Made by a program: the position numbers and the translations under genes
Shown: positions 1 to 64,000 of the stretch, piece by piece
Numbering within the stretch: position 1 is the first letter of the stretch
Layout: each line of letters starts with the position of its first letter
Notes under the pieces: model-generated
Told to the model about the DNA's origin: nothing
Seen by the model: only the letters and a program-made list of their open reading frames with translations
Database searches by the model: none
Assembly (NCBI GenBank): GCA_021818985.1
Contig: JAKASO010000004.1
Span: 1-64,000 of the forward strand
From: a bacterium
GTDB lineage: Bacteria > SZUA-79 > Acidulodesulfobacterales > Acidulodesulfobacteraceae
Direction of reading: 5' to 3'
Length of the DNA stretch: 64,000 nucleotides

Positions 1-60
1 TTGATAAAATTTGGTTAAATATGAACGGGAGTTTAAACCCGGGAAACCTTATAAAATACG

Positions 61-147
61 TGGTGCCGAAGGGGGGAATCGAACCCCCATGAGGTTGCCC
101 TCGCCGGATTTTGAGTCCGGTGCGTCTGCCAGTTCCACCACTTCGGC
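61..147 (-). tRNA. tRNA-Leu (anticodon CAA)
   Basis: The minus strand reads GCCGAAG at its 5' end, pairing with CTTCGGC before an encoded CCA. The anticodon stem CCGGA/TCCGG encloses the loop CTCAAAA, giving anticodon CAA (reads UUG). The 87-base length and extra variable arm are typical of a class II leucine tRNA, and the T arm contains GTTCGATTC. A second leucine tRNA lies 4.2 kb away on the same strand. Confidence 0.95.
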
Positions 148-169
148 ATTCATTATTTAAATTTATTAT

Positions 170-490
170 TTAAAAGGTAACGACTTTATCGCTTTCTTTA
201 ATGATCTCGTACATATCCTTCATCGTATTAATCGGACACATCTGCGTGCCTTCTTGATTGCGTGATTCGATGCACGTTCCGCAAGCCAATATTTTACCAC
301 CGGACTGAAGTAATTTTTCCGCCTGCAGGGCGGTATTGAATTTTTCGGTGCTGATCCTTTGATACTCAACGCCTTTGCCTATGAGAAATATCTTTACCTC
401 GTCTTTTTGCCCGATGCAAAAGTTAGCATACCGGAGTGCATTCCAGGACGTCTCGGCGTCATTGCTAGAAATGATGATTCCAATTTTCAT
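170..490 (-). CDS. DsrE/DsrF-like sulfur-relay family protein
   Basis: This small cytosolic protein of 106 residues begins with MKIGIIISSND, a Rossmann-like first strand typical of the DsrE/DsrF/YchN fold. It carries cysteines at about 25, 70, 73 and 85; the ACGTC segment at 69-73 sits where DsrE-like proteins keep their sulfur-carrying or redox cysteine. Family members handle persulfide sulfur in sulfur oxidation or reduction, or in tRNA thiolation. No dsr, tus or rhodanese gene is nearby, so the pathway is not shown. It lies 54 bases downstream of the malate dehydrogenase gene on the same strand and 22 bases before the tRNA-Leu, and may be co-transcribed with the former. A GGGAGAAG sequence precedes the ATG. 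Fold assignment is fairly sure; function is inferred. Confidence 0.75.
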   Translation of the reverse strand: MKIGIIISSNDAETSWNALRYANFCIGQKDEVKIFLIGKGVEYQRISTEKFNTALQAEKLLQSGGKILACGTCIESRNQEGTQMCPINTMKDMYEIIKESDKVVTF

Positions 491-544
491 TTACTTCTCC
501 CATTTGCCCTGATCTTCATAATTATTTATAAAATTTATGAAAAA

Positions 545-1477
545 CTACTCGATAAAGCCTTCCTCTTTGAGATCGTTAACGGCATTTTGTATTACCCCCG
601 CAGATTTTCGTAAGCCTTCTATCTCTTTTTCGTTTAAGGGCAATTTGATTATTTTTTCGATGCCGTCTTTAGATAATATTGCCGGAACGCCGGTGTATAT
701 GCCATTTATTCCATAATAGTCCTCAAGATAGACCGAAAGCGGCATTATCTGCCTTTTGTCTTTAACCATGGACTCGATAATTTCCGCCATGGCAATAGCG
801 GGAGCAAATACCGTTCCGCCTTTAAGTGAAATGACCTCCGCTGCGCAGGTTCTTGAGTGTTCGGCAATTTCTTCAAGCTTTTCTTTATTATATCCGGGGA
901 TATCTTTAAAAGGGATGCTATTAATGCTTGCAAGAGAAAATATAGGCGTCATGCTATCGCCGTGTTCGCCGAGGAACATTATGTCCACGTCTTGCGGATT
1001 AAGATCGAAGTATGAGCCTATCGCAGAGCGCAGCCTTGTGGTATCAAGCATTGTTCCCATGCCGAACACCCTTTTTCTTTCAAAACCCGAAGTTTTATAA
1101 GCAACATAAGTCATTATATCCACAGGGTTGGATACTACAAAGAGGATGCAGTTTTTGTTATACTTAACAATATCTTTAACAATGTCTTTTAATATCTGAA
1201 CATTTTTTTTGTTAAGGTCAAGTCTTGATTCACCCGGATTTCTGGGGATACCAGCTGTAATAACAATAATGCCGGCATCTTTTACAGAATTATAATCGCC
1301 GGTTTTAACTCTTGTATAACCGCTAAGAGAAGTGCCGTGAGAAATATCCAGCATTTCACCTTTTGCTAAATTTTCCCTACTGTCAATCATAACAACTTCT
1401 CTTACAATATCCTTGAGGATAAGCGTATATGCCAGGGTTGACCCGAGTCTTCCTGCGCCGATTATGCAAATTTTCAT
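545..1477 (-). CDS. mdh: malate dehydrogenase (LDH-like type)
   Basis: This 310-residue enzyme of the lactate/malate dehydrogenase family should interconvert malate and oxaloacetate with NAD(H) in the cytosol. The N-terminal GAGRLG (7-12) is the dinucleotide-binding loop. GEHGD (170-174) carries the catalytic histidine, and arginines in the GIPRNPGESR loop and near residues 148-150 bind the dicarboxylate. The discriminating position of that loop is Arg79, where malate dehydrogenases have Arg and lactate dehydrogenases have Gln, which favours malate. The rest of the loop (GESRLDL) looks LDH-like, as in the LDH-type malate dehydrogenases of many anaerobes. Length is normal and no residue is missing. 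The 130-base AT-rich gap upstream should hold its promoter. Confidence 0.93.
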   Translation of the reverse strand: MKICIIGAGRLGSTLAYTLILKDIVREVVMIDSRENLAKGEMLDISHGTSLSGYTRVKTGDYNSVKDAGIIVITAGIPRNPGESRLDLNKKNVQILKDIVKDIVKYNKNCILFVVSNPVDIMTYVAYKTSGFERKRVFGMGTMLDTTRLRSAIGSYFDLNPQDVDIMFLGEHGDSMTPIFSLASINSIPFKDIPGYNKEKLEEIAEHSRTCAAEVISLKGGTVFAPAIAMAEIIESMVKDKRQIMPLSVYLEDYYGINGIYTGVPAILSKDGIEKIIKLPLNEKEIEGLRKSAGVIQNAVNDLKEEGFIE

Positions 1478-1607
1478 TTGATAACCTTTTTTTCGAAGTT
1501 AACGTAACGTAATATTAGTGCAATGTTTTAATATTTTTAATATTTGTATTTAAAAATTTAAATTATATAAAATATTGTTTTAAAAAATCAATAAATTTTT
1601 TGATATC

Positions 1608-2231
1608 TTATTTTTCTATTCCAAATCTTGAGGGGATATTTTTCCGGTAATAATGCTTTATTTCTTTCATTTCTGTTACAAGATCAGCCAGTTCTATAAT
1701 TTCCGGGGCGGCATACCTTCCAGTTAATATAAGTTCGAGTTCGCTTTTTTTATTTTTTATCAGATTCTTAAGTTCTTCTGTGCTTATAATACCTAAATGA
1801 ACCGCTACATTAATTTCATCAAGCACTAATATGTTTGCGTCGCTTTCACCCGTTGCAATTTCCCAAGCCATTTTAAAACCTTCCCTGTTGAGTTCTATAT
1901 CTTTCTGCGGGATACTGTTTTTGTTTATAAAACACGGACTTCCAAACTGGTAGATCTTAAAATAAGGGTAAAGCCTTTCCTGTGCTTTAAATTCTCCCGT
2001 ATAAGATCCGCCCTTAAGAAACTGTATAATAACAGATTTAAGATTATGCCCGCTTGCCCTGAAAGCCTGCCCTAATGCGGCGGTTGTTTTGCCTTTGCCG
2101 TTGCCTGTATATACCTGCACCATTCCTTTTTTTATTTCAGGGTTTTCTAAACCTTTGAACCAGTTATTATAAATTGAGAGGCTCTTTTGATCCTTGCCCG
2201 GAGAGGTGCAGTTATCTATAAGTTTTTTCAT
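1608..2231 (-). CDS. cobO: cob(I)yrinic acid a,c-diamide adenosyltransferase, CobO/BtuR type
   Basis: It transfers the adenosyl group of ATP to reduced cobalt in corrinoids, making adenosylcobalamin in the cytosol. The P-loop GNGKGKTT lies at residues 43-50, followed by family-typical VIIQFLKGG and VLDEINVA segments. The 207 residues are normal for CobO. The first 35 residues before the P-loop core are less conserved and include a polar stretch (TSPGKDQKS). No other cobalamin genes are nearby, so it may act in salvage. It is separated by 53 bases from the transglutaminase-like gene upstream on the same strand and by 130 bases from mdh downstream. Family assignment is secure. Confidence 0.92.
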   Translation of the reverse strand: MKKLIDNCTSPGKDQKSLSIYNNWFKGLENPEIKKGMVQVYTGNGKGKTTAALGQAFRASGHNLKSVIIQFLKGGSYTGEFKAQERLYPYFKIYQFGSPCFINKNSIPQKDIELNREGFKMAWEIATGESDANILVLDEINVAVHLGIISTEELKNLIKNKKSELELILTGRYAAPEIIELADLVTEMKEIKHYYRKNIPSRFGIEK

Positions 2232-2284
2232 AAAATTTCTATTATAGCGTTATAATATTATAACGCTATAATATGTAAATATAA

Positions 2285-4255
2285 TTAAATCTTTTTGGCG
2301 ATCAAAACCTGATTGGATAAATATTTTATGCTTTTATTAAAAAATTTCCGCGCCGAAAGGTATTTGCTTGAAGGAATTTTATATCCTTTTACAGCAAAAA
2401 ACGATGTAAACAGTATATGATTTCCTTTAATCAGATATTTAGCCTTAATGTAACCGATCGCACTCTTTATAAATATATTACGGGGTTTAACGCTAAGCCT
2501 GTAGCCGGAAGGTATTTTAAGTTTAATTACATCCTTTTCTGAAAAATTGTATCCAAGCACTAACGGATATTTTCTTTCTTTCAGGACGGTAATCTTTGAT
2601 AGTATTGTCCTCACTCTTATTGGAAGTTTAAACAATAAAACATTCCCGCTTTTTACGGCATACCTTTTTGCCTTGAAGGAGATATTTTCTAAAAAGGGCT
2701 TATCCATACTTTTTTCATTTTTAAAAGCATAGCGTATTATCGTTGCTTCCGGAGAGATAGCCGCAATGGTCTTCAGGACGCCGGATAATTTTTTTCTGTG
2801 CGAAATAGATGTTAACATATATTTTTTATACATATCGTAAGCGCCCGTATATTTAATGTTTAGTTTTGAAATAATTCCGCCGTTTTTGCCGATCGCTGCA
2901 GATTCTCTGAAAAAAATATTATTTTTTTCAGGCGGAAATACAGGCGTTTTTGCAGGTATGCCCTTGCCGTTTACGATTATCAGGACATTTCTTCCCTGGT
3001 CCATAGTTGGCAGATCGCCAAATGTCGTTACGTTGGAGGTGGTGTCGGCAAACATAAAATGCCCGTTTTTTAGTTTTATAGCCGTTATTTCGTGGTCGAA
3101 TACGAAAGGAGCCGGCAACTTGATGTTCATATCTGGTATCATAAGAGTAGGAATAAGCACAGGGTAAGCTTTGACGCCGATTAAAGAAAGCATCGAAGTA
3201 AAAAGGGTTGCGTGATCCTTGCAATCGCCCAGCCTGTTTTTAAAAATAGAGTTGACATTGCTTGGTTTATAGCCATTTATGCCAAATTCGTATCCGACGT
3301 ATCTTATCTTTGTTGCAACGAAATCATAAATGGCTTTTATTTTATTCAATCTGGTTTTCCTGCTTTTTTCGATTTTTTTAATAAAATTTTTTACTGAAAG
3401 TCCAGGCTTTATCACGTCTTTAGTAAGACTAGAATACCAGCTGGCAACATCGTTCCATGATTTTACGGATGAAACTGCTACGTGCGGGATTATGGAGGCA
3501 AGCGGCGGCGTAAAATTTTCATGAGAGATCTTTTTCCTGTTCAAAACAGTCCAAACTAAGGTCGTATATTTTTTGCCTTTAATAATTTCAGGTTTTTCAT
3601 TTAAACTATATTCGGCATATTTATAATATATGCCTTTTGGTATCTTTAATTTATAAACTGATTTTTTTAATGGCGAAGCGCCTCCAAAATAATCTTCCGT
3701 AAAAAAATTGTCTTTCATGTAAGGTTTTATGGTAGTCTGTTTAAATTTGTAGTCTATCGTGGAGCCTTTTGAAAGACCTGGAAGCTGGACGACCTTCATT
3801 AACCTGTTGGAAAATACCGGAGCGCTCATGCTGACCGGAGCGGTAACGGTTGTTAAGTCGTTTAAATTAATATTTATTATCCTGCCATCGGGTTTTATTA
3901 TTTTTATGAAATATATCTTTAACTTCTGATTCTTTTTCGAAAAAGAAAAGTTTAATTTCGCATATTTTTTAACGCCTTTTTTTTTGAGAATCTTTATTTT
4001 TTCATGTTCGGTAATTATATCCTTAAAATGCGGCGTTATTTTTTCAATGGTGCGGTCGAGCAATGTTTCGGACGCTGCGGAAGTTCCGGCAAAGGTATTG
4101 ATGCCGGAAGCACAGGCATTGGAAACTGTCATAAAAGTAAAAAGTGGGAAAAAGAACATAGCCAAAAAAACGATCATAATGGTTAAATGACCGTGTGCAT
4201 ATTTTGTAAAGTTAGCAAATTTCGTAAATTGTTTTAGTTTTATAATAAGATCCAT
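2285..4255 (-). CDS. DUF3857/transglutaminase-like domain protein, exported or membrane-anchored
   Basis: This 656-residue protein has a hydrophobic segment at about 24-46 that could be a signal peptide or anchor. Next comes a DUF3857-type beta-rich region (about 65-260), then a transglutaminase-like domain. The catalytic triad is visible: Cys345 in RLGDCKDHA, His388 in FDHEI and Asp404 in FADTTS. The C-terminal 200 residues are beta-rich and match the DUF2569/DUF3858-like tail seen in this architecture. Such proteins are periplasmic and may act as peptidases or cross-linking enzymes, but substrates are generally unknown. It is probably the first gene of a minus-strand unit with cobO, and its start lies 80 bases from the tRNA-Leu(CAG). 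Domain calls are confident; cellular role is unknown. Confidence 0.82.
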   Translation of the reverse strand: MDLIIKLKQFTKFANFTKYAHGHLTIMIVFLAMFFFPLFTFMTVSNACASGINTFAGTSAASETLLDRTIEKITPHFKDIITEHEKIKILKKKGVKKYAKLNFSFSKKNQKLKIYFIKIIKPDGRIININLNDLTTVTAPVSMSAPVFSNRLMKVVQLPGLSKGSTIDYKFKQTTIKPYMKDNFFTEDYFGGASPLKKSVYKLKIPKGIYYKYAEYSLNEKPEIIKGKKYTTLVWTVLNRKKISHENFTPPLASIIPHVAVSSVKSWNDVASWYSSLTKDVIKPGLSVKNFIKKIEKSRKTRLNKIKAIYDFVATKIRYVGYEFGINGYKPSNVNSIFKNRLGDCKDHATLFTSMLSLIGVKAYPVLIPTLMIPDMNIKLPAPFVFDHEITAIKLKNGHFMFADTTSNVTTFGDLPTMDQGRNVLIIVNGKGIPAKTPVFPPEKNNIFFRESAAIGKNGGIISKLNIKYTGAYDMYKKYMLTSISHRKKLSGVLKTIAAISPEATIIRYAFKNEKSMDKPFLENISFKAKRYAVKSGNVLLFKLPIRVRTILSKITVLKERKYPLVLGYNFSEKDVIKLKIPSGYRLSVKPRNIFIKSAIGYIKAKYLIKGNHILFTSFFAVKGYKIPSSKYLSARKFFNKSIKYLSNQVLIAKKI

Positions 4256-4335
4256 AAAAATACCCCTATGAGTAAAGCCGGCTTTTAGAATTATCGTATG
4301 TTATCGTACGGTTGATCGATTAATTATTTATAAAC

Positions 4336-4422
4336 TGGTGCCGGAAGGGGGAATCGAACCCCCACAAGAGTATTCTTACACGGCCCTGAACCGTGCGCGT
4401 CTACCAATTTCGCCATTCCGGC
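4336..4422 (-). tRNA. tRNA-Leu (anticodon CAG)
   Basis: The minus strand begins GCCGGAAT and ends TTCCGGCACCA, so CCA is encoded. The anticodon stem CACGG/CCGTG encloses TTCAGGG, giving anticodon CAG (reads CUG). A long variable arm and GTTCGAATC in the T loop confirm a class II leucine tRNA. Confidence 0.95.
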
Positions 4423-4580
4423 AAAAAACATTATAAAATGTAAAATAAAAATATAATGGAAAAATAAATATGATGTGTTATGATTAATAAATATTTTACT
4501 AATTATATTTATATTTTATATTTCATTATATATATTTCACATTATTATATATATTTCATTATACAGGAAAAGGTAAAGAA

Positions 4581-6863
4581 TTGAAAAATAAATATTTTAA
4601 AAATTCGATTAATTCGGTTAAAAAGAAAAATAATAGCGGCATTGATAAAAACGATATAATTTTTTTATTTTCGGAAGAAGCGCCCGCGCCTCTTTCCCTG
4701 ACCGACATCAAGCATCATTTTAAGATAGGTTCCCATAAAGAACTTGTAAACCTAAGGGCTATTCTTGATCAAATGGTCAAAAACGGCGATCTGATTTTTA
4801 CAAAGAGCGAAAAATACGCCAACCCCGAAAAGCTCCATTTGATCGAAGGCGAAGTTCTTTCTGAGAAGAGCAACTATTCTTTTGTCAGGGATTTGTCCGG
4901 CGGAACGGATATATATGTTAAAAATAATGATATGATGGGGGCGCTGCCAAAAGATATAGTAATCTTGCGGATAGTCCCAGATAATGCCCATTATTTGAGA
5001 AAGAAGCAGGCCGCCGGTCGAAAAGGCATAAAAGATCGCAGAGGCACGGTAATCAGGATAATAAAAAGGCAGTTAAAAAGTTTTCCGGCCGTTGTTAAAT
5101 TAGAAAGAAACATTGCCGTCCTAACTCCAGTATCTTCCGATTTTATTGACACATTCTATTTTGACCTGCATCATTATAAAGATAAAAGCAGGTTAAAAAA
5201 CGGGACAATAGTTAATGCTCTTTTACCGGAAACGGATGACCTTTCGTCAAGGTTTGCCGTAATAAAGCAGATTATAGGCGATATCAACGACAGCGGAACG
5301 GAAGAAAAGATAATAATAAATAAATATGATTTATATGAGACTTTTAGCGAAGAGGCTTTAAAAGAAGCCGAAAAGATAAAGCTGGATTTTATGCCTGCTG
5401 AAAGAAGGATAGATCTGACGGCTTTGCCTTTCATAACGATAGACGGGCAGGATGCCAAAGATTTTGACGACGCTGTATATTTAACCGAACCAGGCAATCC
5501 CGCCGCCTTCTATAAATTATATGTGGCAATAGCGGATGTCTCGCATTTTGTTAAACAAAATAGTAAATTAGACGAAGAGGCTTTAAAAAGAGGAAACTCG
5601 ACGTATTTTCCAAATAAAGTCTATCCTATGCTTCCCGAAAGGCTTTCTAACGACCTGTGCAGCCTGCTGCCGCAAAAGAACAAGTATGTTATGGTCTGTG
5701 AGATGAACTTCGATAAAACAGGGAAAATACTGGACACAAAGATCTATGCCGGGGTTATAAAAACGCTTATGAGGCTTACTTATACTGAAGTTTATGGTTT
5801 TCTGACGGGAATAGAAAAAAATCGTGACTACTACTGCTATGGCGGGAATCCTAAAACAGTAAGATATGAAAGCACAGGTGAAAGCAAACTTTTGCCGGTA
5901 AAAGACATGCTGATCAAGATGCGGAAATTTGCTAAAATATTAAGGCAGAGGAGATTTAAAAACGGCAGTCTCGATTTTGACCCGGTATCAAGCAAGGTGA
6001 TTCTTGATGAAAATGGCGATATTTCCGGAATAGTTTCTGAAGAGCAAAATTTTTCCCATGAGCTAATAGAAGATTTTATGATAGCGGCTAACTGCGCTGT
6101 TGCAGGATTTATTGAAAGCAGGAACCTTCCTTCAATATACAGAGTGCACGAAAGGCCGGATGAAGAAAAAGTAAAGGATTTTTTAAAGATCGTTAAATTT
6201 TTCGGCTATTCTTTTTCGATAGATTCTTTAGATACAAGCAAAGATTATCAACAAATGCTTGAAAAATTAAAAGGAACGGAATTATCCCCGTTTCTCGAAC
6301 AGGTTTTTTTGAGGTCAATGAAAATAGCTGCGTATTCCGAAACAAATATACGGCATTTCGGGCTTGCTGTGAAATCCTACACTCATTTTACCTCGCCAAT
6401 CAGGCGTTATGCCGATCTGTTGGTGCATAGAATACTAAAGAAGATATTATACGATAAAGATCAAGGTCAAAAAGGTGGTGAAACGGGATATTCCGCCGAA
6501 ACCCTGAAAACCTTGGCAAATTTTATTTCACGCAGGGAAAGACTTTCTACCGAAGCAGAAAGGGAATATACCGAATTTAAAAAAATGCAGTTTTTAAAAA
6601 AGAACGGCTCAGTCATTTATGACGGTTATATTACAAATGTAACTAATTTCGGCTTCTTTGTCGAGATAACAGGCTATTTTATTCAGGGTTTTATCCATGT
6701 CTCTACAATAGCAGATGATTATTATGAATACCATGATAATACCAAAACCTTGAAAGGACGGCATACTAAAAGGGTTTTTAAAATAGGGGAAAAGGTTAAT
6801 ATAAGCATATATTCCATTGATCTTCTAAAACATGAAATAGACTTAAGGCTTTTGTCTATATGA
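4581..6863 (+). CDS. rnr: ribonuclease R
   Basis: This processive 3'-to-5' exoribonuclease degrades structured RNA in the cytosol. The order is: N-terminal winged-helix-like region (about 25-85), cold-shock/OB region (about 85-230), RNB catalytic domain with DGQDAKDFDDAV at 288-299 (metal-binding aspartates), the SPIRRYADL motif, and a C-terminal S1 domain from about 670. The 760 residues are normal for RNase R and longer than RNase II. The start is TTG at 4581, supported by AGGAAAAGG seven bases upstream. Its stop overlaps the ubiB start by four bases (ATGA), so the two are translationally coupled. A polar loop after the RNB core (about 630-645, DKDQGQKGGETG) is lineage-variable. Confidence 0.95.
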   Translation: MKNKYFKNSINSVKKKNNSGIDKNDIIFLFSEEAPAPLSLTDIKHHFKIGSHKELVNLRAILDQMVKNGDLIFTKSEKYANPEKLHLIEGEVLSEKSNYSFVRDLSGGTDIYVKNNDMMGALPKDIVILRIVPDNAHYLRKKQAAGRKGIKDRRGTVIRIIKRQLKSFPAVVKLERNIAVLTPVSSDFIDTFYFDLHHYKDKSRLKNGTIVNALLPETDDLSSRFAVIKQIIGDINDSGTEEKIIINKYDLYETFSEEALKEAEKIKLDFMPAERRIDLTALPFITIDGQDAKDFDDAVYLTEPGNPAAFYKLYVAIADVSHFVKQNSKLDEEALKRGNSTYFPNKVYPMLPERLSNDLCSLLPQKNKYVMVCEMNFDKTGKILDTKIYAGVIKTLMRLTYTEVYGFLTGIEKNRDYYCYGGNPKTVRYESTGESKLLPVKDMLIKMRKFAKILRQRRFKNGSLDFDPVSSKVILDENGDISGIVSEEQNFSHELIEDFMIAANCAVAGFIESRNLPSIYRVHERPDEEKVKDFLKIVKFFGYSFSIDSLDTSKDYQQMLEKLKGTELSPFLEQVFLRSMKIAAYSETNIRHFGLAVKSYTHFTSPIRRYADLLVHRILKKILYDKDQGQKGGETGYSAETLKTLANFISRRERLSTEAEREYTEFKKMQFLKKNGSVIYDGYITNVTNFGFFVEITGYFIQGFIHVSTIADDYYEYHDNTKTLKGRHTKRVFKIGEKVNISIYSIDLLKHEIDLRLLSI

Positions 6864-8542
6864 AAACATTAGAGTTTTTTAAATTTATTAGAGCAATAAA
6901 AAGGATCAGAAAGGTCTCGGTCATATTTGTAAAACACGGTTTTCTTCAGCTTATTACTAATATAGGGTTGTCTAAATTTTTTATTTTTAGGAAGTATCTT
7001 AAAGTAGCCTATCCGGTAGAAGATTTTGAGAACGTGCCCGGGGAGGTCAGAGTCAGATATGCGGTGGAAGAACTGGGTCCTGCATTTATTAAGCTCGGGC
7101 AGATGCTTTCGCAGGAGGTTAGCATCGTTCCGATCAGCTACAGCAACGAATTAAGAAAGCTGCAAGACAGCGTAGAACTTAACCGTATGGAATTTCCTTA
7201 TATCAGGGAATTTATTAAAAAGGAGCTTGGAAAAGATATCGAAGAAATATTTCTTAGTTTTGATGAATTTCCCGTGGCGTCCGCTTCACTTGCGCAGGTG
7301 CATAAAGCGGTTCTAAAAGACGGAACTAATGTAGCGGTCAAAATAAAAAAGCAAGGGGTAGAAAAGATCGTAGAGAGCGATCTCAATGTGTTGTATTTTA
7401 TCCTAAAAGTGATTAAAAACCCTGTCAAAGAGCTTTTATATATTGATAATCTTGATGAAATATATAACGAATTTAATAAAACTATAAAGGGCGAGCTCGA
7501 TTTTTTACAGGAGGCTGGTTTTACCGAAAAAAGCCGCAGATACAACATTAATAATAATTTAGTTGTTATTCCAAGGATTTACTGGAACTATTCGACCCGT
7601 TCGTTATTAGTCGAAGAATTTATTGACGGAATAAAAATCATGGATAAAGATGAGCTGGCAAAACAAGGGTATAATACGAAAAAAATCCTCAGAGTTCTTT
7701 TAAATCATTTTTATAAGCAATTTTTTATTTTTGGTTTTTTTAATGCCGATCCGCATCCGGGCAATATTTTTGTAATGGATGAATCGAGAATCGGCGTTAT
7801 AGATTTTGGTTCCGTTGGGATTTTAGCTAAAGATTTAAGACATCAGTGTTTCGAATATTTATTTAATTTTATTAATGGAAATTACGAAGAAGTTGCTACG
7901 ATATTTATAAATATCTGCAGCGGGGATCTGACGGAGCGCGAAGAAAGGGATTTCAGGTATGAACTTATGGAATTCATCGAAGGTTTTTCCGCTAAACCAT
8001 TCAAAGATATATACAGCGCCGAGCTTTTTTTAGATACCTTGAAAATCGCAAGGCACCACAATCTCAAAATTCCGGTGGAACTTTCCCTTTTGTTTAAGGC
8101 CCTTTTATCCATTGAATTTATTGCAAAGATTCTTGATCCCGATTTTACGTTTATTACGGCGGGAGAAGGCTATTTTGATTTTAACGAACTGACAGGCGTT
8201 AAAGAAAAGACTAAAAATATTAAAGAAGATATAGTAAGTGGATTGAAAAGCTATAAAAATTTTTTTACAGAATTTCCTAACAAAGCTGAAAAAATAATGA
8301 AAAAAATGTCGGATGACAGCTTTTCCATAGATTTTAATCATAAAGGACTTGATGGTCTTATAAACGAAATGGAAAAATCAAGCAAAAGGCTTGCCAGCAG
8401 CCTTATACTTATTACCGTAATAATTTCATCAACCGTTATGATGTTTTTTGGGAACGCTTCCTCAAACGGGCTTATGTTGACAATGGGTTCTACCGGCTGG
8501 ATAATCGCTATCATTTATCTTCTTGTAATAATATTTAAGTAA
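6860..8542 (+). CDS. ubiB: ABC1/UbiB-family atypical kinase
   Basis: This membrane-associated protein kinase-like ATPase supports quinone biosynthesis or lipid homeostasis. Visible family marks are KxGQ (Lys78 to Gln81), the alanine-rich nucleotide loop ASASLAQVHKA (140-150), the ADPHPGN catalytic-loop segment and the IDFGSVG metal-binding motif. Two C-terminal hydrophobic helices (about 518-538 and 544-559) anchor it. The length of 560 is typical. It starts inside the last codons of rnr (ATGA overlap). Whether it serves ubiquinone or menaquinone cannot be read from the window, since no quinone-pathway methyltransferase is present. Confidence 0.9.
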   Translation: MKTLEFFKFIRAIKRIRKVSVIFVKHGFLQLITNIGLSKFFIFRKYLKVAYPVEDFENVPGEVRVRYAVEELGPAFIKLGQMLSQEVSIVPISYSNELRKLQDSVELNRMEFPYIREFIKKELGKDIEEIFLSFDEFPVASASLAQVHKAVLKDGTNVAVKIKKQGVEKIVESDLNVLYFILKVIKNPVKELLYIDNLDEIYNEFNKTIKGELDFLQEAGFTEKSRRYNINNNLVVIPRIYWNYSTRSLLVEEFIDGIKIMDKDELAKQGYNTKKILRVLLNHFYKQFFIFGFFNADPHPGNIFVMDESRIGVIDFGSVGILAKDLRHQCFEYLFNFINGNYEEVATIFINICSGDLTEREERDFRYELMEFIEGFSAKPFKDIYSAELFLDTLKIARHHNLKIPVELSLLFKALLSIEFIAKILDPDFTFITAGEGYFDFNELTGVKEKTKNIKEDIVSGLKSYKNFFTEFPNKAEKIMKKMSDDSFSIDFNHKGLDGLINEMEKSSKRLASSLILITVIISSTVMMFFGNASSNGLMLTMGSTGWIIAIIYLLVIIFK

Positions 8543-8584
8543 ATCTATTATATAAATTATATAAGATATAAATTAAAATATAAA

Positions 8585-9523
8585 TTGAAAATATTTAATA
8601 TTCAGGATTTAAATTTCGATTTTGCAAATTCTGTTTTGACGGTGGGAAGCTTCGATGGAATACATCTTGGCCATAGGAAACTTATGGAAATTACGAAAGA
8701 AGCCGCCTCAAAATTTAATTCCGTTTCAGTCGTTCTTACATTTCACCCTCACCCTTTGAAAGTCTTAAAACCAGACAGGAAAGTCCATCTGATTACCACT
8801 TTTGAGAAAAAAACTGAGTTAATAAGGGAGATCGGAATAGATTATCTTATTTATATAACTTTTACTACGGAATTTTCCAGAATGAATCCCGAAGATTTCG
8901 TAAAAGAGATTATATACAAGAAATTAAAACCTCTCAGGATTATTGTAGGTCATGATTTTGGTTTTGGAAGCGGAAAGACCGGCAACACTTCCCTCCTTGA
9001 AAAATTAGGCGTCGAACTAAATTTTGACCTGATAGTTGTCAGTCCCGTAAAGTTGGAAGAAGAGGTCGTTTCAAGCACCGTAATTAGAAAACTTGTGCTT
9101 CTTGGAGATGTTTCAAAGGTAAGTAAATTTCTTGGCAGATACTATTCTGTTCACGGGATTGTTATAAAAGGGAGTAAAAGAGGTAAGATTATAGGGTTTC
9201 CTACCGCCAATATAATACCGGAAGAGGAACTTTTTCCAAAAGACGGGGTTTATGTAAGTATCGTTAAAATTGACAGAAAAACATACAATGCAGTTACCAA
9301 TATAGGCGATAACCCTACCTTTCCGGATGAAATTCGCAGGATTGAGTCGTATATTTTTGGTTTTAACGGCAATCTCTACGGGAAAGAAACTGAGGTCTTT
9401 TTTATCGAAAGGTTAAGGGACGAGATAAAGTTCGGTTCCGTTGACGCGCTGAAAGAAAAAATAGCCGAGGACGTAAAAAGCGCTGCTTCAATATTTAATA
9501 AAAGTAAAATAGAATTAATATAA
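8585..9523 (+). CDS. ribF: bifunctional riboflavin kinase/FAD synthetase
   Basis: It phosphorylates riboflavin to FMN and adenylylates FMN to FAD in the cytosol. The N-terminal nucleotidyltransferase domain shows GSFDGIHLGHR (about 22-32) and the conserved FHPHP segment. The C-terminal riboflavin kinase domain shows GSKRGKIIGFPTANI and the VTNIGDNPTF region. The 312 residues are normal. The start is TTG at 8585 with only an AT-rich leader before it, so the exact start is less certain than the identity. It follows ubiB by 42 bases on the same strand. Confidence 0.94.
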   Translation: MKIFNIQDLNFDFANSVLTVGSFDGIHLGHRKLMEITKEAASKFNSVSVVLTFHPHPLKVLKPDRKVHLITTFEKKTELIREIGIDYLIYITFTTEFSRMNPEDFVKEIIYKKLKPLRIIVGHDFGFGSGKTGNTSLLEKLGVELNFDLIVVSPVKLEEEVVSSTVIRKLVLLGDVSKVSKFLGRYYSVHGIVIKGSKRGKIIGFPTANIIPEEELFPKDGVYVSIVKIDRKTYNAVTNIGDNPTFPDEIRRIESYIFGFNGNLYGKETEVFFIERLRDEIKFGSVDALKEKIAEDVKSAASIFNKSKIELI

Positions 9524-9637
9524 AAAAATTTGCTTTAATTTTTCTTCTGATAGTGATATATTATATTTATATTATATATTAATTATATATGTATATATGC
9601 ATATGAAATTATTTTACTGCACTTAATATCTTTAATG

Positions 9638-9662
9638 CTTGTATAATAGGATAATATACAAG
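9638..9662. promoter_or_regulatory. palindromic operator candidate upstream of the histidine kinase gene
   Basis: CTTGTATA and TATACAAG form a perfect 8-bp inverted repeat with a nine-base spacer. A TATAAT hexamer lies inside it at 9642-9647. The site ends 23 bases before the kinase ATG. The size and symmetry suit a dimeric regulator; which protein binds is not known. Confidence 0.45.
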
Positions 9663-9685
9663 GATTAAAGTAATATACGGTATAT

Positions 9686-10777
9686 ATGGTCATGTTGGGT
9701 AAATTCTTAAAATTAAAAAAGATCAGGATTTTAATTTTAAGCGTTTTAACCGCAAGCCTTTTGGGGATAGTTTGGTTTTTCGCCTCTTCTATTTATATTG
9801 CCTATAATGCCTTCGGAAATTCGCGTGGTGTACTTTATTCGCTAAAGCCGTCGTCTATCATTTTTTATAACGGAAAAGACAATTTATACAAGCGGTTGTC
9901 CCCTTATTTTTTGAATAATGTCCCGCATGATGCCTTTTATTATGCATTCATTATCGCGGTTGTTTTTGCGGTCGTTATAATTTCAGGCATGTTCTTTTAT
10001 TTTTATAAATTAATATCAAAACAAGATGATCTGGAACTAAGCTTAAGTTCGGTAGAAAAAAGCGTGCTTGAGGTTCCTTCCCTTATTTTTCATGAGATCA
10101 GGAATAACATTAATGCCATATCCGTTAATTCGAAGCTGTTAAATGTCAAACTAGAGAAAATCGGCGGCGGTGCTTTGGGCGGGCCGGCAGGCAAACCGGG
10201 CATGGAGGATATTCAATCGGGCATTAAAAAGATCGGGGATTTAATCGAATCCGAAACTTCTAAATTGAATTTAACTATGGAAAATATTGTCAGGATTACA
10301 AAAAATTACGATCTTGTTCTTGAAGATACGGATATTAGAGAGTTAGTAAAAGAAGCCGTTGATGCGGTTACTTCAAAAGCCGGTCATAAAGGTGTTAAAT
10401 TAAATTGTAAAGCAGGGGAACGGGTGATTGTTACAGTAGATAAACACCTTATGAAGCATGTGCTTATAAATTTAATTTCTAATGCCGTAGATTCTTATGA
10501 CGATACTTCTTGCGATTTTAGCAAAGATGTGTATATATATTATTCTTTTTATCTGTCTAAACTTATGCTTGTTGTTCGCGATAATGGACGGGGCATGAGC
10601 GGGGAGAGTTTGAAAAGAGTTTACGAACCGTTTTATACTACCAAGAAAAACGGCATCGGGCTTGGGCTTCCTATAGTTAAAAAGATCATTGACGCTCATG
10701 GTTTTTCAATGTCCATCGAATCTTACAAAGGAAAAGGGACTACAGTTTCCCTTATATTGGGGCATATCGTTAATTAA
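9686..10777 (+). CDS. sensor histidine kinase
   Basis: This 363-residue membrane kinase has two transmembrane helices (about 14-40 and 84-109) bracketing a short periplasmic loop. The dimerisation segment has phosphoacceptor His136 in FHEIRNN. The GHKL ATPase domain shows the N box LISNAVDS, the DNGRGMS G1 box and GIGLGLPI. A glycine-rich insert at about 160-175 (GGGALGGPAGKPG) breaks the usual helical hairpin after the phosphohistidine, which is unusual. The sigma-54 response regulator follows 63 bases downstream and is the probable partner. The stimulus is unknown. Two nearby ATGs at 9686 and 9692 make the start slightly uncertain. Confidence 0.87.
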   Translation: MVMLGKFLKLKKIRILILSVLTASLLGIVWFFASSIYIAYNAFGNSRGVLYSLKPSSIIFYNGKDNLYKRLSPYFLNNVPHDAFYYAFIIAVVFAVVIISGMFFYFYKLISKQDDLELSLSSVEKSVLEVPSLIFHEIRNNINAISVNSKLLNVKLEKIGGGALGGPAGKPGMEDIQSGIKKIGDLIESETSKLNLTMENIVRITKNYDLVLEDTDIRELVKEAVDAVTSKAGHKGVKLNCKAGERVIVTVDKHLMKHVLINLISNAVDSYDDTSCDFSKDVYIYYSFYLSKLMLVVRDNGRGMSGESLKRVYEPFYTTKKNGIGLGLPIVKKIIDAHGFSMSIESYKGKGTTVSLILGHIVN

Positions 10778-10840
10778 ATGCAATAAATTCTTACCTTTTA
10801 TTATTCTTTTTTCTTCAATAAGCTAAGGCTCTACAATATT

Positions 10841-12271
10841 ATGGCAGGCAATTACTACGAGCCTCGTTCTTTTATGAGTTTGGTAAATATGGTAAATATA
10901 ATGATAGTTGAAGATGACGACGCTTCGCGCTACGCCCTTGCAGATTATATAAGCATGGGAGGGTACAGGGTTTTTGAAGCCGGAGACCTTAAAACGGCTG
11001 CGAAAATATTAAATTCGGACCATATTGACATAGTTGTAACGGACTTAAAGCTGCCTGACGGCACCGGTCTTGAACTCTTAAAGACGATAAAGGATCTGAC
11101 AGAAGATATCGAGGTGTTGATTATTACCGGTTTTAGTTCCGTCAAAAGCGCTGTCGAGGCAATGAAAGCCGACGCTTACGACTATATTACCAAACCAGTC
11201 AACCTTGAAGAGTTAAGCCTGATACTCAAGCGGATCGTTTCGAAGCAAAAGCTTGTTAATGAAATAAATCTTCTCAAAACAAGATTGGACGAGAAATTTA
11301 ATTTTGGCAATATAATCACCAAATCAAAAAAAATGATAGAGACCATTAATACCGCAATAGCCGTTTCCAAAACCAATTCTACTGTTTTGATAGAAGGCGA
11401 ATCCGGTACTGGAAAAGAACTTCTTGCCAATATAATAGTTAATAGCAGTGAAAGAAAAAATAAACCGTTTATCAAAGTGAATTGTGCCGCATTATCCGAA
11501 ACAATTTTAGAAAGCGAGCTTTTTGGCCATGAAAGAGGGGCGTTTACCGGTGCCGATCAGCTTCATAGGGGCCGTTTTGAAATTGCGGACGGCGGCACGC
11601 TTTTTCTTGACGAAATAGGTGAAATCCCGTTAAAAACTCAGGCTAAAATATTGCGTGTTCTTCAGGAAAAGGAATTTGAACGCGTGGGCGGAAACAGAAC
11701 TATTAAAGTAGATATTAGGATAATTGTGGCCTCTGCCGATCTGGTGGCAAAGGTTAAAAGCGGAGAATTTAGACAGGATCTGTATTACAGGCTTAATGTA
11801 ATAAACTTATACCTTACTCCTTTAAGAGAAAGAAAAGACGACATTCTGCTGCTTATAAAAAAATTTATAGAAGATTTTTCAAGAGAAACTGGCAAAAATA
11901 TAAAGGGTGTTAGCGATGCCGCATTGAAAGCCTTTCTGGAATACGATTTTCCGGGAAACGTGAGGGAACTTAAAAATGCCATTGAATATATGACGGCAGT
12001 TACCGGAAGCGAAATTCTTGATGAAACTAACTTACCTGATTATTTGAAAGAAAGACATTCTAAATTTCAATTTAATTTTGCTTCCGAAAATTTTAGCGCC
12101 GAAAAGCGTTCGGATTATATAAAAATACCCTTAAATATTACCCTTGAAAAAGCGGAAAATTTAATAATACGGAAAACCCTTGAAAAAAACGCGAACAATA
12201 AAACTAAAACCGCAAGAGATTTAGATATAGGATTAAAAACGCTGTACAGAAAACTTGACGAAACATCATAA
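10841..12271 (+). CDS. sigma-54-dependent response regulator (NtrC family)
   Basis: It activates RNA polymerase with sigma-54 after phosphorylation, probably by the kinase just upstream. The receiver domain (about 18-135) has the acidic cluster VEDDD and phosphoacceptor Asp68 in VTDLKLPDG. The AAA+ domain has Walker A GESGTGKE (about 186), the sigma-54-contact loop GAFTGA (about 233) and LDEIGEIP. A Fis-type helix-turn-helix ends the protein (TARDLDIGLKTLYRKL). The 476 residues are standard. Translation may start at the ATG used here or at in-frame ATGs up to residue 21; the receiver begins near residue 19. No -24/-12 promoter was recognised nearby, so targets are unknown. Confidence 0.9.
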   Translation: MAGNYYEPRSFMSLVNMVNIMIVEDDDASRYALADYISMGGYRVFEAGDLKTAAKILNSDHIDIVVTDLKLPDGTGLELLKTIKDLTEDIEVLIITGFSSVKSAVEAMKADAYDYITKPVNLEELSLILKRIVSKQKLVNEINLLKTRLDEKFNFGNIITKSKKMIETINTAIAVSKTNSTVLIEGESGTGKELLANIIVNSSERKNKPFIKVNCAALSETILESELFGHERGAFTGADQLHRGRFEIADGGTLFLDEIGEIPLKTQAKILRVLQEKEFERVGGNRTIKVDIRIIVASADLVAKVKSGEFRQDLYYRLNVINLYLTPLRERKDDILLLIKKFIEDFSRETGKNIKGVSDAALKAFLEYDFPGNVRELKNAIEYMTAVTGSEILDETNLPDYLKERHSKFQFNFASENFSAEKRSDYIKIPLNITLEKAENLIIRKTLEKNANNKTKTARDLDIGLKTLYRKLDETS

Positions 12272-12284
12272 ATTTTTTTAGATT

Positions 12285-14033
12285 CTAAATTTTATTATCT
12301 TTTTTTATCTTTTTTATATACCGTTTCGCCTGTTTCGATTTTTTTATCTTTTCCGAAATTTTCAAATATTTTAACGCTTTTTTGTAGTTTTTCAGCATAA
12401 AATAGTCCATACCGATATGTTTTAAAACCACGCTGGAGTTTTTAAGCCTTTTTGAAGCGAAAATAAAGTATGGCAGGGCTTTTTTATACTGTTTATATTG
12501 AAAATAAACAAATCCCATGCTGTCCATTATGTAAGGCGAATTACGGTCAATAGAAAGGGCTTTTTTGATAAATTCCTTTGCCTTTTTAAGATCTTTGCCT
12601 TTGAGCGCAAAGGAATAGCCCACGAAATTAAGGGCATTTGCATTTAAAGGGTCTATCTTTAATATCTTTTCCATAATTTCAATTGATTTTTTATCATTTT
12701 TTAAAAAATGATAATTTGAGCCGAGTTCATAAAGCAGCGCCGTATTATCTGGAAAATATTTTAACCCTTTTTTTATAAGACCTTTCGCTTTGTTGAATTG
12801 TTTTAGTTCGCTCAATACTATTGCTGAAAAGTAATAAACTTTGAGGTTTTTTTGAAGTTTTTTATTATTTGTAAGCTTTTGAATAATATATTTTATATTA
12901 GGTTCATATTTACCGGTTTTATTCTTATTATCAAGCATAAGATATATTTCGACTTCTTCAAGCCTTGCATTTACATAATACTTTCCATATTTTAGTTTAG
13001 ACAGATACATAATGCTTTTTGTATAATTATGCTGGAAATAGTATGAAAGTCCGATATAAAAAAGGGCTTCGTTTCTGAGCAGGGTTTCTTTTGCAATCGT
13101 AATACGGTATAAATTGAAAAGATATTTACGGCTTACAATATATTTTTTTAAAGCGTAATTCAGTAATCCGAGCTGGTATAATGTTGATTTAGAATATGGG
13201 GCGTAATGCAGGTATTTCTTAAGTATTTTAATGGCGCTTTTCTCTTTGCCGGTAAGTTCGTAAAGGGCAGCAAGTTCAAAATATCCATTTCTAAAATACG
13301 GATTTATTTTTAATAATTCTTTGTAATTTTTTTCAGCCTTTTGCGGTTTATTTAGTTTTATATATATTTTTGACAGTTCATAATACGAATTAATATTGTC
13401 CGGATAATATATTTTTACTAATTTAAGAAAAGCTATTGCGGAATTAAAGTTTCTTTTGTATCTGTAAAGATTTGCTATAAATAGAAGCGCCTGCTCGTTA
13501 TAGGGGTTCTTTTTTAGGATGGATTGCAGAATTTTAATTGACCCATCAATTTTATTTTCCTCCGTATATATTTTTGCTTTAAGGATAAGATATTTTGTAC
13601 TGTTTTTATTTTTAGCTGAGCTTATTTTGATAGCGTTGTTCAGGCAGCGCATAGCTTTATTAAATTTTTTATCTTTGAAGTAAATATTGGAAAGGTAATA
13701 ATAAGCGGTTGCGCTGCCGGCGCTTTTTAGATTGTTTTTAAGATATTTTAAGGAACTGCCATAATCGTGGTAGTTCTCGTAAACAAAACCGGCAATCAGA
13801 TTTTTGATATTATCGCTGCCTGTATTTTTACCGAAGGCGTAAGAATAGCCGGAAAAAAAGAAAAAGCTCAAAAATGCCGTAACTAAAATGGCAATTAAAA
13901 AGATAGCGGCTTTTAGCATAGCCGTCATATCGTATATAGGTGCACTATATATAGATATAGGTTTTCTTCTGCTTAATCTTCTTTTGTCAGATAGATGAAA
14001 AATTCCGTGTTCCCCTTTTTTCCTTTTATGCAT
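12285..14033 (-). CDS. tetratricopeptide-repeat protein, membrane-anchored or exported
   Basis: This 582-residue protein has one hydrophobic segment (about 40-66) followed by roughly a dozen TPR-like helical hairpins rich in lysine and tyrosine (for example YYLSNIYFKDKKFNKA and NALNFVGYSFALKG). Such proteins are scaffolds for protein complexes, often in the periplasm. The ATG at 14033 has an AAGGGG Shine-Dalgarno but overlaps tlyA by 61 bases. ATGs at 13928 or 13919 would give a cleaner signal-anchor start but lack a good Shine-Dalgarno. It is the last gene of the xseB-ispA-dxs-tlyA array and faces the response regulator gene across 13 bases. No specific function can be assigned. Confidence 0.8.
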   Translation of the reverse strand: MHKRKKGEHGIFHLSDKRRLSRRKPISIYSAPIYDMTAMLKAAIFLIAILVTAFLSFFFFSGYSYAFGKNTGSDNIKNLIAGFVYENYHDYGSSLKYLKNNLKSAGSATAYYYLSNIYFKDKKFNKAMRCLNNAIKISSAKNKNSTKYLILKAKIYTEENKIDGSIKILQSILKKNPYNEQALLFIANLYRYKRNFNSAIAFLKLVKIYYPDNINSYYELSKIYIKLNKPQKAEKNYKELLKINPYFRNGYFELAALYELTGKEKSAIKILKKYLHYAPYSKSTLYQLGLLNYALKKYIVSRKYLFNLYRITIAKETLLRNEALFYIGLSYYFQHNYTKSIMYLSKLKYGKYYVNARLEEVEIYLMLDNKNKTGKYEPNIKYIIQKLTNNKKLQKNLKVYYFSAIVLSELKQFNKAKGLIKKGLKYFPDNTALLYELGSNYHFLKNDKKSIEIMEKILKIDPLNANALNFVGYSFALKGKDLKKAKEFIKKALSIDRNSPYIMDSMGFVYFQYKQYKKALPYFIFASKRLKNSSVVLKHIGMDYFMLKNYKKALKYLKISEKIKKSKQAKRYIKKIKKDNKI

Positions 14034-14725
14034 GATTTTTTTACCCCTTTGGTAGCAAGGTTTAATGTGCTTGAATAGCCAATTATGCCATTGATTATGT
14101 CTTCGTAAACATTCTCATTTTTTATCACTCCCTTTTTTAAAACTTTTTTATTTTCGGTTTCAAATTGAGGCTTGATCAGGGCAATTATTTCCCCGCCCTT
14201 TTTAAGAAATTTTAAGGTATATGGAAGAACTTTTTTTAATGAAATAAAAGAAACGTCTATGGTGCATAAATCAAGCTTTTCGCCGATCGTTTCAAAAGGC
14301 ATCTTTTTAATGTTTGTTCTTTCGATATTTTTTATTTTTCCGGAGTTTCTAAGCTTGTAATCAAGTTGGCCGTAGCCAACGTCAATACAGTATACAAGAT
14401 ACGCACCTTCTTTGATAAGACAATCGCTAAAACCGCCGGTAGATGCTCCTATATCCATTACCTTTTTATTTTTTACGATAATGCCAAAATCGTTCAATGC
14501 GCTTTTTAATTTTAAGCCACCTCTTGATACATACGGGTTTGGATCTTCGAGAATTTTTACGGTATCGCAGGTATTGACCATAGCGCCCGGTTTAGTGCAT
14601 ATTTCGCCGTTTACGGCAACTTTTCCTTCTATTATTAACGAGGCAGCTCTGGTTCTTGACAAAGATTCTCCGGAGGGCGTTATATTAGAAAGCAGAATAT
14701 CTAACCTTGTTTTTTTCACTCTCAC
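13973..14725 (-). CDS. tlyA: TlyA-family 23S/16S rRNA 2'-O-ribose methyltransferase
   Basis: It is predicted to methylate ribose 2'-OH groups of rRNA using S-adenosylmethionine. An S4 RNA-binding domain at the N-terminus (RLDILLSN to about residue 65) is followed by an FtsJ-like methyltransferase with VMDIGASTGGFSDCL as the cofactor motif. The family is often labelled hemolysin A, but the methyltransferase role is better supported. Its start overlaps the dxs end by 41 bases and its end overlaps the TPR gene, indicating coupled translation. The 250 residues are normal. Confidence 0.92.
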   Translation of the reverse strand: MRVKKTRLDILLSNITPSGESLSRTRAASLIIEGKVAVNGEICTKPGAMVNTCDTVKILEDPNPYVSRGGLKLKSALNDFGIIVKNKKVMDIGASTGGFSDCLIKEGAYLVYCIDVGYGQLDYKLRNSGKIKNIERTNIKKMPFETIGEKLDLCTIDVSFISLKKVLPYTLKFLKKGGEIIALIKPQFETENKKVLKKGVIKNENVYEDIINGIIGYSSTLNLATKGVKKSCIKGKKGNTEFFIYLTKED

Positions 14726-16610
14726 TTAAAAAGAACGCATTAATCGCTTTTTCAAAATCACCTTCGGAAAAACCAGCAATTTTCAATAGTTCTTTTCTGG
14801 AGCCATGTTCGATAAAGCCTTTTCCTAAGGATATGATCTTGTATTTGAGGTTTAATATACCGGTATTTTCGGACAAAAGAGTAATAAGCTTGGAGCCAAA
14901 GCCCGAGAATTCGATATTTTCTTCTACGGTCATGATTTTTTTTGCAGTTTTTATTTTATTTATAAGCTGATCTGGTAACGGGGAGACAAACCTTGCATTT
15001 ATAAGTCCTATCCCGCCATTTTCATATTCGGCGTTTTCGTTTATTGATGTTAATATTTTTTCTATCAACGGGATCTGCGTCCCTAAACCTATGATAAGAT
15101 TTTCGTTATGGTCTATTAATGTTTCAAATTCACCTTCTTTTATTGTCATGGTTTTTGATGGTTCAGGCGCTTCATAGTAAGGAATCTCGCTTTTGGGATA
15201 TCTGATCGCCACCGGTTTATTATAGGTAAGGGCGCTTTTTAGCATTATCGTAAGTTCATTTTCATCTTTTGGCGCCATGACGACGAGATTCGGTATATAA
15301 TTTAAATAGGATATATCAAAGATGCCATGATGGGTTGCGCCATCTTCCCCGGCGATGCCGGCCCTGTCAATACAGAAAACGACGGGAAGGTTTTGCAGGC
15401 ATACATCGTGTATGATCTGATCGAGCGACCGTTGAAGGAATGTCGAATAAACGAAAAAAAATGGCTTTAAGCCGGATGAAGCGGCTCCTGCGGCAAATGT
15501 AACCGCATGTTCCTCGGCAATGCCGACATCAAAAAATCTTTCGGGAAAATGTTTTGCAAATTTATTAAGACCGGTTCCCTCCGACATTGCAGCGGTAATG
15601 GCGATTATTTTATTGTTTTCCGATGCAAGTTTTATTAGAAAATTTGATGCCGCTTCGCCGTAAGTAATATTGCCGGTTTTTTTAAGAGTAAGCCCCGTAT
15701 TTTTGTCGAAAGCTGAAATTCCGTGGAAAAGAGACGGATTTTTTTCCGATGGTTCATACCCACGGCCTTTTTGGGTTATTATGTGCAGTAAAACAGGTTT
15801 TTTAATTTTTTTTATGCTTTCAAGGGATTTGGTCAATAAATCTATGTTGTGTCCATCAATAGGCCCTACATAAGTAAACCCCAGTTCTTCAAAAATAATA
15901 CCGGGAACTATGAGATTTTTGAAGGATTCTTCAAGTTTTGAGGCGAGCCTGGCAACCTGCGTTCCGAATAAAGGGATTGATTTCAGCAGTTTTTCGGTCT
16001 CTTTTTTCAAATTTAGGTAAAAATTGCCGGTTATTATTTTGTTGAGGTAGTTTGAGATAGCCCCGACGCTTTTTGAAATAGACATTTCATTGTCGTTAAG
16101 AATCACGATAATGTCTTTTTTCATGATGCCGGCATGGTTAAGACCTTCCAAGGCAAGGCCGTTTGAAATTGACGCATCCCCAATTACCGCGATAATCCTG
16201 CCTTTTTCATGCATAAGGTCTTTTGAAACCGCCATTCCTAAAGCCGCAGAAATAGATGTTCCTGCATGTCCCGTTCCGAAAAAATCGTATTTACTTTCAA
16301 AAATAGACGGAAATCCCGAAATGCCGCCTAATTTCCTTATCGTCGCAAATTTATCGTATCTTCCGGTTAATAATTTGTAAGAGTATGACTGGTGTCCTAC
16401 GTCCCAGATGATCGCGTCTTCACCGTTAAAATCAAAGACCACGGCAAGAGCGATCGTTAATTCAACTACACCGAGGCTGGAAGCTAAATGTCCGCCGTTT
16501 TTAGCGCATACCGAGATGATCTCTTCCCTGAGCTCTTTTGCAAGGACCGAAAGCTTGTCCGGCGGGATTTTTTTTACATCATTTATATTTTTTATATTAT
16601 TTATAGGCAT
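14685..16610 (-). CDS. dxs: 1-deoxy-D-xylulose-5-phosphate synthase
   Basis: It condenses pyruvate and glyceraldehyde 3-phosphate with thiamine diphosphate, the first step of the MEP isoprenoid pathway. The 641-residue length, the GHQSY(S)YK and GTGHAGTSIS segments, NDNEMSIS and the transketolase-type central domain (GIAEEHAVTFAAG) identify it. The thiamine-binding motif reads GDASISNGLALEGLN, so the usual GDG is GDA here. All other active-site segments look intact. It sits between ispA (one-base gap) and tlyA (41-base overlap), so these genes form one operon supplying isoprenoid precursors. Confidence 0.95.
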   Translation of the reverse strand: MPINNIKNINDVKKIPPDKLSVLAKELREEIISVCAKNGGHLASSLGVVELTIALAVVFDFNGEDAIIWDVGHQSYSYKLLTGRYDKFATIRKLGGISGFPSIFESKYDFFGTGHAGTSISAALGMAVSKDLMHEKGRIIAVIGDASISNGLALEGLNHAGIMKKDIIVILNDNEMSISKSVGAISNYLNKIITGNFYLNLKKETEKLLKSIPLFGTQVARLASKLEESFKNLIVPGIIFEELGFTYVGPIDGHNIDLLTKSLESIKKIKKPVLLHIITQKGRGYEPSEKNPSLFHGISAFDKNTGLTLKKTGNITYGEAASNFLIKLASENNKIIAITAAMSEGTGLNKFAKHFPERFFDVGIAEEHAVTFAAGAASSGLKPFFFVYSTFLQRSLDQIIHDVCLQNLPVVFCIDRAGIAGEDGATHHGIFDISYLNYIPNLVVMAPKDENELTIMLKSALTYNKPVAIRYPKSEIPYYEAPEPSKTMTIKEGEFETLIDHNENLIIGLGTQIPLIEKILTSINENAEYENGGIGLINARFVSPLPDQLINKIKTAKKIMTVEENIEFSGFGSKLITLLSENTGILNLKYKIISLGKGFIEHGSRKELLKIAGFSEGDFEKAINAFFLSESEKNKVRYSAF

Positions 16611-16611
16611 T

Positions 16612-17523
16612 TTAACAAACCCTGTTTATTAAATAGTACGAAAGGTTCTTTAGCATCGGAAATCCTGTTCCGGTTTCGTCAAGCCTGATAATAGCATTAT
16701 CCGTATATTCCTTTATCAGCTCGCGGGTTTTTTCGATTCCAAGTACAGAAGCTATTGTAGATTTTTTATTATTTTTGTCAATCCCGGCTGTTTTTCCGGT
16801 AAACCGGCTGTTGCCGGTTATATCGAGCAAGTCGTCTATAGCCTGAAAAGCAAGCCCGATATAGCGGCCGTAATTTTTCAAGGAAGATATAATATTTTCA
16901 TTGGCTCCGGCAAGCATTCCGCCCATAACACATGCTGCGGCAATCAAAGATGCGGTTTTTCCGGCATGAATTTCAGTTATTTCCTCCAAACGCAAATCGG
17001 TTTTGAAAGACATAATATCAAAGAACTGCCCCCCCACAAGTCCTCCGGCGCCCGAAGAAAATGACAGTTCGTTTATTATATCAACAATTATTCCGCACTC
17101 AATCCCGGCTGTATATTGTTTGTCCGTCAGAATTACGAATGCCTCCGAAAGGAGCGCGTCCCCGGCAAGAATTGCCGCAGCTTCTCCGAAAACAAGGTGA
17201 TTTGTAGGTTTTCCCCGCCTTAGACTATCGTTGTCCATTACGGGAAGATCGTCATGTATGAGCGAGTATGAATGTATCAGTTCAATGGAAGAGGCAAACG
17301 GAAGAAGCCTGTTTTTTTCCGTGAAGCCCAGGCTTTCCGCGGTAATAATAAGAAATATAGGTCTTAGTCTTTTACCGCCGTTTGAAAGCGTATAAAACAT
17401 TGCATCGTTAAGAGAGAATTTGTTATTCGGCAGTTTCTTATCATATTTTTTATTGAAATGGGCGAGCAGAAAATCGTTTATCAGCTTTTTATTTTCTTCT
17501 ATATATTTTTCTATATCAAACAT
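16612..17523 (-). CDS. ispA: polyprenyl (farnesyl/geranylgeranyl) diphosphate synthase
   Basis: It elongates dimethylallyl diphosphate with isopentenyl diphosphate, feeding quinone and undecaprenyl synthesis. Both aspartate-rich motifs are present: DDLPVMDND at 91-99 with the downstream RRGKPTNH, and DDLLD at 230-234. The conserved NGGKRLRP lies near 48-55. Length (303) suits a short-chain synthase; chain length cannot be set by eye. It lies one base from dxs and 66 bases from xseB on the same strand. Confidence 0.92.
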   Translation of the reverse strand: MFDIEKYIEENKKLINDFLLAHFNKKYDKKLPNNKFSLNDAMFYTLSNGGKRLRPIFLIITAESLGFTEKNRLLPFASSIELIHSYSLIHDDLPVMDNDSLRRGKPTNHLVFGEAAAILAGDALLSEAFVILTDKQYTAGIECGIIVDIINELSFSSGAGGLVGGQFFDIMSFKTDLRLEEITEIHAGKTASLIAAACVMGGMLAGANENIISSLKNYGRYIGLAFQAIDDLLDITGNSRFTGKTAGIDKNNKKSTIASVLGIEKTRELIKEYTDNAIIRLDETGTGFPMLKNLSYYLINRVC

Positions 17524-17589
17524 CGGTTAGGTATCGGTTTTGTAATAATGCGCGCTCGGAAAAAAGGCTGCATAGTCGTATTTTTTTTG

Positions 17590-17850
17590 TTATTCTGAAG
17601 ACGCATTATTGCTCAGATCAAGGGGTTTTGTCCGGAATGTCCCATTTTTTTTATTTTTTAACTCTTCTATCTTTTTTTCTGCCGCGTCAAGCTTTTGCAT
17701 ACAATACGTAGAATATACTATTCCTTCCTCGTAAATTTTAATGGATTCTTCAAGGCCGAGATCCCCTTTTTCAAGGCTCTGGACATTTTCTTCAAGCTTT
17801 TTTAATGCATCCTCGAAGCTCATGTTTTTTATATCATTATTGACATTCAT
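17590..17850 (-). CDS. xseB: exodeoxyribonuclease VII small subunit
   Basis: This is the small helical subunit of exonuclease VII, which degrades single-stranded DNA together with XseA (encoded 29 kb away in this window). The core reads SFEDALKKLEENVQSLE, followed by IKIYEEG and a C-terminal coiled segment ending in KKIEELK. I start it at the ATG at 17850, giving about 86 residues. A hydrophobic N-terminal extension to 17886 is possible in frame but would run through the promoter. It heads the xseB-ispA-dxs-tlyA array. Confidence 0.88.
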   Translation of the reverse strand: MNVNNDIKNMSFEDALKKLEENVQSLEKGDLGLEESIKIYEEGIVYSTYCMQKLDAAEKKIEELKNKKNGTFRTKPLDLSNNASSE

Positions 17851-17857
17851 AAATAAT

Positions 17858-17886
17858 ATTATAAAATAAAAGCATAAATTTATCAA
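17858..17886 (-). promoter_or_regulatory. sigma-70-type promoter for xseB-ispA-dxs-tlyA
   Basis: On the minus strand TTGATA is followed by a 17-base spacer and TATAAT. The -10 box ends only seven bases before the xseB ATG at 17850, so transcription should start at or very near that codon, giving a leaderless or nearly leaderless message. Confidence 0.6.
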
Positions 17887-18164
17887 TATATTTATATTTT
17901 ATATTTAAAAATATGCTATCATCGGTCTATAGAATTATGATAACATGATGATATATTTTAGATATATTATAAATATAAATAATAAATAAAAAAATTTTAA
18001 AAAAATTATTGCAAAATTTAAAAGCATTTAGTAATATTATTAATATTATTTAGTAATATTATGTTTAATGGTAAATATAATAAAATTAAGGATATAATAC
18101 GGTAAAAATACTAAAAATTAAAAATTTAAAAATAATAATAAAATAATAATAAGGAGGCTTCCAA
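17887..18164. other. AT-rich divergent intergenic region
   Basis: With the promoter on its left, this makes a non-coding gap of just over 300 bases between divergent genes. It is almost entirely A and T. It holds a 14-bp direct repeat (TTTAGTAATATTAT at 18027-18040 and 18049-18062) and a TATAAT hexamer at 18093-18098 without a clear -35 partner. A strong AAGGAGG ribosome binding site precedes the next gene. No ORF or RNA gene was recognised. Confidence 0.6.
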
Positions 18165-18500
18165 ATGTCGGGCTTGTTTCTTTTTTTTAACCTAATGAAC
18201 CTGTTCTATTTTTTTTTGTTATTAGGCGCTATTCTTATGCTTATCAACATAATAGCTGCTAATTCGCTTAAAAAGAATATTCCCGGCGGTTTTGTCGGAA
18301 AATGGCTTTCCCTTATGCTTGTATTTATGTTTTTCTTCTTTCTTGCCGAAGCAGGGAGTTTCTTTTTTATAGCAACAATCAGATATCTACCCCTTTCGTA
18401 TTTTCTAATCTCTTTAGTTCTGTTTTTTGGTTCTATATACGTTGCGGTTACCGTTAGGTTTATTCAACATTTACTTAAAGAATTAGAGGTGCGCAAATAA
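18165..18500 (+). CDS. small integral membrane protein, unknown function
   Basis: I do not recognise this 111-residue protein. It has three predicted membrane helices (about 11-32, 46-69 and 74-98), a short basic loop (SLKKNIPGG) between the first two, and a charged C-terminal tail (LLKELEVRK). AAGGAGG sits ideally before the ATG, so it is translated well. It ends four bases before the DUF4388 gene, so the two are likely co-expressed and may act together. Nothing indicates an enzymatic role. Confidence 0.7.
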   Translation: MSGLFLFFNLMNLFYFFLLLGAILMLINIIAANSLKKNIPGGFVGKWLSLMLVFMFFFFLAEAGSFFFIATIRYLPLSYFLISLVLFFGSIYVAVTVRFIQHLLKELEVRK

Positions 18501-18504
18501 TAAA

Positions 18505-19452
18505 ATGGATATAAAAGGCAATATCACGAATTTAGAGTTGTTCGATGTTCTTAAATTTTTAGATATCTCCAAAAAAACAGGAGTTTTAAATTTAAGGTTC
18601 GATAATTTTGCGGCAAAGCTGTTCATTAAGAACGGCATGCTTTATTTTCTTTCTATTTCCGATAATATCATTTTAGAAAAACTTATAATGAAACATCTCG
18701 ACTTGAATAAGCAAGATTATGTCCAAATGCTTGAAAAATACAGGTCATATTATAAAACTGTCGCGGGGTTCGATATTTACTTCTTTAAATTAGGCGTTAT
18801 ATCTAAAGATAAGGAAAACGAATTTATTTCAAATTACATAATGGAAGCCCTTAATTATATACTTTTTTTGTCAAATGGGGAGTTTGCTTTTGATGAAAAA
18901 CCGTTACCGGACGTTATAGATTTTGCAGTTCCCATTAATTTTTCCTCTGTTCTTTCCGAATGCAAAAAGAGAAGGGATGAGCTTGCGGTTATTTCCAAAG
19001 TTATACCTTCAAAAAATCATATACCAGTCATTACTACAAACAAAACGGTAGGCTCAAGGCCGATCTCGCTTTCTCCAGCAGTCTGGAATGTCTTGTCAAC
19101 GATAGACGGCAGAAGAACTGTTAATCAGATTATTGCCCTTTCCATAGAAAATGATTTTTTTATAATTAAAACTCTTTATAACCTTTTGCAAAGCAACTAT
19201 ATCAGGTTGGAGCCGCCGCAAAACACAAGTGTGCCTGCCGCCGATGTTGCCGAGTCAATTAAAAAAATATTAAAAGAACAGCTTGGAAGCAAAGCAGACA
19301 AAATTCCTATTAACTTGAACAATATGAAAAGCGATAAGCAGTCAGTTACCAAAGTTATGGATGAAACGACAAGATATGTCTATATGTTTATAGATGGTAA
19401 TAAAGCCGCCAAAATAGATTCCCTTTTTAAGCAACTTTTAATGAGTATGTAA
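18505..19452 (+). CDS. DUF4388 (PATAN-like) domain protein
   Basis: The 315-residue protein begins with MDIKGNITNLELFDVLKFLD and GVLNLRF, the signature of the DUF4388/PATAN domain, a regulatory domain frequent in deltaproteobacteria and linked to two-component and gliding or polarity systems. A C-terminal winged-helix-like part (about 185-235) contains WNVLSTIDGRRTVNQI, as in similar proteins. It lies between a small membrane protein (four-base gap) and aroE (one-base gap), and 1.1 kb upstream of the pilus genes. A regulatory role is inferred from family context only. Confidence 0.75.
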   Translation: MDIKGNITNLELFDVLKFLDISKKTGVLNLRFDNFAAKLFIKNGMLYFLSISDNIILEKLIMKHLDLNKQDYVQMLEKYRSYYKTVAGFDIYFFKLGVISKDKENEFISNYIMEALNYILFLSNGEFAFDEKPLPDVIDFAVPINFSSVLSECKKRRDELAVISKVIPSKNHIPVITTNKTVGSRPISLSPAVWNVLSTIDGRRTVNQIIALSIENDFFIIKTLYNLLQSNYIRLEPPQNTSVPAADVAESIKKILKEQLGSKADKIPINLNNMKSDKQSVTKVMDETTRYVYMFIDGNKAAKIDSLFKQLLMSM

Positions 19453-19453
19453 T

Positions 19454-20437
19454 ATGGGAAGGCAAAAAGGAAAGGATCTTTTTGTCAAAAGATTGCTGAA
19501 AATAAAAGCTTCTTACCCGCTTTTGTTTGGGATATTTGGATATAAGATAGGTTATTCGATCTCGCCGCTTTTGCATAATAAGACCGCTAAAGCGCTTAAC
19601 TTAGATTTTTGTTATTCAAAATTTGATGTCAAGCCAGATGATTTTCCTTCCGCATTTAACGGATTTAAGGCGCTAAAATTAAAAGGGGCTAATATTACAA
19701 AGCCTTATAAAGAAGTGGTGCTTAAATATCTTGATAAGCTAAGCAAGGAGTCTTCTTTTATCGGGGCCGTCAATACCGTCAATCTTCAACGGGACGGCAG
19801 CTATATGGGATATAATACCGATAGCGCCGGTTTTGTAAACAGCATCGATTTTGAGTTTGGGGCCGGTCTTAAAGATAAAAATATTATACTTATGGGAGCG
19901 GGAGGCGCTTCAAAAGCGATTCTTTATTCGGCGATTAAAGAAGGCGCTAAAAATGTATTTATAATAAACAGAGATATAGATAGGGTTTTCGGTTTATTTA
20001 ATAAGGCTTTATCCTGGGCGAAGGAGATGAAGGCTAAAACCTTGCTAAATTATTCTGATTTTACGTCTTTTACGTCTCTAAGACGTGAAAATGGTCTTTC
20101 TTCCTTAGCGCGGGATCAGGGAAAAAGTTTTACCCCCTTTAAATGCCATTATGATCTTTTCAGGAATTGTGATATAATTATTAGTGCGATTACGCCTTCG
20201 GAAGGGGCAGCGCAGGCAATACAAAATTTGCCGTTAAATTGTATAAATAAAGATTCGCTTGCAATGGATATTGCTTATAATCCTGTTGTAACCCCTTTTA
20301 TGAGGTTAGTTCAGAAAAGGGGGATTAAATGCGTAAACGGTCTTTCTATGTTAGTGTTTCAAGCTATCGAAAGCTTTTATATCTGGACAGGTAAAAGGGT
20401 TGATTTTGATTTTATGGTTTCAGCGGCTAAGCAATAA
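19454..20437 (+). CDS. aroE: shikimate dehydrogenase
   Basis: It reduces 3-dehydroshikimate to shikimate with NADPH in aromatic amino acid synthesis. Substrate-binding residues are present in GYSISPLLHN (33-42), catalytic Lys84 in NITKPYK and Asp123 in NTDSAG. GAGGASKA at about 149 binds the cofactor. At 327 residues it is longer than usual (about 270-290). There is a 20-residue N-terminal extension and an insert at about 201-234 within the NADP domain. The latter half of the insert (SSLARDQGKSFTPFK) is encoded by repeat copy A. Reading frame and downstream motifs (LAMDIAYNP, NGLSMLVFQA) are intact, so the enzyme is probably functional. Confidence 0.92.
   Translation: MGRQKGKDLFVKRLLKIKASYPLLFGIFGYKIGYSISPLLHNKTAKALNLDFCYSKFDVKPDDFPSAFNGFKALKLKGANITKPYKEVVLKYLDKLSKESSFIGAVNTVNLQRDGSYMGYNTDSAGFVNSIDFEFGAGLKDKNIILMGAGGASKAILYSAIKEGAKNVFIINRDIDRVFGLFNKALSWAKEMKAKTLLNYSDFTSFTSLRRENGLSSLARDQGKSFTPFKCHYDLFRNCDIIISAITPSEGAAQAIQNLPLNCINKDSLAMDIAYNPVVTPFMRLVQKRGIKCVNGLSMLVFQAIESFYIWTGKRVDFDFMVSAAKQ
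20097..20143 (+). repeat. dispersed palindromic repeat, copy A (inside aroE)
   Basis: The copy opens with TTTCTTCCTT, carries GGGATCA and closes with ACCCCCTTTAAA. Across the 26 bases from GATCA it aligns to copy B without gaps, with seven differences that are all transitions. It is read in frame as SSLARDQGKSFTPFK within a non-conserved AroE insert. Confidence 0.65.
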
Positions 20438-20560
20438 ACAAAGGTGAACGCAATAAATAATAAATATAACATAAAGGTGATTTCACTATGTATATGGCAT
20501 ATGAATATTGCCGGTAAAACGAAACAATATAAATAATTTTTTAATTGTAATAATTGCAAT

Positions 20561-20600
20561 ATTAAATATTAAATATTAATATTAAATATTAAATATTAAA
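20561..20600 (+). repeat. heptanucleotide tandem repeat (ATTAAAT) before pilB
   Basis: Units of ATTAAAT repeat at 20561, 20568, 20581, 20588 and 20595 (last partial), with one six-base unit (ATTAAT) at 20575. The tract ends two bases before the pilB ATG and replaces any recognisable Shine-Dalgarno sequence. Confidence 0.85.
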
Positions 20601-20602
20601 CT

Positions 20603-22435
20603 ATGGATGATCAGAAAACTATTGACGATCAAAAACTTGGTGAGCTTTTAGTAAAGCAGGGCATTGTTAAAAAAAATGATGTTTCCGATGCTTTGCTGGC
20701 GCAAAAAAGGATAAGGGATAACATAGCAAAGGGTCATAAATTAAAGGATCTTAAGCTTGGGGAAATCTTTGTGAGGAATAATCTGATAACATCCGAACAA
20801 TTAAACAGAGCCCTTGAAGAACAGGATAAAACCGGCGGCAGTGTCGGTGGGCAGTTGACTAAACTCGGTTTTGCAAAAGATTCCGAACTTATATCTTTTT
20901 TGTCAAAGGAATTTGGCGCTGCGACTGTAAATATTTCAACATCAGAAATTCCATCCGCGGTTATAAAACTAATACCGCCCGATATTGCTTTAAAGCATCA
21001 GGTAGTTCCTTACAGAAGACAGGGAAATACGCTTTATCTTGCGGTTTCCGATCCGACGAATGTTGCCGCTCTCGACGATGTTAAATTTTTTACCGGTTTG
21101 AACGTTGAAGTTGTACTGGCGTCTGAAGCGGAGATCAATAATGCCCTATCCACCTATTATAATGCTTCGGCTGTACTTGCAGAACATAAGGATTTTATTG
21201 AATCAATATCTATCTCCGATATAGATGAAGAAATTAATATCTCCGAACTTCAAAGATCTTCATCAGATAAGCCGGTCATGCAGTTTGTTAATAAAGTTAT
21301 TTCCGATGCTGTAAGGAGGCAGGCGAGTGATATCCATTTCGAACCTTACGAATCCGTTATGCGCATTAGATTTCGCATAGACGGAAAACTGATCGAGGCG
21401 ATGAAGATTCCCTGGCAGCTGAAAAATCCGGTCGGTTCCCGAATAAAAATAATGTCGCAGATGGATATATCGGAAAAAAGACTTCCGCAAGACGGCAGAA
21501 TAAAAGTTCGAATGGATGGCAACCAGGAAATAGATCTCAGGGTGTCAACGTTGCCCACCTTGTTCGGCGAAAAGATCGCTATGAGAATACTTGACAAATC
21601 ATTCCTCCAATTAGATATGAAAAAACTTGGTTTTTCTGAGCTTCAGCTTAGAGATTTTAAAAATGCCATCCATAAGCCTTACGGAATGATCCTTGTAACC
21701 GGTCCGACCGGTTCCGGTAAAACCACCACATTATACAGCGCTTTAAGCGATTTGAATAATACTACCGTCAATATATCCACTGCGGAAGATCCGGTGGAAT
21801 ATAATATAGCGGGGACCAATCAGGTTCAGGTTAATGAAGAAATAAATCTTACTTTTGCGTCGGCGTTACGTTCCTTTTTAAGGCAGGATCCGGACATTAT
21901 TATGGTCGGAGAGATCAGGGATTTTGAAACTGCGGAAGTTGCGGTTAAAGCGGCTTTAACCGGTCATCTTGTTCTTTCTACCGTTCATACCAACAATGCG
22001 TCTTCAACGGTGTTAAGATTGATTAATATGGGCGTCGAACCATTTCTCGTGGCTTCAAGCACTAACCTTATAATAGCGCAGAGACTTATAAGAAAAGTAT
22101 GCGAGGGGTGCAAGACGGTTCATAAGATAGATTACCCTCTTCTTAGCGGTCTTGGATTTAAGGATGAAGATATAAAAAATACGGTGTTTTATAAAGGCAA
22201 AGGCTGTCCGGCTTGTATGAATACAGGATATAGGGGCAGGATAGCTATCTATGAAGTCTTAAACATTACCGACGATATAAGAGAGTTGATTTATAAAAAC
22301 GCCAATCAGCTTGAGATCGAGCAAACGGCCATTAAAAATGGCATGATAACGCTAGCGCAAGCGGCTAAAGAAAAATTCCTTGCGGGGATCACGTCGCTTG
22401 ATGAAATATTGCAATATATTGGAAATTATAATTAG
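20603..22435 (+). CDS. pilB: type IV pilus extension ATPase PilB
   Basis: This hexameric cytoplasmic ATPase powers pilin polymerisation. The N-terminal third has MshEN/GspE-II-type repeats (LGELLVKQGIV and LGEIFVRNNLIT). The motor domain has Walker A GPTGSGKTT (about 367-375), an Asp box and Walker B in DPDIIMVGEIRD, and a His box in LSTVHTNNA. A tetracysteine zinc motif follows (CEGC and CPAC). The 610 residues are slightly above typical. No Shine-Dalgarno is visible before the ATG; a heptamer tandem repeat lies there instead. It starts the pilB-pilT-pilC-pilS-pilR cluster. No pilin or secretin genes are in the window. Confidence 0.95.
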   Translation: MDDQKTIDDQKLGELLVKQGIVKKNDVSDALLAQKRIRDNIAKGHKLKDLKLGEIFVRNNLITSEQLNRALEEQDKTGGSVGGQLTKLGFAKDSELISFLSKEFGAATVNISTSEIPSAVIKLIPPDIALKHQVVPYRRQGNTLYLAVSDPTNVAALDDVKFFTGLNVEVVLASEAEINNALSTYYNASAVLAEHKDFIESISISDIDEEINISELQRSSSDKPVMQFVNKVISDAVRRQASDIHFEPYESVMRIRFRIDGKLIEAMKIPWQLKNPVGSRIKIMSQMDISEKRLPQDGRIKVRMDGNQEIDLRVSTLPTLFGEKIAMRILDKSFLQLDMKKLGFSELQLRDFKNAIHKPYGMILVTGPTGSGKTTTLYSALSDLNNTTVNISTAEDPVEYNIAGTNQVQVNEEINLTFASALRSFLRQDPDIIMVGEIRDFETAEVAVKAALTGHLVLSTVHTNNASSTVLRLINMGVEPFLVASSTNLIIAQRLIRKVCEGCKTVHKIDYPLLSGLGFKDEDIKNTVFYKGKGCPACMNTGYRGRIAIYEVLNITDDIRELIYKNANQLEIEQTAIKNGMITLAQAAKEKFLAGITSLDEILQYIGNYN

Positions 22436-22449
22436 CTGGAGGTTTTATT

Positions 22450-23580
22450 ATGCCGTCAATTGCTGATTTATTAAAAACTACCGTTGAGAGGGGTGCTTCG
22501 GACATTCATATAGCTGTCGGCAGCCCGCCCCAAATAAGGATTTTGGGCTCGCTTGTGCCGTTAAATTATCCTGTTTTGTCTCCTTCCGATACCCAAGGGT
22601 TATGTTACAGTATAATAACCGATGTTCAAAAGAAAAAATTTGAGGAATTGCATGAACTTGACTTTTCATTTTCTCAAAAAGGTATTTCCAGATTCAGGGC
22701 TAATCTTTATTTGGATAAAGGAAATATTGCCGGCGCTTTCAGAGTAATCCCGCATGAGATCCCGTCAATGGATTCGTTAGGCCTTCCGCCGATGATGAAG
22801 GAGCTTATTAAATTACCGAGGGGTTTGATATTGGTAACCGGTCCGACCGGTTCCGGAAAAACTACCTCGCTCGCTGCTATGATTGATGTTATTAATGCGA
22901 CTAGACACGATCATATAATTACGATAGAAGATCCGATAGAATACGTTTTTCAGCATAAAGGCTGTCTTGTCAATCAAAGAGAAATTGGGCAGGATTCGGT
23001 AAGTTTTGCAGAAGCGTTAAAGCATATATTAAGGGAAGATCCGGATATAGTGCTAATAGGTGAAATAAGGGACAAAGAAACCATGGAAACCGCTCTTACC
23101 ATTGCCGAAACTGGTCATTTGAGCTTTGGAACGCTTCATACTAATTCAACGGTTCAGACGATAAACAGGATAATAGACATCTTTCCTGCAGACCAGCAGC
23201 CCGAGGTCAGGTCTTCCTTATCTTTATCGCTGGTTGCCGTAATGTCGCAGACTCTTATTCCAAGGCGTGACAATAGCGGCAGGGTTCTTGCAGCAGAGTT
23301 AATGATTCCTAATGCGGCGATAAGAAATTTAATCAGGGAGAACAAGATTCATCAGATTTATTCGCAATTACAATTAGGACAGGAAAAATACGGCATGCAG
23401 ACATTAAATCAGGCGCTCGCTTCGCTTGTAAACAGAAATATCATATCCGAAGAAGATGCCATTAGCTGTTCATCCGATGTGGAAGAATTAAGGCAAAATA
23501 TCTCTTCGGGACTTGTATCCAAAGGAGGTATGGGAGAAACAGGCAAAATCGCGGCCGGATTAAATTTATCCGGAATATAA
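22450..23580 (+). CDS. pilT: type IV pilus retraction ATPase PilT
   Basis: It powers pilus retraction and twitching motility as a cytoplasmic hexamer. Walker A GPTGSGKTTS, the Walker B segment DPDIVLIGEIRD, GHLSFGTLHTNS and the PilT-specific AIRNLIRE motif near the C-terminus are all present. The 376 residues include a short glycine-rich tail (GMGETGKIAAG). A GGAGG Shine-Dalgarno precedes the ATG, 14 bases after pilB. Beyond the TAA stop the same frame stays open for another 29 codons that include repeat copy B. Confidence 0.95.
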   Translation: MPSIADLLKTTVERGASDIHIAVGSPPQIRILGSLVPLNYPVLSPSDTQGLCYSIITDVQKKKFEELHELDFSFSQKGISRFRANLYLDKGNIAGAFRVIPHEIPSMDSLGLPPMMKELIKLPRGLILVTGPTGSGKTTSLAAMIDVINATRHDHIITIEDPIEYVFQHKGCLVNQREIGQDSVSFAEALKHILREDPDIVLIGEIRDKETMETALTIAETGHLSFGTLHTNSTVQTINRIIDIFPADQQPEVRSSLSLSLVAVMSQTLIPRRDNSGRVLAAELMIPNAAIRNLIRENKIHQIYSQLQLGQEKYGMQTLNQALASLVNRNIISEEDAISCSSDVEELRQNISSGLVSKGGMGETGKIAAGLNLSGI

Positions 23581-23840
23581 GATCTTACGCCCGGTGAAAT
23601 GGCCAATTCCGATATGCGGTTTTCTTCCTTGGGGGATCAAAAAAAGGGTTCTACTCCCTTCACCATCTGATAATGTATTTCATCATCTTATCTTTACTTT
23701 TATAAATTTATGTCATATTATATATTATTATACTGTATTATATTATAATTATATTATATTAATAAATATATAAACTTTAATTTTTGTAAAAGGGTTTAAG
23801 GGGTTATTGCCTCCTTATTCCTTTTAAAAAGGGAGCATTT
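23581..23840. other. pilT-pilC intergenic region
   Basis: Most of this 260-base gap is AT-rich. Its first 90 bases are GC-richer and hold repeat copy B in the reading frame of pilT after the stop codon, ending in TGA at 23668-23670. Near the end, AAAAGG and CCTTTT arms with an inner AAGGGG/CCTCCTT pair could fold just before the AAGGGAG ribosome binding site of pilC. No riboswitch consensus (for example the GEMM core) was recognised. Confidence 0.5.
23621..23661 (+). repeat. dispersed palindromic repeat, copy B (after pilT)
   Basis: TTTCTTCCTT is identical to copy A and is followed by GGGGGATCA and a hairpin AAGGG/CCCTT with a seven-base loop. The frame continuing from pilT would read SSLGDQKKGSTPFTI, closely matching the copy A peptide SSLARDQGKSFTPFK, but lies behind a stop codon. 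Confidence 0.65.
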
Positions 23841-25064
23841 ATGGCTATCTATCAATGGAAAGGAAAAAAAAGTACCGGCGAATACTTAAACGGTGAGCTT
23901 GATGCGGCTAATTCCGCAATAGTTGTCGAAGAGCTTCATAAAAAAAATATATATCCTATCCAAGTCGGAAAAAAAAGCGAATTTTTTACCCTGAGTCTTA
24001 CCGGAATAACAGAAGTCGGCCCTAGAACCAAAATAAGCGATAACAACTTGGTCGTCTTTACAAGGCAGTTTTCTTCCCTTATAGATTCAGGCGTTCCTAT
24101 ACTGCAGGGTATTTCGATAATGATAGAACAGCAAAAAAACAAGGAAGTGAAAGGAATATTAATAAAGATCAAAGAAAGCATTGAAGGTGGTGCTTCTTTG
24201 TCAAATAGTTTCAGAAAATTTCCCAGAGTTTTTAATGAATTATATGTGAATCTTGTTGAGGCCGGCGAAAGAGGAGGCGTGCTTGAGGAGGTCTTTAAAA
24301 GACTTTCGGTCTATTTCGAAAAAATAGTCCGTCTTAAAAGAAAAATCAAAGGCGCAATGATCTATCCCATAGTTGTTTTAAGCGTTGCCGTTGCCGTCAT
24401 TGTAATTTTAATGACCTTTGTTATACCGATTTTTGCTAAACTTTTTGCAAGTGTAGGGGCGAAATTACCCCTGCTCACCCGTGAAGTCATTAATTTTAGC
24501 AATTTTCTTAGAGGGAATATTATATATATACTGATCGGGATAGGTATTTTTGTATTTTTATTCAGGTTCTATTATAAAAGAGAGGGCGGGAGAAGAAATA
24601 TAGACAGGTTGCTTCTTAAGATTCCGCTGATAGGAACGCTTTTAAAAAAAGTGGCCATAGCGAGGTTTGCCAGAACGCTTTCCACAATGGTTGAAAGCGG
24701 CGTCCCGATTTTAGCGGCGCTTGAAATAGTTTCTAAAGCAAGCGGAAATAAGATAATAGAAGAATCCGTCATTAAAGCAAGGGAGGATGTGGCTTCGGGC
24801 TCTTCCTTGGCTGCGGCTTTAAATAAGATAGGGCTTTTTCCTCCTTTAGTAATACAGATGATAATGGTAGGAGAAAAGACTGGGAACATGGACGCTATGC
24901 TTGCCAAAGTAGCCGACTATTATGATGAAGAAGTTGACAATGCGGTAACTAATCTCACACAGATGTTAGAACCGGTGCTGATCGTTTTTCTGGGGATCGT
25001 TGTGGGCACTCTTGTAGTTGCAATGTATGAACCGATATTTAACATTGGAAGGGCAATAAAATAA
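23841..25064 (+). CDS. pilC: type IV pilus inner-membrane platform protein PilC
   Basis: This inner-membrane platform couples the PilB/PilT motors to pilin assembly. It contains two T2SSF/GspF domains (about 75-200 and 278-400), each with the pattern FxRxxSxxxxxGVPILxxL (FTRQFSSLIDSGVPILQGI and FARTLSTMVESGVPILAAL). There are three membrane helices: about 172-195, 218-242 and 375-398. The 407 residues are standard. AAGGGAG precedes the ATG. Its stop overlaps an ATG, and pilS starts seven bases later, so the pilus genes are tightly linked. Confidence 0.95.
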   Translation: MAIYQWKGKKSTGEYLNGELDAANSAIVVEELHKKNIYPIQVGKKSEFFTLSLTGITEVGPRTKISDNNLVVFTRQFSSLIDSGVPILQGISIMIEQQKNKEVKGILIKIKESIEGGASLSNSFRKFPRVFNELYVNLVEAGERGGVLEEVFKRLSVYFEKIVRLKRKIKGAMIYPIVVLSVAVAVIVILMTFVIPIFAKLFASVGAKLPLLTREVINFSNFLRGNIIYILIGIGIFVFLFRFYYKREGGRRNIDRLLLKIPLIGTLLKKVAIARFARTLSTMVESGVPILAALEIVSKASGNKIIEESVIKAREDVASGSSLAAALNKIGLFPPLVIQMIMVGEKTGNMDAMLAKVADYYDEEVDNAVTNLTQMLEPVLIVFLGIVVGTLVVAMYEPIFNIGRAIK

Positions 25065-25071
25065 ATGGTAG

Positions 25072-26859
25072 ATGAAACACCCTTTTTTTCCTAATTTTTT
25101 TGCTGAACCGGATAAAAACCTTTATGAAAAACTTAAATTCCTGATCATTTTCAGGTTGACGGCCGCCTCGCTTGCCTATTTCATTTATCTTTTAATCCTG
25201 CCTAAAAATAATTCTAATCTTTTTTTATCGTTTGCCGGTTATGTCTATGTTTTTCTCGGCGCCGTTTTTTTTATTACCCTGTTATATTTATTTGTATTAC
25301 ATATGATAAAAAAGAGCGCCCATGAAAACTACCTGCATTATTTCGGGTTTTCCCAACTTTTTCTGGATCTCGCGATAATATCCGCCGTTGTTATTTTAAA
25401 CGGTGGCTTAAAAAGCAATCTGATCTTTCTATATTATCTTCTTATCATGCTGGCCGCTTTTGTTTTTCTTAAAAGCGGCACGGTATTTTTTACCGTGGCG
25501 GCTGTCTTTGCTATTGGTTTTACCGCCAACCTCCAGTTTTATTTCGATCTTCCCGGACACGGTTATTTTGTGAACAACCCCGATAAGCTATTAATGATTT
25601 CCAGCCTGAATATCCTCGGGGTTCTAATTTTCGGGTGGCTTCTGTATAAATTTTCGGGAAATATTAAATCGTTAAGCAAAAATATAATCGAAAGGGATGA
25701 ATTAATTAAAAATGCCGAAAACTTTAATAAAGAGCTTATTAATAACCTTACGCAGGGGGTTATAGTGCTTAATGAAGAAAAAAGAATAGTTTTTATAAAC
25801 AGGGCTGCGATGGAAATAATTGGAAATGATGTATTTAAAGAGGGTCTGCCAGCTAAAGCAGGCATGCTTTATCATTTTAATCTGAAGATCGGCGATCTTT
25901 TTAAAGATTTTCCTGCGAATGTTTTAAGTGCGAGGGAGGGTGAGGAAAATCCTTACTTAAGAAGATTTGAAATTAATTTCAAAGATAAAGTAATAGGGTT
26001 TGTCTATTCTGTATTAAAAGATGCCGGATATAAGCCTGGACACTATATTATTATTTTCAGGGATATTACCGCCATAAAACAGATGGAAATGGATGCGAAG
26101 ATCAATGAAGGTCTTATAACCACGGGTAAATTGGCAGGCTGGCTTGCCCATGAAATAAGAAATCCTCTTTCCGCCGTTATTACTTCGATTGATATTTTGA
26201 ACGGCAGGGAGGCAAAAGCTGCAGATATGCTTAACTCTTCGGATGCAAAGAAACTTTTAAGCATAATAAAGACCGAATCGTTAAGAGTTGAATCGCTTGT
26301 GAGGGATTTCTTGGGTTTTGTTAAGGTGAAAACTGATAAAATAGGGAAAAATGAAAAAAATTATGAGTATTTTAACCTTTATTCATTTGTTAATTATATT
26401 ATCGGTCAGTTCTATTCATTTACAAGGGATAAAGGAGGCAGTATTAAAATAGTAAACAGAATAGACCGTGAGCTTATGGTTTTTCTTGAAAAATACAGGA
26501 TACAACAAATTTTTATCAATATCATGGAAAATTCGATATACTCTGTTGTTAATAAATTTGACAATATAAAAGGCAGGGGGATAATAAAAATTAGTTCAAG
26601 CGTATTGCATGATGAAGAGGGTAAAGATATGGGAAGGCATTTATGTCTTAATTTTGCCGATAACGGAGACGGTATTGATGAAAAAACGCTTAAAAATGTT
26701 TTTAAGCCGCTTTTTTCTACAAAAAAGGACGGGACAGGTCTTGGTCTTGCTATTACGAAATCAATCATTGAAAATCTAAACGGTTTAATAGAAATAAAAA
26801 GCAAAATACATAAAGGAACGTTGATCTCTGTAAAATTACCCATATATGAAAACCAATAA
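25072..26859 (+). CDS. pilS: sensor histidine kinase PilS
   Basis: This membrane kinase is expected to phosphorylate PilR and control pilin transcription. About six hydrophobic segments fill the first 200 residues. A PAS-like domain follows (about 215-340, with LTQGVIVLNEEKRIVFIN), then the dimerisation histidine in LAHEIRNPLSA and a GHKL ATPase with a DNGDGID box and GTGLGLAI. The order matches PilS. The 595 residues are slightly longer than usual. The gene follows pilC by seven bases and overlaps pilR by 14 bases, supporting the assignment over a generic kinase. Confidence 0.88.
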   Translation: MKHPFFPNFFAEPDKNLYEKLKFLIIFRLTAASLAYFIYLLILPKNNSNLFLSFAGYVYVFLGAVFFITLLYLFVLHMIKKSAHENYLHYFGFSQLFLDLAIISAVVILNGGLKSNLIFLYYLLIMLAAFVFLKSGTVFFTVAAVFAIGFTANLQFYFDLPGHGYFVNNPDKLLMISSLNILGVLIFGWLLYKFSGNIKSLSKNIIERDELIKNAENFNKELINNLTQGVIVLNEEKRIVFINRAAMEIIGNDVFKEGLPAKAGMLYHFNLKIGDLFKDFPANVLSAREGEENPYLRRFEINFKDKVIGFVYSVLKDAGYKPGHYIIIFRDITAIKQMEMDAKINEGLITTGKLAGWLAHEIRNPLSAVITSIDILNGREAKAADMLNSSDAKKLLSIIKTESLRVESLVRDFLGFVKVKTDKIGKNEKNYEYFNLYSFVNYIIGQFYSFTRDKGGSIKIVNRIDRELMVFLEKYRIQQIFINIMENSIYSVVNKFDNIKGRGIIKISSSVLHDEEGKDMGRHLCLNFADNGDGIDEKTLKNVFKPLFSTKKDGTGLGLAITKSIIENLNGLIEIKSKIHKGTLISVKLPIYENQ

Positions 26860-28360
26860 AAAGATACTTATAATAGATGACGAAAAATCCATACTTGAGT
26901 CTTTAGAAATACTACTTAAATATGAAGGCTACGATGTTACTACCGCTATGAGCGCGCTGGCGGCGGTTTCATTGCTCGAAGACCATAATACAGCAGTCTC
27001 ACCTTGCACCGGATCAGAAAAGGGCGAAACTCCTTTTAAATTTGATTTGATCATTTCGGATATTAAAATGACCGAGATGGACGGTCTTGATTTTTTGCAG
27101 TATTTTAAATCTAAATATTCCGGCGAGTTTTTCTCAAAACAGCTGCCGATAATACTTATGACGGCATATTCCGATGTAAAGACCGCGGTTTTGGCAATTA
27201 AAGAGGGTTCGTTCGATTATATAATAAAACCTTTTGATACCGGTGAGTTTAAGGTTTTGGTAAAAAAGGCCATAGATTATTTTGCCGTCTATGATGAGCT
27301 TTCAAGGCTAAAAAACAGCTTAAAAGAAGATAAATTAAGCGGCGGCATAGTCGGAAACTCCGTTTTGATAAAAAACATTATAGATGAGATAGGCAGGCTG
27401 TCAAAAGGATTTACAACGCTTTTAATAACCGGCGAATCTGGAACCGGCAAAGAACTTGCAGCCAAGCTTGCCCATGACGTCTATTTCAGAGGTTCGGGCA
27501 TTTCTTCGCCGGGGCCTTTTGTTCCGGTCAATCTTGCCGCAATCCCTGAAAATCTTGTTGAAAGTGAATTATTTGGTTATGTTAAGGGCGCCTTTACCGG
27601 AGCCGAACAGGATAAAGCCGGCTTACTTCAGTATGCCGAAGGCGGCAGTTTATTTTTAGATGAAATCGGGGATCTGCCTGTGCCTGTCCAGGTTAAGCTT
27701 TTAAGAGTATTTCAGGAAAAAAAATACAGAAAACTCGGTTCAAATGTTGAAAAAAATATTGATGTAAGATTTATAATCGCAACAAATAAAGACTTAACCG
27801 AACTCGTGAGAAACGGGAGTTTTCGGGAAGATCTGTATTTCAGGTTAAATGCCGTGCATATTAAAATGCCGAGGCTCAACGAACATAAAGAGGATATCCC
27901 GTTACTTGCTTCGCATTTTATTAACAAGTTTTCATCCGTTCTTAATAAACATGTAACATCTATAACTCCGGACGCAATTTCTGTTCTTATGTCTTATGAT
28001 TATCACGGTAATGTCAGGGAACTCGAAAATATTATAGAAAGGGCATGCATATATTGCAAAGGAGAAGAACTCACAGTGGACTATCTTCCGGATAATATAA
28101 AAATAAAAAGCGATAAAGAAAATACGGAGCAAAACGGCCTTAATGCGGTTTCATCCTTTTCTTTCTTGAAGGCGAACGATATTTTTAATGATCTGAATGT
28201 TAAAAATAGTTTGAGCCTGCCGGAATTTATAAGAGGGGTCGAAAGAACCATAGCGCAGGAACGTCTTAAATCAAAAAATTATTCCAGAAACGAAGCTGCA
28301 AAAAGCCTCGGTTTATCTCTTCGCTCCTTGAGGTATATACTGTCTAAATACAATACATAG
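26846..28360 (+). CDS. pilR: sigma-54-dependent response regulator PilR
   Basis: It activates sigma-54 promoters, classically that of the major pilin. The receiver domain shows LIIDDEKS and phosphoacceptor aspartate in LIISDIKMTEMDG. The AAA+ domain has GESGTGKE, GAFTGA and LDEIGDLP, and a Fis-type helix-turn-helix ends the protein. The 504 residues exceed the usual 440-480. Part of the excess is an insert of about 18 residues in the receiver (SPCTGSEKGETPFKFD) between alpha-2 and the phosphoacceptor strand, encoded by repeat copy C. The insert lies on a loop before a conserved strand and keeps the frame, so function may survive. It overlaps pilS by 14 bases. Confidence 0.9.
   Translation: MKTNKKILIIDDEKSILESLEILLKYEGYDVTTAMSALAAVSLLEDHNTAVSPCTGSEKGETPFKFDLIISDIKMTEMDGLDFLQYFKSKYSGEFFSKQLPIILMTAYSDVKTAVLAIKEGSFDYIIKPFDTGEFKVLVKKAIDYFAVYDELSRLKNSLKEDKLSGGIVGNSVLIKNIIDEIGRLSKGFTTLLITGESGTGKELAAKLAHDVYFRGSGISSPGPFVPVNLAAIPENLVESELFGYVKGAFTGAEQDKAGLLQYAEGGSLFLDEIGDLPVPVQVKLLRVFQEKKYRKLGSNVEKNIDVRFIIATNKDLTELVRNGSFREDLYFRLNAVHIKMPRLNEHKEDIPLLASHFINKFSSVLNKHVTSITPDAISVLMSYDYHGNVRELENIIERACIYCKGEELTVDYLPDNIKIKSDKENTEQNGLNAVSSFSFLKANDIFNDLNVKNSLSLPEFIRGVERTIAQERLKSKNYSRNEAAKSLGLSLRSLRYILSKYNT
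27001..27040 (+). repeat. dispersed palindromic repeat, copy C (inside pilR)
   Basis: The copy reads ACCTTGCACCGG, then ATCAGAAAAGGG, and ends ACTCCTTTTAAA. The AAAAGG/CCTTTT arms form a hairpin. It shares ACCTTGCA(G)CCGG and CCTTTTAAA with copy D, and GATCA plus AAAAGGG with copy B. It is translated in the PilR receiver insert as TGSEKGETPFK. Confidence 0.6.
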
Positions 28361-28369
28361 AATAGCGGT

Positions 28370-29152
28370 ATGAATTATCTGATATCGGTAGAATATGACG
28401 GTTCAAATTACCATGGATGGCAAATTCAAAGGTGTCTTTCGGGCATAGAAAAAACAACCGTTTCTGGCAAACTGACGGAGGCGATATGTAAAATAACGGG
28501 AATACAGCCTGTGCTATATGCTTCCGGTAGAACAGACGCAGGCGTACATGCCTTAAACCAGGTTGCCAATTTTCATATTCCTTATACTTATGATCTTTCC
28601 AGATTTAAGATAGCTATTAACGGCGTTTTGCCTCCGGATATTTCAGTTAAATATATCGAATTTGTCCACGATTCTTTTCACGCCACTAACGATGTTATTT
28701 CAAAGGTTTATCTATACAGGATAAATTCCGGCTTTAAAAGTTCCATATTAAGGAATTACTCATGGTATATTAAAGATGCTTTAAATTTTGAGCTTATTAG
28801 AGAAGCTTCCAGATATTTTATCGGACGGCATAATTTTATCAATTTTGCCAAAAAAGAAAAAAACAGATCTGCTGATTTTTATTGCAGGACGATAACCGAT
28901 GTAAATATAATTGAGAAAGGATTTGGCTTCGATATTATGATCGAAGGCAGGGGTTTTTTAAGGCATATGATTAGAAGGATAGTCGGAGCAATAATATCTT
29001 ACGGTACGGGTAAGACTGACGGTGCTTCTTTAGCCAACCTGTTAAACGGCTTAAACGGCGATACCGGGGCTTTTTCAGTAGTCATGGCTCCTGCGCAAGG
29101 GCTTTTTTTGTATTCCGTTAAATATAAACATAAAATTTTTGTTGATAATTAA
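28370..29152 (+). CDS. truA: tRNA pseudouridine(38-40) synthase TruA
   Basis: It converts uridines 38-40 of tRNA anticodon arms to pseudouridine. Catalytic Asp56 sits in GRTDAGVHA, and the YDGSNYHGWQIQ and RMIRRIVGA-like (HMIRRIVGAI) segments are typical. A few extra residues follow GWQIQ (RCLSGIEKTT), a small lineage insert. The 260 residues are normal. It starts nine bases after pilR. A terminator-like hairpin separates it from rimP. Confidence 0.95.
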   Translation: MNYLISVEYDGSNYHGWQIQRCLSGIEKTTVSGKLTEAICKITGIQPVLYASGRTDAGVHALNQVANFHIPYTYDLSRFKIAINGVLPPDISVKYIEFVHDSFHATNDVISKVYLYRINSGFKSSILRNYSWYIKDALNFELIREASRYFIGRHNFINFAKKEKNRSADFYCRTITDVNIIEKGFGFDIMIEGRGFLRHMIRRIVGAIISYGTGKTDGASLANLLNGLNGDTGAFSVVMAPAQGLFLYSVKYKHKIFVDN

Positions 29153-29208
29153 TTATAATTTAGCTATAATTAATTATTAAAGTTCATTTTATAAGTCTTT
29201 GTTTAAAT

Positions 29209-29236
29209 AAAAAAGTGGGTTTACCCCGCTTTTTTT
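29209..29236 (+). terminator. terminator/attenuator-like hairpin at the rimP start (rimP leader)
   Basis: An 11-bp stem (AAAAAAGTGGG with CCCGCTTTTTT, one G-T pair) encloses a five-base loop and ends in a run of seven T. It lies 52 bases after truA and stops five bases before the rimP ATG. Its position suggests attenuation of the rimP-nusA-infB operon, as in known rimP leader RNAs, rather than only ending truA. Confidence 0.75.
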
Positions 29237-29241
29237 GTTTT

Positions 29242-29724
29242 ATGTACGAAGATCTGATAAGAAAAATAGAAAAGCTTGCAGAGGAAATAGCTGCCTATTA
29301 CGGTTGTTATATTGTGGGCATCGTATTTAGTTCTTCAAGCAAAGGTGGTGGTATAATTTTAAGAGTCTATGCAGATGCCGAAGGCGGGGTAAACATATCC
29401 CAACTTACGGATATTTCAAAAGAATTAAGCATGATACTTGATATCGAAGATCTGATAGATTTTAAATATACCCTTGAAGTTTCTTCACCTGGAGTAGACA
29501 GGGTACTTTTTAAGCTTAACGATTACATTAAATACAGGGGAAGCAGGATAAAAATATTGGTTAAGAATAAGATCGGTTCAAGATTGAATTTTATCGGAAA
29601 ACTCATAGATGTTTCAGGTGGAGAAGTTAACGCAAATATAAATATTAAAATATTTGACGAAATTGAAAATAAAATTCTTGTTATTCCATTTTTTAATATA
29701 AAAAAAGCCAATTTGATGTCGTGA
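29242..29724 (+). CDS. rimP: ribosome maturation factor RimP
   Basis: It assists 30S ribosomal subunit maturation. The N-terminal alpha/beta domain begins MYEDLIRKIEKLAEEIA. The conserved VSSPGVDR-like motif is EVSSPGVDRVL, and the C-terminal Sm-like domain follows. I start at the ATG at 29242. The longer frame from a GTG at 29215 would begin inside the terminator hairpin. No Shine-Dalgarno sequence is separable from that hairpin. The gene order rimP-nusA-infB-rbfA-truB is the classical transcription/translation operon. Confidence 0.92.
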   Translation: MYEDLIRKIEKLAEEIAAYYGCYIVGIVFSSSSKGGGIILRVYADAEGGVNISQLTDISKELSMILDIEDLIDFKYTLEVSSPGVDRVLFKLNDYIKYRGSRIKILVKNKIGSRLNFIGKLIDVSGGEVNANINIKIFDEIENKILVIPFFNIKKANLMS

Positions 29725-29773
29725 TAAAAAGGTTATTTAATATTAAGATTAAATAGTCCAAGAGGTGTTGACG

Positions 29774-31069
29774 GTGGTTCAATTTGTAATAAATGATTTA
29801 TCTGGAGTAATAGATCAGGTTTCTAAGGATAAAAATATTGACAGGTCGCTTGTTATAGAAGCGGTGGAGCAGGCTATTCTTGCGATCGCCAGAAGAAATC
29901 TTGGAAGTGGTTACGATCTTGAGGCGCATTATACTGAAGAGACGAACGAGATTGAAGTTTTTATGTTTAAAGAGGTTGTTAATGAGGTAAAGAACCCAAA
30001 AACTGAAATTACCCTTGGAGAAGCCATTCTGAACGATCCTGAAAGTATTATAGGCGATAGTCTAGGCCTTAAGGTTGAAAAAAATATTTATGGCAGGATA
30101 GAGGCTCAGGTTGCCAAGCAGATCATCTTTCAAAAGATCAAAGAAGTTGAACATAAAAATATATATGATGAATTTTATGCGAGAAAAGGGGAGATAGTTA
30201 ACGGACTGGTCCGAAAGGTCGAAAGATCCGCTATTATAGTGGATCTCGGAAAAACTGAAGCTGTCATGCCGAAGCAGGAGCAGATCTTTAGTGAAACATA
30301 TAAGCCTCATGACAGGATCAGGGCGGTCTTATCAGAGATTAAAATGGAAAAAGGTGGTCCCAGGCTTATTCTTTCCAGGGCGTCAGATGAATTTCTGGTA
30401 AAACTTTTTGAAACCGAAGTACCGGAAGTTTACGACGGTATTGTGAAAATCGCCAGAGTTGCAAGAGCTCCCGGCTTCAGATCAAAAGTTGCCGTATATA
30501 CTACAAACAAAGACGTTGATCCTATAGGTGCGTGCGTCGGCATTAAAGGTTTCAGGATACAGAACATAATCAATGAATTAAAGGGCGAAAAGATTGATAT
30601 AATACCTTATTCCGAAAATTTCGCTAAACTGGCGGCTAACGCCTTAAGCCCCGCGGAAGTCCTGAAAGTTTCTGTGAACGAGCCGGCGAAAACTATAACG
30701 GTTATTGTTCCAGACGATCAGCTTGCCCTTGCAATAGGGAGGCAGGGTCAAAATGTAAGACTTGCTACAAAACTTACGGACTACAGAATAGATGTCATCT
30801 CTGAGTCGAAAGCGGCTAAAAAAGATATAGAGGCATACAGCTTACTTATTGATATTCCAGGCGTAGGCGATATTACGGCAAAGCTTCTGTACCAGGGCGG
30901 CTATACTTCGCCAGAAATTATCGCGAACAGCGAGGTAGAAAAGTTAGCCGGCAATCTGTCCATAGATATCAAAAAAGCTGATAAGATTATTAAATCTGCA
31001 AAAGATTTATTAGAGCGGCTTAAGTTCGATACGGAATTAAAAGATAAAATTGACAAGGAAATAAACTAA
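29774..31069 (+). CDS. nusA: transcription elongation/termination factor NusA
   Basis: It binds RNA polymerase and modulates pausing, termination and antitermination. Domains in order are the N-terminal polymerase-binding domain, an S1 domain (GEIVNGLVRKVERSAIIVDL), two KH domains (CVGIKGFRIQNI and AIGRQGQNVRLAT) and one short helix-hairpin-helix at the C-terminus (IPGVGDITAKLLYQGGY). I prefer the GTG at 29774, six bases after AGGTG. The upstream GTG at 29765 is in frame but overlaps that Shine-Dalgarno. At about 431 residues it has the short C-terminus common outside enterobacteria. It may feed back on the rimP leader. Confidence 0.94.
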   Translation: MVQFVINDLSGVIDQVSKDKNIDRSLVIEAVEQAILAIARRNLGSGYDLEAHYTEETNEIEVFMFKEVVNEVKNPKTEITLGEAILNDPESIIGDSLGLKVEKNIYGRIEAQVAKQIIFQKIKEVEHKNIYDEFYARKGEIVNGLVRKVERSAIIVDLGKTEAVMPKQEQIFSETYKPHDRIRAVLSEIKMEKGGPRLILSRASDEFLVKLFETEVPEVYDGIVKIARVARAPGFRSKVAVYTTNKDVDPIGACVGIKGFRIQNIINELKGEKIDIIPYSENFAKLAANALSPAEVLKVSVNEPAKTITVIVPDDQLALAIGRQGQNVRLATKLTDYRIDVISESKAAKKDIEAYSLLIDIPGVGDITAKLLYQGGYTSPEIIANSEVEKLAGNLSIDIKKADKIIKSAKDLLERLKFDTELKDKIDKEIN

Positions 31070-31079
31070 ATATAATATT

Positions 31080-33413
31080 ATGACGGAAGTTAAAGATACT
31101 ACGACAGTGGAAGAAAGAAGGGTTTCAAGAAGCGTTATAAGAAGAAGAAGCAATAAACCTGAAAAATCTCCCGAAAAATCTGAAGAAACTTTTATAGAGG
31201 AAGCTACTTTCGTGCCTTCTTCAAAGATTTCAAAAAAGCCGGCAAAAAAAGGTGCGACAGCCAAAAAACCGGCAACGCGGGAGTCAGTTGAACCTAAGCC
31301 CCAAATAGAAACTAAAATAGAAGTCGTTAAAGAAAAGGCGTCAACGGAAACACCCGTGGCAGCGAGTAAAAAAATACCGGTTCAAAATAATGTCGTTGAT
31401 AAAAATGCTATTTTAAGCTTTGTAAAAACGTTACCTGTTTCCGAAGAGGGGAAAGAAGCGAAAGAAAAAGGAAAAAAATTCCCGAAAAAGAGCATCTTAA
31501 AAAGGCCGGTCTTAGCCAAGATAGGTAAAAATGAAAAAATAACGGATTTTATTGAGGAAAAAAGTTATTATATTCCGAGAAAACCGAGAAAAAGATTCAA
31601 AGCATTTAAAGATAATAAATTTATCCGGCAGGTCGCTCTTATACCCACTGAAAAAAAGCCTTCAAAGAAGATCATCAAAATGGCAAGCGGAATTTCGGTA
31701 AATGAGCTTTCGCAGATAATGGGGGTTAAAGCCTCCGAGGTTATCAAAAAACTGATGGATATCGGAATTATTGCGACTATAAATCAGACTATAGATGTGG
31801 ATGCGACTTCGTTAATAGCCGGCGAGTACAACTATACCGTGGAAAATGTCAGTTTTGACGAGGTTGTTGCTTTAGAAGAAGCTCCCGATCCAAAAAACTC
31901 TCTTATTCCGAGGGCGCCGGTTGTTACCGTTATGGGACATGTTGATCATGGAAAAACCTCTCTTCTTGACGCCATAAGAAAGACAAGCGTTACTTCGAGT
32001 GAAGCAGGCGGCATTACCCAGCATATAGGGGCTTATGATGTTCAGGTTGGACATTCCAGGGTTGTTTTTCTGGATACTCCCGGACACGAAGCCTTTACCC
32101 GGATGAGAGCAAGGGGTGCCGGCATTACCGATATCGTTGTTTTAGTCGTTGCCGCAGACGATGGAGTAATGCCTCAGACCATAGAAGCTCTTAATCATGC
32201 AAAAGCCGCAGGTGTTCCTTTGATAGTTGCTATAAATAAAATAGACAAGCCTGGCGCAAATCCCGATAAAGTTAAGAACAGCCTTATGGAATATGGTCTC
32301 GTTCCCGAAGAACTCGGAGGCACCACTCTGTTTGCAAGTGTTTCGGCAAAGACGGGACAAGGATTAAAAGAACTTCTCGAACTTATCATACTTCAAGCCG
32401 AGGTTCTCGAGTTAAAAGCAAATCCGGATAAATTGGCTAGGGGTACCGTTATAGAGGCTAAGCTCGATAAAGGAAGGGGTCCGGTCGCTACCGTTCTAAT
32501 CCAAAGTGGGACAATGCATATAAATGATAGTGCCGTATGCGGGCTGTATTATGTAAAAGTAAGGGCAATGATGGATTATAAGGGGAGAAAACTTGATCAG
32601 GCAGGTCCGTCCACCCCTGTTGAAATATTTGGTCTTGAAGGTGTTTCTTCGCCGGGAGACAACTGCATTGTTTTAAAAGACGAAAAAGAGGCTAAAAAAA
32701 TCAGCATGGAAAGGCAGATCAAGCATAGAGAGAGCGAACTTAAGTCTACAAGCAGGATGACGCTCGAAGGACTTTACTCTAAAATAGCAGCAGGGGATAT
32801 AAAAGAATTAAAATTAATTGTAAAAACCGACGTTTATGGCTCTATGGAGGCGTTAGTAGATTCTTTTAAAAAGCTTCCTGCCGATAAGGTAAAAATTGTA
32901 ATCATTCATAGCGGAGCATCGGCTATTACGGAAACGGATATTATGCTTGCCAAAGCTACCGGTTCTATAATAATTGCATTTAATGTCCGCCCGGAGCCCA
33001 AAGCTCTTGTATTAAGCGAATCCGAAAATGTCGAGGTCAGATATTATAATGTTATTTATGATGCAGTCAAAGATGTTAGAGATGCTATGGAGGGCCTTAT
33101 TGCTCCCATCGCAAAGGAAAACATAATAGGAAAAGCAGAAGTAAGAAATACATTTAGCGTTCCGAAAATAGGAACAGTTGCCGGATGTATGGTTGTGAGC
33201 GGAATAATCAGGAAATCGGCGCTGGCAAGACTTTTAAGGGATAATGTGGTCATATATACCGGGAAAATCGCATCATTAAAGAGATTCAAAGAAGATGCAA
33301 AAGAAGTCCAGTCTAATTTTGAATGCGGCATCTCGCTTGAAAATTTTAACGATATAAAGACCGGCGATGTTATAGAAGTTTACGAAATGGAGTATGTAAA
33401 ACAGACACTTTAA
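31080..33413 (+). CDS. infB: translation initiation factor IF-2
   Basis: This GTPase delivers initiator tRNA to the ribosome. A lysine- and glutamate-rich disordered N-terminus (about 1-200) precedes an IF2-N domain ([15 protein letters not shown]). The G domain shows [23 protein letters not shown] and SAKTG, and domains II to IV follow. The 777 residues are ordinary for a short N-terminal form. It is 10 bases after nusA and 15 bases before rbfA. Confidence 0.97.
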
Positions 33414-33428
33414 TTTTATATTATTATT

Positions 33429-33776
33429 ATGATAGAAAGAAATAAAAGGGTAGGAGAATTAATCTCAAGAGAGATATCTATGCTTCTTGAATCTAAAGTA
33501 AACGACAACAGGCTAAAGAATGTTACTGTCCTGAGGACGGAAGTTTCTAAAGACCTTAAGTTCTGCAGGGTTTTTTTTAGTGTAATGGGATCCGGAAAAG
33601 ACATAGCAAAAGCCTTAAGTGGATTCAAAAGCTCAAAAAATTTCATTAAGAAAAAAGTGTTTTCAAAAGTCATGCTAAAAGCGGTTCCCGAATTGGATTT
33701 TGAATATGACAGCAGTATCGAAAAGGCTTCAAGGATAATGAAAATAATAAATGAATATAATGCAGGTCAAAAATAA
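33429..33776 (+). CDS. rbfA: ribosome-binding factor A
   Basis: This small KH-type protein binds immature 30S subunits and aids 16S rRNA 5'-end processing. The 115 residues show RVGELISREISMLLESKV, VTVLRTEVSKDLKFCRVFFSV-type core strands and a C-terminal segment ELDFEYDSSIEKASRI with the expected LxFxxDxS pattern. Placement between infB and nrnA fits the family. Confidence 0.93.
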   Translation: MIERNKRVGELISREISMLLESKVNDNRLKNVTVLRTEVSKDLKFCRVFFSVMGSGKDIAKALSGFKSSKNFIKKKVFSKVMLKAVPELDFEYDSSIEKASRIMKIINEYNAGQK

Positions 33777-33830
33777 ATTATCGTAAAACAATAAAATTAA
33801 ATAATGAAAACTATGTCTTAGGAGCAATTA

Positions 33831-34964
33831 ATGGTGAAAAATGAAGTAACACCAGGTGCATTATCTACCAGTGGTTATAAAGAAACATATTCCAATTCCA
33901 TAAATGAGATATTTTACCTTATCGAAACATCAAAAAAGATCCTTATTGCCACCCACGAAAATCCGGAAGGTGATGCTATTAGTTCCGCTATTGCAATAGG
34001 CATGTTTCTTAAAGGGCTTGATAAAGAGGTATATCTGTATAATAAAGACATCATTCCTTTAAATTTAAAATTTTTGCCATGGACCGATAGATTTTCCCAG
34101 AGGCTTTTAGAGGAACCTATTGATCTTCTGATCGTTGTGGATTGCGTAGATCTCGAAAGAATCGGTAACAATCATGAAGCATTTATAAATATCAACAGGA
34201 TGATTAATATTGACCATCACTTTACTAATAAAAACTTTGGGCATGCAAATTTTGTTATGCCAAACGCAAGTTCAACGGGGGAAATCCTGTTCTATCTATT
34301 TATATCCTATGCCGCAAAAGAAAACGGCATTCAGTATTCGATAGGGGATGAATTACCCTGTGACATAACCGGCAGAAGCAAACTTCTTTCAAGAATTGAC
34401 GACGATATAGCAAAATGCCTTTATACCTCTATTTTGACGGATACCGGATCGTTCAGGTATGCCTCTACGACGAGGCAAGCGTTTTATATGGCTTCCGTCC
34501 TTAATCTGTACAATATAGGTGCCTCCAAAATAGCTGAAGAACTTTATGAAACAAAGCCTTTTGAGCAGTACCTCCTCCTTGCAAAAAGCCTTACGACGCT
34601 TGAGCTTGCTGTTAACGGCAAAGTTGCTTCAATGATCGGAACCAAAAAAATGGTAAGCGATGTTATTAACTCGGGTTGCGGACCTAAAAATTATGATTCC
34701 TCTGCTATAAAGGGTTCCGCCTTTTTTGAGAATTTTGTAAATTATCCCAGATCAATCCAGGGAGTCGAGATAGGGATTTTTTTTAAAGAGATTTCTTTTA
34801 ATGAGTTCAGGCTCAGTTTTAGGGCAAAAAGCTATGCGAATGTGGCGATGGTTGCTGAAAAATTCGGCGGCGGCGGACATAAATTTGCAGCCGGCTGCAA
34901 AATAAGCGGTGATTTGAATGAAATTAAGCATGATGTCTATAAATATTGCAAAGAGGTTCTGTAA
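33831..34964 (+). CDS. nrnA: DHH-family phosphoesterase (NrnA-like nanoRNase/pAp phosphatase)
   Basis: It is predicted to degrade nanoRNAs of two to four nucleotides and/or dephosphorylate 3'-phosphoadenosine 5'-phosphate. The N-terminal DHH domain has THENPEGDAI (about 42-51), VVDCVD and NIDHHFTN (near 128). The C-terminal DHHA1 domain has GGGGHKFAAGC (about 344). The 377 residues are longer than the usual 320-340 because of a linker around 160-190 (NGIQYSIGDELPCDITGRS) between DHH motifs. It sits between rbfA and truB, where NrnA genes are common. Confidence 0.9.
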   Translation: MVKNEVTPGALSTSGYKETYSNSINEIFYLIETSKKILIATHENPEGDAISSAIAIGMFLKGLDKEVYLYNKDIIPLNLKFLPWTDRFSQRLLEEPIDLLIVVDCVDLERIGNNHEAFININRMINIDHHFTNKNFGHANFVMPNASSTGEILFYLFISYAAKENGIQYSIGDELPCDITGRSKLLSRIDDDIAKCLYTSILTDTGSFRYASTTRQAFYMASVLNLYNIGASKIAEELYETKPFEQYLLLAKSLTTLELAVNGKVASMIGTKKMVSDVINSGCGPKNYDSSAIKGSAFFENFVNYPRSIQGVEIGIFFKEISFNEFRLSFRAKSYANVAMVAEKFGGGGHKFAAGCKISGDLNEIKHDVYKYCKEVL

Positions 34965-34982
34965 ATAATAAGAAATTGAACA

Positions 34983-35732
34983 TTGGCGGCTAATAGCAAT
35001 AACAGCGGTGTTTTAATAGTAGATAAGCCTGAGAACTTAACATCTTTCAGCGTGGATTTCTATATAAAAAAGGTATTGGACTGTAAAAAAGTAGGACATG
35101 CGGGAACGATAGACCCATTTGCGACAGGGGTATTGCCTGTGCTGATCAATAATGCGACAAAATTTCAGGATCCTCTTGTGGATATCCCAAAATCGTATGA
35201 AGGTTCTTTTAAATTCGGCATTTTTACCGATACCCTCGATATTTGCGGAAAGATATTGAAAGAGAGGGATGTTTCAAGCGGCGATATAGAAAATGTAGCA
35301 AAATATTTAGAAAAGCTTAAAGGCGAGTTTTTCCAGAAGTTTCCCATTTTTAGCGCAAAAAAATTTAAAGGAGTTCCTTATTATAAATATGCAAGGAAAA
35401 ATGTCCTTCCTATGCCTGAAAACAAGGGATCAGTTGTTAATATTTATGATTTTAAAATAATATCCGTAGCAGTCCCTTTTATCAATTTTATGTGCAAGGT
35501 TTCAAAAGGTACTTATGTAAGAGCTTTTGTTCAGGATATTATGGATAAATTCGATATTCCCGTTCATCTTTTCGGTTTAAGGAGGACTAGCGCGGGTGGT
35601 TTCAACATTTCGGAAGCGGTTTCCTTCAAAGAGCTTGAAAAAGGAAAGGACTTTATTTTAACTAAAATTATGCCAGTCGAATTAATTTACCGGCATCTGA
35701 AAGAAGCGAAAGAAGCTCGGTATAATGAATGA
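34983..35732 (+). CDS. truB: tRNA pseudouridine(55) synthase TruB
   Basis: It forms pseudouridine 55 in the T loop of tRNA. Catalytic Asp44 is in GHAGTIDPFATGVLPV. The KRKGVPYYKYAR-like (KFKGVPYYKYAR) and GTYVRAFVQDI segments are present. The 249 residues make a short form lacking the extended PUA region. The start is TTG at 34983, 18 bases after nrnA. Confidence 0.93.
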   Translation: MAANSNNSGVLIVDKPENLTSFSVDFYIKKVLDCKKVGHAGTIDPFATGVLPVLINNATKFQDPLVDIPKSYEGSFKFGIFTDTLDICGKILKERDVSSGDIENVAKYLEKLKGEFFQKFPIFSAKKFKGVPYYKYARKNVLPMPENKGSVVNIYDFKIISVAVPFINFMCKVSKGTYVRAFVQDIMDKFDIPVHLFGLRRTSAGGFNISEAVSFKELEKGKDFILTKIMPVELIYRHLKEAKEARYNE

Positions 35733-35748
35733 AATTGTGGATTTTTTC

Positions 35749-35806
35749 AGTATTTATGTATTATGTATAATATATTATGATGTATAATGTATTTATGTAT
35801 AATGTT
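35749..35806 (+). repeat. imperfect AT-rich direct repeats in the rpsO leader
   Basis: The element TATTTATGTAT(T/A)ATGT recurs with TATAAT-like hexamers between copies. The repeat may contain more than one -10 box for rpsO. No clear -35 partner was recognised. Confidence 0.4.
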
Positions 35807-35873
35807 GGCTGTTATTTATAAATTAAATTATATTTAAGTAAAATTTATTAAGTATGGTGGAGGATTTTATTGT

Positions 35874-36143
35874 ATGCCGATTTCAAAGGAAGAAAAACAA
35901 TCAATAATCGAAAAATTTAAAAAGCATCCTTCCGATTCCGGTTCGGTAGAAGTTCAGGTTGCACTTTTAACATACCGCATTAACCTGTTATCTGAACACT
36001 TTAAAAAGTTTGTCAAAGACCATCATTCAAGAAGGGGTCTTTTAAAAATGGTGGCAAGAAGAAGGCATCTTCTTGATTATCTTAAAGATAAGGATGATTC
36101 AAGATATAAGTCCCTTATAGAAATTCTTGAACTTCGTAAATAA
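35874..36143 (+). CDS. rpsO: 30S ribosomal protein S15
   Basis: This 16S rRNA-binding protein of 89 residues shows family blocks TGSPEVQVALLT-like (SGSVEVQVALLTYRI), HFKKFVKDHHSRRGLLKMVARRR and LDYLKDKD. GGTGGAGG lies ten bases before the ATG. rpsO followed by pnp is a conserved pair. Confidence 0.97.
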   Translation: MPISKEEKQSIIEKFKKHPSDSGSVEVQVALLTYRINLLSEHFKKFVKDHHSRRGLLKMVARRRHLLDYLKDKDDSRYKSLIEILELRK

Positions 36144-36195
36144 ATTTTTGAGCATTGTATAAACCAACAGGAGACACTGGGAGATAATTCAAAAG

Positions 36196-38292
36196 ATGAT
36201 AAATAATGAATTGATAAAAGGGCAGGTGGTTAAAGATTTTATTTTAGACGGCAAAAAGATCGTAATAGAAACAGGGAGGCTTGCCAAACAGGCCAGCGGC
36301 GGCGCCTTAGTCAGTCTTGGCGATACCAAAGTTCTTGTTACCGCTTGCATTGATAAAAATATTAAAGAAGGAACCGATTTTTTGCCTCTTATGGTAAATT
36401 ATGTGGAAAAATTTTATTCAGCAGGTAAAATACCGGGAGGTTTTTTTAAAAGAGAAGGCAGGCCGACTGAAAAGGAAGTTCTTACATCGAGGTTTTTGGA
36501 TCGTCCGATCAGACCCCTTTTTCCGGATAATTATTTTTACGATACACAGATAATTGCTACGGTTGTATCTATGGATAAGGAAAATGATCCGGATATGGCT
36601 GCAATGATAGGAGTGTCGTTTTCGTTAATGTCTTCCGAGATGCCTTTTAACGGTCCTACGGCCGGGGTTAGGGTTGGAAGGGTAAACGGCAATTTTATAG
36701 TTAATCCTACCTATCAGGAGATGGAAAAAAGCGATATACATTTGGTAATTGCAGGATCGAAAGATGCCATTACCATGGTTGAAGGAAGTTTTGACGAGCT
36801 TGATGAGGAGGTTCTTCTTTCCGCCATCGGTTTTGGTCACGGTAAGATAAAGGATCTTGTGGAGTTCCAAAACTCTATTCTTGCGGAATTAGCTGTTAAA
36901 AAACTTGTGTTAGCCCCCTTTAATATGCCTGATGGCCTTTTTGAAAAAGTGAAAGAGACTTCTTACGATAGTCTTGTTCAGGCTATAAACATTCCCACAA
37001 AACAGGAGCGAAGTGAAGCCATTTCCTCGGTTAAAGACCGAACATTATCCCTTTTGCGGGAGGCATATCAGAATTATGAAATGGCTATAGGTAATATTCT
37101 TGAAGATATACAAAAGGATATTATGAGAAAAGCGATATTGACCGAAGGAAAAAGGATTGATGGAAGGGGTTTAAAAGATATAAGACCTATCGCCTGCAGC
37201 GTACGCGAACTTCCGATGGCTCACGGCTCCGGAATCTTTACAAGGGGAGAGACGCAAGCTTTAGTCGTTACTACTTTAGGGACCAAACTTGATGAGCAGA
37301 TCATTGATGCCCCCGAAAGAGACTCTGTTAAAAGATTTATGATTCATTACAATTTTCCTCCGTTCTCCGTCGGTGAGGTTTCTCCTTTAAAATCGCCTGG
37401 CAGGCGTGAGATAGGTCACGGTTCGCTTGCCGAAAAGGCTTTAAGGTTTGTTATACCGTCATTTGAAGAATTTCCCTATACTATCAGGGTCGTTTCCGAA
37501 ATATTAGAGTCTAACGGCTCGTCTTCTCAAGCTACAATCTGCGGCGCCACTTTGTCTTTAATGGATGCCGGTGTTCCGATAAAAGCTCCTGTCGCGGGAA
37601 TCGCCATGGGACTTATAAAAGAAGATGACAAAATTGCAATACTTACGGATATACTTGGAGACGAAGATCATTTAGGAGATATGGATTTTAAAGTTGCGGG
37701 AACGGCTAACGGCGTTACCGCCCTTCAAATGGATATAAAAATAGCCGGCGTTACTAAAGAAATCCTGAGGCGGGCATTGAACCAGGCTAAGGAAGGGCGT
37801 CTGCACATCTTGAATATTATGAACCGGACTATTAAAGAGCCTAATAAAGAACTTTCGCCTTATGCCCCCAGAATCCTGACTATACAGATTAAACCCGCAA
37901 AAGTCAGGGAGGTTATTGGGCAGGGCGGAAAGGTAATAAAAGGGATCATTGAGAAAAGTGGAGCGAAGATTGATATAGACGATTCTGGTAAAGTAAACAT
38001 CTATTCATACGATAAAAACTCTCTTGATCTTGCCAGCGCGATGATAAACGATATCGTGCAGGAAGCTGAAATAGGAAAGGTCTATCTCGGCAAAGTTAGA
38101 AAAATTATGGAATTTGGCGCATTTGTTGAAATATTTCCTGGAACGGACGGGCTTGTGCATATATCGCAGCTTGATGAAAGCCGTGTAGAAAAGGTATCCG
38201 ATGTTTTAAAAGAAGGGGACGAGGTAAAAGTTAAGGTTATTGATATTGATAAAACCGGTAAAATCAAACTATCAAAAAAAGCCGCTCATTAA
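36196..38292 (+). CDS. pnp: polyribonucleotide nucleotidyltransferase
   Basis: This phosphorolytic 3'-to-5' exoribonuclease forms a trimer and is a core degradosome component. Two RNase PH domains (GRLAKQASGGALVSLGDT and RGLKDIRPIACSV, with SNGSSSQATICGATL) flank an all-alpha linker. A KH domain (VREVIGQGGKVIKGIIEKSG) and an S1 domain (GKVRKIMEFGAFVEIFPG) end it. Length (698) is normal. It lies 52 bases after rpsO, and RNase R in this window covers overlapping substrates. Confidence 0.97.
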   Translation: MINNELIKGQVVKDFILDGKKIVIETGRLAKQASGGALVSLGDTKVLVTACIDKNIKEGTDFLPLMVNYVEKFYSAGKIPGGFFKREGRPTEKEVLTSRFLDRPIRPLFPDNYFYDTQIIATVVSMDKENDPDMAAMIGVSFSLMSSEMPFNGPTAGVRVGRVNGNFIVNPTYQEMEKSDIHLVIAGSKDAITMVEGSFDELDEEVLLSAIGFGHGKIKDLVEFQNSILAELAVKKLVLAPFNMPDGLFEKVKETSYDSLVQAINIPTKQERSEAISSVKDRTLSLLREAYQNYEMAIGNILEDIQKDIMRKAILTEGKRIDGRGLKDIRPIACSVRELPMAHGSGIFTRGETQALVVTTLGTKLDEQIIDAPERDSVKRFMIHYNFPPFSVGEVSPLKSPGRREIGHGSLAEKALRFVIPSFEEFPYTIRVVSEILESNGSSSQATICGATLSLMDAGVPIKAPVAGIAMGLIKEDDKIAILTDILGDEDHLGDMDFKVAGTANGVTALQMDIKIAGVTKEILRRALNQAKEGRLHILNIMNRTIKEPNKELSPYAPRILTIQIKPAKVREVIGQGGKVIKGIIEKSGAKIDIDDSGKVNIYSYDKNSLDLASAMINDIVQEAEIGKVYLGKVRKIMEFGAFVEIFPGTDGLVHISQLDESRVEKVSDVLKEGDEVKVKVIDIDKTGKIKLSKKAAH

Positions 38293-38316
38293 TATTTAGA
38301 AATATTTAGAGGAGAT

Positions 38317-39603
38317 ATGAAGCAGATTTTTAAAGAACAGCTTAGTTCAGGGACTACGATTATTACGGAGAAGAAGTCCTATTACGATTCGATGAGCATC
38401 GGCTTCTGGATCAAAACCGGAGGCGTTTATGAGCCTCCTTCTTTGAATGGCATTTCGCATTTTATAGAACATATGCTTTTTAAAGGCACCAAAAACAGGT
38501 CATATTCAGATATAGATAAAGAGATTGATGCGATGGGGGGAGCCCTTAATGCTTTTACCGGAACAGAACTTACATGTTTTTATACGAAAGTTACTGCTAA
38601 AAATTATGAAAGAGCCGTAAATCTTTTAATGGATATAGTATTTAATTCGTTGTTTTTGGAAGAAGAGATAGAAAAGGAAAAGCTTGTTATTTTACAAGAG
38701 ATACTCGGCGCACAGGACGATCCCCATGACCATATCCACGACCTTTTTCAAAAAGATCTTTACGGTGATTCTCCTTTAGGAAATTCTATTCTTGGAACGG
38801 AAAAGAACATAATGGACTTTAAAAGAAATACGATAGTTGACTATTTTAATTCTTATTATACTCCAGGCAATATGTTAATTTCAGTTGCAGGCAATATAGA
38901 CTATAATGCTATTACATCTCTTGCAGAAAAATATATTAAGAAATTCTATCACGGTTCGGCTGTAAGGCGGGTTATGCATAATTACTCCGGAAACGGATCG
39001 CTAAAGCGTTATGGAGAGTATGCACATGACAGGGAGTTGGACCAAACCCATATCGTAATCGGTCTTGACGGTATTAAAAAAACTGATGACGATTATTACG
39101 CTATGGAAGTTCTTAATACGATCCTCGGAGGTTCCGTTAGTTCTCGCCTGTTTCAGGAAGTCAGAGAGAAGCAGGGTCTCGCATATTCAATATATTCTAA
39201 TAGCATATTTCATAAATTTGACGGGTATATTCTGGTCTATGCCGGTATTTCCCCGGATAAGCTTGATATATCGAAAGAAGTTATTTACGATATAATCGCC
39301 GGTTTTTCTGACGCCAAAATCAATGGCGAAGAGCTTTCAAATGCAAAAAAACATGTGTCCGACAGTTTTTTACTTGGGCTTGAATCAACAAGCAATCTTA
39401 TGACGCGAAATGCTTTGAATGAAATTTATAACGGGAGATACTTGTCCAAAAAAGATGTTTTATCCAAAATAGATGCTGTTAACGAAGAAAGTATCTTCAA
39501 TCTTTCAAAAAAATTATTTTCCGACAGGAATAAAAGGGTTCTGACAATACTTGGCAGAACTAATGATATTAAGAATAGTATTAAAAAGGTGGTTAATAAA
39601 TAA
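38317..39603 (+). CDS. M16-family zinc peptidase
   Basis: The inverted zinc motif HFIEH at 48-52 with the downstream glutamate in LVILQEI identifies an active M16 (pitrilysin-type) peptidase. A second, inactive M16 domain (about 190-420) contains the GGSVSSRLFQEVREKQGLAYSI substrate-binding block, split across positions 265-286. There is no signal peptide, so it acts in the cytosol. Its position after pnp matches the conserved rpsO-pnp-pitrilysin arrangement in many bacteria. GAGG precedes the ATG. Substrates are not known. Confidence 0.92.
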   Translation: MKQIFKEQLSSGTTIITEKKSYYDSMSIGFWIKTGGVYEPPSLNGISHFIEHMLFKGTKNRSYSDIDKEIDAMGGALNAFTGTELTCFYTKVTAKNYERAVNLLMDIVFNSLFLEEEIEKEKLVILQEILGAQDDPHDHIHDLFQKDLYGDSPLGNSILGTEKNIMDFKRNTIVDYFNSYYTPGNMLISVAGNIDYNAITSLAEKYIKKFYHGSAVRRVMHNYSGNGSLKRYGEYAHDRELDQTHIVIGLDGIKKTDDDYYAMEVLNTILGGSVSSRLFQEVREKQGLAYSIYSNSIFHKFDGYILVYAGISPDKLDISKEVIYDIIAGFSDAKINGEELSNAKKHVSDSFLLGLESTSNLMTRNALNEIYNGRYLSKKDVLSKIDAVNEESIFNLSKKLFSDRNKRVLTILGRTNDIKNSIKKVVNK

Positions 39604-39609
39604 ACTAAA

Positions 39610-40179
39610 ATGGTAACCGGTACTGTTAACTATCCTAAATCTTATGATGCAATATACCGCAGCGGTTATATTATCGGGTTTATCGGTATTTGCTTATTTA
39701 CTGTATTTTTTATTCTGAATAATATTTTTTCCGCTTCCATCGGGGTAATTATATTTGACATAGGAACTCTTTTATCCGGTTTATTTCTGCTTGTGTGGAG
39801 AAAAGAGATAAAAGTTTTTATCGTATCCTGCATAATTACAGGTTTGATACTTACCCTGATGCTGCTTTTCGTTTTTAGCACAGGCGGCCTTTTAAGGAAT
39901 GAAATCTTTATCGTGGCAACTGGTTTGGTTCTTGCCGGAATGGGGGGCATGTACGGCAAAGAAGCCCATTGCTTTCATTTTTTTGAAGGCTGGGTATTAA
40001 TGTGGTCGTTTCCCGTTATTATACTTATAAATCTTATAGTTTACGGATTAAATCTTCAGTTAGTTCCCGCAGTTCATTTTCTTCTTAGCGCAATATATAT
40101 TTTTATTGCGCTTTTAGCTCTTTCCTTTTTAATAAAAAAGCTTACGCAGCCTTTGATGCAGTTTTGCGAAAACGCTTAA
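39610..40179 (+). CDS. DUF2301-type integral membrane protein
   Basis: The 189-residue protein has about six membrane helices with little polar sequence. The segment GMGGMYGKEAHCFHFFEGW resembles the conserved KEAFCF block of DUF2301 membrane proteins. It follows the M16 peptidase gene by six bases and ends 112 bases before tetR. Function is unknown. The motif-based assignment is moderate. Confidence 0.65.
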   Translation: MVTGTVNYPKSYDAIYRSGYIIGFIGICLFTVFFILNNIFSASIGVIIFDIGTLLSGLFLLVWRKEIKVFIVSCIITGLILTLMLLFVFSTGGLLRNEIFIVATGLVLAGMGGMYGKEAHCFHFFEGWVLMWSFPVIILINLIVYGLNLQLVPAVHFLLSAIYIFIALLALSFLIKKLTQPLMQFCENA

Positions 40180-40204
40180 TAATCCAAGCTCTATATATTT
40201 TTTA

Positions 40205-40233
40205 TTGACTTATGACCATATAGTCATTATAAT
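40205..40233 (+). promoter_or_regulatory. tetR promoter with palindromic operator in the spacer
   Basis: TTGACT (40205-40210) and TATAAT (40228-40233) are separated by exactly 17 bases. The 16-base near-palindrome ATGACCATATAGTCAT occupies 40212-40227, so a bound dimer would cover the spacer. The tetR ATG is 57 bases downstream. Autorepression by the encoded TetR protein is inferred. Confidence 0.75.
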
Positions 40234-40290
40234 AAAAATATAAAAACATAACGGATTATAAGACGAATTACAGGGCAATAAATAACGGAT

Positions 40291-40953
40291 ATGGAAGAGA
40301 TGTCTATAATAAAAGATGATCCCCTAAAAGATGATCCCGCCAAAAAGAGCCGCATTGATTCAATTTTGCAATCCGCAAGAAAACTCGTCGAAGAAGCGGG
40401 ATTTTCAAACCTCACGATGGATACAATAGCCAGAAACGCCGGAATAGCAAAAGGCACGGTATATCTTTACTTTAAAGACAAAAATGAGGTGCTCGAAAAG
40501 GTTCTGGAGACGGGTTTCGAAAGAATGTTCGAGAGGGTTTCAAGAAATGTTGAAAAAGAGATTGAACCGGAGGACAAGTTAAAAACCCTGATATATACTA
40601 ATTTGATGTATATTAAGGAAAATAAATATTTTTTTAGAACGGTATTTTTGGATGAGGTGAATGTTATTTTTTTAAGAAAAAAATCACAGGAATCATTTAA
40701 CCGGAGAAGGCAAAGATATGCGGAGTTTATATCTAAAATAATAAAACAGGGTAGCGATGCCGGAAAATTCAAAAAAATAAATGACCAGTTAAAATTAAGC
40801 TATTTTTTAATATCTTTAATAAAGACAAGCGCCATCTATAACTTTCTTAATCATAAAGGCGGTTTATTTGCCGATATGGCTGCAGGCTACGAAGAGCGGA
40901 TAAAAGAAGAAGCTTATGAAATATTTGATATGTTTATGAACGGCATAACATAA
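40291..40953 (+). CDS. TetR-family transcriptional regulator
   Basis: The 220-residue protein has an N-terminal helix-turn-helix (ARKLVEEAGFSNLTMDTIA then AKGTVYLYFKDK), typical of TetR repressors, and a variable ligand-binding C-terminus rich in aromatic and charged residues. An acidic/basic tail (about 1-15, DDPLKDDPAKK) precedes the helix-turn-helix. It lies upstream of an RND adaptor and pump in the same direction, so it most likely controls that efflux operon in response to a hydrophobic ligand. Its promoter contains a palindrome that is a plausible autoregulatory operator. The ligand is unknown. Confidence 0.9.
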   Translation: MEEMSIIKDDPLKDDPAKKSRIDSILQSARKLVEEAGFSNLTMDTIARNAGIAKGTVYLYFKDKNEVLEKVLETGFERMFERVSRNVEKEIEPEDKLKTLIYTNLMYIKENKYFFRTVFLDEVNVIFLRKKSQESFNRRRQRYAEFISKIIKQGSDAGKFKKINDQLKLSYFLISLIKTSAIYNFLNHKGGLFADMAAGYEERIKEEAYEIFDMFMNGIT

Positions 40954-41097
40954 AAAGATAAAATTTTGCTCCTTATAAGGAACGTCGCTAAAGATTATCC
41001 CCCCTTTATTTTTTAATATAATGTATTAAACAAAGCTCTCTATTTTAACTTAACTAAAAGGTCTTTAATAGAGAACCGTGCATATTAAGAGGCTGAT

Positions 41098-42177
41098 ATG
41101 ACTATAAATAAAAAATATCTTTTTTTATTGGCAATACTTATTTTAATTTCTTCTTTAGCTTTTTCGGCATGCGGAAAAAAGAGTGTCAAATTAAAAGCCG
41201 TTCCGGCAGTAACAGCCGAAAAGGTTAAAATAATGGATGCCGCTATATTTATAAAATCCCCGGGTTATTTTTTACCTTACAAAACCGCCGACGTATCTTC
41301 GAGAGCCTCTGGGCAGGTTGTTAAAATATATGCCCATGATGGCGATTATGTAAAAGCTGGGCAAGTTCTTGCCGTAATTGACAGAACGAAATCTTTTTAT
41401 GCGCTGCAGGCTCAAAAAAGCTTGATAGATAAAGATGAGGCGAGTCTTTCACTTGCAAAATCAACCTTGAGAAGAGATAAATTTCTTTATAAAAAAGCTC
41501 TTTTAACTTCGTTAGAATATGATACCGCCGTTTCAAATTATAAGATGCTTAAGGCGGCCTTAAAAACCGACAGATCAATACTCAAGGTTGACGAAAAAAA
41601 TTACAGGGATACTTTAATAGTTTCAAGAATCAACGGTATTGTGAATAAAAGAATCGTTAATTTGGGCGATTATTTTCCGGTAAATAAAACGGCTTACGAA
41701 ATAGTTGCCTTAAAGCCGTTAGAGCTTGAATTTCATGTGGCTCAGGAAGACGCCGCTATGATAAAAAAAGGACAGAAGTGCTATGTGCGCTCTTCCGGCT
41801 ATCCAAATAAAATATTTAAAGGAAAGATATATTTTATCAGTCCCCAGTTAAATCCTCAAACAAGAATGTTCAGGGTTAAAGCCATGGTAAAAAATAAAAG
41901 TCTCCTTCTTCGCCCCCAGTTATCTGCCGATGTCAAATTAAAAGTTAAAAGGCTAAAAAATGCCATGTTCGTTCCTCAAGCTTCGGTAAGGTCGGGTATT
42001 AAAGGAGATTACGCGTTTCTCTATAAAAATGGCGAGGCGGTCTTAACAAAAGTATTGACCGGAATTACGAAAGGCGGATATATACAAATTGTCAGCGGCG
42101 TAACCCCCAACGACGAGGTTATCCTTAAAGGAGCTAATCTCGTTCATAACGGTGAAGAAGTGAAGGTAATAAAGTAA
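41098..42177 (+). CDS. RND efflux periplasmic adaptor (membrane fusion protein)
   Basis: It bridges an inner-membrane RND pump to an outer-membrane channel. The N-terminus is a hydrophobic signal with a lipobox-like AFSAC (Cys25), suggesting a lipoprotein. A split lipoyl domain (VKIYAHDGDYVKAGQVLAVID and NGIVNKRIVNLGDYF) flanks a short helical hairpin. Beta-barrel and membrane-proximal domains follow (RMFRVKAMV, VPQASVRSG). The 359 residues are typical. The gap from tetR is 145 bases and holds the inverted repeat TCTCTATT/AATAGAGA (41037-41044 and 41067-41074). Its partner pump follows. Confidence 0.92.
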   Translation: MTINKKYLFLLAILILISSLAFSACGKKSVKLKAVPAVTAEKVKIMDAAIFIKSPGYFLPYKTADVSSRASGQVVKIYAHDGDYVKAGQVLAVIDRTKSFYALQAQKSLIDKDEASLSLAKSTLRRDKFLYKKALLTSLEYDTAVSNYKMLKAALKTDRSILKVDEKNYRDTLIVSRINGIVNKRIVNLGDYFPVNKTAYEIVALKPLELEFHVAQEDAAMIKKGQKCYVRSSGYPNKIFKGKIYFISPQLNPQTRMFRVKAMVKNKSLLLRPQLSADVKLKVKRLKNAMFVPQASVRSGIKGDYAFLYKNGEAVLTKVLTGITKGGYIQIVSGVTPNDEVILKGANLVHNGEEVKVIK

Positions 42178-42205
42178 ACTGATTTTGTGAATTCAAAAAG
42201 ACCGG

Positions 42206-42258
42206 TTTAAAAGGGGGTGCCACCTTCCTTTGCCGGCTGCAAGGTTCGAAAGGAAGGC
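42206..42258 (-). repeat. dispersed palindromic repeat, copy D (RND pump leader)
   Basis: Read on the minus strand the copy runs CTTTCGAACCTTGCAGCCGG then CAAAGGAAGG and ends ACCCCCTTTTAAA. It shares ACCTTGCA(G)CCGG and CCTTTTAAA with copy C. CCTTCCTTT (42223-42231) and AAAGGAAGG (42249-42257) are a perfect 9-bp inverted repeat on the plus strand, and the second arm is the ribosome binding site of the pump gene. Confidence 0.6.
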
Positions 42259-42264
42259 TATATT

Positions 42265-45200
42265 ATGAAAATATCCGATATTTCTATCAAAAGACCTGTA
42301 TTTGCCGTAATGATGGTAAGTATTTTTGTCGTTCTCGGCATCTTTGGGTATTTTACCTTAGCGGTAAATCTTTATCCTAATATCCAGTTTCCCGTAATAA
42401 CCGTTACTACCACTCTTCCCGGCGCAAGTCCTAAAGAAATGGAACTTGACGTTACTAAAAAGATAGAAGACGCGGTCAATTCGGTTTCGGGGATAAAGCA
42501 CATAATGTCGGAAAGCAGTGTAGGCAATTCGACGATCATTATAGAATTTCATTTAAACAGAAATATTAACCACAGATACCAAACCGTTACCGCCGATATA
42601 GATTCTATTCTCGATACCCTTCCGAAAAATATAAATACCCCCGTTATAAAAAAACTTAACGTAAATTCATCCCCTATTTTATGGATTACCCTTTCGGGAA
42701 ACAGGTCGCGGAGGTTTTTGACATTTTATGCCGAAAAGGTTCTTGAAAGGCGTTTTGAAAGGCTTAGCGGAGCCGGTCAGATACTCCTTGGAGGAACAAG
42801 GAATAGAAGAATGGTTTTTTATGTCAAAAACCATGCGCTTATAAATCACGGTCTTGGAGTAAATCAGGTAATAGACGCCATAAAATCCCAAAGCGTAGCG
42901 ATGCCCACCGGTAATTTGAAAACCGGTACAAAGACATACTTTACGTATTTGAAAGGCAGGCTGCATTCGGCTAAAGCATTTAACGATATGATCGTAAGCA
43001 ATGTAAACGGCGTTCCTGTCAAGTTTTCGCAGATAGGTTCGGCAAAAAACTATGAAGCGCCGGAAACATCCATTACTACATTTGACGGAAAGCCCGCCGT
43101 GGGGCTCGGTATAACGATAAAAACACATGCAAATGCCGTTAAGGTTGCTCATGAAGCCATCTCGCTATTAAATGTAATAAAAAGTTCCCTTCCTTCCGGG
43201 GTTCATGCAAAGGTTGCTTATGACAGCGCTACCTATATCGAAAAATCAATTTCCAGCGTCGAGTTCGATATAATATGGGGGGCTTTTTTAACGGTTTTAA
43301 TAGTCTTTTTCTTTTTAAAAGACATAAGGACGACTTTGATCGCGGCTACCGCCCTGCCGGCAGCTATAATATCTTCTTTCGGCTTTATGCATCTTATGGG
43401 TTTTTCTTTAAATAATATGACGATGTTAGGGTTGTCGCTTTCGGTAGGTCTTTTAATAGACGATGCAATAGTTGTTCTTGAAAATATATTCAGGCATGTA
43501 GAAAATGGCGAGGAACGCCGTTTTGCCGCTTCCAACTCGATGGGCGAGATTGGCATAGCCGTTCTTGCTACGACGTTTTCTATTGCGGCTGTTTTTGTCC
43601 CCGTTGCTTTCATGCCCGGCATGATAGGCAAGTTCTTTTTTGAATTCGGGCTTACGATAACGTTTGCGGTTCTCGTTTCATTATTTGTCTCTTTTACTTT
43701 AACCCCTATGCTTTCATCCCGGTTTATCGTTCACAAAACCGAGCACGGACGGCTTTTTACTCTCCTTGAAAATGCAATGAAAAGGACAACGTCCATTTAC
43801 AAGGCTATGGTGTCATGGAGCCTTGCCCATCGTTTTATAGTTGTTGCATCGGCAATTATAATATTTGTGTTTTCCATTTATCTTACTAAATACATAGGCA
43901 AAGAAATGATGCCGCCGTCTAATCAGGGCAATTTTCTCATATACTTTCAGGCGCCGGAAGGGACAAGCGTCAGGGTTATGAAAAATTATACGGAAAGCCT
44001 TTATAAAGTCGTGCACAAGACGCCGTTTCTTAAAAGCATTTTTATGGCAACCGCAGCCGGTCCAAATGGTTCCAGATATAAAGGGTTATTTTTTGTTGCG
44101 CTTAAAAATGACAGAAATTTAAACCAGCAGCAGGTTATGGGAATATTAAGGCGGAGATTGAGCGGCGTTCCGGGCGTAATCACCCAGGTTATGGATATGC
44201 CCGCAGTCGGAGGGGCATCTCAAAATGTTTCTCCGCTTCAGGTAATAATTATGGGGTCAAGCTTAAAGAAGATAACGGGATATTCTAAAGAGCTTATGGA
44301 TAAATTAAAGACAACCCCGGGTATTACCGATCTGGCATCAAATATGCAGTTTCATCAGCCTGAGCTTATTGTCCATATTAGAAGAAATATCGCTGGAGAG
44401 CAAGGGGTTAGCGTTTCGTCTATCGGAGAGACAATAAGCGCACTTATCGGAGGCGGTATAAATATCTTTAAGAATAATAACTTTGTTTACCAAAACCACA
44501 TATATAACGAACAGATAAGGCTGTTTAGAAATGAAAGAAACAACCCTGACGATATAAAAAATCTGTATATTTCCAACAACAATGGGAAATTAGTGCCTTT
44601 AGCCGATCTCGTCAATATACAAAAGACGATAGGTCCTCAGGTAATAAACAGGAGAGATTTGGAAAGCGCCGTTACAATATATGGAAATACCACAAACCAT
44701 GTTCCTTTAAGTTATGCCGTGGCAAAAGTCAAGCAATACATAAAAAAGATACTTCCTAAAAAATCATTATATACCTACGAGTTTTCAGGATTGGCTTCCA
44801 AAATGCAGCAGTCTTTCGGAGCGATGGGCGTTACGCTTTTACTTGCTCTCATAATCGTTTATATGATACTTGCATCGTTATTCGAAAGTTTTGTCGATCC
44901 GCTTGTTATTATGGTTTCGGTTCCTCTGGCATTGATCGGTGCTATCGGAGCCCTTTTAATCGTGCATAGAAATTTGAGCATTATTGCTCTTATCGGGATC
45001 ATACTTCTACTTGGTTTAGTTGTTAAAAATGCGATACTTTTAGTTGATTACACTATCATATTACGTGAAAGAAATTATAAAAGAAACGACGCAATAATCG
45101 AGGCAGGAAGCGTCAGGCTTCGTCCGATTCTGATGACTACTTTTGCAATGATTTTTGGTATGATCCCCATCGCTTCCGGTTTGGGGATAGGCTCGTCTTC

Positions 45201-45342
45201 AAGGGCGCCTATGGCGATCACAGTAATAGGCGGGCTTTTAACATCCATGTTTCTAACCTTAATTGTAGTGCCTGTTGTATATTCCATTGCTGATGATTTG
45301 AAATCCGGCGTTAAAAATAAATTTCTGCGTAAAAAAGCTTAA
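42265..45342 (+). CDS. RND-family efflux transporter (HAE1-like)
   Basis: This inner-membrane proton-driven pump of about 1025 residues has twelve membrane helices and two large periplasmic loops. It starts MKISDISIKRPVFAVMM. The proton-relay pair is in GLLIDDAIVVLENI and the second half shows GIILLLGLVVKNAILLVDY with the partner lysine. Hydrophobe/amphiphile (HAE1) type fits better than heavy-metal type, which lacks this DD pattern. I use the ATG at 42265, eight bases after AGGAAGG. The frame opens earlier at 42217 but that stretch is repeat copy D. No outer-membrane channel gene follows, so a distant TolC-like protein must complete the pump. Substrates are not deducible. Confidence 0.93.
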   Translation: MKISDISIKRPVFAVMMVSIFVVLGIFGYFTLAVNLYPNIQFPVITVTTTLPGASPKEMELDVTKKIEDAVNSVSGIKHIMSESSVGNSTIIIEFHLNRNINHRYQTVTADIDSILDTLPKNINTPVIKKLNVNSSPILWITLSGNRSRRFLTFYAEKVLERRFERLSGAGQILLGGTRNRRMVFYVKNHALINHGLGVNQVIDAIKSQSVAMPTGNLKTGTKTYFTYLKGRLHSAKAFNDMIVSNVNGVPVKFSQIGSAKNYEAPETSITTFDGKPAVGLGITIKTHANAVKVAHEAISLLNVIKSSLPSGVHAKVAYDSATYIEKSISSVEFDIIWGAFLTVLIVFFFLKDIRTTLIAATALPAAIISSFGFMHLMGFSLNNMTMLGLSLSVGLLIDDAIVVLENIFRHVENGEERRFAASNSMGEIGIAVLATTFSIAAVFVPVAFMPGMIGKFFFEFGLTITFAVLVSLFVSFTLTPMLSSRFIVHKTEHGRLFTLLENAMKRTTSIYKAMVSWSLAHRFIVVASAIIIFVFSIYLTKYIGKEMMPPSNQGNFLIYFQAPEGTSVRVMKNYTESLYKVVHKTPFLKSIFMATAAGPNGSRYKGLFFVALKNDRNLNQQQVMGILRRRLSGVPGVITQVMDMPAVGGASQNVSPLQVIIMGSSLKKITGYSKELMDKLKTTPGITDLASNMQFHQPELIVHIRRNIAGEQGVSVSSIGETISALIGGGINIFKNNNFVYQNHIYNEQIRLFRNERNNPDDIKNLYISNNNGKLVPLADLVNIQKTIGPQVINRRDLESAVTIYGNTTNHVPLSYAVAKVKQYIKKILPKKSLYTYEFSGLASKMQQSFGAMGVTLLLALIIVYMILASLFESFVDPLVIMVSVPLALIGAIGALLIVHRNLSIIALIGIILLLGLVVKNAILLVDYTIILRERNYKRNDAIIEAGSVRLRPILMTTFAMIFGMIPIASGLGIGSSSRAPMAITVIGGLLTSMFLTLIVVPVVYSIADDLKSGVKNKFLRKKA

Positions 45343-45382
45343 AGGACAAAATATTATAATTAAGATAAATATTTGAATAAAA

Positions 45383-46915
45383 ATGGTCCAAAGTTCCCAT
45401 AAAAATTATAAATGGATAGTTCTTACATTGGTCGTAGTTTCTTCGTTTATGGCGATTTTAGATGTCAATATCGTTACCGTTGCAATGCCTAAAATGATGT
45501 CCCACTTCGGCATCAATGTAACTGACGTGGAATGGGTAATGATAGCATATACCATAACATATTCTATCGTTATTTTGCCCATGATATTTATAAGAAGAAA
45601 ATTCGGCATTAAATATCCCTTTATAATTTCGATTATAATTTTTGTTGTGGGTTCTGCCCTATGCGGCATCTCTGTGTCGTTCCCCGAATTAGTGATATTC
45701 AGGATAATCCAAGCTATCGGCGGGGCAGGGCTCACGCCGACGGGACTGAATCTCTTGGCGGAGGTTTTCCCTCCAGAAGAAAGGGGTGAAGCTATGGGTA
45801 TCTGGTCTATAGGCGCGATGGTCGCACCGGCAATAGGTCCGACGCTCGGAGGTTTTCTTGTAGATTATGTCAACTGGAGATGGATATTTTATGTTAATGT
45901 TCCGATAGGCATCATTTCGCTTCTCAGCGCTTTTATGATATTGACTAAGGATATTCCTATCGTTAAATATATAAAAAGGTTTGATTATATAGGATTTGCG
46001 TTTATAGCTTTATTTTTAGGATTTTTACTGTATGCCTTAAACGAGGGGCAAACTTTCGGGTGGCATTCACCTGTTATAATTCAATCTGAAGTAATAAGCG
46101 GGTTTTGTTTCGTATTTTTTCTTATCTCGCAAATATTTGCTTCAAATCCGATTTTGAATTTAGAGGTATTTTCGAGTTATAATTTTGTTGTTTCGAGTAT
46201 TATTAATATGATCAGAGCCGTAGGGATATTTGGGGCGATGTTTCTTTTGCCATTATTTCTCGAAAATATTTTAAGCTATAACGCAATGCATGCCGGTATT
46301 TTGATGGCACCTACTGCGATTTCGGTAGCCGTCGTTTCCCCGTTTTCCGGTAAAATATCGGATCGCATAGGACCGAAATATCCGTTATTTATTGGTTTAT
46401 TGATCGTTGCATGGTCCATGTTTCTGTTCAAAAACATCTCGTTAAATACAAGTCTTTATGAAATAGTTGTAAATCAGCTTATAAGAGGCGTCGGCATAGG
46501 GCTATTAAACGCGCCTGTTATGAGTGCGGCACTAAACTCGGTCAAAAAAGAACTTATTCCAGAGGTCTCGGCTTTAATCCCCGTTACTTTACAGATTGGT
46601 GCTTCTTTTGGCATCGCTTATGTAGGAAACGAGCTCGAAGTGAGGCAGGTTTATCATTTAAACCAGTATGCGAGGGATATTAATCCCGCTTCGCCCGTAT
46701 TTCATCAAGTAATGGGTTTTTTGCAGAGCGATCTTATAAATAAAGCGCCTTCTTATTTTAAAATGAGTAATATTTTTCCCTTGCCAAAATTTGCTTTTTT
46801 AGATACGATAGCTCAAATGTATGCTGTAACTGCATCTTATGGCGACGCCTTTGCAATTTTAGGTTATATAACTTTAGGCGGGGCATTGGTCGCATTTTTA
46901 ATGAAAAACAGGTAA
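45383..46915 (+). CDS. MFS drug exporter, DHA2 (EmrB/QacA) family
   Basis: The 510-residue protein has about 14 membrane helices. It shows the helix-1 motif MAILDVNIVTVAMPKM, motif C-like GAMVAPAIGPTLGGF in helix 5, and WRWIFYVNVPIGI, all typical of the 14-helix DHA2 family. Such proteins export drugs or metabolites using the proton gradient. It lies 40 bases after the RND pump on the same strand and is probably in the tetR regulon. No EmrA-type adaptor is adjacent. Confidence 0.9.
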   Translation: MVQSSHKNYKWIVLTLVVVSSFMAILDVNIVTVAMPKMMSHFGINVTDVEWVMIAYTITYSIVILPMIFIRRKFGIKYPFIISIIIFVVGSALCGISVSFPELVIFRIIQAIGGAGLTPTGLNLLAEVFPPEERGEAMGIWSIGAMVAPAIGPTLGGFLVDYVNWRWIFYVNVPIGIISLLSAFMILTKDIPIVKYIKRFDYIGFAFIALFLGFLLYALNEGQTFGWHSPVIIQSEVISGFCFVFFLISQIFASNPILNLEVFSSYNFVVSSIINMIRAVGIFGAMFLLPLFLENILSYNAMHAGILMAPTAISVAVVSPFSGKISDRIGPKYPLFIGLLIVAWSMFLFKNISLNTSLYEIVVNQLIRGVGIGLLNAPVMSAALNSVKKELIPEVSALIPVTLQIGASFGIAYVGNELEVRQVYHLNQYARDINPASPVFHQVMGFLQSDLINKAPSYFKMSNIFPLPKFAFLDTIAQMYAVTASYGDAFAILGYITLGGALVAFLMKNR

Positions 46916-47035
46916 AAATAATAAAATCGCAAATACGGATGTTTATGTTATACCGGCATAACGGCATATTCTCAAAATTGCTGCAAAAAATTTTAATGTA
47001 AATTTCTTAAATAAATTTTTCGCTTTTTAATTTAT

Positions 47036-48466
47036 ATGTTTGAAGATAACAATATAAATATTATTTACACAGTTTCGGAGATAACTTCTCTTTTAAAGGA
47101 AGTAGTTGAAAGAGAATTTTATTTTGTGGGGGTAAAAGGGGAAGTTTCATCCGTTAAAAATAATTATTCGTCGGGTCATTTGTATTTTGATTTGAAAGAT
47201 GACAGCACAAAGATAAATTGTGTAATTTTCAGAAACGATCTTAATAGGATTCTTTTTGAAATAAAAGACGGCATGTCCGTTATTGTTTTCGGAAGGCTTA
47301 ATATATACGGGCCCCGCAGTTCTTATAATATCGTCGTTTCGTTAATTGAACCTGAAGGCTACGGTCAGCTTGCTTTAGCTTACGAACAGCTGAAAGAGAA
47401 GCTCAGGGAAAAGGGGCTTTTTGACGATAAACATAAAAGGCAGATCCCGTTTTTACCTCAAACTATCGGTATAGTGACCTCCAGAGGCGGAGCCGTTCTC
47501 CATGACATTATTAAAGTGATAACGGCCAGATTTGACGCGGCGCATTTAATTTTTGTAAATGCAAGTGTTCAGGGTTTAAATAGTTCTAAAGAGATAACAG
47601 AAGCAATAGAATTACTTAACAAATATAGCAAACAATACTGTAAAATAGATGTCATGATAGTAGGAAGAGGCGGAGGTTCGCTTGAAGATCTCTGGTCTTT
47701 TAACGAAGAGGCAACCGCTTATTCGATATTTAACTCCGAAATTCCGGTTATTAGTGCCGTGGGGCATGAAAGCGACAATACAATTGCGGATCTTGTTGCA
47801 GACAGGCGCGCCCCTACGCCGTCTGCCGCAGCTGAAATGATTGTGCCGGTAAAATCCGAACTCATATATAAGATAACCGGCATCATTGGAAGGTTAAAGC
47901 TCAGCGTTGCTAATAAACGGGAGCGCGAATCGGCAAAATTAAATGCCCTGATCGAAAGACGAAGACTTAAACATCCCTTAAAGGTTTTACCGGACAAAAA
48001 AATAAGAATGGATGATTTAACCAGCGATCTTTACAGATCTGCCGGATTAAAATTAGAAACTTTAAAGACGAAGCTCGAAGATTTGAAAGACAGGCTTGGA
48101 CTAAAAAACCCATCTTCTCTTATTAAGAATAGAAAAATAGAGATAAATAATTTGCTTATGAACATGCAAAAGTCGTTGAACTACGGAATTTCTATTTACA
48201 GGCATAAAAGCCGTTATTTACTGGAAAGAACATTATCATTTGATCTTTTAAACGAATTTAAACGTGAAATAAATATATTGCAAAAGGCATTAGATTCATT
48301 AAGCCCTTATGCCGTCCTAAAAAGAGGGTATTCTATCGTATTTTCTCAAAAAAAAGAGGTCATATCTTCCGTGTTAAAAGTTAAAGAAAATGAAGATATA
48401 ACTATTTCCGTAAGCGACGGTTCGATAAATGCAATTGTTTTAAGTAAAGTTCGGGAAAAGACTTAA
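47036..48466 (+). CDS. xseA: exodeoxyribonuclease VII large subunit
   Basis: It is the catalytic subunit of exonuclease VII, which degrades single-stranded DNA into short oligonucleotides, with XseB. An N-terminal OB fold (FVGVKGEVSSVKNNYSSGHL) precedes the nuclease core with GIVTSRGGAVLHDI and VGRGGGSLEDLWSFNEE. A long coiled-coil region lies at about 265-420. The 476 residues are normal. It ends six bases from the convergent modC end, so no terminator separates them. Confidence 0.95.
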   Translation: MFEDNNINIIYTVSEITSLLKEVVEREFYFVGVKGEVSSVKNNYSSGHLYFDLKDDSTKINCVIFRNDLNRILFEIKDGMSVIVFGRLNIYGPRSSYNIVVSLIEPEGYGQLALAYEQLKEKLREKGLFDDKHKRQIPFLPQTIGIVTSRGGAVLHDIIKVITARFDAAHLIFVNASVQGLNSSKEITEAIELLNKYSKQYCKIDVMIVGRGGGSLEDLWSFNEEATAYSIFNSEIPVISAVGHESDNTIADLVADRRAPTPSAAAEMIVPVKSELIYKITGIIGRLKLSVANKRERESAKLNALIERRRLKHPLKVLPDKKIRMDDLTSDLYRSAGLKLETLKTKLEDLKDRLGLKNPSSLIKNRKIEINNLLMNMQKSLNYGISIYRHKSRYLLERTLSFDLLNEFKREINILQKALDSLSPYAVLKRGYSIVFSQKKEVISSVLKVKENEDITISVSDGSINAIVLSKVREKT

Positions 48467-48472
48467 CAAAAA

Positions 48473-49636
48473 CTACGGCATTTGAGGCATCTGATTTTTT
48501 GCCTTTTTCCTTTTAATTATATGAATCGCGGATTTTTTTAGAGATAAAAAGACTGTCTTTCCTTCGTTAAGATTCATTATTTCATAAGCATGGTACGGCA
48601 AAAGCACTTTAAATTCAGTTCCTTCTTTTGAAACTATCAAAAGATCCACCATTCTTGAAGTAAATACCGTTCTTATAATCCTGCCTGTAAAGTGATTTTC
48701 CCTGACAGCTTTCGACGACGGTTTATCTTCCCTTAAAATTATTATATCTTCGGGCCTAATAACGAAAAATACATTTTCGTTTATCTCGAACCCGCTCTGA
48801 TAATCGGCTTCTATGAATTTGCCATTTTTATCATGCATGCCTATAATTATAGTATTACCTTCTTCATCGATAATATCTATCATGCCTTCAAATATATTTT
48901 CTGTTCCGAGAAGATATACAGTATCTATTGTCCCCGGTTTTTTTAGAATGTCTTTAGGATCGCCGCTTTCCTGTATTTTTCCGTTATTTATTACAAACAT
49001 GGTATCAGAAAGGCTCATAACGTCTTCTATGTCATGGGTAACTAAAAGCGTTGTGATAGAAAGTTCGGATTGAATGCTTTTTATAAGATTCCTGACCTTT
49101 GTTTTTGATATTATATCGAGATTTGAAAACGGTTCGTCCATAAGAAGAACTTCAGGTTTAGTTGCAAGCGCCCTGGCTAAACTAACCCGCTGCGCCTGTC
49201 CCATGCTTATTTCATTTGGGTATCTTTTTTCGAGACCAGTTATTCCAAGTATTTCCATAATTTCTTTAACATTTCTCGCAATATCTTTTTTTTCGCCGCT
49301 TATAGTGTTCATTCTTTGCTGATTTCTTTTAACCTTAAGCCCGAAGGCGATATTTTCGAAAATGTTCATATTCGGGAAAAGAAGCGGTTCGTCCATAACG
49401 AGAGCGATGGATCTTTCATACGGTTCCAATTTGTTGATGTTTTCCCCTTTAAGCAGGATATCTCCCATGTCCTGTTTTGTTATACCGCAGATTACCGACA
49501 GCAATGTGCTTTTGCCTTCGCCGGAATATCCAAAAATCGAAGATATTTTCCCCTTTTCGATGTTCAAATTTATCCCGCTTAAGACCTTTTTATCTTTAAA
49601 ATTTTTAAAGATATTTTTAATTTCTAATAATGCCAT
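48473..49636 (-). CDS. modC: molybdate/tungstate ABC transporter ATP-binding protein
   Basis: It energises molybdate or tungstate import. Walker A is GYSGEGKST, Walker B VLLMDEP, and the H loop LLVTHD. The signature reads ISMGQAQRV where LSGGQ is usual, an acceptable but unusual variant. A TOBE-like regulatory tail (about 280-375) ends in a basic segment. The 387 residues are in range. It is the last gene of the modA-modB-modC operon, 79 bases after modB. Whether molybdate, tungstate or sulfate is preferred cannot be decided from this subunit. Confidence 0.85.
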   Translation of the reverse strand: MALLEIKNIFKNFKDKKVLSGINLNIEKGKISSIFGYSGEGKSTLLSVICGITKQDMGDILLKGENINKLEPYERSIALVMDEPLLFPNMNIFENIAFGLKVKRNQQRMNTISGEKKDIARNVKEIMEILGITGLEKRYPNEISMGQAQRVSLARALATKPEVLLMDEPFSNLDIISKTKVRNLIKSIQSELSITTLLVTHDIEDVMSLSDTMFVINNGKIQESGDPKDILKKPGTIDTVYLLGTENIFEGMIDIIDEEGNTIIIGMHDKNGKFIEADYQSGFEINENVFFVIRPEDIIILREDKPSSKAVRENHFTGRIIRTVFTSRMVDLLIVSKEGTEFKVLLPYHAYEIMNLNEGKTVFLSLKKSAIHIIKRKKAKNQMPQMP

Positions 49637-49715
49637 AATTATTTATATTCGTAAATCCCCGCCACTACCGAAAAGAGATGCAAACTATGTTTATTTTTTA
49701 GTATATGAAATATTT

Positions 49716-50507
49716 TCAGCGTTTGGACCTGTAGTAAAAAAGTTTAAAAATACTTAAAGATATAAGTGAAAAAATCATTAATATCGAAGCGATAGCTATA
49801 GCCGCCGGATAATTACCGTAGCTTGTTTTGACAAAAACCTTTATCGGCGCAGTTTCGGTCAAATTAGGAATAACTCCGGAAACCATCTGAGTCGCTGCGT
49901 ATTCCCCCATTGATCTCGACCAGCTCATAGCGGCTCCTGCAATCAGCCCGTTTATCGAAACAGGAAGTATAATCTTAAAAAGTATATCGAAAGAGGATGC
50001 GCCAAGCGTTTTGGCGAGATCTATCATTCTTCTGTTGATAGAATCAAACGATTCTTTGAGTATATTTACAAAAAATGGAAAAGAAATTATGAGCTGGACG
50101 AGTATAATGCCTTGCGCCGTAAAAACAAATCTGATCCCTCTATCTACCAGAAATTTGCCAACAGGATTAAGCGGTCCTAAGGTAATAAGTATTGCAAATC
50201 CTACTACAAGCGGAGATGTCGTAAGCGGCAGCGTAGAGACAAGGTCAAGAAAAAATGAGGCTTTGCTTTTTTTAAACGAAAGTATGTATGCAACGGGGAT
50301 GCCGATCAGCATGTTTATGAGAATTACGGCGATTGATATCTTAACGCTTAAAAATATCGCATTCCATAACCCTGAGCGCGTTAGTTCCTTGAAAATCAGG
50401 GCAAAAGAAGTCTGAAAGAATATTCCTGAAAGTAAGGCGATAAGTACAATAAAAAATGAAAATGCTACGAAGAATATTATGATGTCAAATATCTTATTTT
50501 TTTTCAT
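49716..50507 (-). CDS. modB: molybdate/tungstate ABC transporter permease
   Basis: The 263-residue inner-membrane permease has about six helices. The EAA-type loop that contacts the ATPase reads DLAKTLGASSFDILFKIILP, split near 165-185. The following SRSMGEYAATQMVSG is the conserved segment of ModB/WtpB permeases. It lies between modA (72-base gap) and modC (79-base gap) on the minus strand. Confidence 0.9.
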   Translation of the reverse strand: MKKNKIFDIIIFFVAFSFFIVLIALLSGIFFQTSFALIFKELTRSGLWNAIFLSVKISIAVILINMLIGIPVAYILSFKKSKASFFLDLVSTLPLTTSPLVVGFAILITLGPLNPVGKFLVDRGIRFVFTAQGIILVQLIISFPFFVNILKESFDSINRRMIDLAKTLGASSFDILFKIILPVSINGLIAGAAMSWSRSMGEYAATQMVSGVIPNLTETAPIKVFVKTSYGNYPAAIAIASILMIFSLISLSIFKLFYYRSKR

Positions 50508-50579
50508 CTACCGTCTATTGCAAGGGAAGAGGAGGCCACTATCAATTAATTAATTGTTAATAGTTTTATCGCTTAAATT

Positions 50580-51383
50580 TTATTTTGCTGGAGTAAAACC
50601 CCAGTATTTGAGTATTTTTTTGCCTTCAGAAGAAAATAGCAGATTTTCAAATTCCTTTGCAAGCATTTTGTGTTTTGAACGGTTAAGAATAGAGACGGTG
50701 AATTTAGCTTTTGTGTTGTATTCTTGCGGTATCGTTATTATATTTATCTTAGCCCCGTTTCTTTTAAGCTCTAATAGTTGCGATGTATATAATATGCCTA
50801 TGTCTGTATTGCCGCTTTCGAGTACCGGCATAACTAAGGCTGCATCTAAAAGATGATTGTCGTGATCCGTAATCTTATTAAATGCGCCGGGTATTTTCTT
50901 ATTTATTATTCTAAACATTTTCCATGTATAATCTCCTGCCGGATCGGAGCGGGGAGAAGATGTGGCGAGCGAAACGCTTTCGTCCATCAGTTTGGCGATT
51001 AAATTGGACTTGGTTACATTGGCAGGGTTGTTGTAAGGAGTTGCTGCGGCTAAATAATCGTAAGCAAAAGTTTTATATGATTTTAAATAATTCTTTTTCA
51101 TTAGTTCCCTCTGAAATTTGCCGTTTGCCGAAAGGAACATATCGGCGGGAGCGCCTTCTTCTATGTCGCCTTTTAAAACGCCGGCGCCAAGAAAATCATA
51201 ATATACGTGCACATTCGGATGCTCTTTTTTAAAAATATTGCCTATTTCCATAATAGGCTTTGGAAGGGCATCTGCGGCAAAAATCCTTAAAGTCGCGGCA
51301 TTTACGGCTGTTGTAAAAGTTCCCGGTATTAGAATAATTAAAGTTAAGAAAAGAAATTTATTTAAAAGTTTTTCCATAAACAC
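50580..51383 (-). CDS. modA: molybdate/tungstate-binding periplasmic protein
   Basis: This periplasmic solute-binding protein has a cleavable signal peptide (hydrophobic core about 8-27, VNAA cleavage region). LGAGVLKGDIEEGAPADMF is the ModA-type segment that follows the first oxyanion-binding loop, and SSPRSDPAGDY is the late-loop motif shared with tungstate-binding WtpA. So the substrate is molybdate, tungstate or both. The frame opens at GTG 51383, but ATG 51377 is equally good. It heads the modABC operon under a ModE-type operator. Confidence 0.88.
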   Translation of the reverse strand: MFMEKLLNKFLFLTLIILIPGTFTTAVNAATLRIFAADALPKPIMEIGNIFKKEHPNVHVYYDFLGAGVLKGDIEEGAPADMFLSANGKFQRELMKKNYLKSYKTFAYDYLAAATPYNNPANVTKSNLIAKLMDESVSLATSSPRSDPAGDYTWKMFRIINKKIPGAFNKITDHDNHLLDAALVMPVLESGNTDIGILYTSQLLELKRNGAKINIITIPQEYNTKAKFTVSILNRSKHKMLAKEFENLLFSSEGKKILKYWGFTPAK

Positions 51384-51423
51384 CGTCAGAAACTTCTTTT
51401 TGGTGATTTAAGCTAAATTGATG

Positions 51424-51466
51424 TTTTCGTTAGGTCTAATATGTCATAACGAAAAATATTTGTCAA
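51424..51466 (-). promoter_or_regulatory. modA promoter overlapped by a ModE-type operator
   Basis: On the minus strand TTGACA (51461-51466) and CATATT (51438-51443) are spaced 17 bases apart. TTTTCGTTA (51424-51432) and TAACGAAAA (51447-51455) form a perfect 9-bp inverted repeat with a 14-base spacer over the -10 region. The CGTTA-N14-TAACG architecture is that of ModE operators as I recall them. No modE gene is in the window. Confidence 0.72.
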
Positions 51467-51528
51467 TAAAAATTTTCCATTTCTCTTAAACGGGGGCAGT
51501 TTGGGGATGGGAGTATAAAAAAAAGAAT

Positions 51529-51583
51529 AAAAAAGCCTTTATGCTAAATTAATTAATAACATAAATAACATAAAGGCTTTTTT
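51529..51583 (-). terminator. bidirectional-looking terminator after traT
   Basis: A perfect 15-bp inverted repeat, AAAAAAGCCTTTATG with CATAAAGGCTTTTTT, has a 25-base AT-rich loop. It lies just beyond the traT stop and upstream of the modA promoter. Because both arms end in an A/T run it could stop transcription in both directions. Confidence 0.85.
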
Positions 51584-51604
51584 ATTTTCGTCGTTAGAGC
51601 TTTG

Positions 51605-52348
51605 TTACGGCATAAGATTAGCTATCGAATGTGCCATTTGATGTTTTAAAGCCGGTTCTGCGGAACTGAACTGTAAGTTTATCGCAGAGGCTTGAGATAC
51701 AATCCTGTCCCTGTAAATTTCCCAGTTTTTTATCCCAGAATTATATGTTGTGATAGTGCTTGCCGTACCCTGGCTGGCGGCGGTAGAATTTGTCGTATAA
51801 GTTCCCGCTTGCCTCTGTTCCAACTGAATATCCACTACCATCATATAATGTTTTTGCGAAATCATCGAGCCTATAATGCCGCCGACTAACGCTCCAGCCG
51901 CACCGCCTACAACAGTGCTTCCGACTGTGCCGTATGTTGAGCCTATCAAAGCCCCGCCAAAACCGCCCGCTAAAGCGCCTTCCACCGTATAACTATGGGT
52001 TTCTAAACCTATATAAAGGATATTTGTCATTAACATAAAATTAGCTTCCCGCGGGTTATTTGTAATGCGGTATCCTTCGCCGATTAAGGTAGAAATAAGC
52101 TCATTTCTAAAATTAAGCCCTGTTGCAGTTGAGGTATTGCGGGTCGTTACATAAACTATCTTGTTCCGGGGTGAAACAGGCTGCAGGAAAATACTCGAAG
52201 ACATTTTAGTACTTAAAGCTACGTTGCCGGCGGAAAGACCGCTTGAGCTTGTCGTAGAGGTTGCCGTTGTGGCGCATCCGCTTAAGACAATCCCGCTGGT
52301 AAATAGCAAAAGCAGGAAAAAGACTAACATTTTTTTAGATTTCATCAT
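51605..52348 (-). CDS. traT: TraT-family outer-membrane lipoprotein
   Basis: The 247-residue protein has a lipoprotein signal with lipobox LSGC (Cys25). The middle glycine-rich stretch (EGALAGGFGGALIG and AAGALVGGIIGSMISQ) forms hydrophobic hairpins, and YMMVVDIQLEQRQ follows. This is the TraT complement-resistance layout, best known from conjugative plasmids but also found on chromosomes without tra genes, as here. No conjugation genes are nearby. An AGGAGG ribosome binding site is ideally placed. A surface or envelope-stability role is inferred. Confidence 0.88.
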   Translation of the reverse strand: MMKSKKMLVFFLLLLFTSGIVLSGCATTATSTTSSSGLSAGNVALSTKMSSSIFLQPVSPRNKIVYVTTRNTSTATGLNFRNELISTLIGEGYRITNNPREANFMLMTNILYIGLETHSYTVEGALAGGFGGALIGSTYGTVGSTVVGGAAGALVGGIIGSMISQKHYMMVVDIQLEQRQAGTYTTNSTAASQGTASTITTYNSGIKNWEIYRDRIVSQASAINLQFSSAEPALKHQMAHSIANLMP

Positions 52349-52466
52349 GAAATCCTCCTAAAATAAGATTAATTTTAAATTTTTTTTATTAAAAGCTGTA
52401 AACTTTACCTTTATATGATATGCATTTCTTCTTTTTATTTTTATATTATATTCATATTATATTTAT

Positions 52467-52494
52467 ATTATATCCCTGTTGCAAAATATTTCAA
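52467..52494 (-). promoter_or_regulatory. sigma-70-type promoter for traT
   Basis: On the minus strand TTGAAA (52489-52494) and TATAAT (52467-52472) are separated by 16 bases, about 120 bases upstream of the traT start. The transcript leader is AT-rich. Confidence 0.6.
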
Positions 52495-52575
52495 CTTTTT
52501 TCTTAATTTTGTTAAGGCAATTTAGAAATGTCCTGTCAAGGCCGCAAGCTTATTTAAAGGGGAGAGTCGGGTTTT

Positions 52576-53706
52576 TTATTGTTTTAAATTCAGATAATGG
52601 TTTATATTATAAGTTTGTTTCTTTATAGTTCTGGCAAATAATATTTTGCCGTTCTTTGTTGAAATAAAATACAGATAAACGGTTTTTTTTGGATGGAGCG
52701 CGGCATTAATAGCTTGAAGATTGGGATTTGAAATAGGGGTGGGGGGCAGCCCCGCGTTTAAATAGGTATTGTATGGGGATTTGATCTTCAGATATGAAGG
52801 TTTCATTGAGTCCGGGAATTTATACGTGCGCCAACGACTGTCCCTGCCGGCGCTTTGTTTTTCATTATCTTTATTATTTTGGCTATTATTATTTTTGATG
52901 TATTTGTTACGATTATTCGTTCCATTGAAGTATTTATCGTATAAGGTCAAATCTTTGCCATATATAGCCGTAGGGTCGCTATCCAACGCCATATTAATCT
53001 TTAGCCTGTTTTTAAAAACAGCAGAAACGGTCCTCATGTCTTTTTCTCCGTGCGCTTCTTTAATTATCAAAGAAGCGATTATTATGTCTTTATACTTTAG
53101 GTTTAAAGCGGCGGTTTTTGATTTGAACCCGTTATACATCTCTTTTATAATGCTTTTTGGGCGGGAATCTATCTTAAATATATATGTATTTGGATATAAA
53201 AAACCTTCGATACTTTTTTTGTTTACTCCAATGCTTAAAAGAAAATCCTTGTTGAAGCATGTTTTTATAAATGCTTTTTCTTTTACTATATGGTTTTTGT
53301 TTAATATTTTTGCCATCTGAAAGATATTTGTGCCGGGCGGAATTGTAACTCTGGCGGTTGCAATATTGCCGTTTACAAATTTGTAATATAAGGCGGCGGG
53401 GGATTCCGACGGGGAAAGATAGTAATCTCCTGCTTCTATATATCTGGAGTAGCCGCTTATAAAACCTATAAAATAAAAAAGATAAAAATTGCCGATTGCC
53501 TTTTTTTTGTATAGCTTATAGGCGATTGTTTCTAATGAATCGCCTTTTTTTATTTTAAATAATATATGTTTTTTATTATATTTAAAGGATTGGGGAAGAA
53601 ATGCATAAGCGGCTAAATATATTATAATTAGCAGCGGTATAAGATATTTTAGCGCAGAGATGATCTTTTTGACATTTTTTGGGAGCTGATAATTAAAATA
53701 ACACAT
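52576..53706 (-). CDS. mltG: endolytic murein transglycosylase MltG
   Basis: This inner-membrane lytic transglycosylase cuts nascent glycan strands and ends peptidoglycan synthesis. One N-terminal membrane helix (about 20-38) is followed by a LysM-like region (KGDSLETIAYKLY) and the YceG domain. Catalytic Glu217 lies in IIKEAHG, and DSDPTAIYG and SPYNTYLNAGLPPTPISNPN follow. Between the last two blocks there is an unusual insert of about 50 residues, asparagine- and lysine-rich (about 255-308). Length is 376. It is four bases upstream of ruvX's end on the same strand, a common pairing. Confidence 0.92.
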   Translation of the reverse strand: MCYFNYQLPKNVKKIISALKYLIPLLIIIYLAAYAFLPQSFKYNKKHILFKIKKGDSLETIAYKLYKKKAIGNFYLFYFIGFISGYSRYIEAGDYYLSPSESPAALYYKFVNGNIATARVTIPPGTNIFQMAKILNKNHIVKEKAFIKTCFNKDFLLSIGVNKKSIEGFLYPNTYIFKIDSRPKSIIKEMYNGFKSKTAALNLKYKDIIIASLIIKEAHGEKDMRTVSAVFKNRLKINMALDSDPTAIYGKDLTLYDKYFNGTNNRNKYIKNNNSQNNKDNEKQSAGRDSRWRTYKFPDSMKPSYLKIKSPYNTYLNAGLPPTPISNPNLQAINAALHPKKTVYLYFISTKNGKILFARTIKKQTYNINHYLNLKQ

Positions 53707-53710
53707 AGAA

Positions 53711-54145
53711 TTAATTTTTGCTGTTCAGATAGGATTGCAGTATAAGCGAAGCTGCGACTGAGTCTATGATCTCTTTCCTTTTTTTTCTTTTAATATTATT
53801 TTTTATGAGGCTTTTTTGTGCCTGAGAGGTTGAAAATCTTTCATCGAAAGTAATTACCACAGTATCTTTTACGGCGCCGTTTTTAATTGCCGAATTAAGT
53901 TCGGAGGTAAATTCGTTTACTTTGATAGAAAGCGCGGTTGGCTGTCCCCGTAAGCCGATCGGCATTCCAATAATAATGACGCCTATATTTTCTTTAGATA
54001 TTATAGCGTTTAGCTCTTCAAAAATGCTTTGCATACCGGTATTAGGCAGGTATTTGTAAGGAAAGGCTATGGTAGCGGTATCATCGCTGATAGCCAGCCC
54101 TATTCTTCGTAGTCCATAATCAATACAGAGTACTTTTTCATTCAT
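53711..54145 (-). CDS. ruvX: Holliday junction resolvase-like RuvX/YqgF
   Basis: This RNase H-fold nuclease of the YqgF family is linked to 16S rRNA 5' processing and Holliday-junction cutting. The first strand CIDYGLRRIGLAISD has Asp9. The second acidic site is in TFDERFST and the third in ERKEIIDSVAASLIL-like sequence (KEIIDSVAA). The 144 residues are normal. It lies between bioB and mltG on the minus strand. Confidence 0.92.
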   Translation of the reverse strand: MNEKVLCIDYGLRRIGLAISDDTATIAFPYKYLPNTGMQSIFEELNAIISKENIGVIIIGMPIGLRGQPTALSIKVNEFTSELNSAIKNGAVKDTVVITFDERFSTSQAQKSLIKNNIKRKKRKEIIDSVAASLILQSYLNSKN

Positions 54146-54178
54146 CGAAAAATTAAAAAAATTAACTATGAAAATTAA

Positions 54179-55174
54179 CTATGAAGCCTCCAGCTCCATG
54201 TCTTTAATAAGTTCAATGTCGAGCATCGGATCTCTTCCCGAAGTTATAAGATAATTTCCAAGTAGCAGCCCGTTTGCCCCCGCTATTAAAGTTAACGGCT
54301 GAAGCTGGCGGAGATTCCGTTCTCTGCCGCCTTGGGCAAGTATGTTCTTTGCCGGATTTATAAAACGAAAAATAGCAAGTGTTTTAAGGCACTCCATAGG
54401 GGTAAGCTCTTTTTTATTTTCTAAAGGGGTGCCTGGTATCGGATTTAAAAAGTTTACGGGAATGTTGTTTACATCAAGGTCTCTAATCTGTTTAGCCATT
54501 TTAATCCGGTCTAACCGCGATTCGCCCATTCCTATTATAACTCCGCAGCATACGCTAAGTTCAGCTCTTTTGGCTTCGAGCACCGTCCGGATATTGTCAT
54601 CATACGAATGGGTAGAGCATATTTGAGGGAAGAAATCCCTGCTTGTTTCAATGTTATGGTGAAATATTTCAAGGCCGTTTTCTTTTAAAAAAGATAACTC
54701 TTTAAATTTCATAATCCCTAAAGACGCACAGGGGCGGATATTAACCTCGTCCCTGATTCTTTTAAGTGCTTTTGCAATAGTTTCGAGTTCTTTTTTACCT
54801 GTTACGGAAGTTCCGCTTGTTACAATAGAAAATTCGTTTGCGCCGTTCTTTTTTGCAATTTCTGCGGCTTTTACAAGTTCGTCCGAAGAACAAAGATCGT
54901 TGATTTTCTTATTTTTTTTAAGGACTCTTGAAGATTGGCCGCAAAAAGCGCAGTCTTCAGCGCATATACCGGTTTTTGCGCTGACTATTGAACAGAAATT
55001 TATCCTTTTTCCGGTCCATTTTTCTTTTAATTCTAAGGCAATGGAAAAAAGTTCCATCAAAGATGATCCTTCTGTTTCAAAAACAGATAAAAGAAGATCG
55101 TCGGGTATGTCTTTATCTGCTTTGATGAATATCCTAAGTTTATGTGCTAATTTATTAGAACCATGTCTTTTCAT
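54179..55174 (-). CDS. bioB: biotin synthase
   Basis: This radical-SAM enzyme inserts sulfur into dethiobiotin to make biotin. The cluster motif CAEDCAFC (Cys71, Cys75, Cys78) binds the 4Fe-4S cluster that cleaves S-adenosylmethionine. PCASLG, MGES and NPIPGTPLE segments and the Arg/Asn-rich C-terminal region identify BioB. The 331 residues are normal. bioC and bioF lie 7 kb away on the same strand; bioA and bioD are not in the window. Confidence 0.95.
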   Translation of the reverse strand: MKRHGSNKLAHKLRIFIKADKDIPDDLLLSVFETEGSSLMELFSIALELKEKWTGKRINFCSIVSAKTGICAEDCAFCGQSSRVLKKNKKINDLCSSDELVKAAEIAKKNGANEFSIVTSGTSVTGKKELETIAKALKRIRDEVNIRPCASLGIMKFKELSFLKENGLEIFHHNIETSRDFFPQICSTHSYDDNIRTVLEAKRAELSVCCGVIIGMGESRLDRIKMAKQIRDLDVNNIPVNFLNPIPGTPLENKKELTPMECLKTLAIFRFINPAKNILAQGGRERNLRQLQPLTLIAGANGLLLGNYLITSGRDPMLDIELIKDMELEAS

Positions 55175-55246
55175 AAACCCATTGTAATATATTATTAAAT
55201 ATATTATTAATATGACATAATTACTATGGCATAATTATTTTAAAGA

Positions 55247-56131
55247 TCAATAACCCTCTTTTGCCAGCGAAACAAAATATTTTTTTGCATTTTCAGAAAG
55301 TTTGGATGGGATTTCGACCTGAATTACGACTATTTCATCACCTGCTATTTTTGTGACAATATCCACTGCCCCCTTTTTAGGGATGCGAAATTTAGTTCCA
55401 TTTTGAGTGCCGGCAGGTATTGTAAGCATAATACTGCCGTCTATTGTCGGAACCTCGACCTTTGAACCGAGAATGGCTTCAGTTAATTTAATTTTTTTAT
55501 TGACGTAAATATCGTTGCCTTTTCTTTCATAAACGACATCGTTTACTATCGCTATTTCAATATAAAGATCTCCCCTTGGTCCATTATTTATTCCGGGAGC
55601 TCCTTTTTCGGCAATCCTGATCTTTCCGCCATTTGTTATACCGGCAGGTATCTTAACTTTTATTTTTTCACCGTTTATGTCTATGATTGTAGTAGTGCCC
55701 TTGACGCTCTGTATTACTGAAATGTTTAAAATAGAGCTTAAGTCTGCGCCTTTTTGGGGGCCTTTTTGCCTTGAAGACCTGCTGAAGAGATCGGAAAATA
55801 TGTCTTCAAAGTTAAACCCGCCTCCGGTGTAATTAAACCCAGAGGCTCCGCTTGTGCCGTAATAATAATCCTGTTCCTGACCTTGCGGCTGCCAGCCTTT
55901 CTTAAAATTAAAGTAATTACTTCCCAGTTCATCATATTCCCTGCGTTTTTTCTCATCTTTAAGCACGTCATATGCCTCCTGAAGTTCTTTAAATTTTGTT
56001 TCGGCGGCTTTATTATTGGGGTTAACATCGGGATGATACTTTCTTGCTAATTTTCTGTATGCTTTTTTAATTTCTTCCGGGGCTGCTTTTTTATCTACGC
56101 CAAGGATTTTATAGTAGTCTTTATCTTCCAT
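55247..56131 (-). CDS. DnaJ-type co-chaperone, CbpA-like
   Basis: This Hsp40 protein stimulates DnaK ATPase. The J domain (1-70) has the HPD motif at 33-35. A glycine/phenylalanine-rich linker (about 75-120, [17 protein letters not shown]) precedes two beta-sandwich substrate domains. The DnaJ-type zinc-finger cysteines are missing, which makes it a CbpA/DnaJ class B protein rather than canonical DnaJ. The 294 residues suit this. No dnaK or grpE is adjacent. Confidence 0.92.
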
Positions 56132-56339
56132 ATAATTATATTTATAATCGCTTATTTATATTAATATTTTATTATTTAATAGTTTTAAAATCAAGGATTA
56201 TCTGTATTATGAGCAGCTAAAACAGTTTAAAACTATACATTCCCCACCTCTTAGGCGTGAATGAGGCTAAAGTTTTCTTGGTGATTTTTGGCCGGTTATC
56301 AATGACGTTTTTTATGTTATAATAAAAATAAGGATAAAT

Positions 56340-56762
56340 ATGAGCGATAACATTATATATGCCGACTTTGCTTCTATCGTGTCAGTCTTTCATACCGCAT
56401 ATACCCTTTTTATAATAATCGGGTTTATTCTTATCTGGGCGGGTTATTTTGCTAAATGGAAATGGGTCAGGAATTATGTATTCAGGCTTATTCATCTTGC
56501 AATGATGGGATTTGTCGGTTTTGAAGCTGTTTTCAATATCGAATGTCCGCTAACATGGGCAGAATACAGGCTTTTAACCCTTGCAAGGATAAAACACGGA
56601 AGTATGCCTTTTATAGCCGGATTTGTTGACAAAGTTCTTTTTTATAACTTTCCGGTATGGCTGTTTAACCTGATCTACTTCAGCTTTACGATTTTACTTA
56701 TTGCAACATGGTTCATCGTAAGACCGGAAAAGACAGGCGGTAAAAAAACCGGTAATCCATAA
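56340..56762 (+). CDS. DUF2784 integral membrane protein
   Basis: The 140-residue protein has four predicted membrane helices. The conserved NIECPLTWAEYRLL segment lies between helices 2 and 3, the hallmark of DUF2784. Function is unknown. It stands alone on the plus strand between divergent and convergent neighbours. Confidence 0.78.
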   Translation: MSDNIIYADFASIVSVFHTAYTLFIIIGFILIWAGYFAKWKWVRNYVFRLIHLAMMGFVGFEAVFNIECPLTWAEYRLLTLARIKHGSMPFIAGFVDKVLFYNFPVWLFNLIYFSFTILLIATWFIVRPEKTGGKKTGNP

Positions 56763-56871
56763 CTATCACATGGCAAAGCCCTGACAAACCTTATGAAAGC
56801 AGCTTAAAAAATCAGTCGAATGTTTGCAATTAATTTGAAAATTAAAAAGTTAAATTATTTAAGATAGAAGC

Positions 56872-59283
56872 TTAGAAAATTTGATTTAAACCTATATAAA
56901 ATCTTGGTCCGTATTCGCTGCTTACCCCACTACCAAATGCTTTAGCCGCATATACGCTTATCATTTCGGGGTAAATCCCGAAGAAATACATTTTGAAGTG
57001 AAGCCCCACCCCTGCAAAACTATAAAGCGGTCCTTTATTTATGAGGGATGAGACCGTATTTCCAATTTTACCCGCCCCGCCAATTATGTCTCCGGTTACG
57101 GCGGTAATATCCATTAAATTATCAAAAAGATCTATATTTAGCCCTCTTATAATATTTCGTCTATAATCAACCTCGCCTATTAATGTGTCGTTAGCTACAA
57201 ACGGAATGTTTGCGGGAATCCCCATAATGCCGTTTATACCGCCGAGATCGTAATCGAGTCCCGTGGGAACCGTATTAGACGATAAAACGCCGAGCCCTCT
57301 TAATGCAATTATATTGTTCGCATTTATGGGAATATTTTTTGTATATTCTATAAGAGTTTGTGTAAATGAAAACGGTGAAAAAAAATTGGAATTAGCGATA
57401 TTAAAATTTATGTTAAAAGAAGAGCCGTATAAGGGGTTGATATTGTAATCTTGCGAATTAAAACGGTAGCCCGCTGTTAATTCCGCTAATCTTTGGGCAC
57501 TGGAGTATAAAAAGGAATTTCCCGGCGCTGCAGGTTTTGTTTCAATAATGCTTATATCGCCATAAACCGTTTGCTTGTATTTTTGTAAAATCGGGAAAAA
57601 CCGGCCTATCGTATGGGCAAAACCGAAACTCACACCCCTATTATAATAATTTTGAAATAAACTTAACATGAAACTATTTCTGTAGCTGTATTTTTTGGTC
57701 ATGATTAAATTCAAATACCAGCTTATCCTGCCGCTGTTGGGGCTGAAATTCCCTCCGATACTGCTCAAAAAAATATTCCAGCTGTTCTTTGTCTTTTTTA
57801 ATTTTATAAATTTTCTTTCGATCTTTTCATATTCATGTTCGCTTAGGCTGTTGTTGTAATAATATACGCTATTTTTCAGCCTGTGAAGCCTTTTATAACG
57901 AGTAAAATATACATAATATAAAGGGAATTTCGGATAATGTTCGACAGTGTTTACCCCCTTTATAAAATTAAATTTTTTTATAATCGCTTTAACGTTGGGA
58001 TTTTTTTTTGAATATTTAGCTAAAAAGGTCTTAAATTCGCTATAAGACGATCTTCTTATTTTTTGAGAGTATAAAGGATTGCAATAAAAAGATGGATCAT
58101 TTTTTATTTTTTTATTATCGGAAATATTAAGGTATATCAATCCCCTTAAGACATTGAATTTCTGATAGATGTAGAAATACGGAAAAACATTGCCGAACCT
58201 CTTGGCGATTAAAAGCGTATCTGTAAATAAAGGCGGTTTGAGCCACAAGCTTCTTCGTAAATGAACATACACGAAAGTTATATGTTTAAGCCTCATTTTG
58301 TAATATTTGCTCAGTAAAACCGCTATGCCGTCCAATTTTTCATTGCGGTAAGATTTTACGGAATTTGAAAAAATTACTGGAGATGCTGGAGATGAAGACG
58401 GATCGTAAAAATTTATTGATATGTTTTTATACACGGTTTTTTGCTTAATAAAAGACGGCGCTAAAACTAAAGACAGGAAATTTGTAGATTTTTCGGAGAC
58501 AATCCTGTGTTTATAAATCTTGCCGTTAAAAATACCTTCATAGCCGTTTTTTATCCTGATATTGATATTGAATAAGGTATTAACCGGCGGGTTTGCGTTT
58601 TTGTTTATCGCTGCATACGGATAAAACGGGGCGTTTAAAACCATCTCTTTTTTAAAGCCGCCAAAATTGCCGAATGCAGCAGGAACTAAAGTTGTAAAAC
58701 TGACATGAATAAAATATGTTAGTTTTAACCTGTTTATCTTGCCGGGACCGTCAAACTTTGCCTGTTTGCCGTGTTTGAGCGGAATTATACCAATGGAGAT
58801 GGATAGTTTTTTTATTTTTATAAAACCTCTGTTGAAATTATACGGATAAACTTGATGGAAATTATAATCCCTCATCATAAGAGGTTCTTCCGAAAATTTA
58901 TTTGGATATAACATTAAATAAATATGGTCTTTTAATTTTAAATAAATAGGGGCTGAACGGCGGCGCCCGCTTCTTTGAGATTTTGTTCTAAATTTTCTGC
59001 GCGTTTCCGTTAGTTTATTTTTATTCACGGTAAATGTAAGCTCAATGGTTTCATTTCCTTTTATAAGCTTTAGAAACGGGTTAATTACGGCATTTAATAT
59101 AATTTTTTCATGGAAATGATTATTAAACCGTTGTGTAATTTTAGTGGATTTAGTGGTAACCGGGAAAGGATAGGCCTTGTTCGCAAAAATCGCGGACAAA
59201 AGCAGGGATATATATATAAAATGTATAAGAAAAAAAAACGGGGGAAACCGGTTTATTTTGCCAATTTTATTAATCGCTTGCAT
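56872..59283 (-). CDS. outer-membrane Omp85-like barrel protein with a large N-terminal domain
   Basis: The 803-residue protein has a signal-like hydrophobic segment (about 14-36). Residues about 60-340 are a beta-rich, lysine- and tyrosine-rich region whose pattern (NIRIKNGYEGIFNGK, LSLVLAPSFI) is reminiscent of the M1-peptidase N-terminal beta-sandwich. No HExxH is present. The C-terminal third looks like a beta-barrel: alternating strands, LGGINGIMGIP followed by IGEVDYRRNI, and a final GPRFYIGLNQIF ending in phenylalanine. These fit Omp85/BamA-type barrels. No POTRA repeats are recognised. Function is unknown; a secretion or surface-protein role is possible. Confidence 0.65.
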   Translation of the reverse strand: MQAINKIGKINRFPPFFFLIHFIYISLLLSAIFANKAYPFPVTTKSTKITQRFNNHFHEKIILNAVINPFLKLIKGNETIELTFTVNKNKLTETRRKFRTKSQRSGRRRSAPIYLKLKDHIYLMLYPNKFSEEPLMMRDYNFHQVYPYNFNRGFIKIKKLSISIGIIPLKHGKQAKFDGPGKINRLKLTYFIHVSFTTLVPAAFGNFGGFKKEMVLNAPFYPYAAINKNANPPVNTLFNINIRIKNGYEGIFNGKIYKHRIVSEKSTNFLSLVLAPSFIKQKTVYKNISINFYDPSSSPASPVIFSNSVKSYRNEKLDGIAVLLSKYYKMRLKHITFVYVHLRRSLWLKPPLFTDTLLIAKRFGNVFPYFYIYQKFNVLRGLIYLNISDNKKIKNDPSFYCNPLYSQKIRRSSYSEFKTFLAKYSKKNPNVKAIIKKFNFIKGVNTVEHYPKFPLYYVYFTRYKRLHRLKNSVYYYNNSLSEHEYEKIERKFIKLKKTKNSWNIFLSSIGGNFSPNSGRISWYLNLIMTKKYSYRNSFMLSLFQNYYNRGVSFGFAHTIGRFFPILQKYKQTVYGDISIIETKPAAPGNSFLYSSAQRLAELTAGYRFNSQDYNINPLYGSSFNINFNIANSNFFSPFSFTQTLIEYTKNIPINANNIIALRGLGVLSSNTVPTGLDYDLGGINGIMGIPANIPFVANDTLIGEVDYRRNIIRGLNIDLFDNLMDITAVTGDIIGGAGKIGNTVSSLINKGPLYSFAGVGLHFKMYFFGIYPEMISVYAAKAFGSGVSSEYGPRFYIGLNQIF

Positions 59284-59364
59284 ATCAAATGAAAATTTAT
59301 ATAATATATAATAATAGAATTATAATAATATAATAATACCCCAAAAAAAGAAAAAAAGTAGTTT

Positions 59365-59862
59365 TTGGCGCTAAAGATGAATCATACTGGTTTTAAGACA
59401 GGGGAAATTTCCGGCGTAGTTTTTGCTAATATCACTAAATATGTTGATGAAAGGGGCTGGCTTGCCGAACTTTATAGGACTGACGAGCTTGAAGAACAGG
59501 TTTTTCCCAAAATGGCTTATGTTTCCCAGACAAAGCCCGGCATTCAAAGAGGTCCTCATGAACATGCGAGCCAGACGGACTATTTTTGTTTTTTAGGTCC
59601 ATCCAATTTTAAAATAATTTTATGGGATAATAGAAAAGATTCCCGGACATATCTTAATAAAATGGTTTTTTTCTTTGGGCAGGACAGGCCGTCTTCTCTT
59701 CTTGTGCCGCCGGGAGTCGTGCACGCCTATAAAAATATAGGAGTCTCTAATGGCATAATGATCAATGCCGCAAATTTTCTCTATGCCGGATATAAGAAAA
59801 AAGAGCATGTAGATGAAATAAGATACGAAGACGATCCGCAAACGCCGTTTATTTTTGATTAA
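59365..59862 (+). CDS. RmlC-like cupin (dTDP-4-dehydrorhamnose 3,5-epimerase family)
   Basis: The 165-residue cupin is close to RmlC epimerases, which invert carbons 3 and 5 of dTDP-keto-deoxy sugars. DERGWLAELYR, the metal/catalytic segment RGPHEHASQTDYF, PPGVVHAYKN and a C-terminal IRYEDDP match. The catalytic His-x-His region reads PHEH. The start may be TTG 59365 or ATG 59377. There are no rmlA, rmlB or rmlD genes nearby and the gene is isolated, so its true substrate is uncertain. Confidence 0.82.
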   Translation: MALKMNHTGFKTGEISGVVFANITKYVDERGWLAELYRTDELEEQVFPKMAYVSQTKPGIQRGPHEHASQTDYFCFLGPSNFKIILWDNRKDSRTYLNKMVFFFGQDRPSSLLVPPGVVHAYKNIGVSNGIMINAANFLYAGYKKKEHVDEIRYEDDPQTPFIFD

Positions 59863-59960
59863 TTATTTCTGGATCTCTAAGCCTCGCCTGTTTGATTATT
59901 TGATTGTATCTTTATAATATTTTATTAAGATGCCGTGAAAGTTCGCAGTTTTGCCGAAAA

Positions 59961-60350
59961 ATGAAACTTGAACATGCAGCCGTAAAAACAAACGATCTGA
60001 ACGCCTCCGTTAATTTTTGGACGAAAATATTAGGTCTTTCCGTTAAGGAAAAAAGGTATATAAAAGCCCATGAAACAACGCTTGTTTTTTTAAAAGATAA
60101 CGATACAGGCTTTGAGCTTGAGTTGATATACGATGAAAGATCATGCAAAAAGTCGCAGAATTTAGACTCTGCCTTTGCCCACTTTGCATTTTTAACCGAC
60201 GATATTAACAGGGATTTCAGCAGAATGAAAAAAAACGGGGTTGTTTTTAAAAGGGAGCCTTTTTATTCTCTTGATAAAAGTATGAAATTAGCTTTTTTAA
60301 CGGATCCAAACGGGATAACAATAGAAATTATCCAGTATTTGAATATTTAA
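59961..60350 (+). CDS. glyoxalase/VOC-superfamily metalloenzyme
   Basis: The protein of about 129 residues begins MKLEHAAVKTNDLNASVNFW, the first beta-alpha-beta-beta-beta module of the vicinal oxygen chelate fold. A second module (AHFAFLTDDINRDFSRM) ends with DPNGITIEIIQ, where the glutamate is a metal ligand. It resembles lactoylglutathione lyase but lacks distinguishing marks, so the reaction is not known. I start at ATG 59961; the frame is open upstream to 59904. A strong terminator follows at 60380-60440. Confidence 0.8.
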   Translation: MKLEHAAVKTNDLNASVNFWTKILGLSVKEKRYIKAHETTLVFLKDNDTGFELELIYDERSCKKSQNLDSAFAHFAFLTDDINRDFSRMKKNGVVFKREPFYSLDKSMKLAFLTDPNGITIEIIQYLNI

Positions 60351-60379
60351 AGCGGGTTTTTTGCGCCTTTAAGGTAAAT

Positions 60380-60440
60380 ATAAGCGCCTTCTGCCGCCGC
60401 TATTTAAATTGACAAAATACCAGAGGCGCTTATTTTTTTT
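60380..60440 (+). terminator. intrinsic terminator after the VOC gene
   Basis: ATAAGCGCCTTCTG (60380-60393) pairs with CAGAGGCGCTTAT (60421-60433) with one bulge, and a run of T (60434-60440) follows. It lies 30 bases after the VOC stop codon. Confidence 0.85.
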
Positions 60441-60473
60441 ACGCGCAACCTGCGCGTCTCATTTGCATGATTT

Positions 60474-60578
60474 TCAGGAATAGCAGGAATCCTTTATGCC
60501 GTAACTTTCCATCAGTACGATGTTGAATTCTTCTGCCGGAATTTCCCGAAATAATGGTGCTTCGTACCTGTTTTTCAT
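60474..60578 (-). CDS. 34-residue small ORF, candidate peptide precursor
   Basis: The ORF reads MKNRYEAPLFREIPAEEFNI followed by VLMESYGIKDSCYS and stops at TGA. AGGGGGTGG is seven bases upstream of the ATG, better than most genes here. The N-terminal YEAPLFREIPAEEF resembles the Y-x-x-P leader of RiPP precursors and the small YEKPE-type peptides of Firmicutes. The C-terminus is Cys/Ser/Tyr-rich. No radical-SAM, B1/B2, cyclase or protease gene is within the window, so modification is not supported. It is divergent from pal. I cannot assign a function. It is too short for statistical confidence. Confidence 0.5.
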   Translation of the reverse strand: MKNRYEAPLFREIPAEEFNIVLMESYGIKDSCYS

Positions 60579-60884
60579 TAATTAACCACCCCCTTTTTGA
60601 TTTTTGGAAAGCAAACTGCATTTCACTTATATACCGCTTTCTTTATATTAATTTATCACAATAAATTTTTTTTTTCAATATAATCTGTAAAAAAGTTATT
60701 GATTTTTTCTAAAATAATGATATATATAATTAGGTAATACAAATAATGTTTAAAATTGTCGGTGGGAAGCCCCTCTTCTTCAAATAAGGAATGAAAAAAA
60801 GTATTATGTTTATGTAATTTTTATTAATGTAGGCAGTAAATTTTTGAAGTTAATTAATTTTAATCTTAATGAGGAGTAAGACCA
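60579..60884. other. AT-rich intergenic region between the small ORF and pal
   Basis: This 306-base gap separates two divergent starts. It is very AT-rich except for a short GGTGGGAAGCCCC segment near 60760. A possible promoter for pal is TTGATT (60699) with TATATA about 16 bases on, giving a leader of about 150 bases. GAGGAG precedes the pal ATG. No RNA family or ORF was recognised. Confidence 0.4.
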
Positions 60885-61433
60885 ATGAACAAAAAAACAA
60901 AAATTGGGTTGTCAATGTTGGCACTAACGGTCGGTATTTCTGCCATTCTTTCCGGATGTGCCCCGAAAGTTGCAAAAGTTTCGTCAAGCGCATTACCTCC
61001 GGCTCCAAAACCGAAAGTAGTCGTTCAAAAACCTGTATCGAAAAGAATTTCTGCTTATTTAAAAAAGTATCCATGGCTTGCGTCTTACAGCATTCAATCA
61101 AATGCCAATAATATCCATTTTGCATTTGATAAATCCATTCTTACGCCGCTTGATAAGATGATTCTTAAGAAAGATGCAATCTACTTAAGATATCGCAGGC
61201 ATGTCGTTATTCAAATTCAAGGTAACTGCGATAGAAGAGGTTCCGAGGCTTACAACATGGCTCTCGGTTGGAGAAGAGCTAACGCCGCCAAGGCATATCT
61301 CAAAGATTTAGGTATTAGTGGGATGAGGCTTAAAACTATCAGCTATGGAAAAGAAAGACCTCTATGCTCTGCCCATACAAGAATTTGTTATGCAATTAAC
61401 AGAAGGGATCACTTTGTCCCAGTTTCTAGATAA
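60885..61433 (+). CDS. pal: peptidoglycan-associated lipoprotein (OmpA-like), Pal
   Basis: The 182-residue outer-membrane lipoprotein has a signal peptide and lipobox LSGC (Cys25), a proline-rich linker (SSALPPAPKPK), and a C-terminal OmpA domain that binds meso-diaminopimelate. The core shows NIHFAFDKSIL, VVIQIQGNCDRRGSEAYN and LGWRRANAAKAYLKDLGI. In Tol-Pal it tethers the outer membrane to the wall. No tolB or tolQRA genes are adjacent. A second hairpin (61478-61515) and a terminator follow it. Confidence 0.92.
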   Translation: MNKKTKIGLSMLALTVGISAILSGCAPKVAKVSSSALPPAPKPKVVVQKPVSKRISAYLKKYPWLASYSIQSNANNIHFAFDKSILTPLDKMILKKDAIYLRYRRHVVIQIQGNCDRRGSEAYNMALGWRRANAAKAYLKDLGISGMRLKTISYGKERPLCSAHTRICYAINRRDHFVPVSR

Positions 61434-61477
61434 CATCAAGGTAACGAATACAAGGTAACGAATAATAATTAAGTCCA

Positions 61478-61515
61478 GACGATAATCACCTGACAATAAT
61501 TATCCAATTATCGTC
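61478..61515. repeat. inverted repeat after pal
   Basis: GACGATAAT (61478-61486) and ATTATCGTC (61507-61515) are a perfect 9-bp inverted repeat with a 20-base loop. It follows two direct copies of AAGGTAACGAATA (61438-61465) and lies between pal and the terminator. No function assigned. Confidence 0.6.
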
Positions 61516-61523
61516 AATACCTA

Positions 61524-61561
61524 TATAATACCCTGAATGGAAAAACATTTAGGGTATTATA
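61524..61561. terminator. bidirectional terminator between pal and bioC
   Basis: TATAATACCCT and AGGGTATTATA form a perfect 11-bp stem, and the loop continues the helix with AATG/CATT, one G-T pair and a GAAAAA apex. The following TTTT lies on the plus side. It separates convergent pal and bioC. Confidence 0.85.
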
Positions 61562-61606
61562 GTTTTATGTGCCTTTATGCGACGAAAAAATCCTCTTACT
61601 TCCGCG

Positions 61607-62545
61607 CTATTTTTTTCTTGCCGATACATAAGCAATGTTATATGTTGCAAATACTTTATTGTCCGGTGTTTTATATAAACAGTCGTATTCCCTTAGGACA
61701 TGCTTAAGAAGTTTATACCTTTCGGACGATTCGCTTTTTTCGGAACCGGCTAAAGAATTTCTTGCTCCGAGCATATTAATTTTTTTTAAGATTGAAAAGA
61801 GAGAATCCGAATATTCCAAATATTTTATAAACAGGGGTCTTTCCACGTCGAAGCCGTTTTTAATCAAGATATCTCTTATGTATTCTTCCTTCGGAAAACT
61901 ATGAAGTTTTATGCTTCCAGTTTTTCCTGCTCCTGCCATAACCCTTTCGTAACAATCGTTTAACTCGTTTAAAGTTCCTTCCGCTAAAAAAGAAGATATG
62001 AATAATCCATTGTCTTTCAGCGTATTTTTAACGGCGGTAAAAAATGATGGAATATCGTTTAACCAATGAATAGCCATATTTGAAAATATAATTTCAAATT
62101 TTTTTTCCTTAAAGGGAAGGTTTTCGCAATCGGCGCAAATTAAATAGGTTCCGGCGGATACATTACCGGCGGTAATTTTTATTCCTGAGCGGTATGCTGC
62201 CGGATAACCGGAAGGTAAAAATGCTAAAGTTTCCGAAGAAAGCTTCAATTTCGACTGATGCAGCAAGCCTTTTGCGATATCAATCCCAAAATAGTTTATA
62301 TTTTTATCAACGCTATTTTTTAAATAAAAAAGGCTGCTGCCTGTTCCACATCCTGCATCTAAAATATTAACCGGATTATTTTTTAAACACGGTAAGCCCG
62401 ATACGGATTTTAAATACAGATCAATTTCAGAAGCGATCATTTTAAGGGTAATATTGTGATACGATGCGAATTCATCATATCTTTTAGCGCTCGAAAAATT
62501 CGCTTTTACTCTATTTTTATCTATTGTTTTTTTATCTATTATCAT
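61607..62545 (-). CDS. bioC: malonyl-ACP O-methyltransferase BioC
   Basis: It methylates the carboxyl of malonyl-ACP so that fatty-acid synthesis can make pimeloyl-ACP for biotin. The SAM-binding motif is ILDAGCGTGSSLFYLK, with NMAIHWL and a hydrophobic core typical of BioC. The 312 residues are longer than usual (about 250) because of an insert near 110-135 (LAFLPSGYPAAYRSGIKIT) and a longer C-terminus. It lies 39 bases downstream of bioF on the same strand, which supports the biotin assignment. No bioH-type esterase is in view. Confidence 0.88.
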   Translation of the reverse strand: MIIDKKTIDKNRVKANFSSAKRYDEFASYHNITLKMIASEIDLYLKSVSGLPCLKNNPVNILDAGCGTGSSLFYLKNSVDKNINYFGIDIAKGLLHQSKLKLSSETLAFLPSGYPAAYRSGIKITAGNVSAGTYLICADCENLPFKEKKFEIIFSNMAIHWLNDIPSFFTAVKNTLKDNGLFISSFLAEGTLNELNDCYERVMAGAGKTGSIKLHSFPKEEYIRDILIKNGFDVERPLFIKYLEYSDSLFSILKKINMLGARNSLAGSEKSESSERYKLLKHVLREYDCLYKTPDNKVFATYNIAYVSARKK

Positions 62546-62584
62546 AATATCATAAATATCAATATCATAAGAAAAGCTGTCAGT

Positions 62585-63754
62585 TTATCCCTTACAGACT
62601 GCCACGATCTTTTCTAAAGCCCTTTCGAGCAGCGGGTATGGCAGTTCAGCCGTTATGCTTATCCTTAATCTTGCTTCATTTTTTGGGACGGCAGGATATC
62701 TTATTGCTTTAAGAAACACTCCGTTTTTTAAAAGTTTTTTTTCAAAGTCCAGAGCCTTTATTTCATTGCCTACCAATATTGGAATAATATGGGTGGAAGA
62801 AGTTAAGGTGTTCAATCCCGAATTTTTCAGATAGTTTCTTGCAAACTTGGATTTTTCCTGTAACTTAGCCACTACCGCAGGACCCTTTTCAATAATTCTT
62901 AATGATGCCAAGGCTGCGGCAGCTGAAGACGGCGGCATGGTGGTCGAGAAAATAAACTGTCTGCTTTTATTTATCAAAAAATCTATGATCAAAGAATTTG
63001 CAAGTGCAAAAGCGCCGCTCGAAGCAAGCGCCTTTCCCAAAGTTCCTACTAGTATATCGGGTTTAATATGGTGAAATTCCGGACTGCCCCCGCCGTGAAT
63101 GCCTATTGTTCCGGTTGCATGTGCGTCATCAACGATCATGATTGCGCCGTGGTCTTTTGATATTGCGGCTATATTCGCCAGATCAGCGATATCCCCGTCC
63201 ATACTGAAAACACCCTCGGTGATGATTATTTTATTTTCAAAAGAACTATATTTTTCCAGCAAATTCTTAAGCCGCGCCGCATTATTGTGTTTAAACCGTG
63301 TGAATTTAACATTTGAAGCCCGGACGCCGTCAATTATGGATGCGTGGGAAAATTCGTCGAAAAATATAAAGGTTTTTAATGGCGATATATTTGCAACGGC
63401 CGTTATAATACCTGCATTTGCCTGATAGCCTGAAGGGTACAGGATGCATTTTTCGTAACTGCCTTTAAATTCGCATAGATTTTTTTCAAGATCCGCATGG
63501 AGTTTTGTATGTCCGCAAATGAGCGGTGAGGAGGAACTTGAAGCGGAATAGGCAGAAATTGCGTCTTTAGCGGCTTTTATCACTGTTTTGTTAAAAGACA
63601 GTCCGAGGTAGTCATTGGTAGAAAGATTGATAAGTTTATGCCCCGATATGGTAATGAAGTTTTTACGGGTATGGTCTATTTCGGGGATAGTTCTGTAAAA
63701 GCCGTTCTTTTTTAAGAGTAAGATCTCATTTGATATTAAATCCGTTAAAGGCAT
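62585..63754 (-). CDS. bioF: 8-amino-7-oxononanoate synthase
   Basis: This pyridoxal-phosphate enzyme condenses pimeloyl-ACP with alanine in biotin synthesis. The PLP lysine is Lys241 in GTLGKALASSGAF. Substrate loop SSSSSPLICGHTKLHADLE and VDDAHATGTIGIHG match KBL/BioF enzymes. Of the alpha-oxoamine synthases, biotin context (bioC downstream) favours BioF over 2-amino-3-ketobutyrate CoA ligase. The 389 residues are normal. Its upstream region holds a long palindrome. Confidence 0.92.
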   Translation of the reverse strand: MPLTDLISNEILLLKKNGFYRTIPEIDHTRKNFITISGHKLINLSTNDYLGLSFNKTVIKAAKDAISAYSASSSSSPLICGHTKLHADLEKNLCEFKGSYEKCILYPSGYQANAGIITAVANISPLKTFIFFDEFSHASIIDGVRASNVKFTRFKHNNAARLKNLLEKYSSFENKIIITEGVFSMDGDIADLANIAAISKDHGAIMIVDDAHATGTIGIHGGGSPEFHHIKPDILVGTLGKALASSGAFALANSLIIDFLINKSRQFIFSTTMPPSSAAAALASLRIIEKGPAVVAKLQEKSKFARNYLKNSGLNTLTSSTHIIPILVGNEIKALDFEKKLLKNGVFLKAIRYPAVPKNEARLRISITAELPYPLLERALEKIVAVCKG

Positions 63755-63809
63755 GCTTTTTTGATCTTTTAATCCGGCAACACTTCCGGCAATACGAAAG
63801 ATTATACAG

Positions 63810-63831
63810 TATGATATAATATAATATCATA
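63810..63831. promoter_or_regulatory. palindrome upstream of bioF
   Basis: TATGATAT and ATATCATA are perfect 8-bp arms around AATATA. It lies just upstream of a minus-strand TATAAT (63801-63806), where the bioF -35 box would be. Three direct copies of GTATCCT(A/T)AA start at 63859, 63880 and 63891, closer to the divergent gene. Confidence 0.45.
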
Positions 63832-63931
63832 ATAAAATTTTATTATCACTATTTTAATGTATCCTAAAATTGGGATTTGGTATCCTTAATGTATCCTTAA
63901 TTATGAATTATAATTACCGGATGTTCACATT

Positions 63932-64000
63932 ATGCCTTTTACTTTTAAACTGAGCGCGATTGATCTGTATCCCGAAGTAATGAATATTTACGGGGACAGG
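63932..64000 (+). CDS. CobB/CobQ-like glutamine amidotransferase, 5' end only (GatD-like)
   Basis: The first 23 residues read MPFTFKLSAIDLYPEVMNIY then GDR and run off the window. The LYPxxMNxYGDR motif is the start of type-1 glutamine amidotransferases of the GatD/CobQ-like family, the lipid II isoglutaminyl synthase partner of MurT. Only the N-terminus is visible, so catalytic Cys and His cannot be checked. It diverges from bioF. Confidence 0.7.
   Translation, partial: MPFTFKLSAIDLYPEVMNIYGDR

Follow-up and report, generated by a model that had tools for sequence, protein, structure and literature searches.

Dispersed copies of a short, diverged repeat between genes and in frame within conserved genes, probably left by an old mobile element

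The genome studied here carries a family of short repeats, which we read as an old, decaying mobile mini-repeat that spread to unrelated sites and was kept in genes where it lay in frame. We infer the mobility itself, and we give this reading a probability of about 0.7. After profile iteration, the family comprises 11 supported copies and ~6 weak candidates in a genome of 1,619,359 bases in 89 contigs, of which 1,616,656 bases, or nearly all, were searched. Copies A, B, C, and D lie in the window, which is the whole 64,000-base stretch analyzed (contig C30, positions 1–64000), and copies E, F, G, i, k, l, and p lie elsewhere. The sites that host them are unrelated. Mean pairwise identity among the copies is 0.55, and the consensus is roughly TTAAAGGGGGTnnCnCCCTTTTTCyGATCyyCCGaGGAAGAAAGAyTATATT.

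A preliminary description of the window had reported the four copies there as a 40–50 bp palindromic repeat lying between conserved genes. We found all four sequences where they had been placed, along with the blocks they were said to share, and the ungapped alignment of A and B around GGGATCA...CCC does show no differences other than transitions. The length given was too short, as the aligned copies span ~53–61 bp, and the family reads most clearly on the strand opposite to the one used previously. Placement between genes is right for B and D, but A lies inside aroE and C inside a response-regulator gene. As argued there, gene paralogy does not account for the copies, since their host genes have no relationship to one another. 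Within a single cluster of pilus genes (window 20087–27042), A, B, and C follow each other at intervals of about 3.4–3.5 kb, a clustering that may reflect no more than the view from one window.

We compared profile matches in the genome with those in simulated genomes. With a profile built from the window copies only (A–D), the next-best matches after the training copies were E (25.6 bits), F (21.1 bits), and G (16.7 bits), scores reached by 0, 0, and 1 of 32 simulated genomes, respectively. Leaving out each member of the 11-copy set in turn recovered A, B, E, F, G, k, l, and i above all 32 simulated genomes (A at 19.1 bits and B at 25.4 bits) and p above 31 of the 32. C (13.0 bits) and D (13.2 bits) were not significant genome-wide by DNA alone. 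A profile made from the copies outside the window scored B at 17.3, A at 16.3, D at 16.1, and C at 12.8 bits, values reached by 1, 2, 2, and 17 of 32 simulated genomes. Earlier held-out tests against 48 simulated genomes had found A, B, and E firm, C borderline, and D unsupported. Furthermore, when non-training matches to a ten-copy profile were counted from 15 bits upward, the genome had six, whereas 60 order-5 Markov genomes averaged 0.25 and never exceeded 1, and the reversed genome had none.

The profile was grown by iteration, and this brings some selection bias into the late additions. With a four-copy model (R1), the genome itself gave a single additional, weak copy, and 40 relatives gave nothing convincing. 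Weak matches were then placed on the opposite strand in conserved genes with a common peptide reading, namely in ribD (F), dnaB (k), dnaE (p), and mfd (l). Reversing the orientation and including k, l, and p gave a stable profile, which found i as well as further weak sites. Extension in the previous orientation was dropped, as the profiles were unstable and simulated genomes scored up to 23 bits. Weak candidates with the 11-copy model (R3) score 15–23 bits (L105:9833–9884, L161:1901–1946, L161:16933–16985, L148:443–501, L114:3611–3658, and L085:9620–9661), and none is established singly. We took weak matches in LpxI-like, PheT-like, and aminotransferase-like genes to be native sequence. Exact IUPAC patterns had no match in the genome because the copies are too diverged, and a search for over-represented k-mers yielded no repeat word. 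An Rfam gathering search of the window returned tRNAs only. A pattern scan of viral contigs returned two records with one identical hairpin, AAAAAAGGGGCTTAACGCCCCTTTTTTT, which is terminator-like and was judged unrelated.

Seven of the 11 copies are in open frames, where a conserved protein carries an extra or extended segment, and these coding copies occur in both orientations. The frames that are not used often hold stops. Two of these copies are in the window:

20087..20145, minus strand (canonical strand): copy A, 33.6 bits with R3, in frame inside aroE of the opposite strand, residues around ENGLSSLARDQGKSFTPFKC
19454..20437, plus strand: aroE, shikimate dehydrogenase of 327 amino acids, host of copy A (TIGR00507 above its cut-off)
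26986..27042, minus strand: copy C, 26.3 bits with R3 (training copy), in frame in the receiver domain of the opposite strand, residues about TAVSPCTGSEKGETPFKF
26846..28360, plus strand: NtrC/AtoC-like sigma-54 response regulator of 504 amino acids, host of copy C

All three canonical frames of copy A contain a stop, but one reverse frame, on the strand used by aroE, is open. An alignment with same-family orthologues from 24 relatives places 22–24 extra residues at the repeat in the AroE of this genome only. At copy C, the insertion corresponds to 17 gap columns in all 39 response regulators compared, which come from many phyla, and the protein has 17 residues more than several same-family orthologues. 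Copy C is therefore supported by its coincidence with a protein insertion, although it is weak by DNA alone. AlphaFold2 predicts that the receiver fold is kept (mean pLDDT of 86.7) and that the insert forms a loop between the second helix (residues 37–45) and the third strand (residues 68–72), with a mean pLDDT of about 53 for residues 51–60. One genus (L175 and L176) has a different, shorter asparagine-rich insert, NDDNNKDNG, at the same receiver-domain position, and this suggests that the site is a tolerant spot.

The coding copies outside the window are in a secretin gene (E, N-terminal part; contig C75), ribD (F), the dnaB N-terminus (k), dnaE (p), and mfd (l). RibD is longer by about 21–23 residues than in several relatives, judging from matched spans, and homology to the solved RibD stops before the repeat. 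For aroE, the response regulator, and ribD, relatives lack the extra segment. In dnaE, homology breaks around the repeat, and Mfd homology ends at residue 1094–1096 in several relatives, with the repeat starting at residue 1099; both cases are weaker evidence, as they were judged from homology breaks in variable regions rather than from orthologue alignments. DnaB homology begins at residue 42–44, behind the repeat, and the dnaB and secretin copies sit in variable N-terminal extensions, which is weaker evidence than internal inserts.

The remaining copies lie between genes. G is between rpoD and a Nif3-like gene, i is in the intergenic region behind argJ, and the other two are in the window:

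23611..23666, minus strand: copy B, 33.0 bits with R3, intergenic, about 30 bases downstream of a pilT-type gene
22450..23580, plus strand: PilT/PilU-type pilus ATPase, upstream neighbor of copy B (TIGR01420)
23841..25064, plus strand: PilC-type pilus assembly protein, downstream neighbor of copy B (NF052606/TIGR02120 matches)
42205..42265, plus strand: copy D, 30.1 bits with R3 (training copy), immediately upstream of an RND permease gene and in contact with its likely ATG (42265)
42265..45342, plus strand: RND multidrug efflux permease (listed open reading frame from GTG 42217)

The pilT frame stays open for 29 codons past its stop, through copy B (window 23581–23667; DLTPGEMANSDMRFSSLGDQKKGSTPFTI), so copy B might at one time have belonged to that frame. 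Family matches to the permease begin at residue 17–20 of the longer open reading frame, near the in-frame ATG at 42265, the likely start. Copy D can be read in the permease frame as KGVPPSFAGCKVRKEGYI-M. Two repeat or repeat-like sequences end at start codons, one at L130:13005–13050 (a glycerol-3-phosphate dehydrogenase-like gene) and one at window 42205–42265 (the RND permease), where the purine-rich 3' half could serve as a ribosome-binding site.

In its own genome, R3 gives 30 matches at E ≤ 1, with a best value of 4e-12. In 26 other genomes, 16 of them from the same family, it gives 0–14 matches at E ≤ 1, with a best value of 0.0035. A few of these 26 genomes have one match below 0.03, which is slightly above E-value expectation. 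We treated these few as background, given the purine-rich 3' half and the rough E-values of these models. The preliminary description had proposed that a profile be run against the genome and its relatives, taking a small mobile or self-spreading repeat to be the simplest reading. That search returned more matches at non-homologous sites than simulated genomes do and near-background levels in the 26 others. The excess, the segments absent from orthologues, and the near-background elsewhere make a small mobile or self-spreading repeat the reading with the most support, and the step to mobility itself is drawn from comparisons outside the genus.

Several other explanations of the copies were weighed against this reading. 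The low pairwise identity would fit chance resemblance in an A+T-rich genome and a family put together by post hoc selection, and single simulated genomes do reach 17–23 bits with some profiles. However, the window-only profile recovered E and F above every simulated genome, the ten-copy profile found many more non-training matches than expected, and copies coincide with lineage-specific protein insertions; we consider chance highly improbable. The shared unit could also be a peptide and not DNA, with the extra segments being loops in which one amino-acid motif recurs through convergence or selection. The coding copies do share frames, with KK(D/G)YI-type ends in F, k, and p and (T/A)PF(K/N) in A, C, and E. 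Against this, one set reads the shared DNA on one strand and the other set on the opposite strand, the differences between A and E (counted by hand) are spread over the three codon positions, and the intergenic position of B, G, and i already disfavors a peptide unit, which we rate just as poorly as chance.

The copies might instead be intrinsic terminators or similar AAAGGGG...CCCCTTT stem-loops that are alike by function, and several weak matches are indeed intergenic hairpins (e.g., L148:441–470 and L134:15026–15078). The inner hairpin of the preliminary description is present in some copies, but in the segments given there and in copy E, its strength does not exceed that seen in dinucleotide shuffles (z of +0.03 to +1.29). 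Across the 11 full copies, the mean folding z against such shuffles is −0.27, and the consensus structure across the alignment holds only four predicted pairs. The term "palindromic" was therefore dropped. Convergent hairpins would also leave unexplained that the 3' half GGAAGAAAGAYTATATT is common to the copies and that seven copies are in coding sequence, away from the intergenic G+C-rich hairpin and T run of an intrinsic terminator. We regard them as very unlikely. The least likely of the alternatives is a miniature derivative of a resident IS200/605-like element, moved by a now-lost Y1 transposase. Y1 transposases act on hairpin ends, and the sole PF01797 match in the genome is a truncated remnant of such an enzyme, a 30-residue fragment of the IS200/605 type (L236, C83:110633–110722). 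No copy was seen beside this remnant, and the copies lack a conserved hairpin. Beyond this fragment, our search of the genome for a mobilizing enzyme found none. By inspection, terminal inverted repeats are absent, as the copy ends (TTAAAGGG... and ...CTATATT) are not complementary, and no target-site duplication was recognized around the copies as they stand in this one genome.

For the preferred reading, an old mobile mini-repeat, we propose the following. A repeat of ~53–61 bp would have spread to many unrelated sites in the genome of this lineage, genic and intergenic alike and with no fixed orientation. The copies would owe their positions to copying and insertion and not to some other origin, with an enzyme supplied in trans moving them. 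Copies in genes would have been kept if they were in frame, had no stop in the frame being read, and sat at a terminus or in a loop that tolerates them, and the remaining copies would have survived between genes. The retained in-gene copies are predicted to be translated as about 17–25 extra residues, and these added peptides would be mostly neutral. The mean pairwise identity of about 0.55 points to an old burst, and the activity of the repeat is probably over.

Among known systems, the family most resembles the palindromic elements of Rickettsia and Wolbachia in that it occupies many non-homologous sites, both between genes and in frame inside conserved genes. Rickettsia palindromic elements (RPE) measure about 100–150 bp, form long stem-loops, and carry a terminal inverted repeat of 12 bp (PMC2229807, PMC3767692). 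They lie in frame in many genes (PMC2229807, PMC3767692, PMC10969869), and similar elements occur in Wolbachia (PMC4224334). The dispersed copies of these elements sit between genes as well as inside conserved protein genes, whose frame they leave intact (PMC2229807, PMC3767692, PMC4224334). RPE insertions have been described for the alpha chain of DNA polymerase III and for regions exposed to solvent (PMC3767692); likewise, the present family is found in dnaE and in a predicted loop. Unlike RPE, its copies are ~53–61 bp, with no fold excess and no terminal inverted repeat seen, features by which the RPE descriptions set it apart, and its presence in both orientations inside genes is a further difference. 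By analogy of genomic behavior, the family would work like RPE, but its length and lack of a palindrome keep us from filing it as a member.

Other short repeats are less similar. REPs are palindromes of 20–40 bp (PMC3733652). REP/REPIN elements with RAYT share with the present family the character of short, dispersed, non-autonomous repeats, whereas the present family has no conserved palindrome, has in-gene copies, and resides in a genome without an intact Y1 transposase. MITEs are small and non-autonomous and sometimes form in-frame fusions (PMC10969869), but the family has no recognized terminal inverted repeats or target-site duplications. The very small mobile repeated elements of cyanobacteria, as PMC2884548 cites them from Elhai et al. 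2008, are some 20 bp and thought to be mobile; on that account they are very short and dispersed like the present family but differ from it in sequence and in their length of some 20 bp.

We see even odds that the family represents a second class of protein-invading mini-repeats that arose independently, its members being roughly half as long as RPE, non-palindromic, read in frame from both strands, and present in core replication, repair, riboflavin, and shikimate genes. In-frame invasion of conserved genes by tiny repeats has been described in depth chiefly for Rickettsia and Wolbachia. If our reading is correct, in-frame gene invasion by tiny DNA would not be a peculiarity of Rickettsiales, and a palindrome would not be needed for it. 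A separate, shorter, non-palindromic family would then offer another natural experiment in the gain of new protein segments, weakening the case for a palindrome requirement, and it would supply concrete test proteins in AroE, the NtrC-type regulator, RibD, and DnaE.

What the first reader, a model, noticed from the sequence alone, without database searches (positions are those of the whole stretch)
60474..60578. Undescribed 34-residue ORF with a RiPP-leader-like start and a Cys/Ser/Tyr tail
On the minus strand, AGGGGGTGG lies seven bases from an ATG opening MKNRYEAPLFREIPAEEFNI and ending DSCYS. The YEAP segment recalls Y-x-x-P leaders of ribosomally made, modified peptides. It lies in a 500-base gap with its own upstream region. 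It may be an orphan precursor or a structural small protein. No modification genes are in the window.
Basis: partly seen in the sequence, partly recalled or inferred. Interest (0 to 1): 0.58.

Follow-up and report, generated by a model that had tools for sequence, protein, structure and literature searches.

The report
Hidden selenocysteine in a peptide precursor
The tiny gene is real, but its apparent stop codon most likely encodes selenocysteine: it makes a 39-residue, selenium-containing peptide that a radical enzyme encoded elsewhere in the genome probably modifies, which no annotation model used here recognises.

Summary
Relatives occur in 27 of 30 held genomes of the window's family (SZUA-79 / Ca. 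Acidulodesulfobacterales). The TGA that "ends" the ORF aligns with a cysteine of paralogues: the window reads ...KDSCYS-TGA-KSCK-stop, the paralogues ...KDSCYS-C-KSCK. In 24 of 24 distinct UGA copies the frame stays open and a bSECIS-like hairpin follows, against 2 of 10 Cys copies and 6 of 1817 TGAs in the window. Its stem covaries, and the genome has selA, selB, tRNA-Sec(UCA) and a UGA-containing selD. In relatives the gene follows a radical-SAM/SPASM gene and a PqqD-type RRE gene. The window lacks both, but its genome carries one of each elsewhere. The best reading is a selenocysteine-containing RiPP precursor with a YxxP leader and a CxxUxxC core, matured in trans. Sec-containing radical-SAM RiPPs have a precedent (SbtM); this is a different, unnamed family. 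The modification, the product and the function are inferred, not shown.

The parts
60586..60594 (-). Ribosome-binding site AGGGGGTGG, 7 nt before the ATG; most relatives read AGGAGGTGA or similar
   Evidence: sequence; relatives
60459..60578 (-). Precursor gene, 39 codons plus stop TGA: MKNRYEAPLFREIPAEEFNIVLMESYGIKDSCYS(U)KSCK
   Evidence: pN/pS
60486..60578 (-). Leader (residues 1-31; the boundary is inferred) with YxxP (Y5, P8) and EEF (16-18)
   Evidence: alignments A3 and A4
60462..60485 (-). Putative core CYSUKSCK (CxxUxxC), residues 32-39; the boundary is inferred
60474..60476 (-).
60441..60457 (-). bSECIS-like hairpin, 7-bp stem, AGGUU at the tip, 22 nt after the UGA; it begins just past the stop codon

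Best explanation
The gene encodes a selenocysteine-containing precursor of a ribosomally made, modified peptide (RiPP). Step 1, strongly supported by sequence: the ribosome reads UGA 60474-60476 as Sec, guided by a SECIS hairpin just downstream and by SelA/SelB/SelC/SelD, giving a 39-residue peptide ending CYSUKSCK. Step 2, inferred from family motifs and gene order: the leader, through YxxP, docks on a PqqD-type RRE protein, which presents the peptide to a radical-SAM/SPASM enzyme. Step 3, inferred: that enzyme oxidises or cross-links the Cys/Sec core, most likely to a thio(seleno)ether or a thio(seleno)oxazole-type product. In this genome the two maturation genes lie on other contigs, so maturation would happen in trans. 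Step 4, a guess: the core is conserved and no export or peptidase gene was seen in the three-gene cassette, so the product is more likely a redox- or metal(loid)-handling peptide of the cell itself than a variable antibiotic. Approximate likelihoods: step 1 0.92, step 2 0.8, step 3 0.65 for any Cys/Sec modification, step 4 0.3.
For: Sec: UGA aligns with Cys of paralogues; 25 copies have the TGA and 10 have Cys at that site among 35 copies reaching it, in 30 genomes searched (three further rows are a pseudogene, a fragment and a chance match). After the UGA the codons read K 23/24, S/E/A, C 24/24, K 23/24, with synonymous changes (AAA/AAG, TCA/TCC/TCT, TGC/TGT); pN/pS 0.20 there. Hairpin in 24 of 24 UGA copies against 2 of 10 Cys copies, 6 of 1817 TGAs and 0 of 7 TGA stops of long ORFs in the window. 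The stem covaries: 89 of 89 cells paired, 3 of 6 pairs changed on both sides, covariation score not reached in 500 shuffles. Machinery in G000: selB 311 bits (cut-off 242), tRNA-Sec 69 bits (gathering 47; ARAGORN anticodon TCA), selA 563 bits, selD 353 bits with its own UGA in SAHGUGCK. RiPP: 19 of 35 copies have a PqqD gene at most 263 bp upstream on the same strand and 18 of those 19 a radical-SAM gene as well; PF04055 + PF13186 and PF05402 above Pfam cut-offs; the best PDB sequence matches of the PqqD proteins are lasso-peptide RREs, TfuB1 and TbiB1, of a class that binds YxxP leaders (PMC13381572, PMC12710340, passages). The radical-SAM model is nearest to peptide-modifying maturases: SkfB, SuiB, CteB, anSME (Foldseek); CteB, TigE, ChlB Z about 24.5-24.8. 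22 of the 27 genomes with the precursor also have the cognate radical-SAM gene and PqqD (read).
Against: No selenium, peptide or transcript was measured. Five of 27 precursor-bearing genomes have no intact cognate radical-SAM hit: G004, G011, G014, G019, and G013 (fragments only); G004 is 97% complete in 7 contigs and also lacks the PqqD. In the window's genome the two maturation genes are unlinked to each other and to the precursor, and its PqqD is only 44% identical to the query. Seven of the 24 UGA copies fold at -6.7 to -7.1 kcal/mol over 42 nt, weaker than the -7.5 in the published bSECIS model, and in 3 of 24 the minimum-energy fold is a competing pairing. The hairpin lies past the stop codon, whereas bSECIS is usually inside the reading frame. 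Two Cys copies keep a hairpin.
Confidence: 0.75

Rival explanations
1. The UGA is an ordinary stop: the gene makes the 34-residue peptide and the Cys paralogues are merely longer.
For: UGA is the normal stop in this code, and the window's own true end is also a TGA. A 34-residue product would also arise whenever selenium is short.
Against: The four codons behind the UGA keep the residues of the Cys paralogues in 24 of 24 copies, with pN/pS 0.20. A covarying hairpin follows every UGA copy but only 2 of 10 Cys copies. Sec machinery is present.
Confidence: 0.06
2. A small selenoprotein that works unmodified, for example as a thiol/selenol redox or metal-binding peptide, with the neighbouring radical-SAM/PqqD genes serving something else.
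For: G004 keeps the precursor without detectable cognate maturases, and G013 keeps it beside radical-SAM fragments only. CxxUxxC is a plausible metal or redox motif by itself. Two loci sit by arsA/arsD/arsR and DsrE-like genes.
Against: Tight gene order radical-SAM -> PqqD -> precursor in 18 of 35 copies; the leader keeps YxxP; distant relatives of the same radical-SAM enzymes in other phyla also sit by peptides with Y..P and CxxCxxC.
Confidence: 0.15
3. A decaying orphan left behind when the maturation genes were lost from this locus.
For: The syntenic place in relatives (between the OmpA-like lipoprotein/bioC/bioF and glyoxalase/cupin genes) often carries the maturation genes, and the window has none.
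Against: The window copy keeps the start, RBS, frame, UGA, hairpin and every core residue, and pN is far below pS against all 29 other aligned copies. The maturase homologues are still in the genome.
Confidence: 0.08

Closest known systems
SbtM thio(seleno)oxazole RiPP system (NCBIfam TIGR04082 SbtM; Lewis et al. 2021, seen only as cited in PMC11002830 section 14 and in the reference list of PMC13188914)
   Same: Radical-SAM/SPASM maturase, short precursor with a UGA-encoded Sec and a SECIS element just downstream; SbtM (E 6e-40) or ACGX TIGR04340 is the best NCBIfam match of the three SZUA-79 radical-SAM proteins scanned.
   Different: Scores 107-138 bits, far below the 350 cut-off. The enzymes here are about 338 aa and match only SbtM positions 198-515 of 516. 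They use a separate PqqD protein. No NCBIfam model recognises the precursor.
Discrete-RRE lasso-peptide systems (TfuB1, TbiB1) and other YxxP leaders
   Same: YxxP leader; RRE proteins whose best PDB matches are TfuB1 and TbiB1; YxxP named as RRE recognition motif in PMC12710340 and PMC13381572 (passages).
   Different: Radical-SAM enzyme instead of a lasso cyclase; the core is CxxUxxC at the very C-terminus.
SkfB / CteB / SuiB-type radical-SAM/SPASM peptide maturases (sacti- and ranthipeptides, streptide)
   Same: Closest solved folds; Cys-rich core.
   Different: 16-21% identity in the alignments; no fused RRE; a Sec at the core in 25 of 35 copies.
Mycofactocin and PQQ (peptide-derived redox cofactors)
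   Same: Short conserved precursor, separate PqqD-type protein, radical-SAM/SPASM enzyme, conserved rather than variable core.
   Different: Mycofactocin maturase model 82-105 bits against a cut-off of 265 in the three enzymes scanned; no similar precursor.
Unnamed Cys-only relatives found here: Firmicutes peptides ending GNWCFGCTNCNCN and archaeal/Desulfobacterota/Nitrospirota-type peptides ending CRQCSSCHGCR
   Same: Radical-SAM relatives at 34-50% identity with a short Y..P leader / CxxCxxC peptide nearby.
   Different: No Sec in any found; different leaders and cores.

Membership tests
Bacterial selenoprotein | In-frame UGA aligned with Cys in homologues | tested here: met
   25 TGA and 10 Cys among 35 copies reaching the site
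[quoted passage not shown] 2 legend) | tested here: met
   Geometry met in 24 of 24 UGA copies; the window copy folds at -12.4 kcal/mol; the energy limit is missed by 7 of 24
Bacterial selenoprotein | selA, selB, selC (tRNA-Sec), selD in the genome | tested here: met
Bacterial selenoprotein | Selenium in the protein | not testable with these tools
   needs 75Se labelling or mass spectrometry
Radical-SAM RiPP precursor | Gene next to a radical-SAM/SPASM gene and an RRE gene in relatives | tested here: met
   18 of 35 copies with both
Radical-SAM RiPP precursor | Maturation genes in the window | tested here: not met
   0 tblastn hits in the window; they lie on contigs C83 and C5 of the same genome
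Radical-SAM RiPP precursor | RRE-recognition motif in the leader | tested here: met
   Y invariant and P nearly invariant in 16 copies; Y and P invariant across 19 peptides of three subfamilies
   S31, C32, Cys/Sec35 and C38 invariant in 16 copies
Radical-SAM RiPP precursor | Enzymatic modification of the core | not testable with these tools
   needs co-expression and mass spectrometry
SPASM maturase | CxxxCxxC plus seven SPASM cysteines (motif recalled) | tested here: met
   C23/C27/C30 and C251/C269/C306/C309/C315/C318/C336 invariant in 15 and in 18 sequences
SbtM thio(seleno)oxazole system | Radical-SAM protein above the TIGR04082 cut-off of 350 bits | tested here: not met
   107.3-137.5 bits in the 3 SZUA-79 enzymes scanned
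SbtM thio(seleno)oxazole system | Precursor recognised by an SbtA model | tested here: inconclusive
   No NCBIfam precursor hit; I could not establish which model, if any, is SbtA. TIGR04081, tried on a recalled number, gave no match over its cut-off and none at a precursor
Mycofactocin | Maturase above the TIGR03962 cut-off of 265 bits | tested here: not met
   82-105 bits in 3 enzymes
Lasso peptide | Lasso cyclase and B2 protease with the precursor | tested here: inconclusive
   Not seen among the conserved neighbours; not searched genome-wide

The most novel reading that the evidence does not exclude
A whole bacterial order makes a selenium-based, radical-SAM-modified peptide with an almost invariant CxxUxxC core. 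In this reading the UGA-encoded Sec is itself cross-linked or oxidised on a YxxP/PqqD-docked precursor, and the product is a conserved redox or metal(loid) cofactor-like peptide rather than an antibiotic, with maturases that can act in trans. Cys-only versions reach gut Firmicutes and archaea.
Probability: 0.3. Interest if true: 0.86.

Novelty: new variant of a known kind. Interest (0 to 1): 0.72.

Why it matters
Standard ORF callers would end this gene at the UGA or miss it, so a selenopeptide family of a whole order is invisible in annotation. Within one family the same core position switches between Sec and Cys, with the SECIS mostly lost when Cys replaces Sec: a natural comparison for what selenium adds to radical-SAM peptide chemistry. 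It also gives a second Sec-containing radical-SAM RiPP candidate beside SbtM, with a small stand-alone RRE that should suit in vitro work, and it exposes a wider, apparently unnamed Cys-only family.

Tried and rejected
Chance ORF: rejected. Phage or plasmid cargo: the viral-contig scans with the radical-SAM protein and with the precursor alignment, and one plasmid search, found no relative. Intrinsic terminator instead of SECIS: in the window the hairpin is followed by A, not U, on the coding strand, and the pattern scan lists no minus-strand terminator there. Maturase remnants in the window: none at E <= 0.05. Sec beyond SZUA-79: none. Among 386 genomes searched with profile A4, 28 matched, 27 of the window's family plus G030, which has Cys; the distant relatives whose peptides I could find are all Cys. 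That script looked at 46 of the 80 loci, and in part of them no peptide was found. Rfam over the window: only two tRNAs. TIGR04081 by number: no match over cut-off. Literature: searches gave no paper describing this family, in a library that lacks most subscription journals and preprint servers; core strings found only unrelated texts. Haft & Basu 2011 and Lewis et al. 2021 are not held. VIA-align lists at most 50 entries, so families absent there are not excluded.

Papers and what I saw: PMC11002830, section 14 whole and passages; PMC13188914, PMC13381572, PMC12710340, PMC4979651, PMC8326336, PMC9016710, PMC6776010, passages only; others in search listings only.

Full report
Observation. The ORF, ribosome-binding site, spacing and empty surroundings are as described. 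The window is G000:C30:1-64000 of a 1.62-Mb genome in 89 contigs. Relatives of the 34 residues are in 27 of 30 genomes of the same family and almost nowhere else; 30 of 61 genomes matched at E <= 1, three of these only by weak hits outside the family. A profile search again gave 27 of 30. Named public records matching neighbouring cassettes are SZUA-79 and Candidatus Acididesulfobacter diazotrophicus, i.e. the acid-mine-drainage group described in PMC6776010 (passages only).

The stop that is not a stop. Some paralogues do not end at DSCYS but continue CKSCK. In the window the DNA after DSCYS reads TGA AAA TCA TGC AAA TGA; with TGA as U it is DSCYSUKSCK-stop. Among 34 distinct copies with a readable site, 24 have TGA and 10 have TGC/TGT (counting without the distant G030 peptide). 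In the profile search, 25 copies have one TGA and 10 have Cys at that site; three more rows are a pseudogene with TGA and TAA (G018:C88), a fragment (G013:C24) and a chance match (G027:C121). Behind the TGA the residues are K (23 of 24), S/E/A, C (24 of 24), K (23 of 24), written with mixed synonymous codons. pN/pS is 0.33 for codons 2-34 and 0.20 for codons 36-38 over 30 aligned copies (pooled over all pairs, so not independent). Copies whose leader length differs were left out of that calculation.

SECIS. A hairpin with a 5-nt loop beginning NG[G/U], at least 4 bp with 3 G-C pairs, 16-37 nt after the UGA, is present in 24 of 24 UGA copies, 2 of 10 Cys copies, 6 of 1817 TGA triplets of the window in any frame on both strands (the window site itself meets the test), and 0 of 7 TGA stops of ORFs of 150 codons or more. 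These limits follow the bSECIS model quoted in PMC13188914 but were set after I had seen the family, so the contrast with the controls matters more than the 24 of 24. Over 19 distinct rows all 89 cells pair, 3 of 6 pairs show changes on both sides, no shuffle of 500 reached the covariation score, and slid partners drop to 8-67% paired. The window hairpin folds at -12.4 kcal/mol, z -2.6. Against: over 42 nt, 7 of 24 copies are weaker than the published -7.5 kcal/mol, and in 3 of 24 a competing pairing wins. The hairpin begins just after the stop codon because the tail is so short.

Machinery. G000 has selB (311 bits, cut-off 242; a 636-aa ORF), tRNA-Sec (69 bits, gathering 47; ARAGORN anticodon TCA), selA (563 bits, on the window's own contig, about 11 kb beyond the precursor) and selD (353 bits), which is itself interrupted by a TGA at the expected SAHGUGCK site. 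So the organism uses UGA as Sec independently of this finding.

RiPP context. In 20 stretches around copies, the two genes conserved most often were a radical-SAM/SPASM protein and a PqqD-like protein, each in 14 of 20. They match PF04055/PF13186 and PF05402 above Pfam cut-offs. Over 35 located copies (one a pseudogene), 19 have the PqqD gene upstream on the same strand within 263 bp, and 18 of these 19 the radical-SAM gene as well. By genome, 22 of 27 precursor carriers have a strong radical-SAM match (E below 1e-100) and the same 22 a PqqD match (E below 1e-10); the exceptions are G004, G011, G014, G019 and G013 (fragments). G024 has the radical-SAM gene cut by a contig end and no precursor found; G008 and G028 have neither. 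In the window's genome the radical-SAM gene is at C83:111845-112858 (74% identity to the query), the PqqD gene at C5:88403-88636 (44%), and a second precursor, Cys type, at C27:90967. The contigs' order is unknown, so 'in trans' means not in one operon. The window place itself is syntenic with loci that do carry the cassette, between the OmpA-like lipoprotein / BioC / BioF genes and glyoxalase-like / cupin-like genes.

Leader and maturase. The leader keeps Y-x-x-P and EEF. Across the three peptide subfamilies Y, P, F and CxxCxxC are invariant in 19 peptides. The PqqD proteins' best PDB sequence matches are the lasso RREs TfuB1 (E 0.0013) and TbiB1 (E 0.0006), weak but consistent; YxxP is named as an RRE recognition motif in PMC12710340 and PMC13381572 (passages). 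All radical-SAM and SPASM cysteines are invariant. A model of a relative's enzyme (mean pLDDT 87.5, pTM 0.87; the stretch with the first cluster motif, 24-34, is poorly predicted) is closest to peptide-modifying maturases: by Foldseek SkfB, SuiB, CteB and anSME lead (E 1e-15 to 1e-12; viperins follow at about 1e-11); by VIA-align CteB, TigE and ChlB, Z 24.4-24.8, with anSME, SuiB and SkfB about 23-24. A shared fold does not fix the reaction.

Comparison with the known. Sec-containing radical-SAM RiPPs are already on record: PMC4979651 (passages) says they had been proposed, and PMC11002830 section 14 reports that SbtM removes four hydrogens from Cys- and Sec-containing substrates and makes a thiooxazole. 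The three SZUA-79 enzymes scanned score 107-138 bits against SbtM's 350-bit cut-off, so this is like SbtM but not filed as SbtM. None of the precursor peptides scanned matched an NCBIfam family credibly, and the two window-family forms scanned matched no Pfam family credibly.

Function. Not established. The core is conserved and the cassette shows no transporter or peptidase among its conserved neighbours, which argues against a variable antibiotic. In two loci (L037, L038; G005, G023) the genes sit by arsA/arsD/arsR, a CRP-type regulator, a multihaem cytochrome and DsrE-like genes. That hints at metal(loid) or redox handling, but two loci of 20 first examined are only a hint.

Verdict. An overlooked selenocysteine codon turns an odd 34-residue ORF into a 39-residue Sec-containing RiPP precursor of a new, unnamed family; chemistry and role remain to be shown.

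Noticed in passing
G000:C30:76938-77867 (L195:16600-17685): selD of the window's genome is itself a selenoprotein gene (SAHGUGCK) and will be truncated or mis-started by ordinary annotation.
   Followed up: yes
L092, L093, L095-L102: In Firmicutes and other MAGs, a radical-SAM relative (44-50% identity) has a nearby peptide of about 40-53 aa ending in WCFGCTNC/WCFGCSNC-type tails, with no NCBIfam model.
   Followed up: partly
L054, L104, L107-L110, L112-L115, L117, L118: A further peptide subfamily ending [RKLV]QCS[SG]CH[GA]C with a YEKP-type leader behind radical-SAM relatives in archaea, Desulfobacterota, Nitrospirota-type MAGs, Actinobacteria and one Bacteroidales MAG; L117/G006:C33 shows it in SZUA-79 as a second, Cys-only cassette.
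   Followed up: partly
L119-L123, L129, L132: Gut Firmicutes radical-SAM relatives lie near longer proteins ending in (SSC)n-GGGGAD or GGCGGGGAD, another Cys-repeat type.
   Followed up: no
L037, L038: Two to three precursor paralogues (KDLCYSCKSCK or NSCCSCKSCK; NSCHTCRACF or NSCRTCRACF; KDSCYSUKECK) lie in one cluster, interleaved with a secreted DsrE-like protein and an unassigned secreted protein, beside arsA/arsD/arsR.
   Followed up: partly
G018:C88:12057-12164 (L050:6019-6093): A precursor pseudogene (TAA in the leader) beside an intact radical-SAM gene, while another contig of the same genome has PqqD plus an intact Sec precursor (L035).
   Followed up: no
G013:C22:1-308 (L007, L062): Intact Sec precursor about 80 bp from a fragment of the radical-SAM gene at a contig start; decay or assembly break, undecided.
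   Followed up: no
L018:2677-2796 (G005:C1:116617): A Cys-type copy (SCHTCRACF) that still carries an intact SECIS-like hairpin, like the Sec copy SCYVURACF of G005:C66 (L051): looks like a recent Sec-to-Cys change.
   Followed up: no
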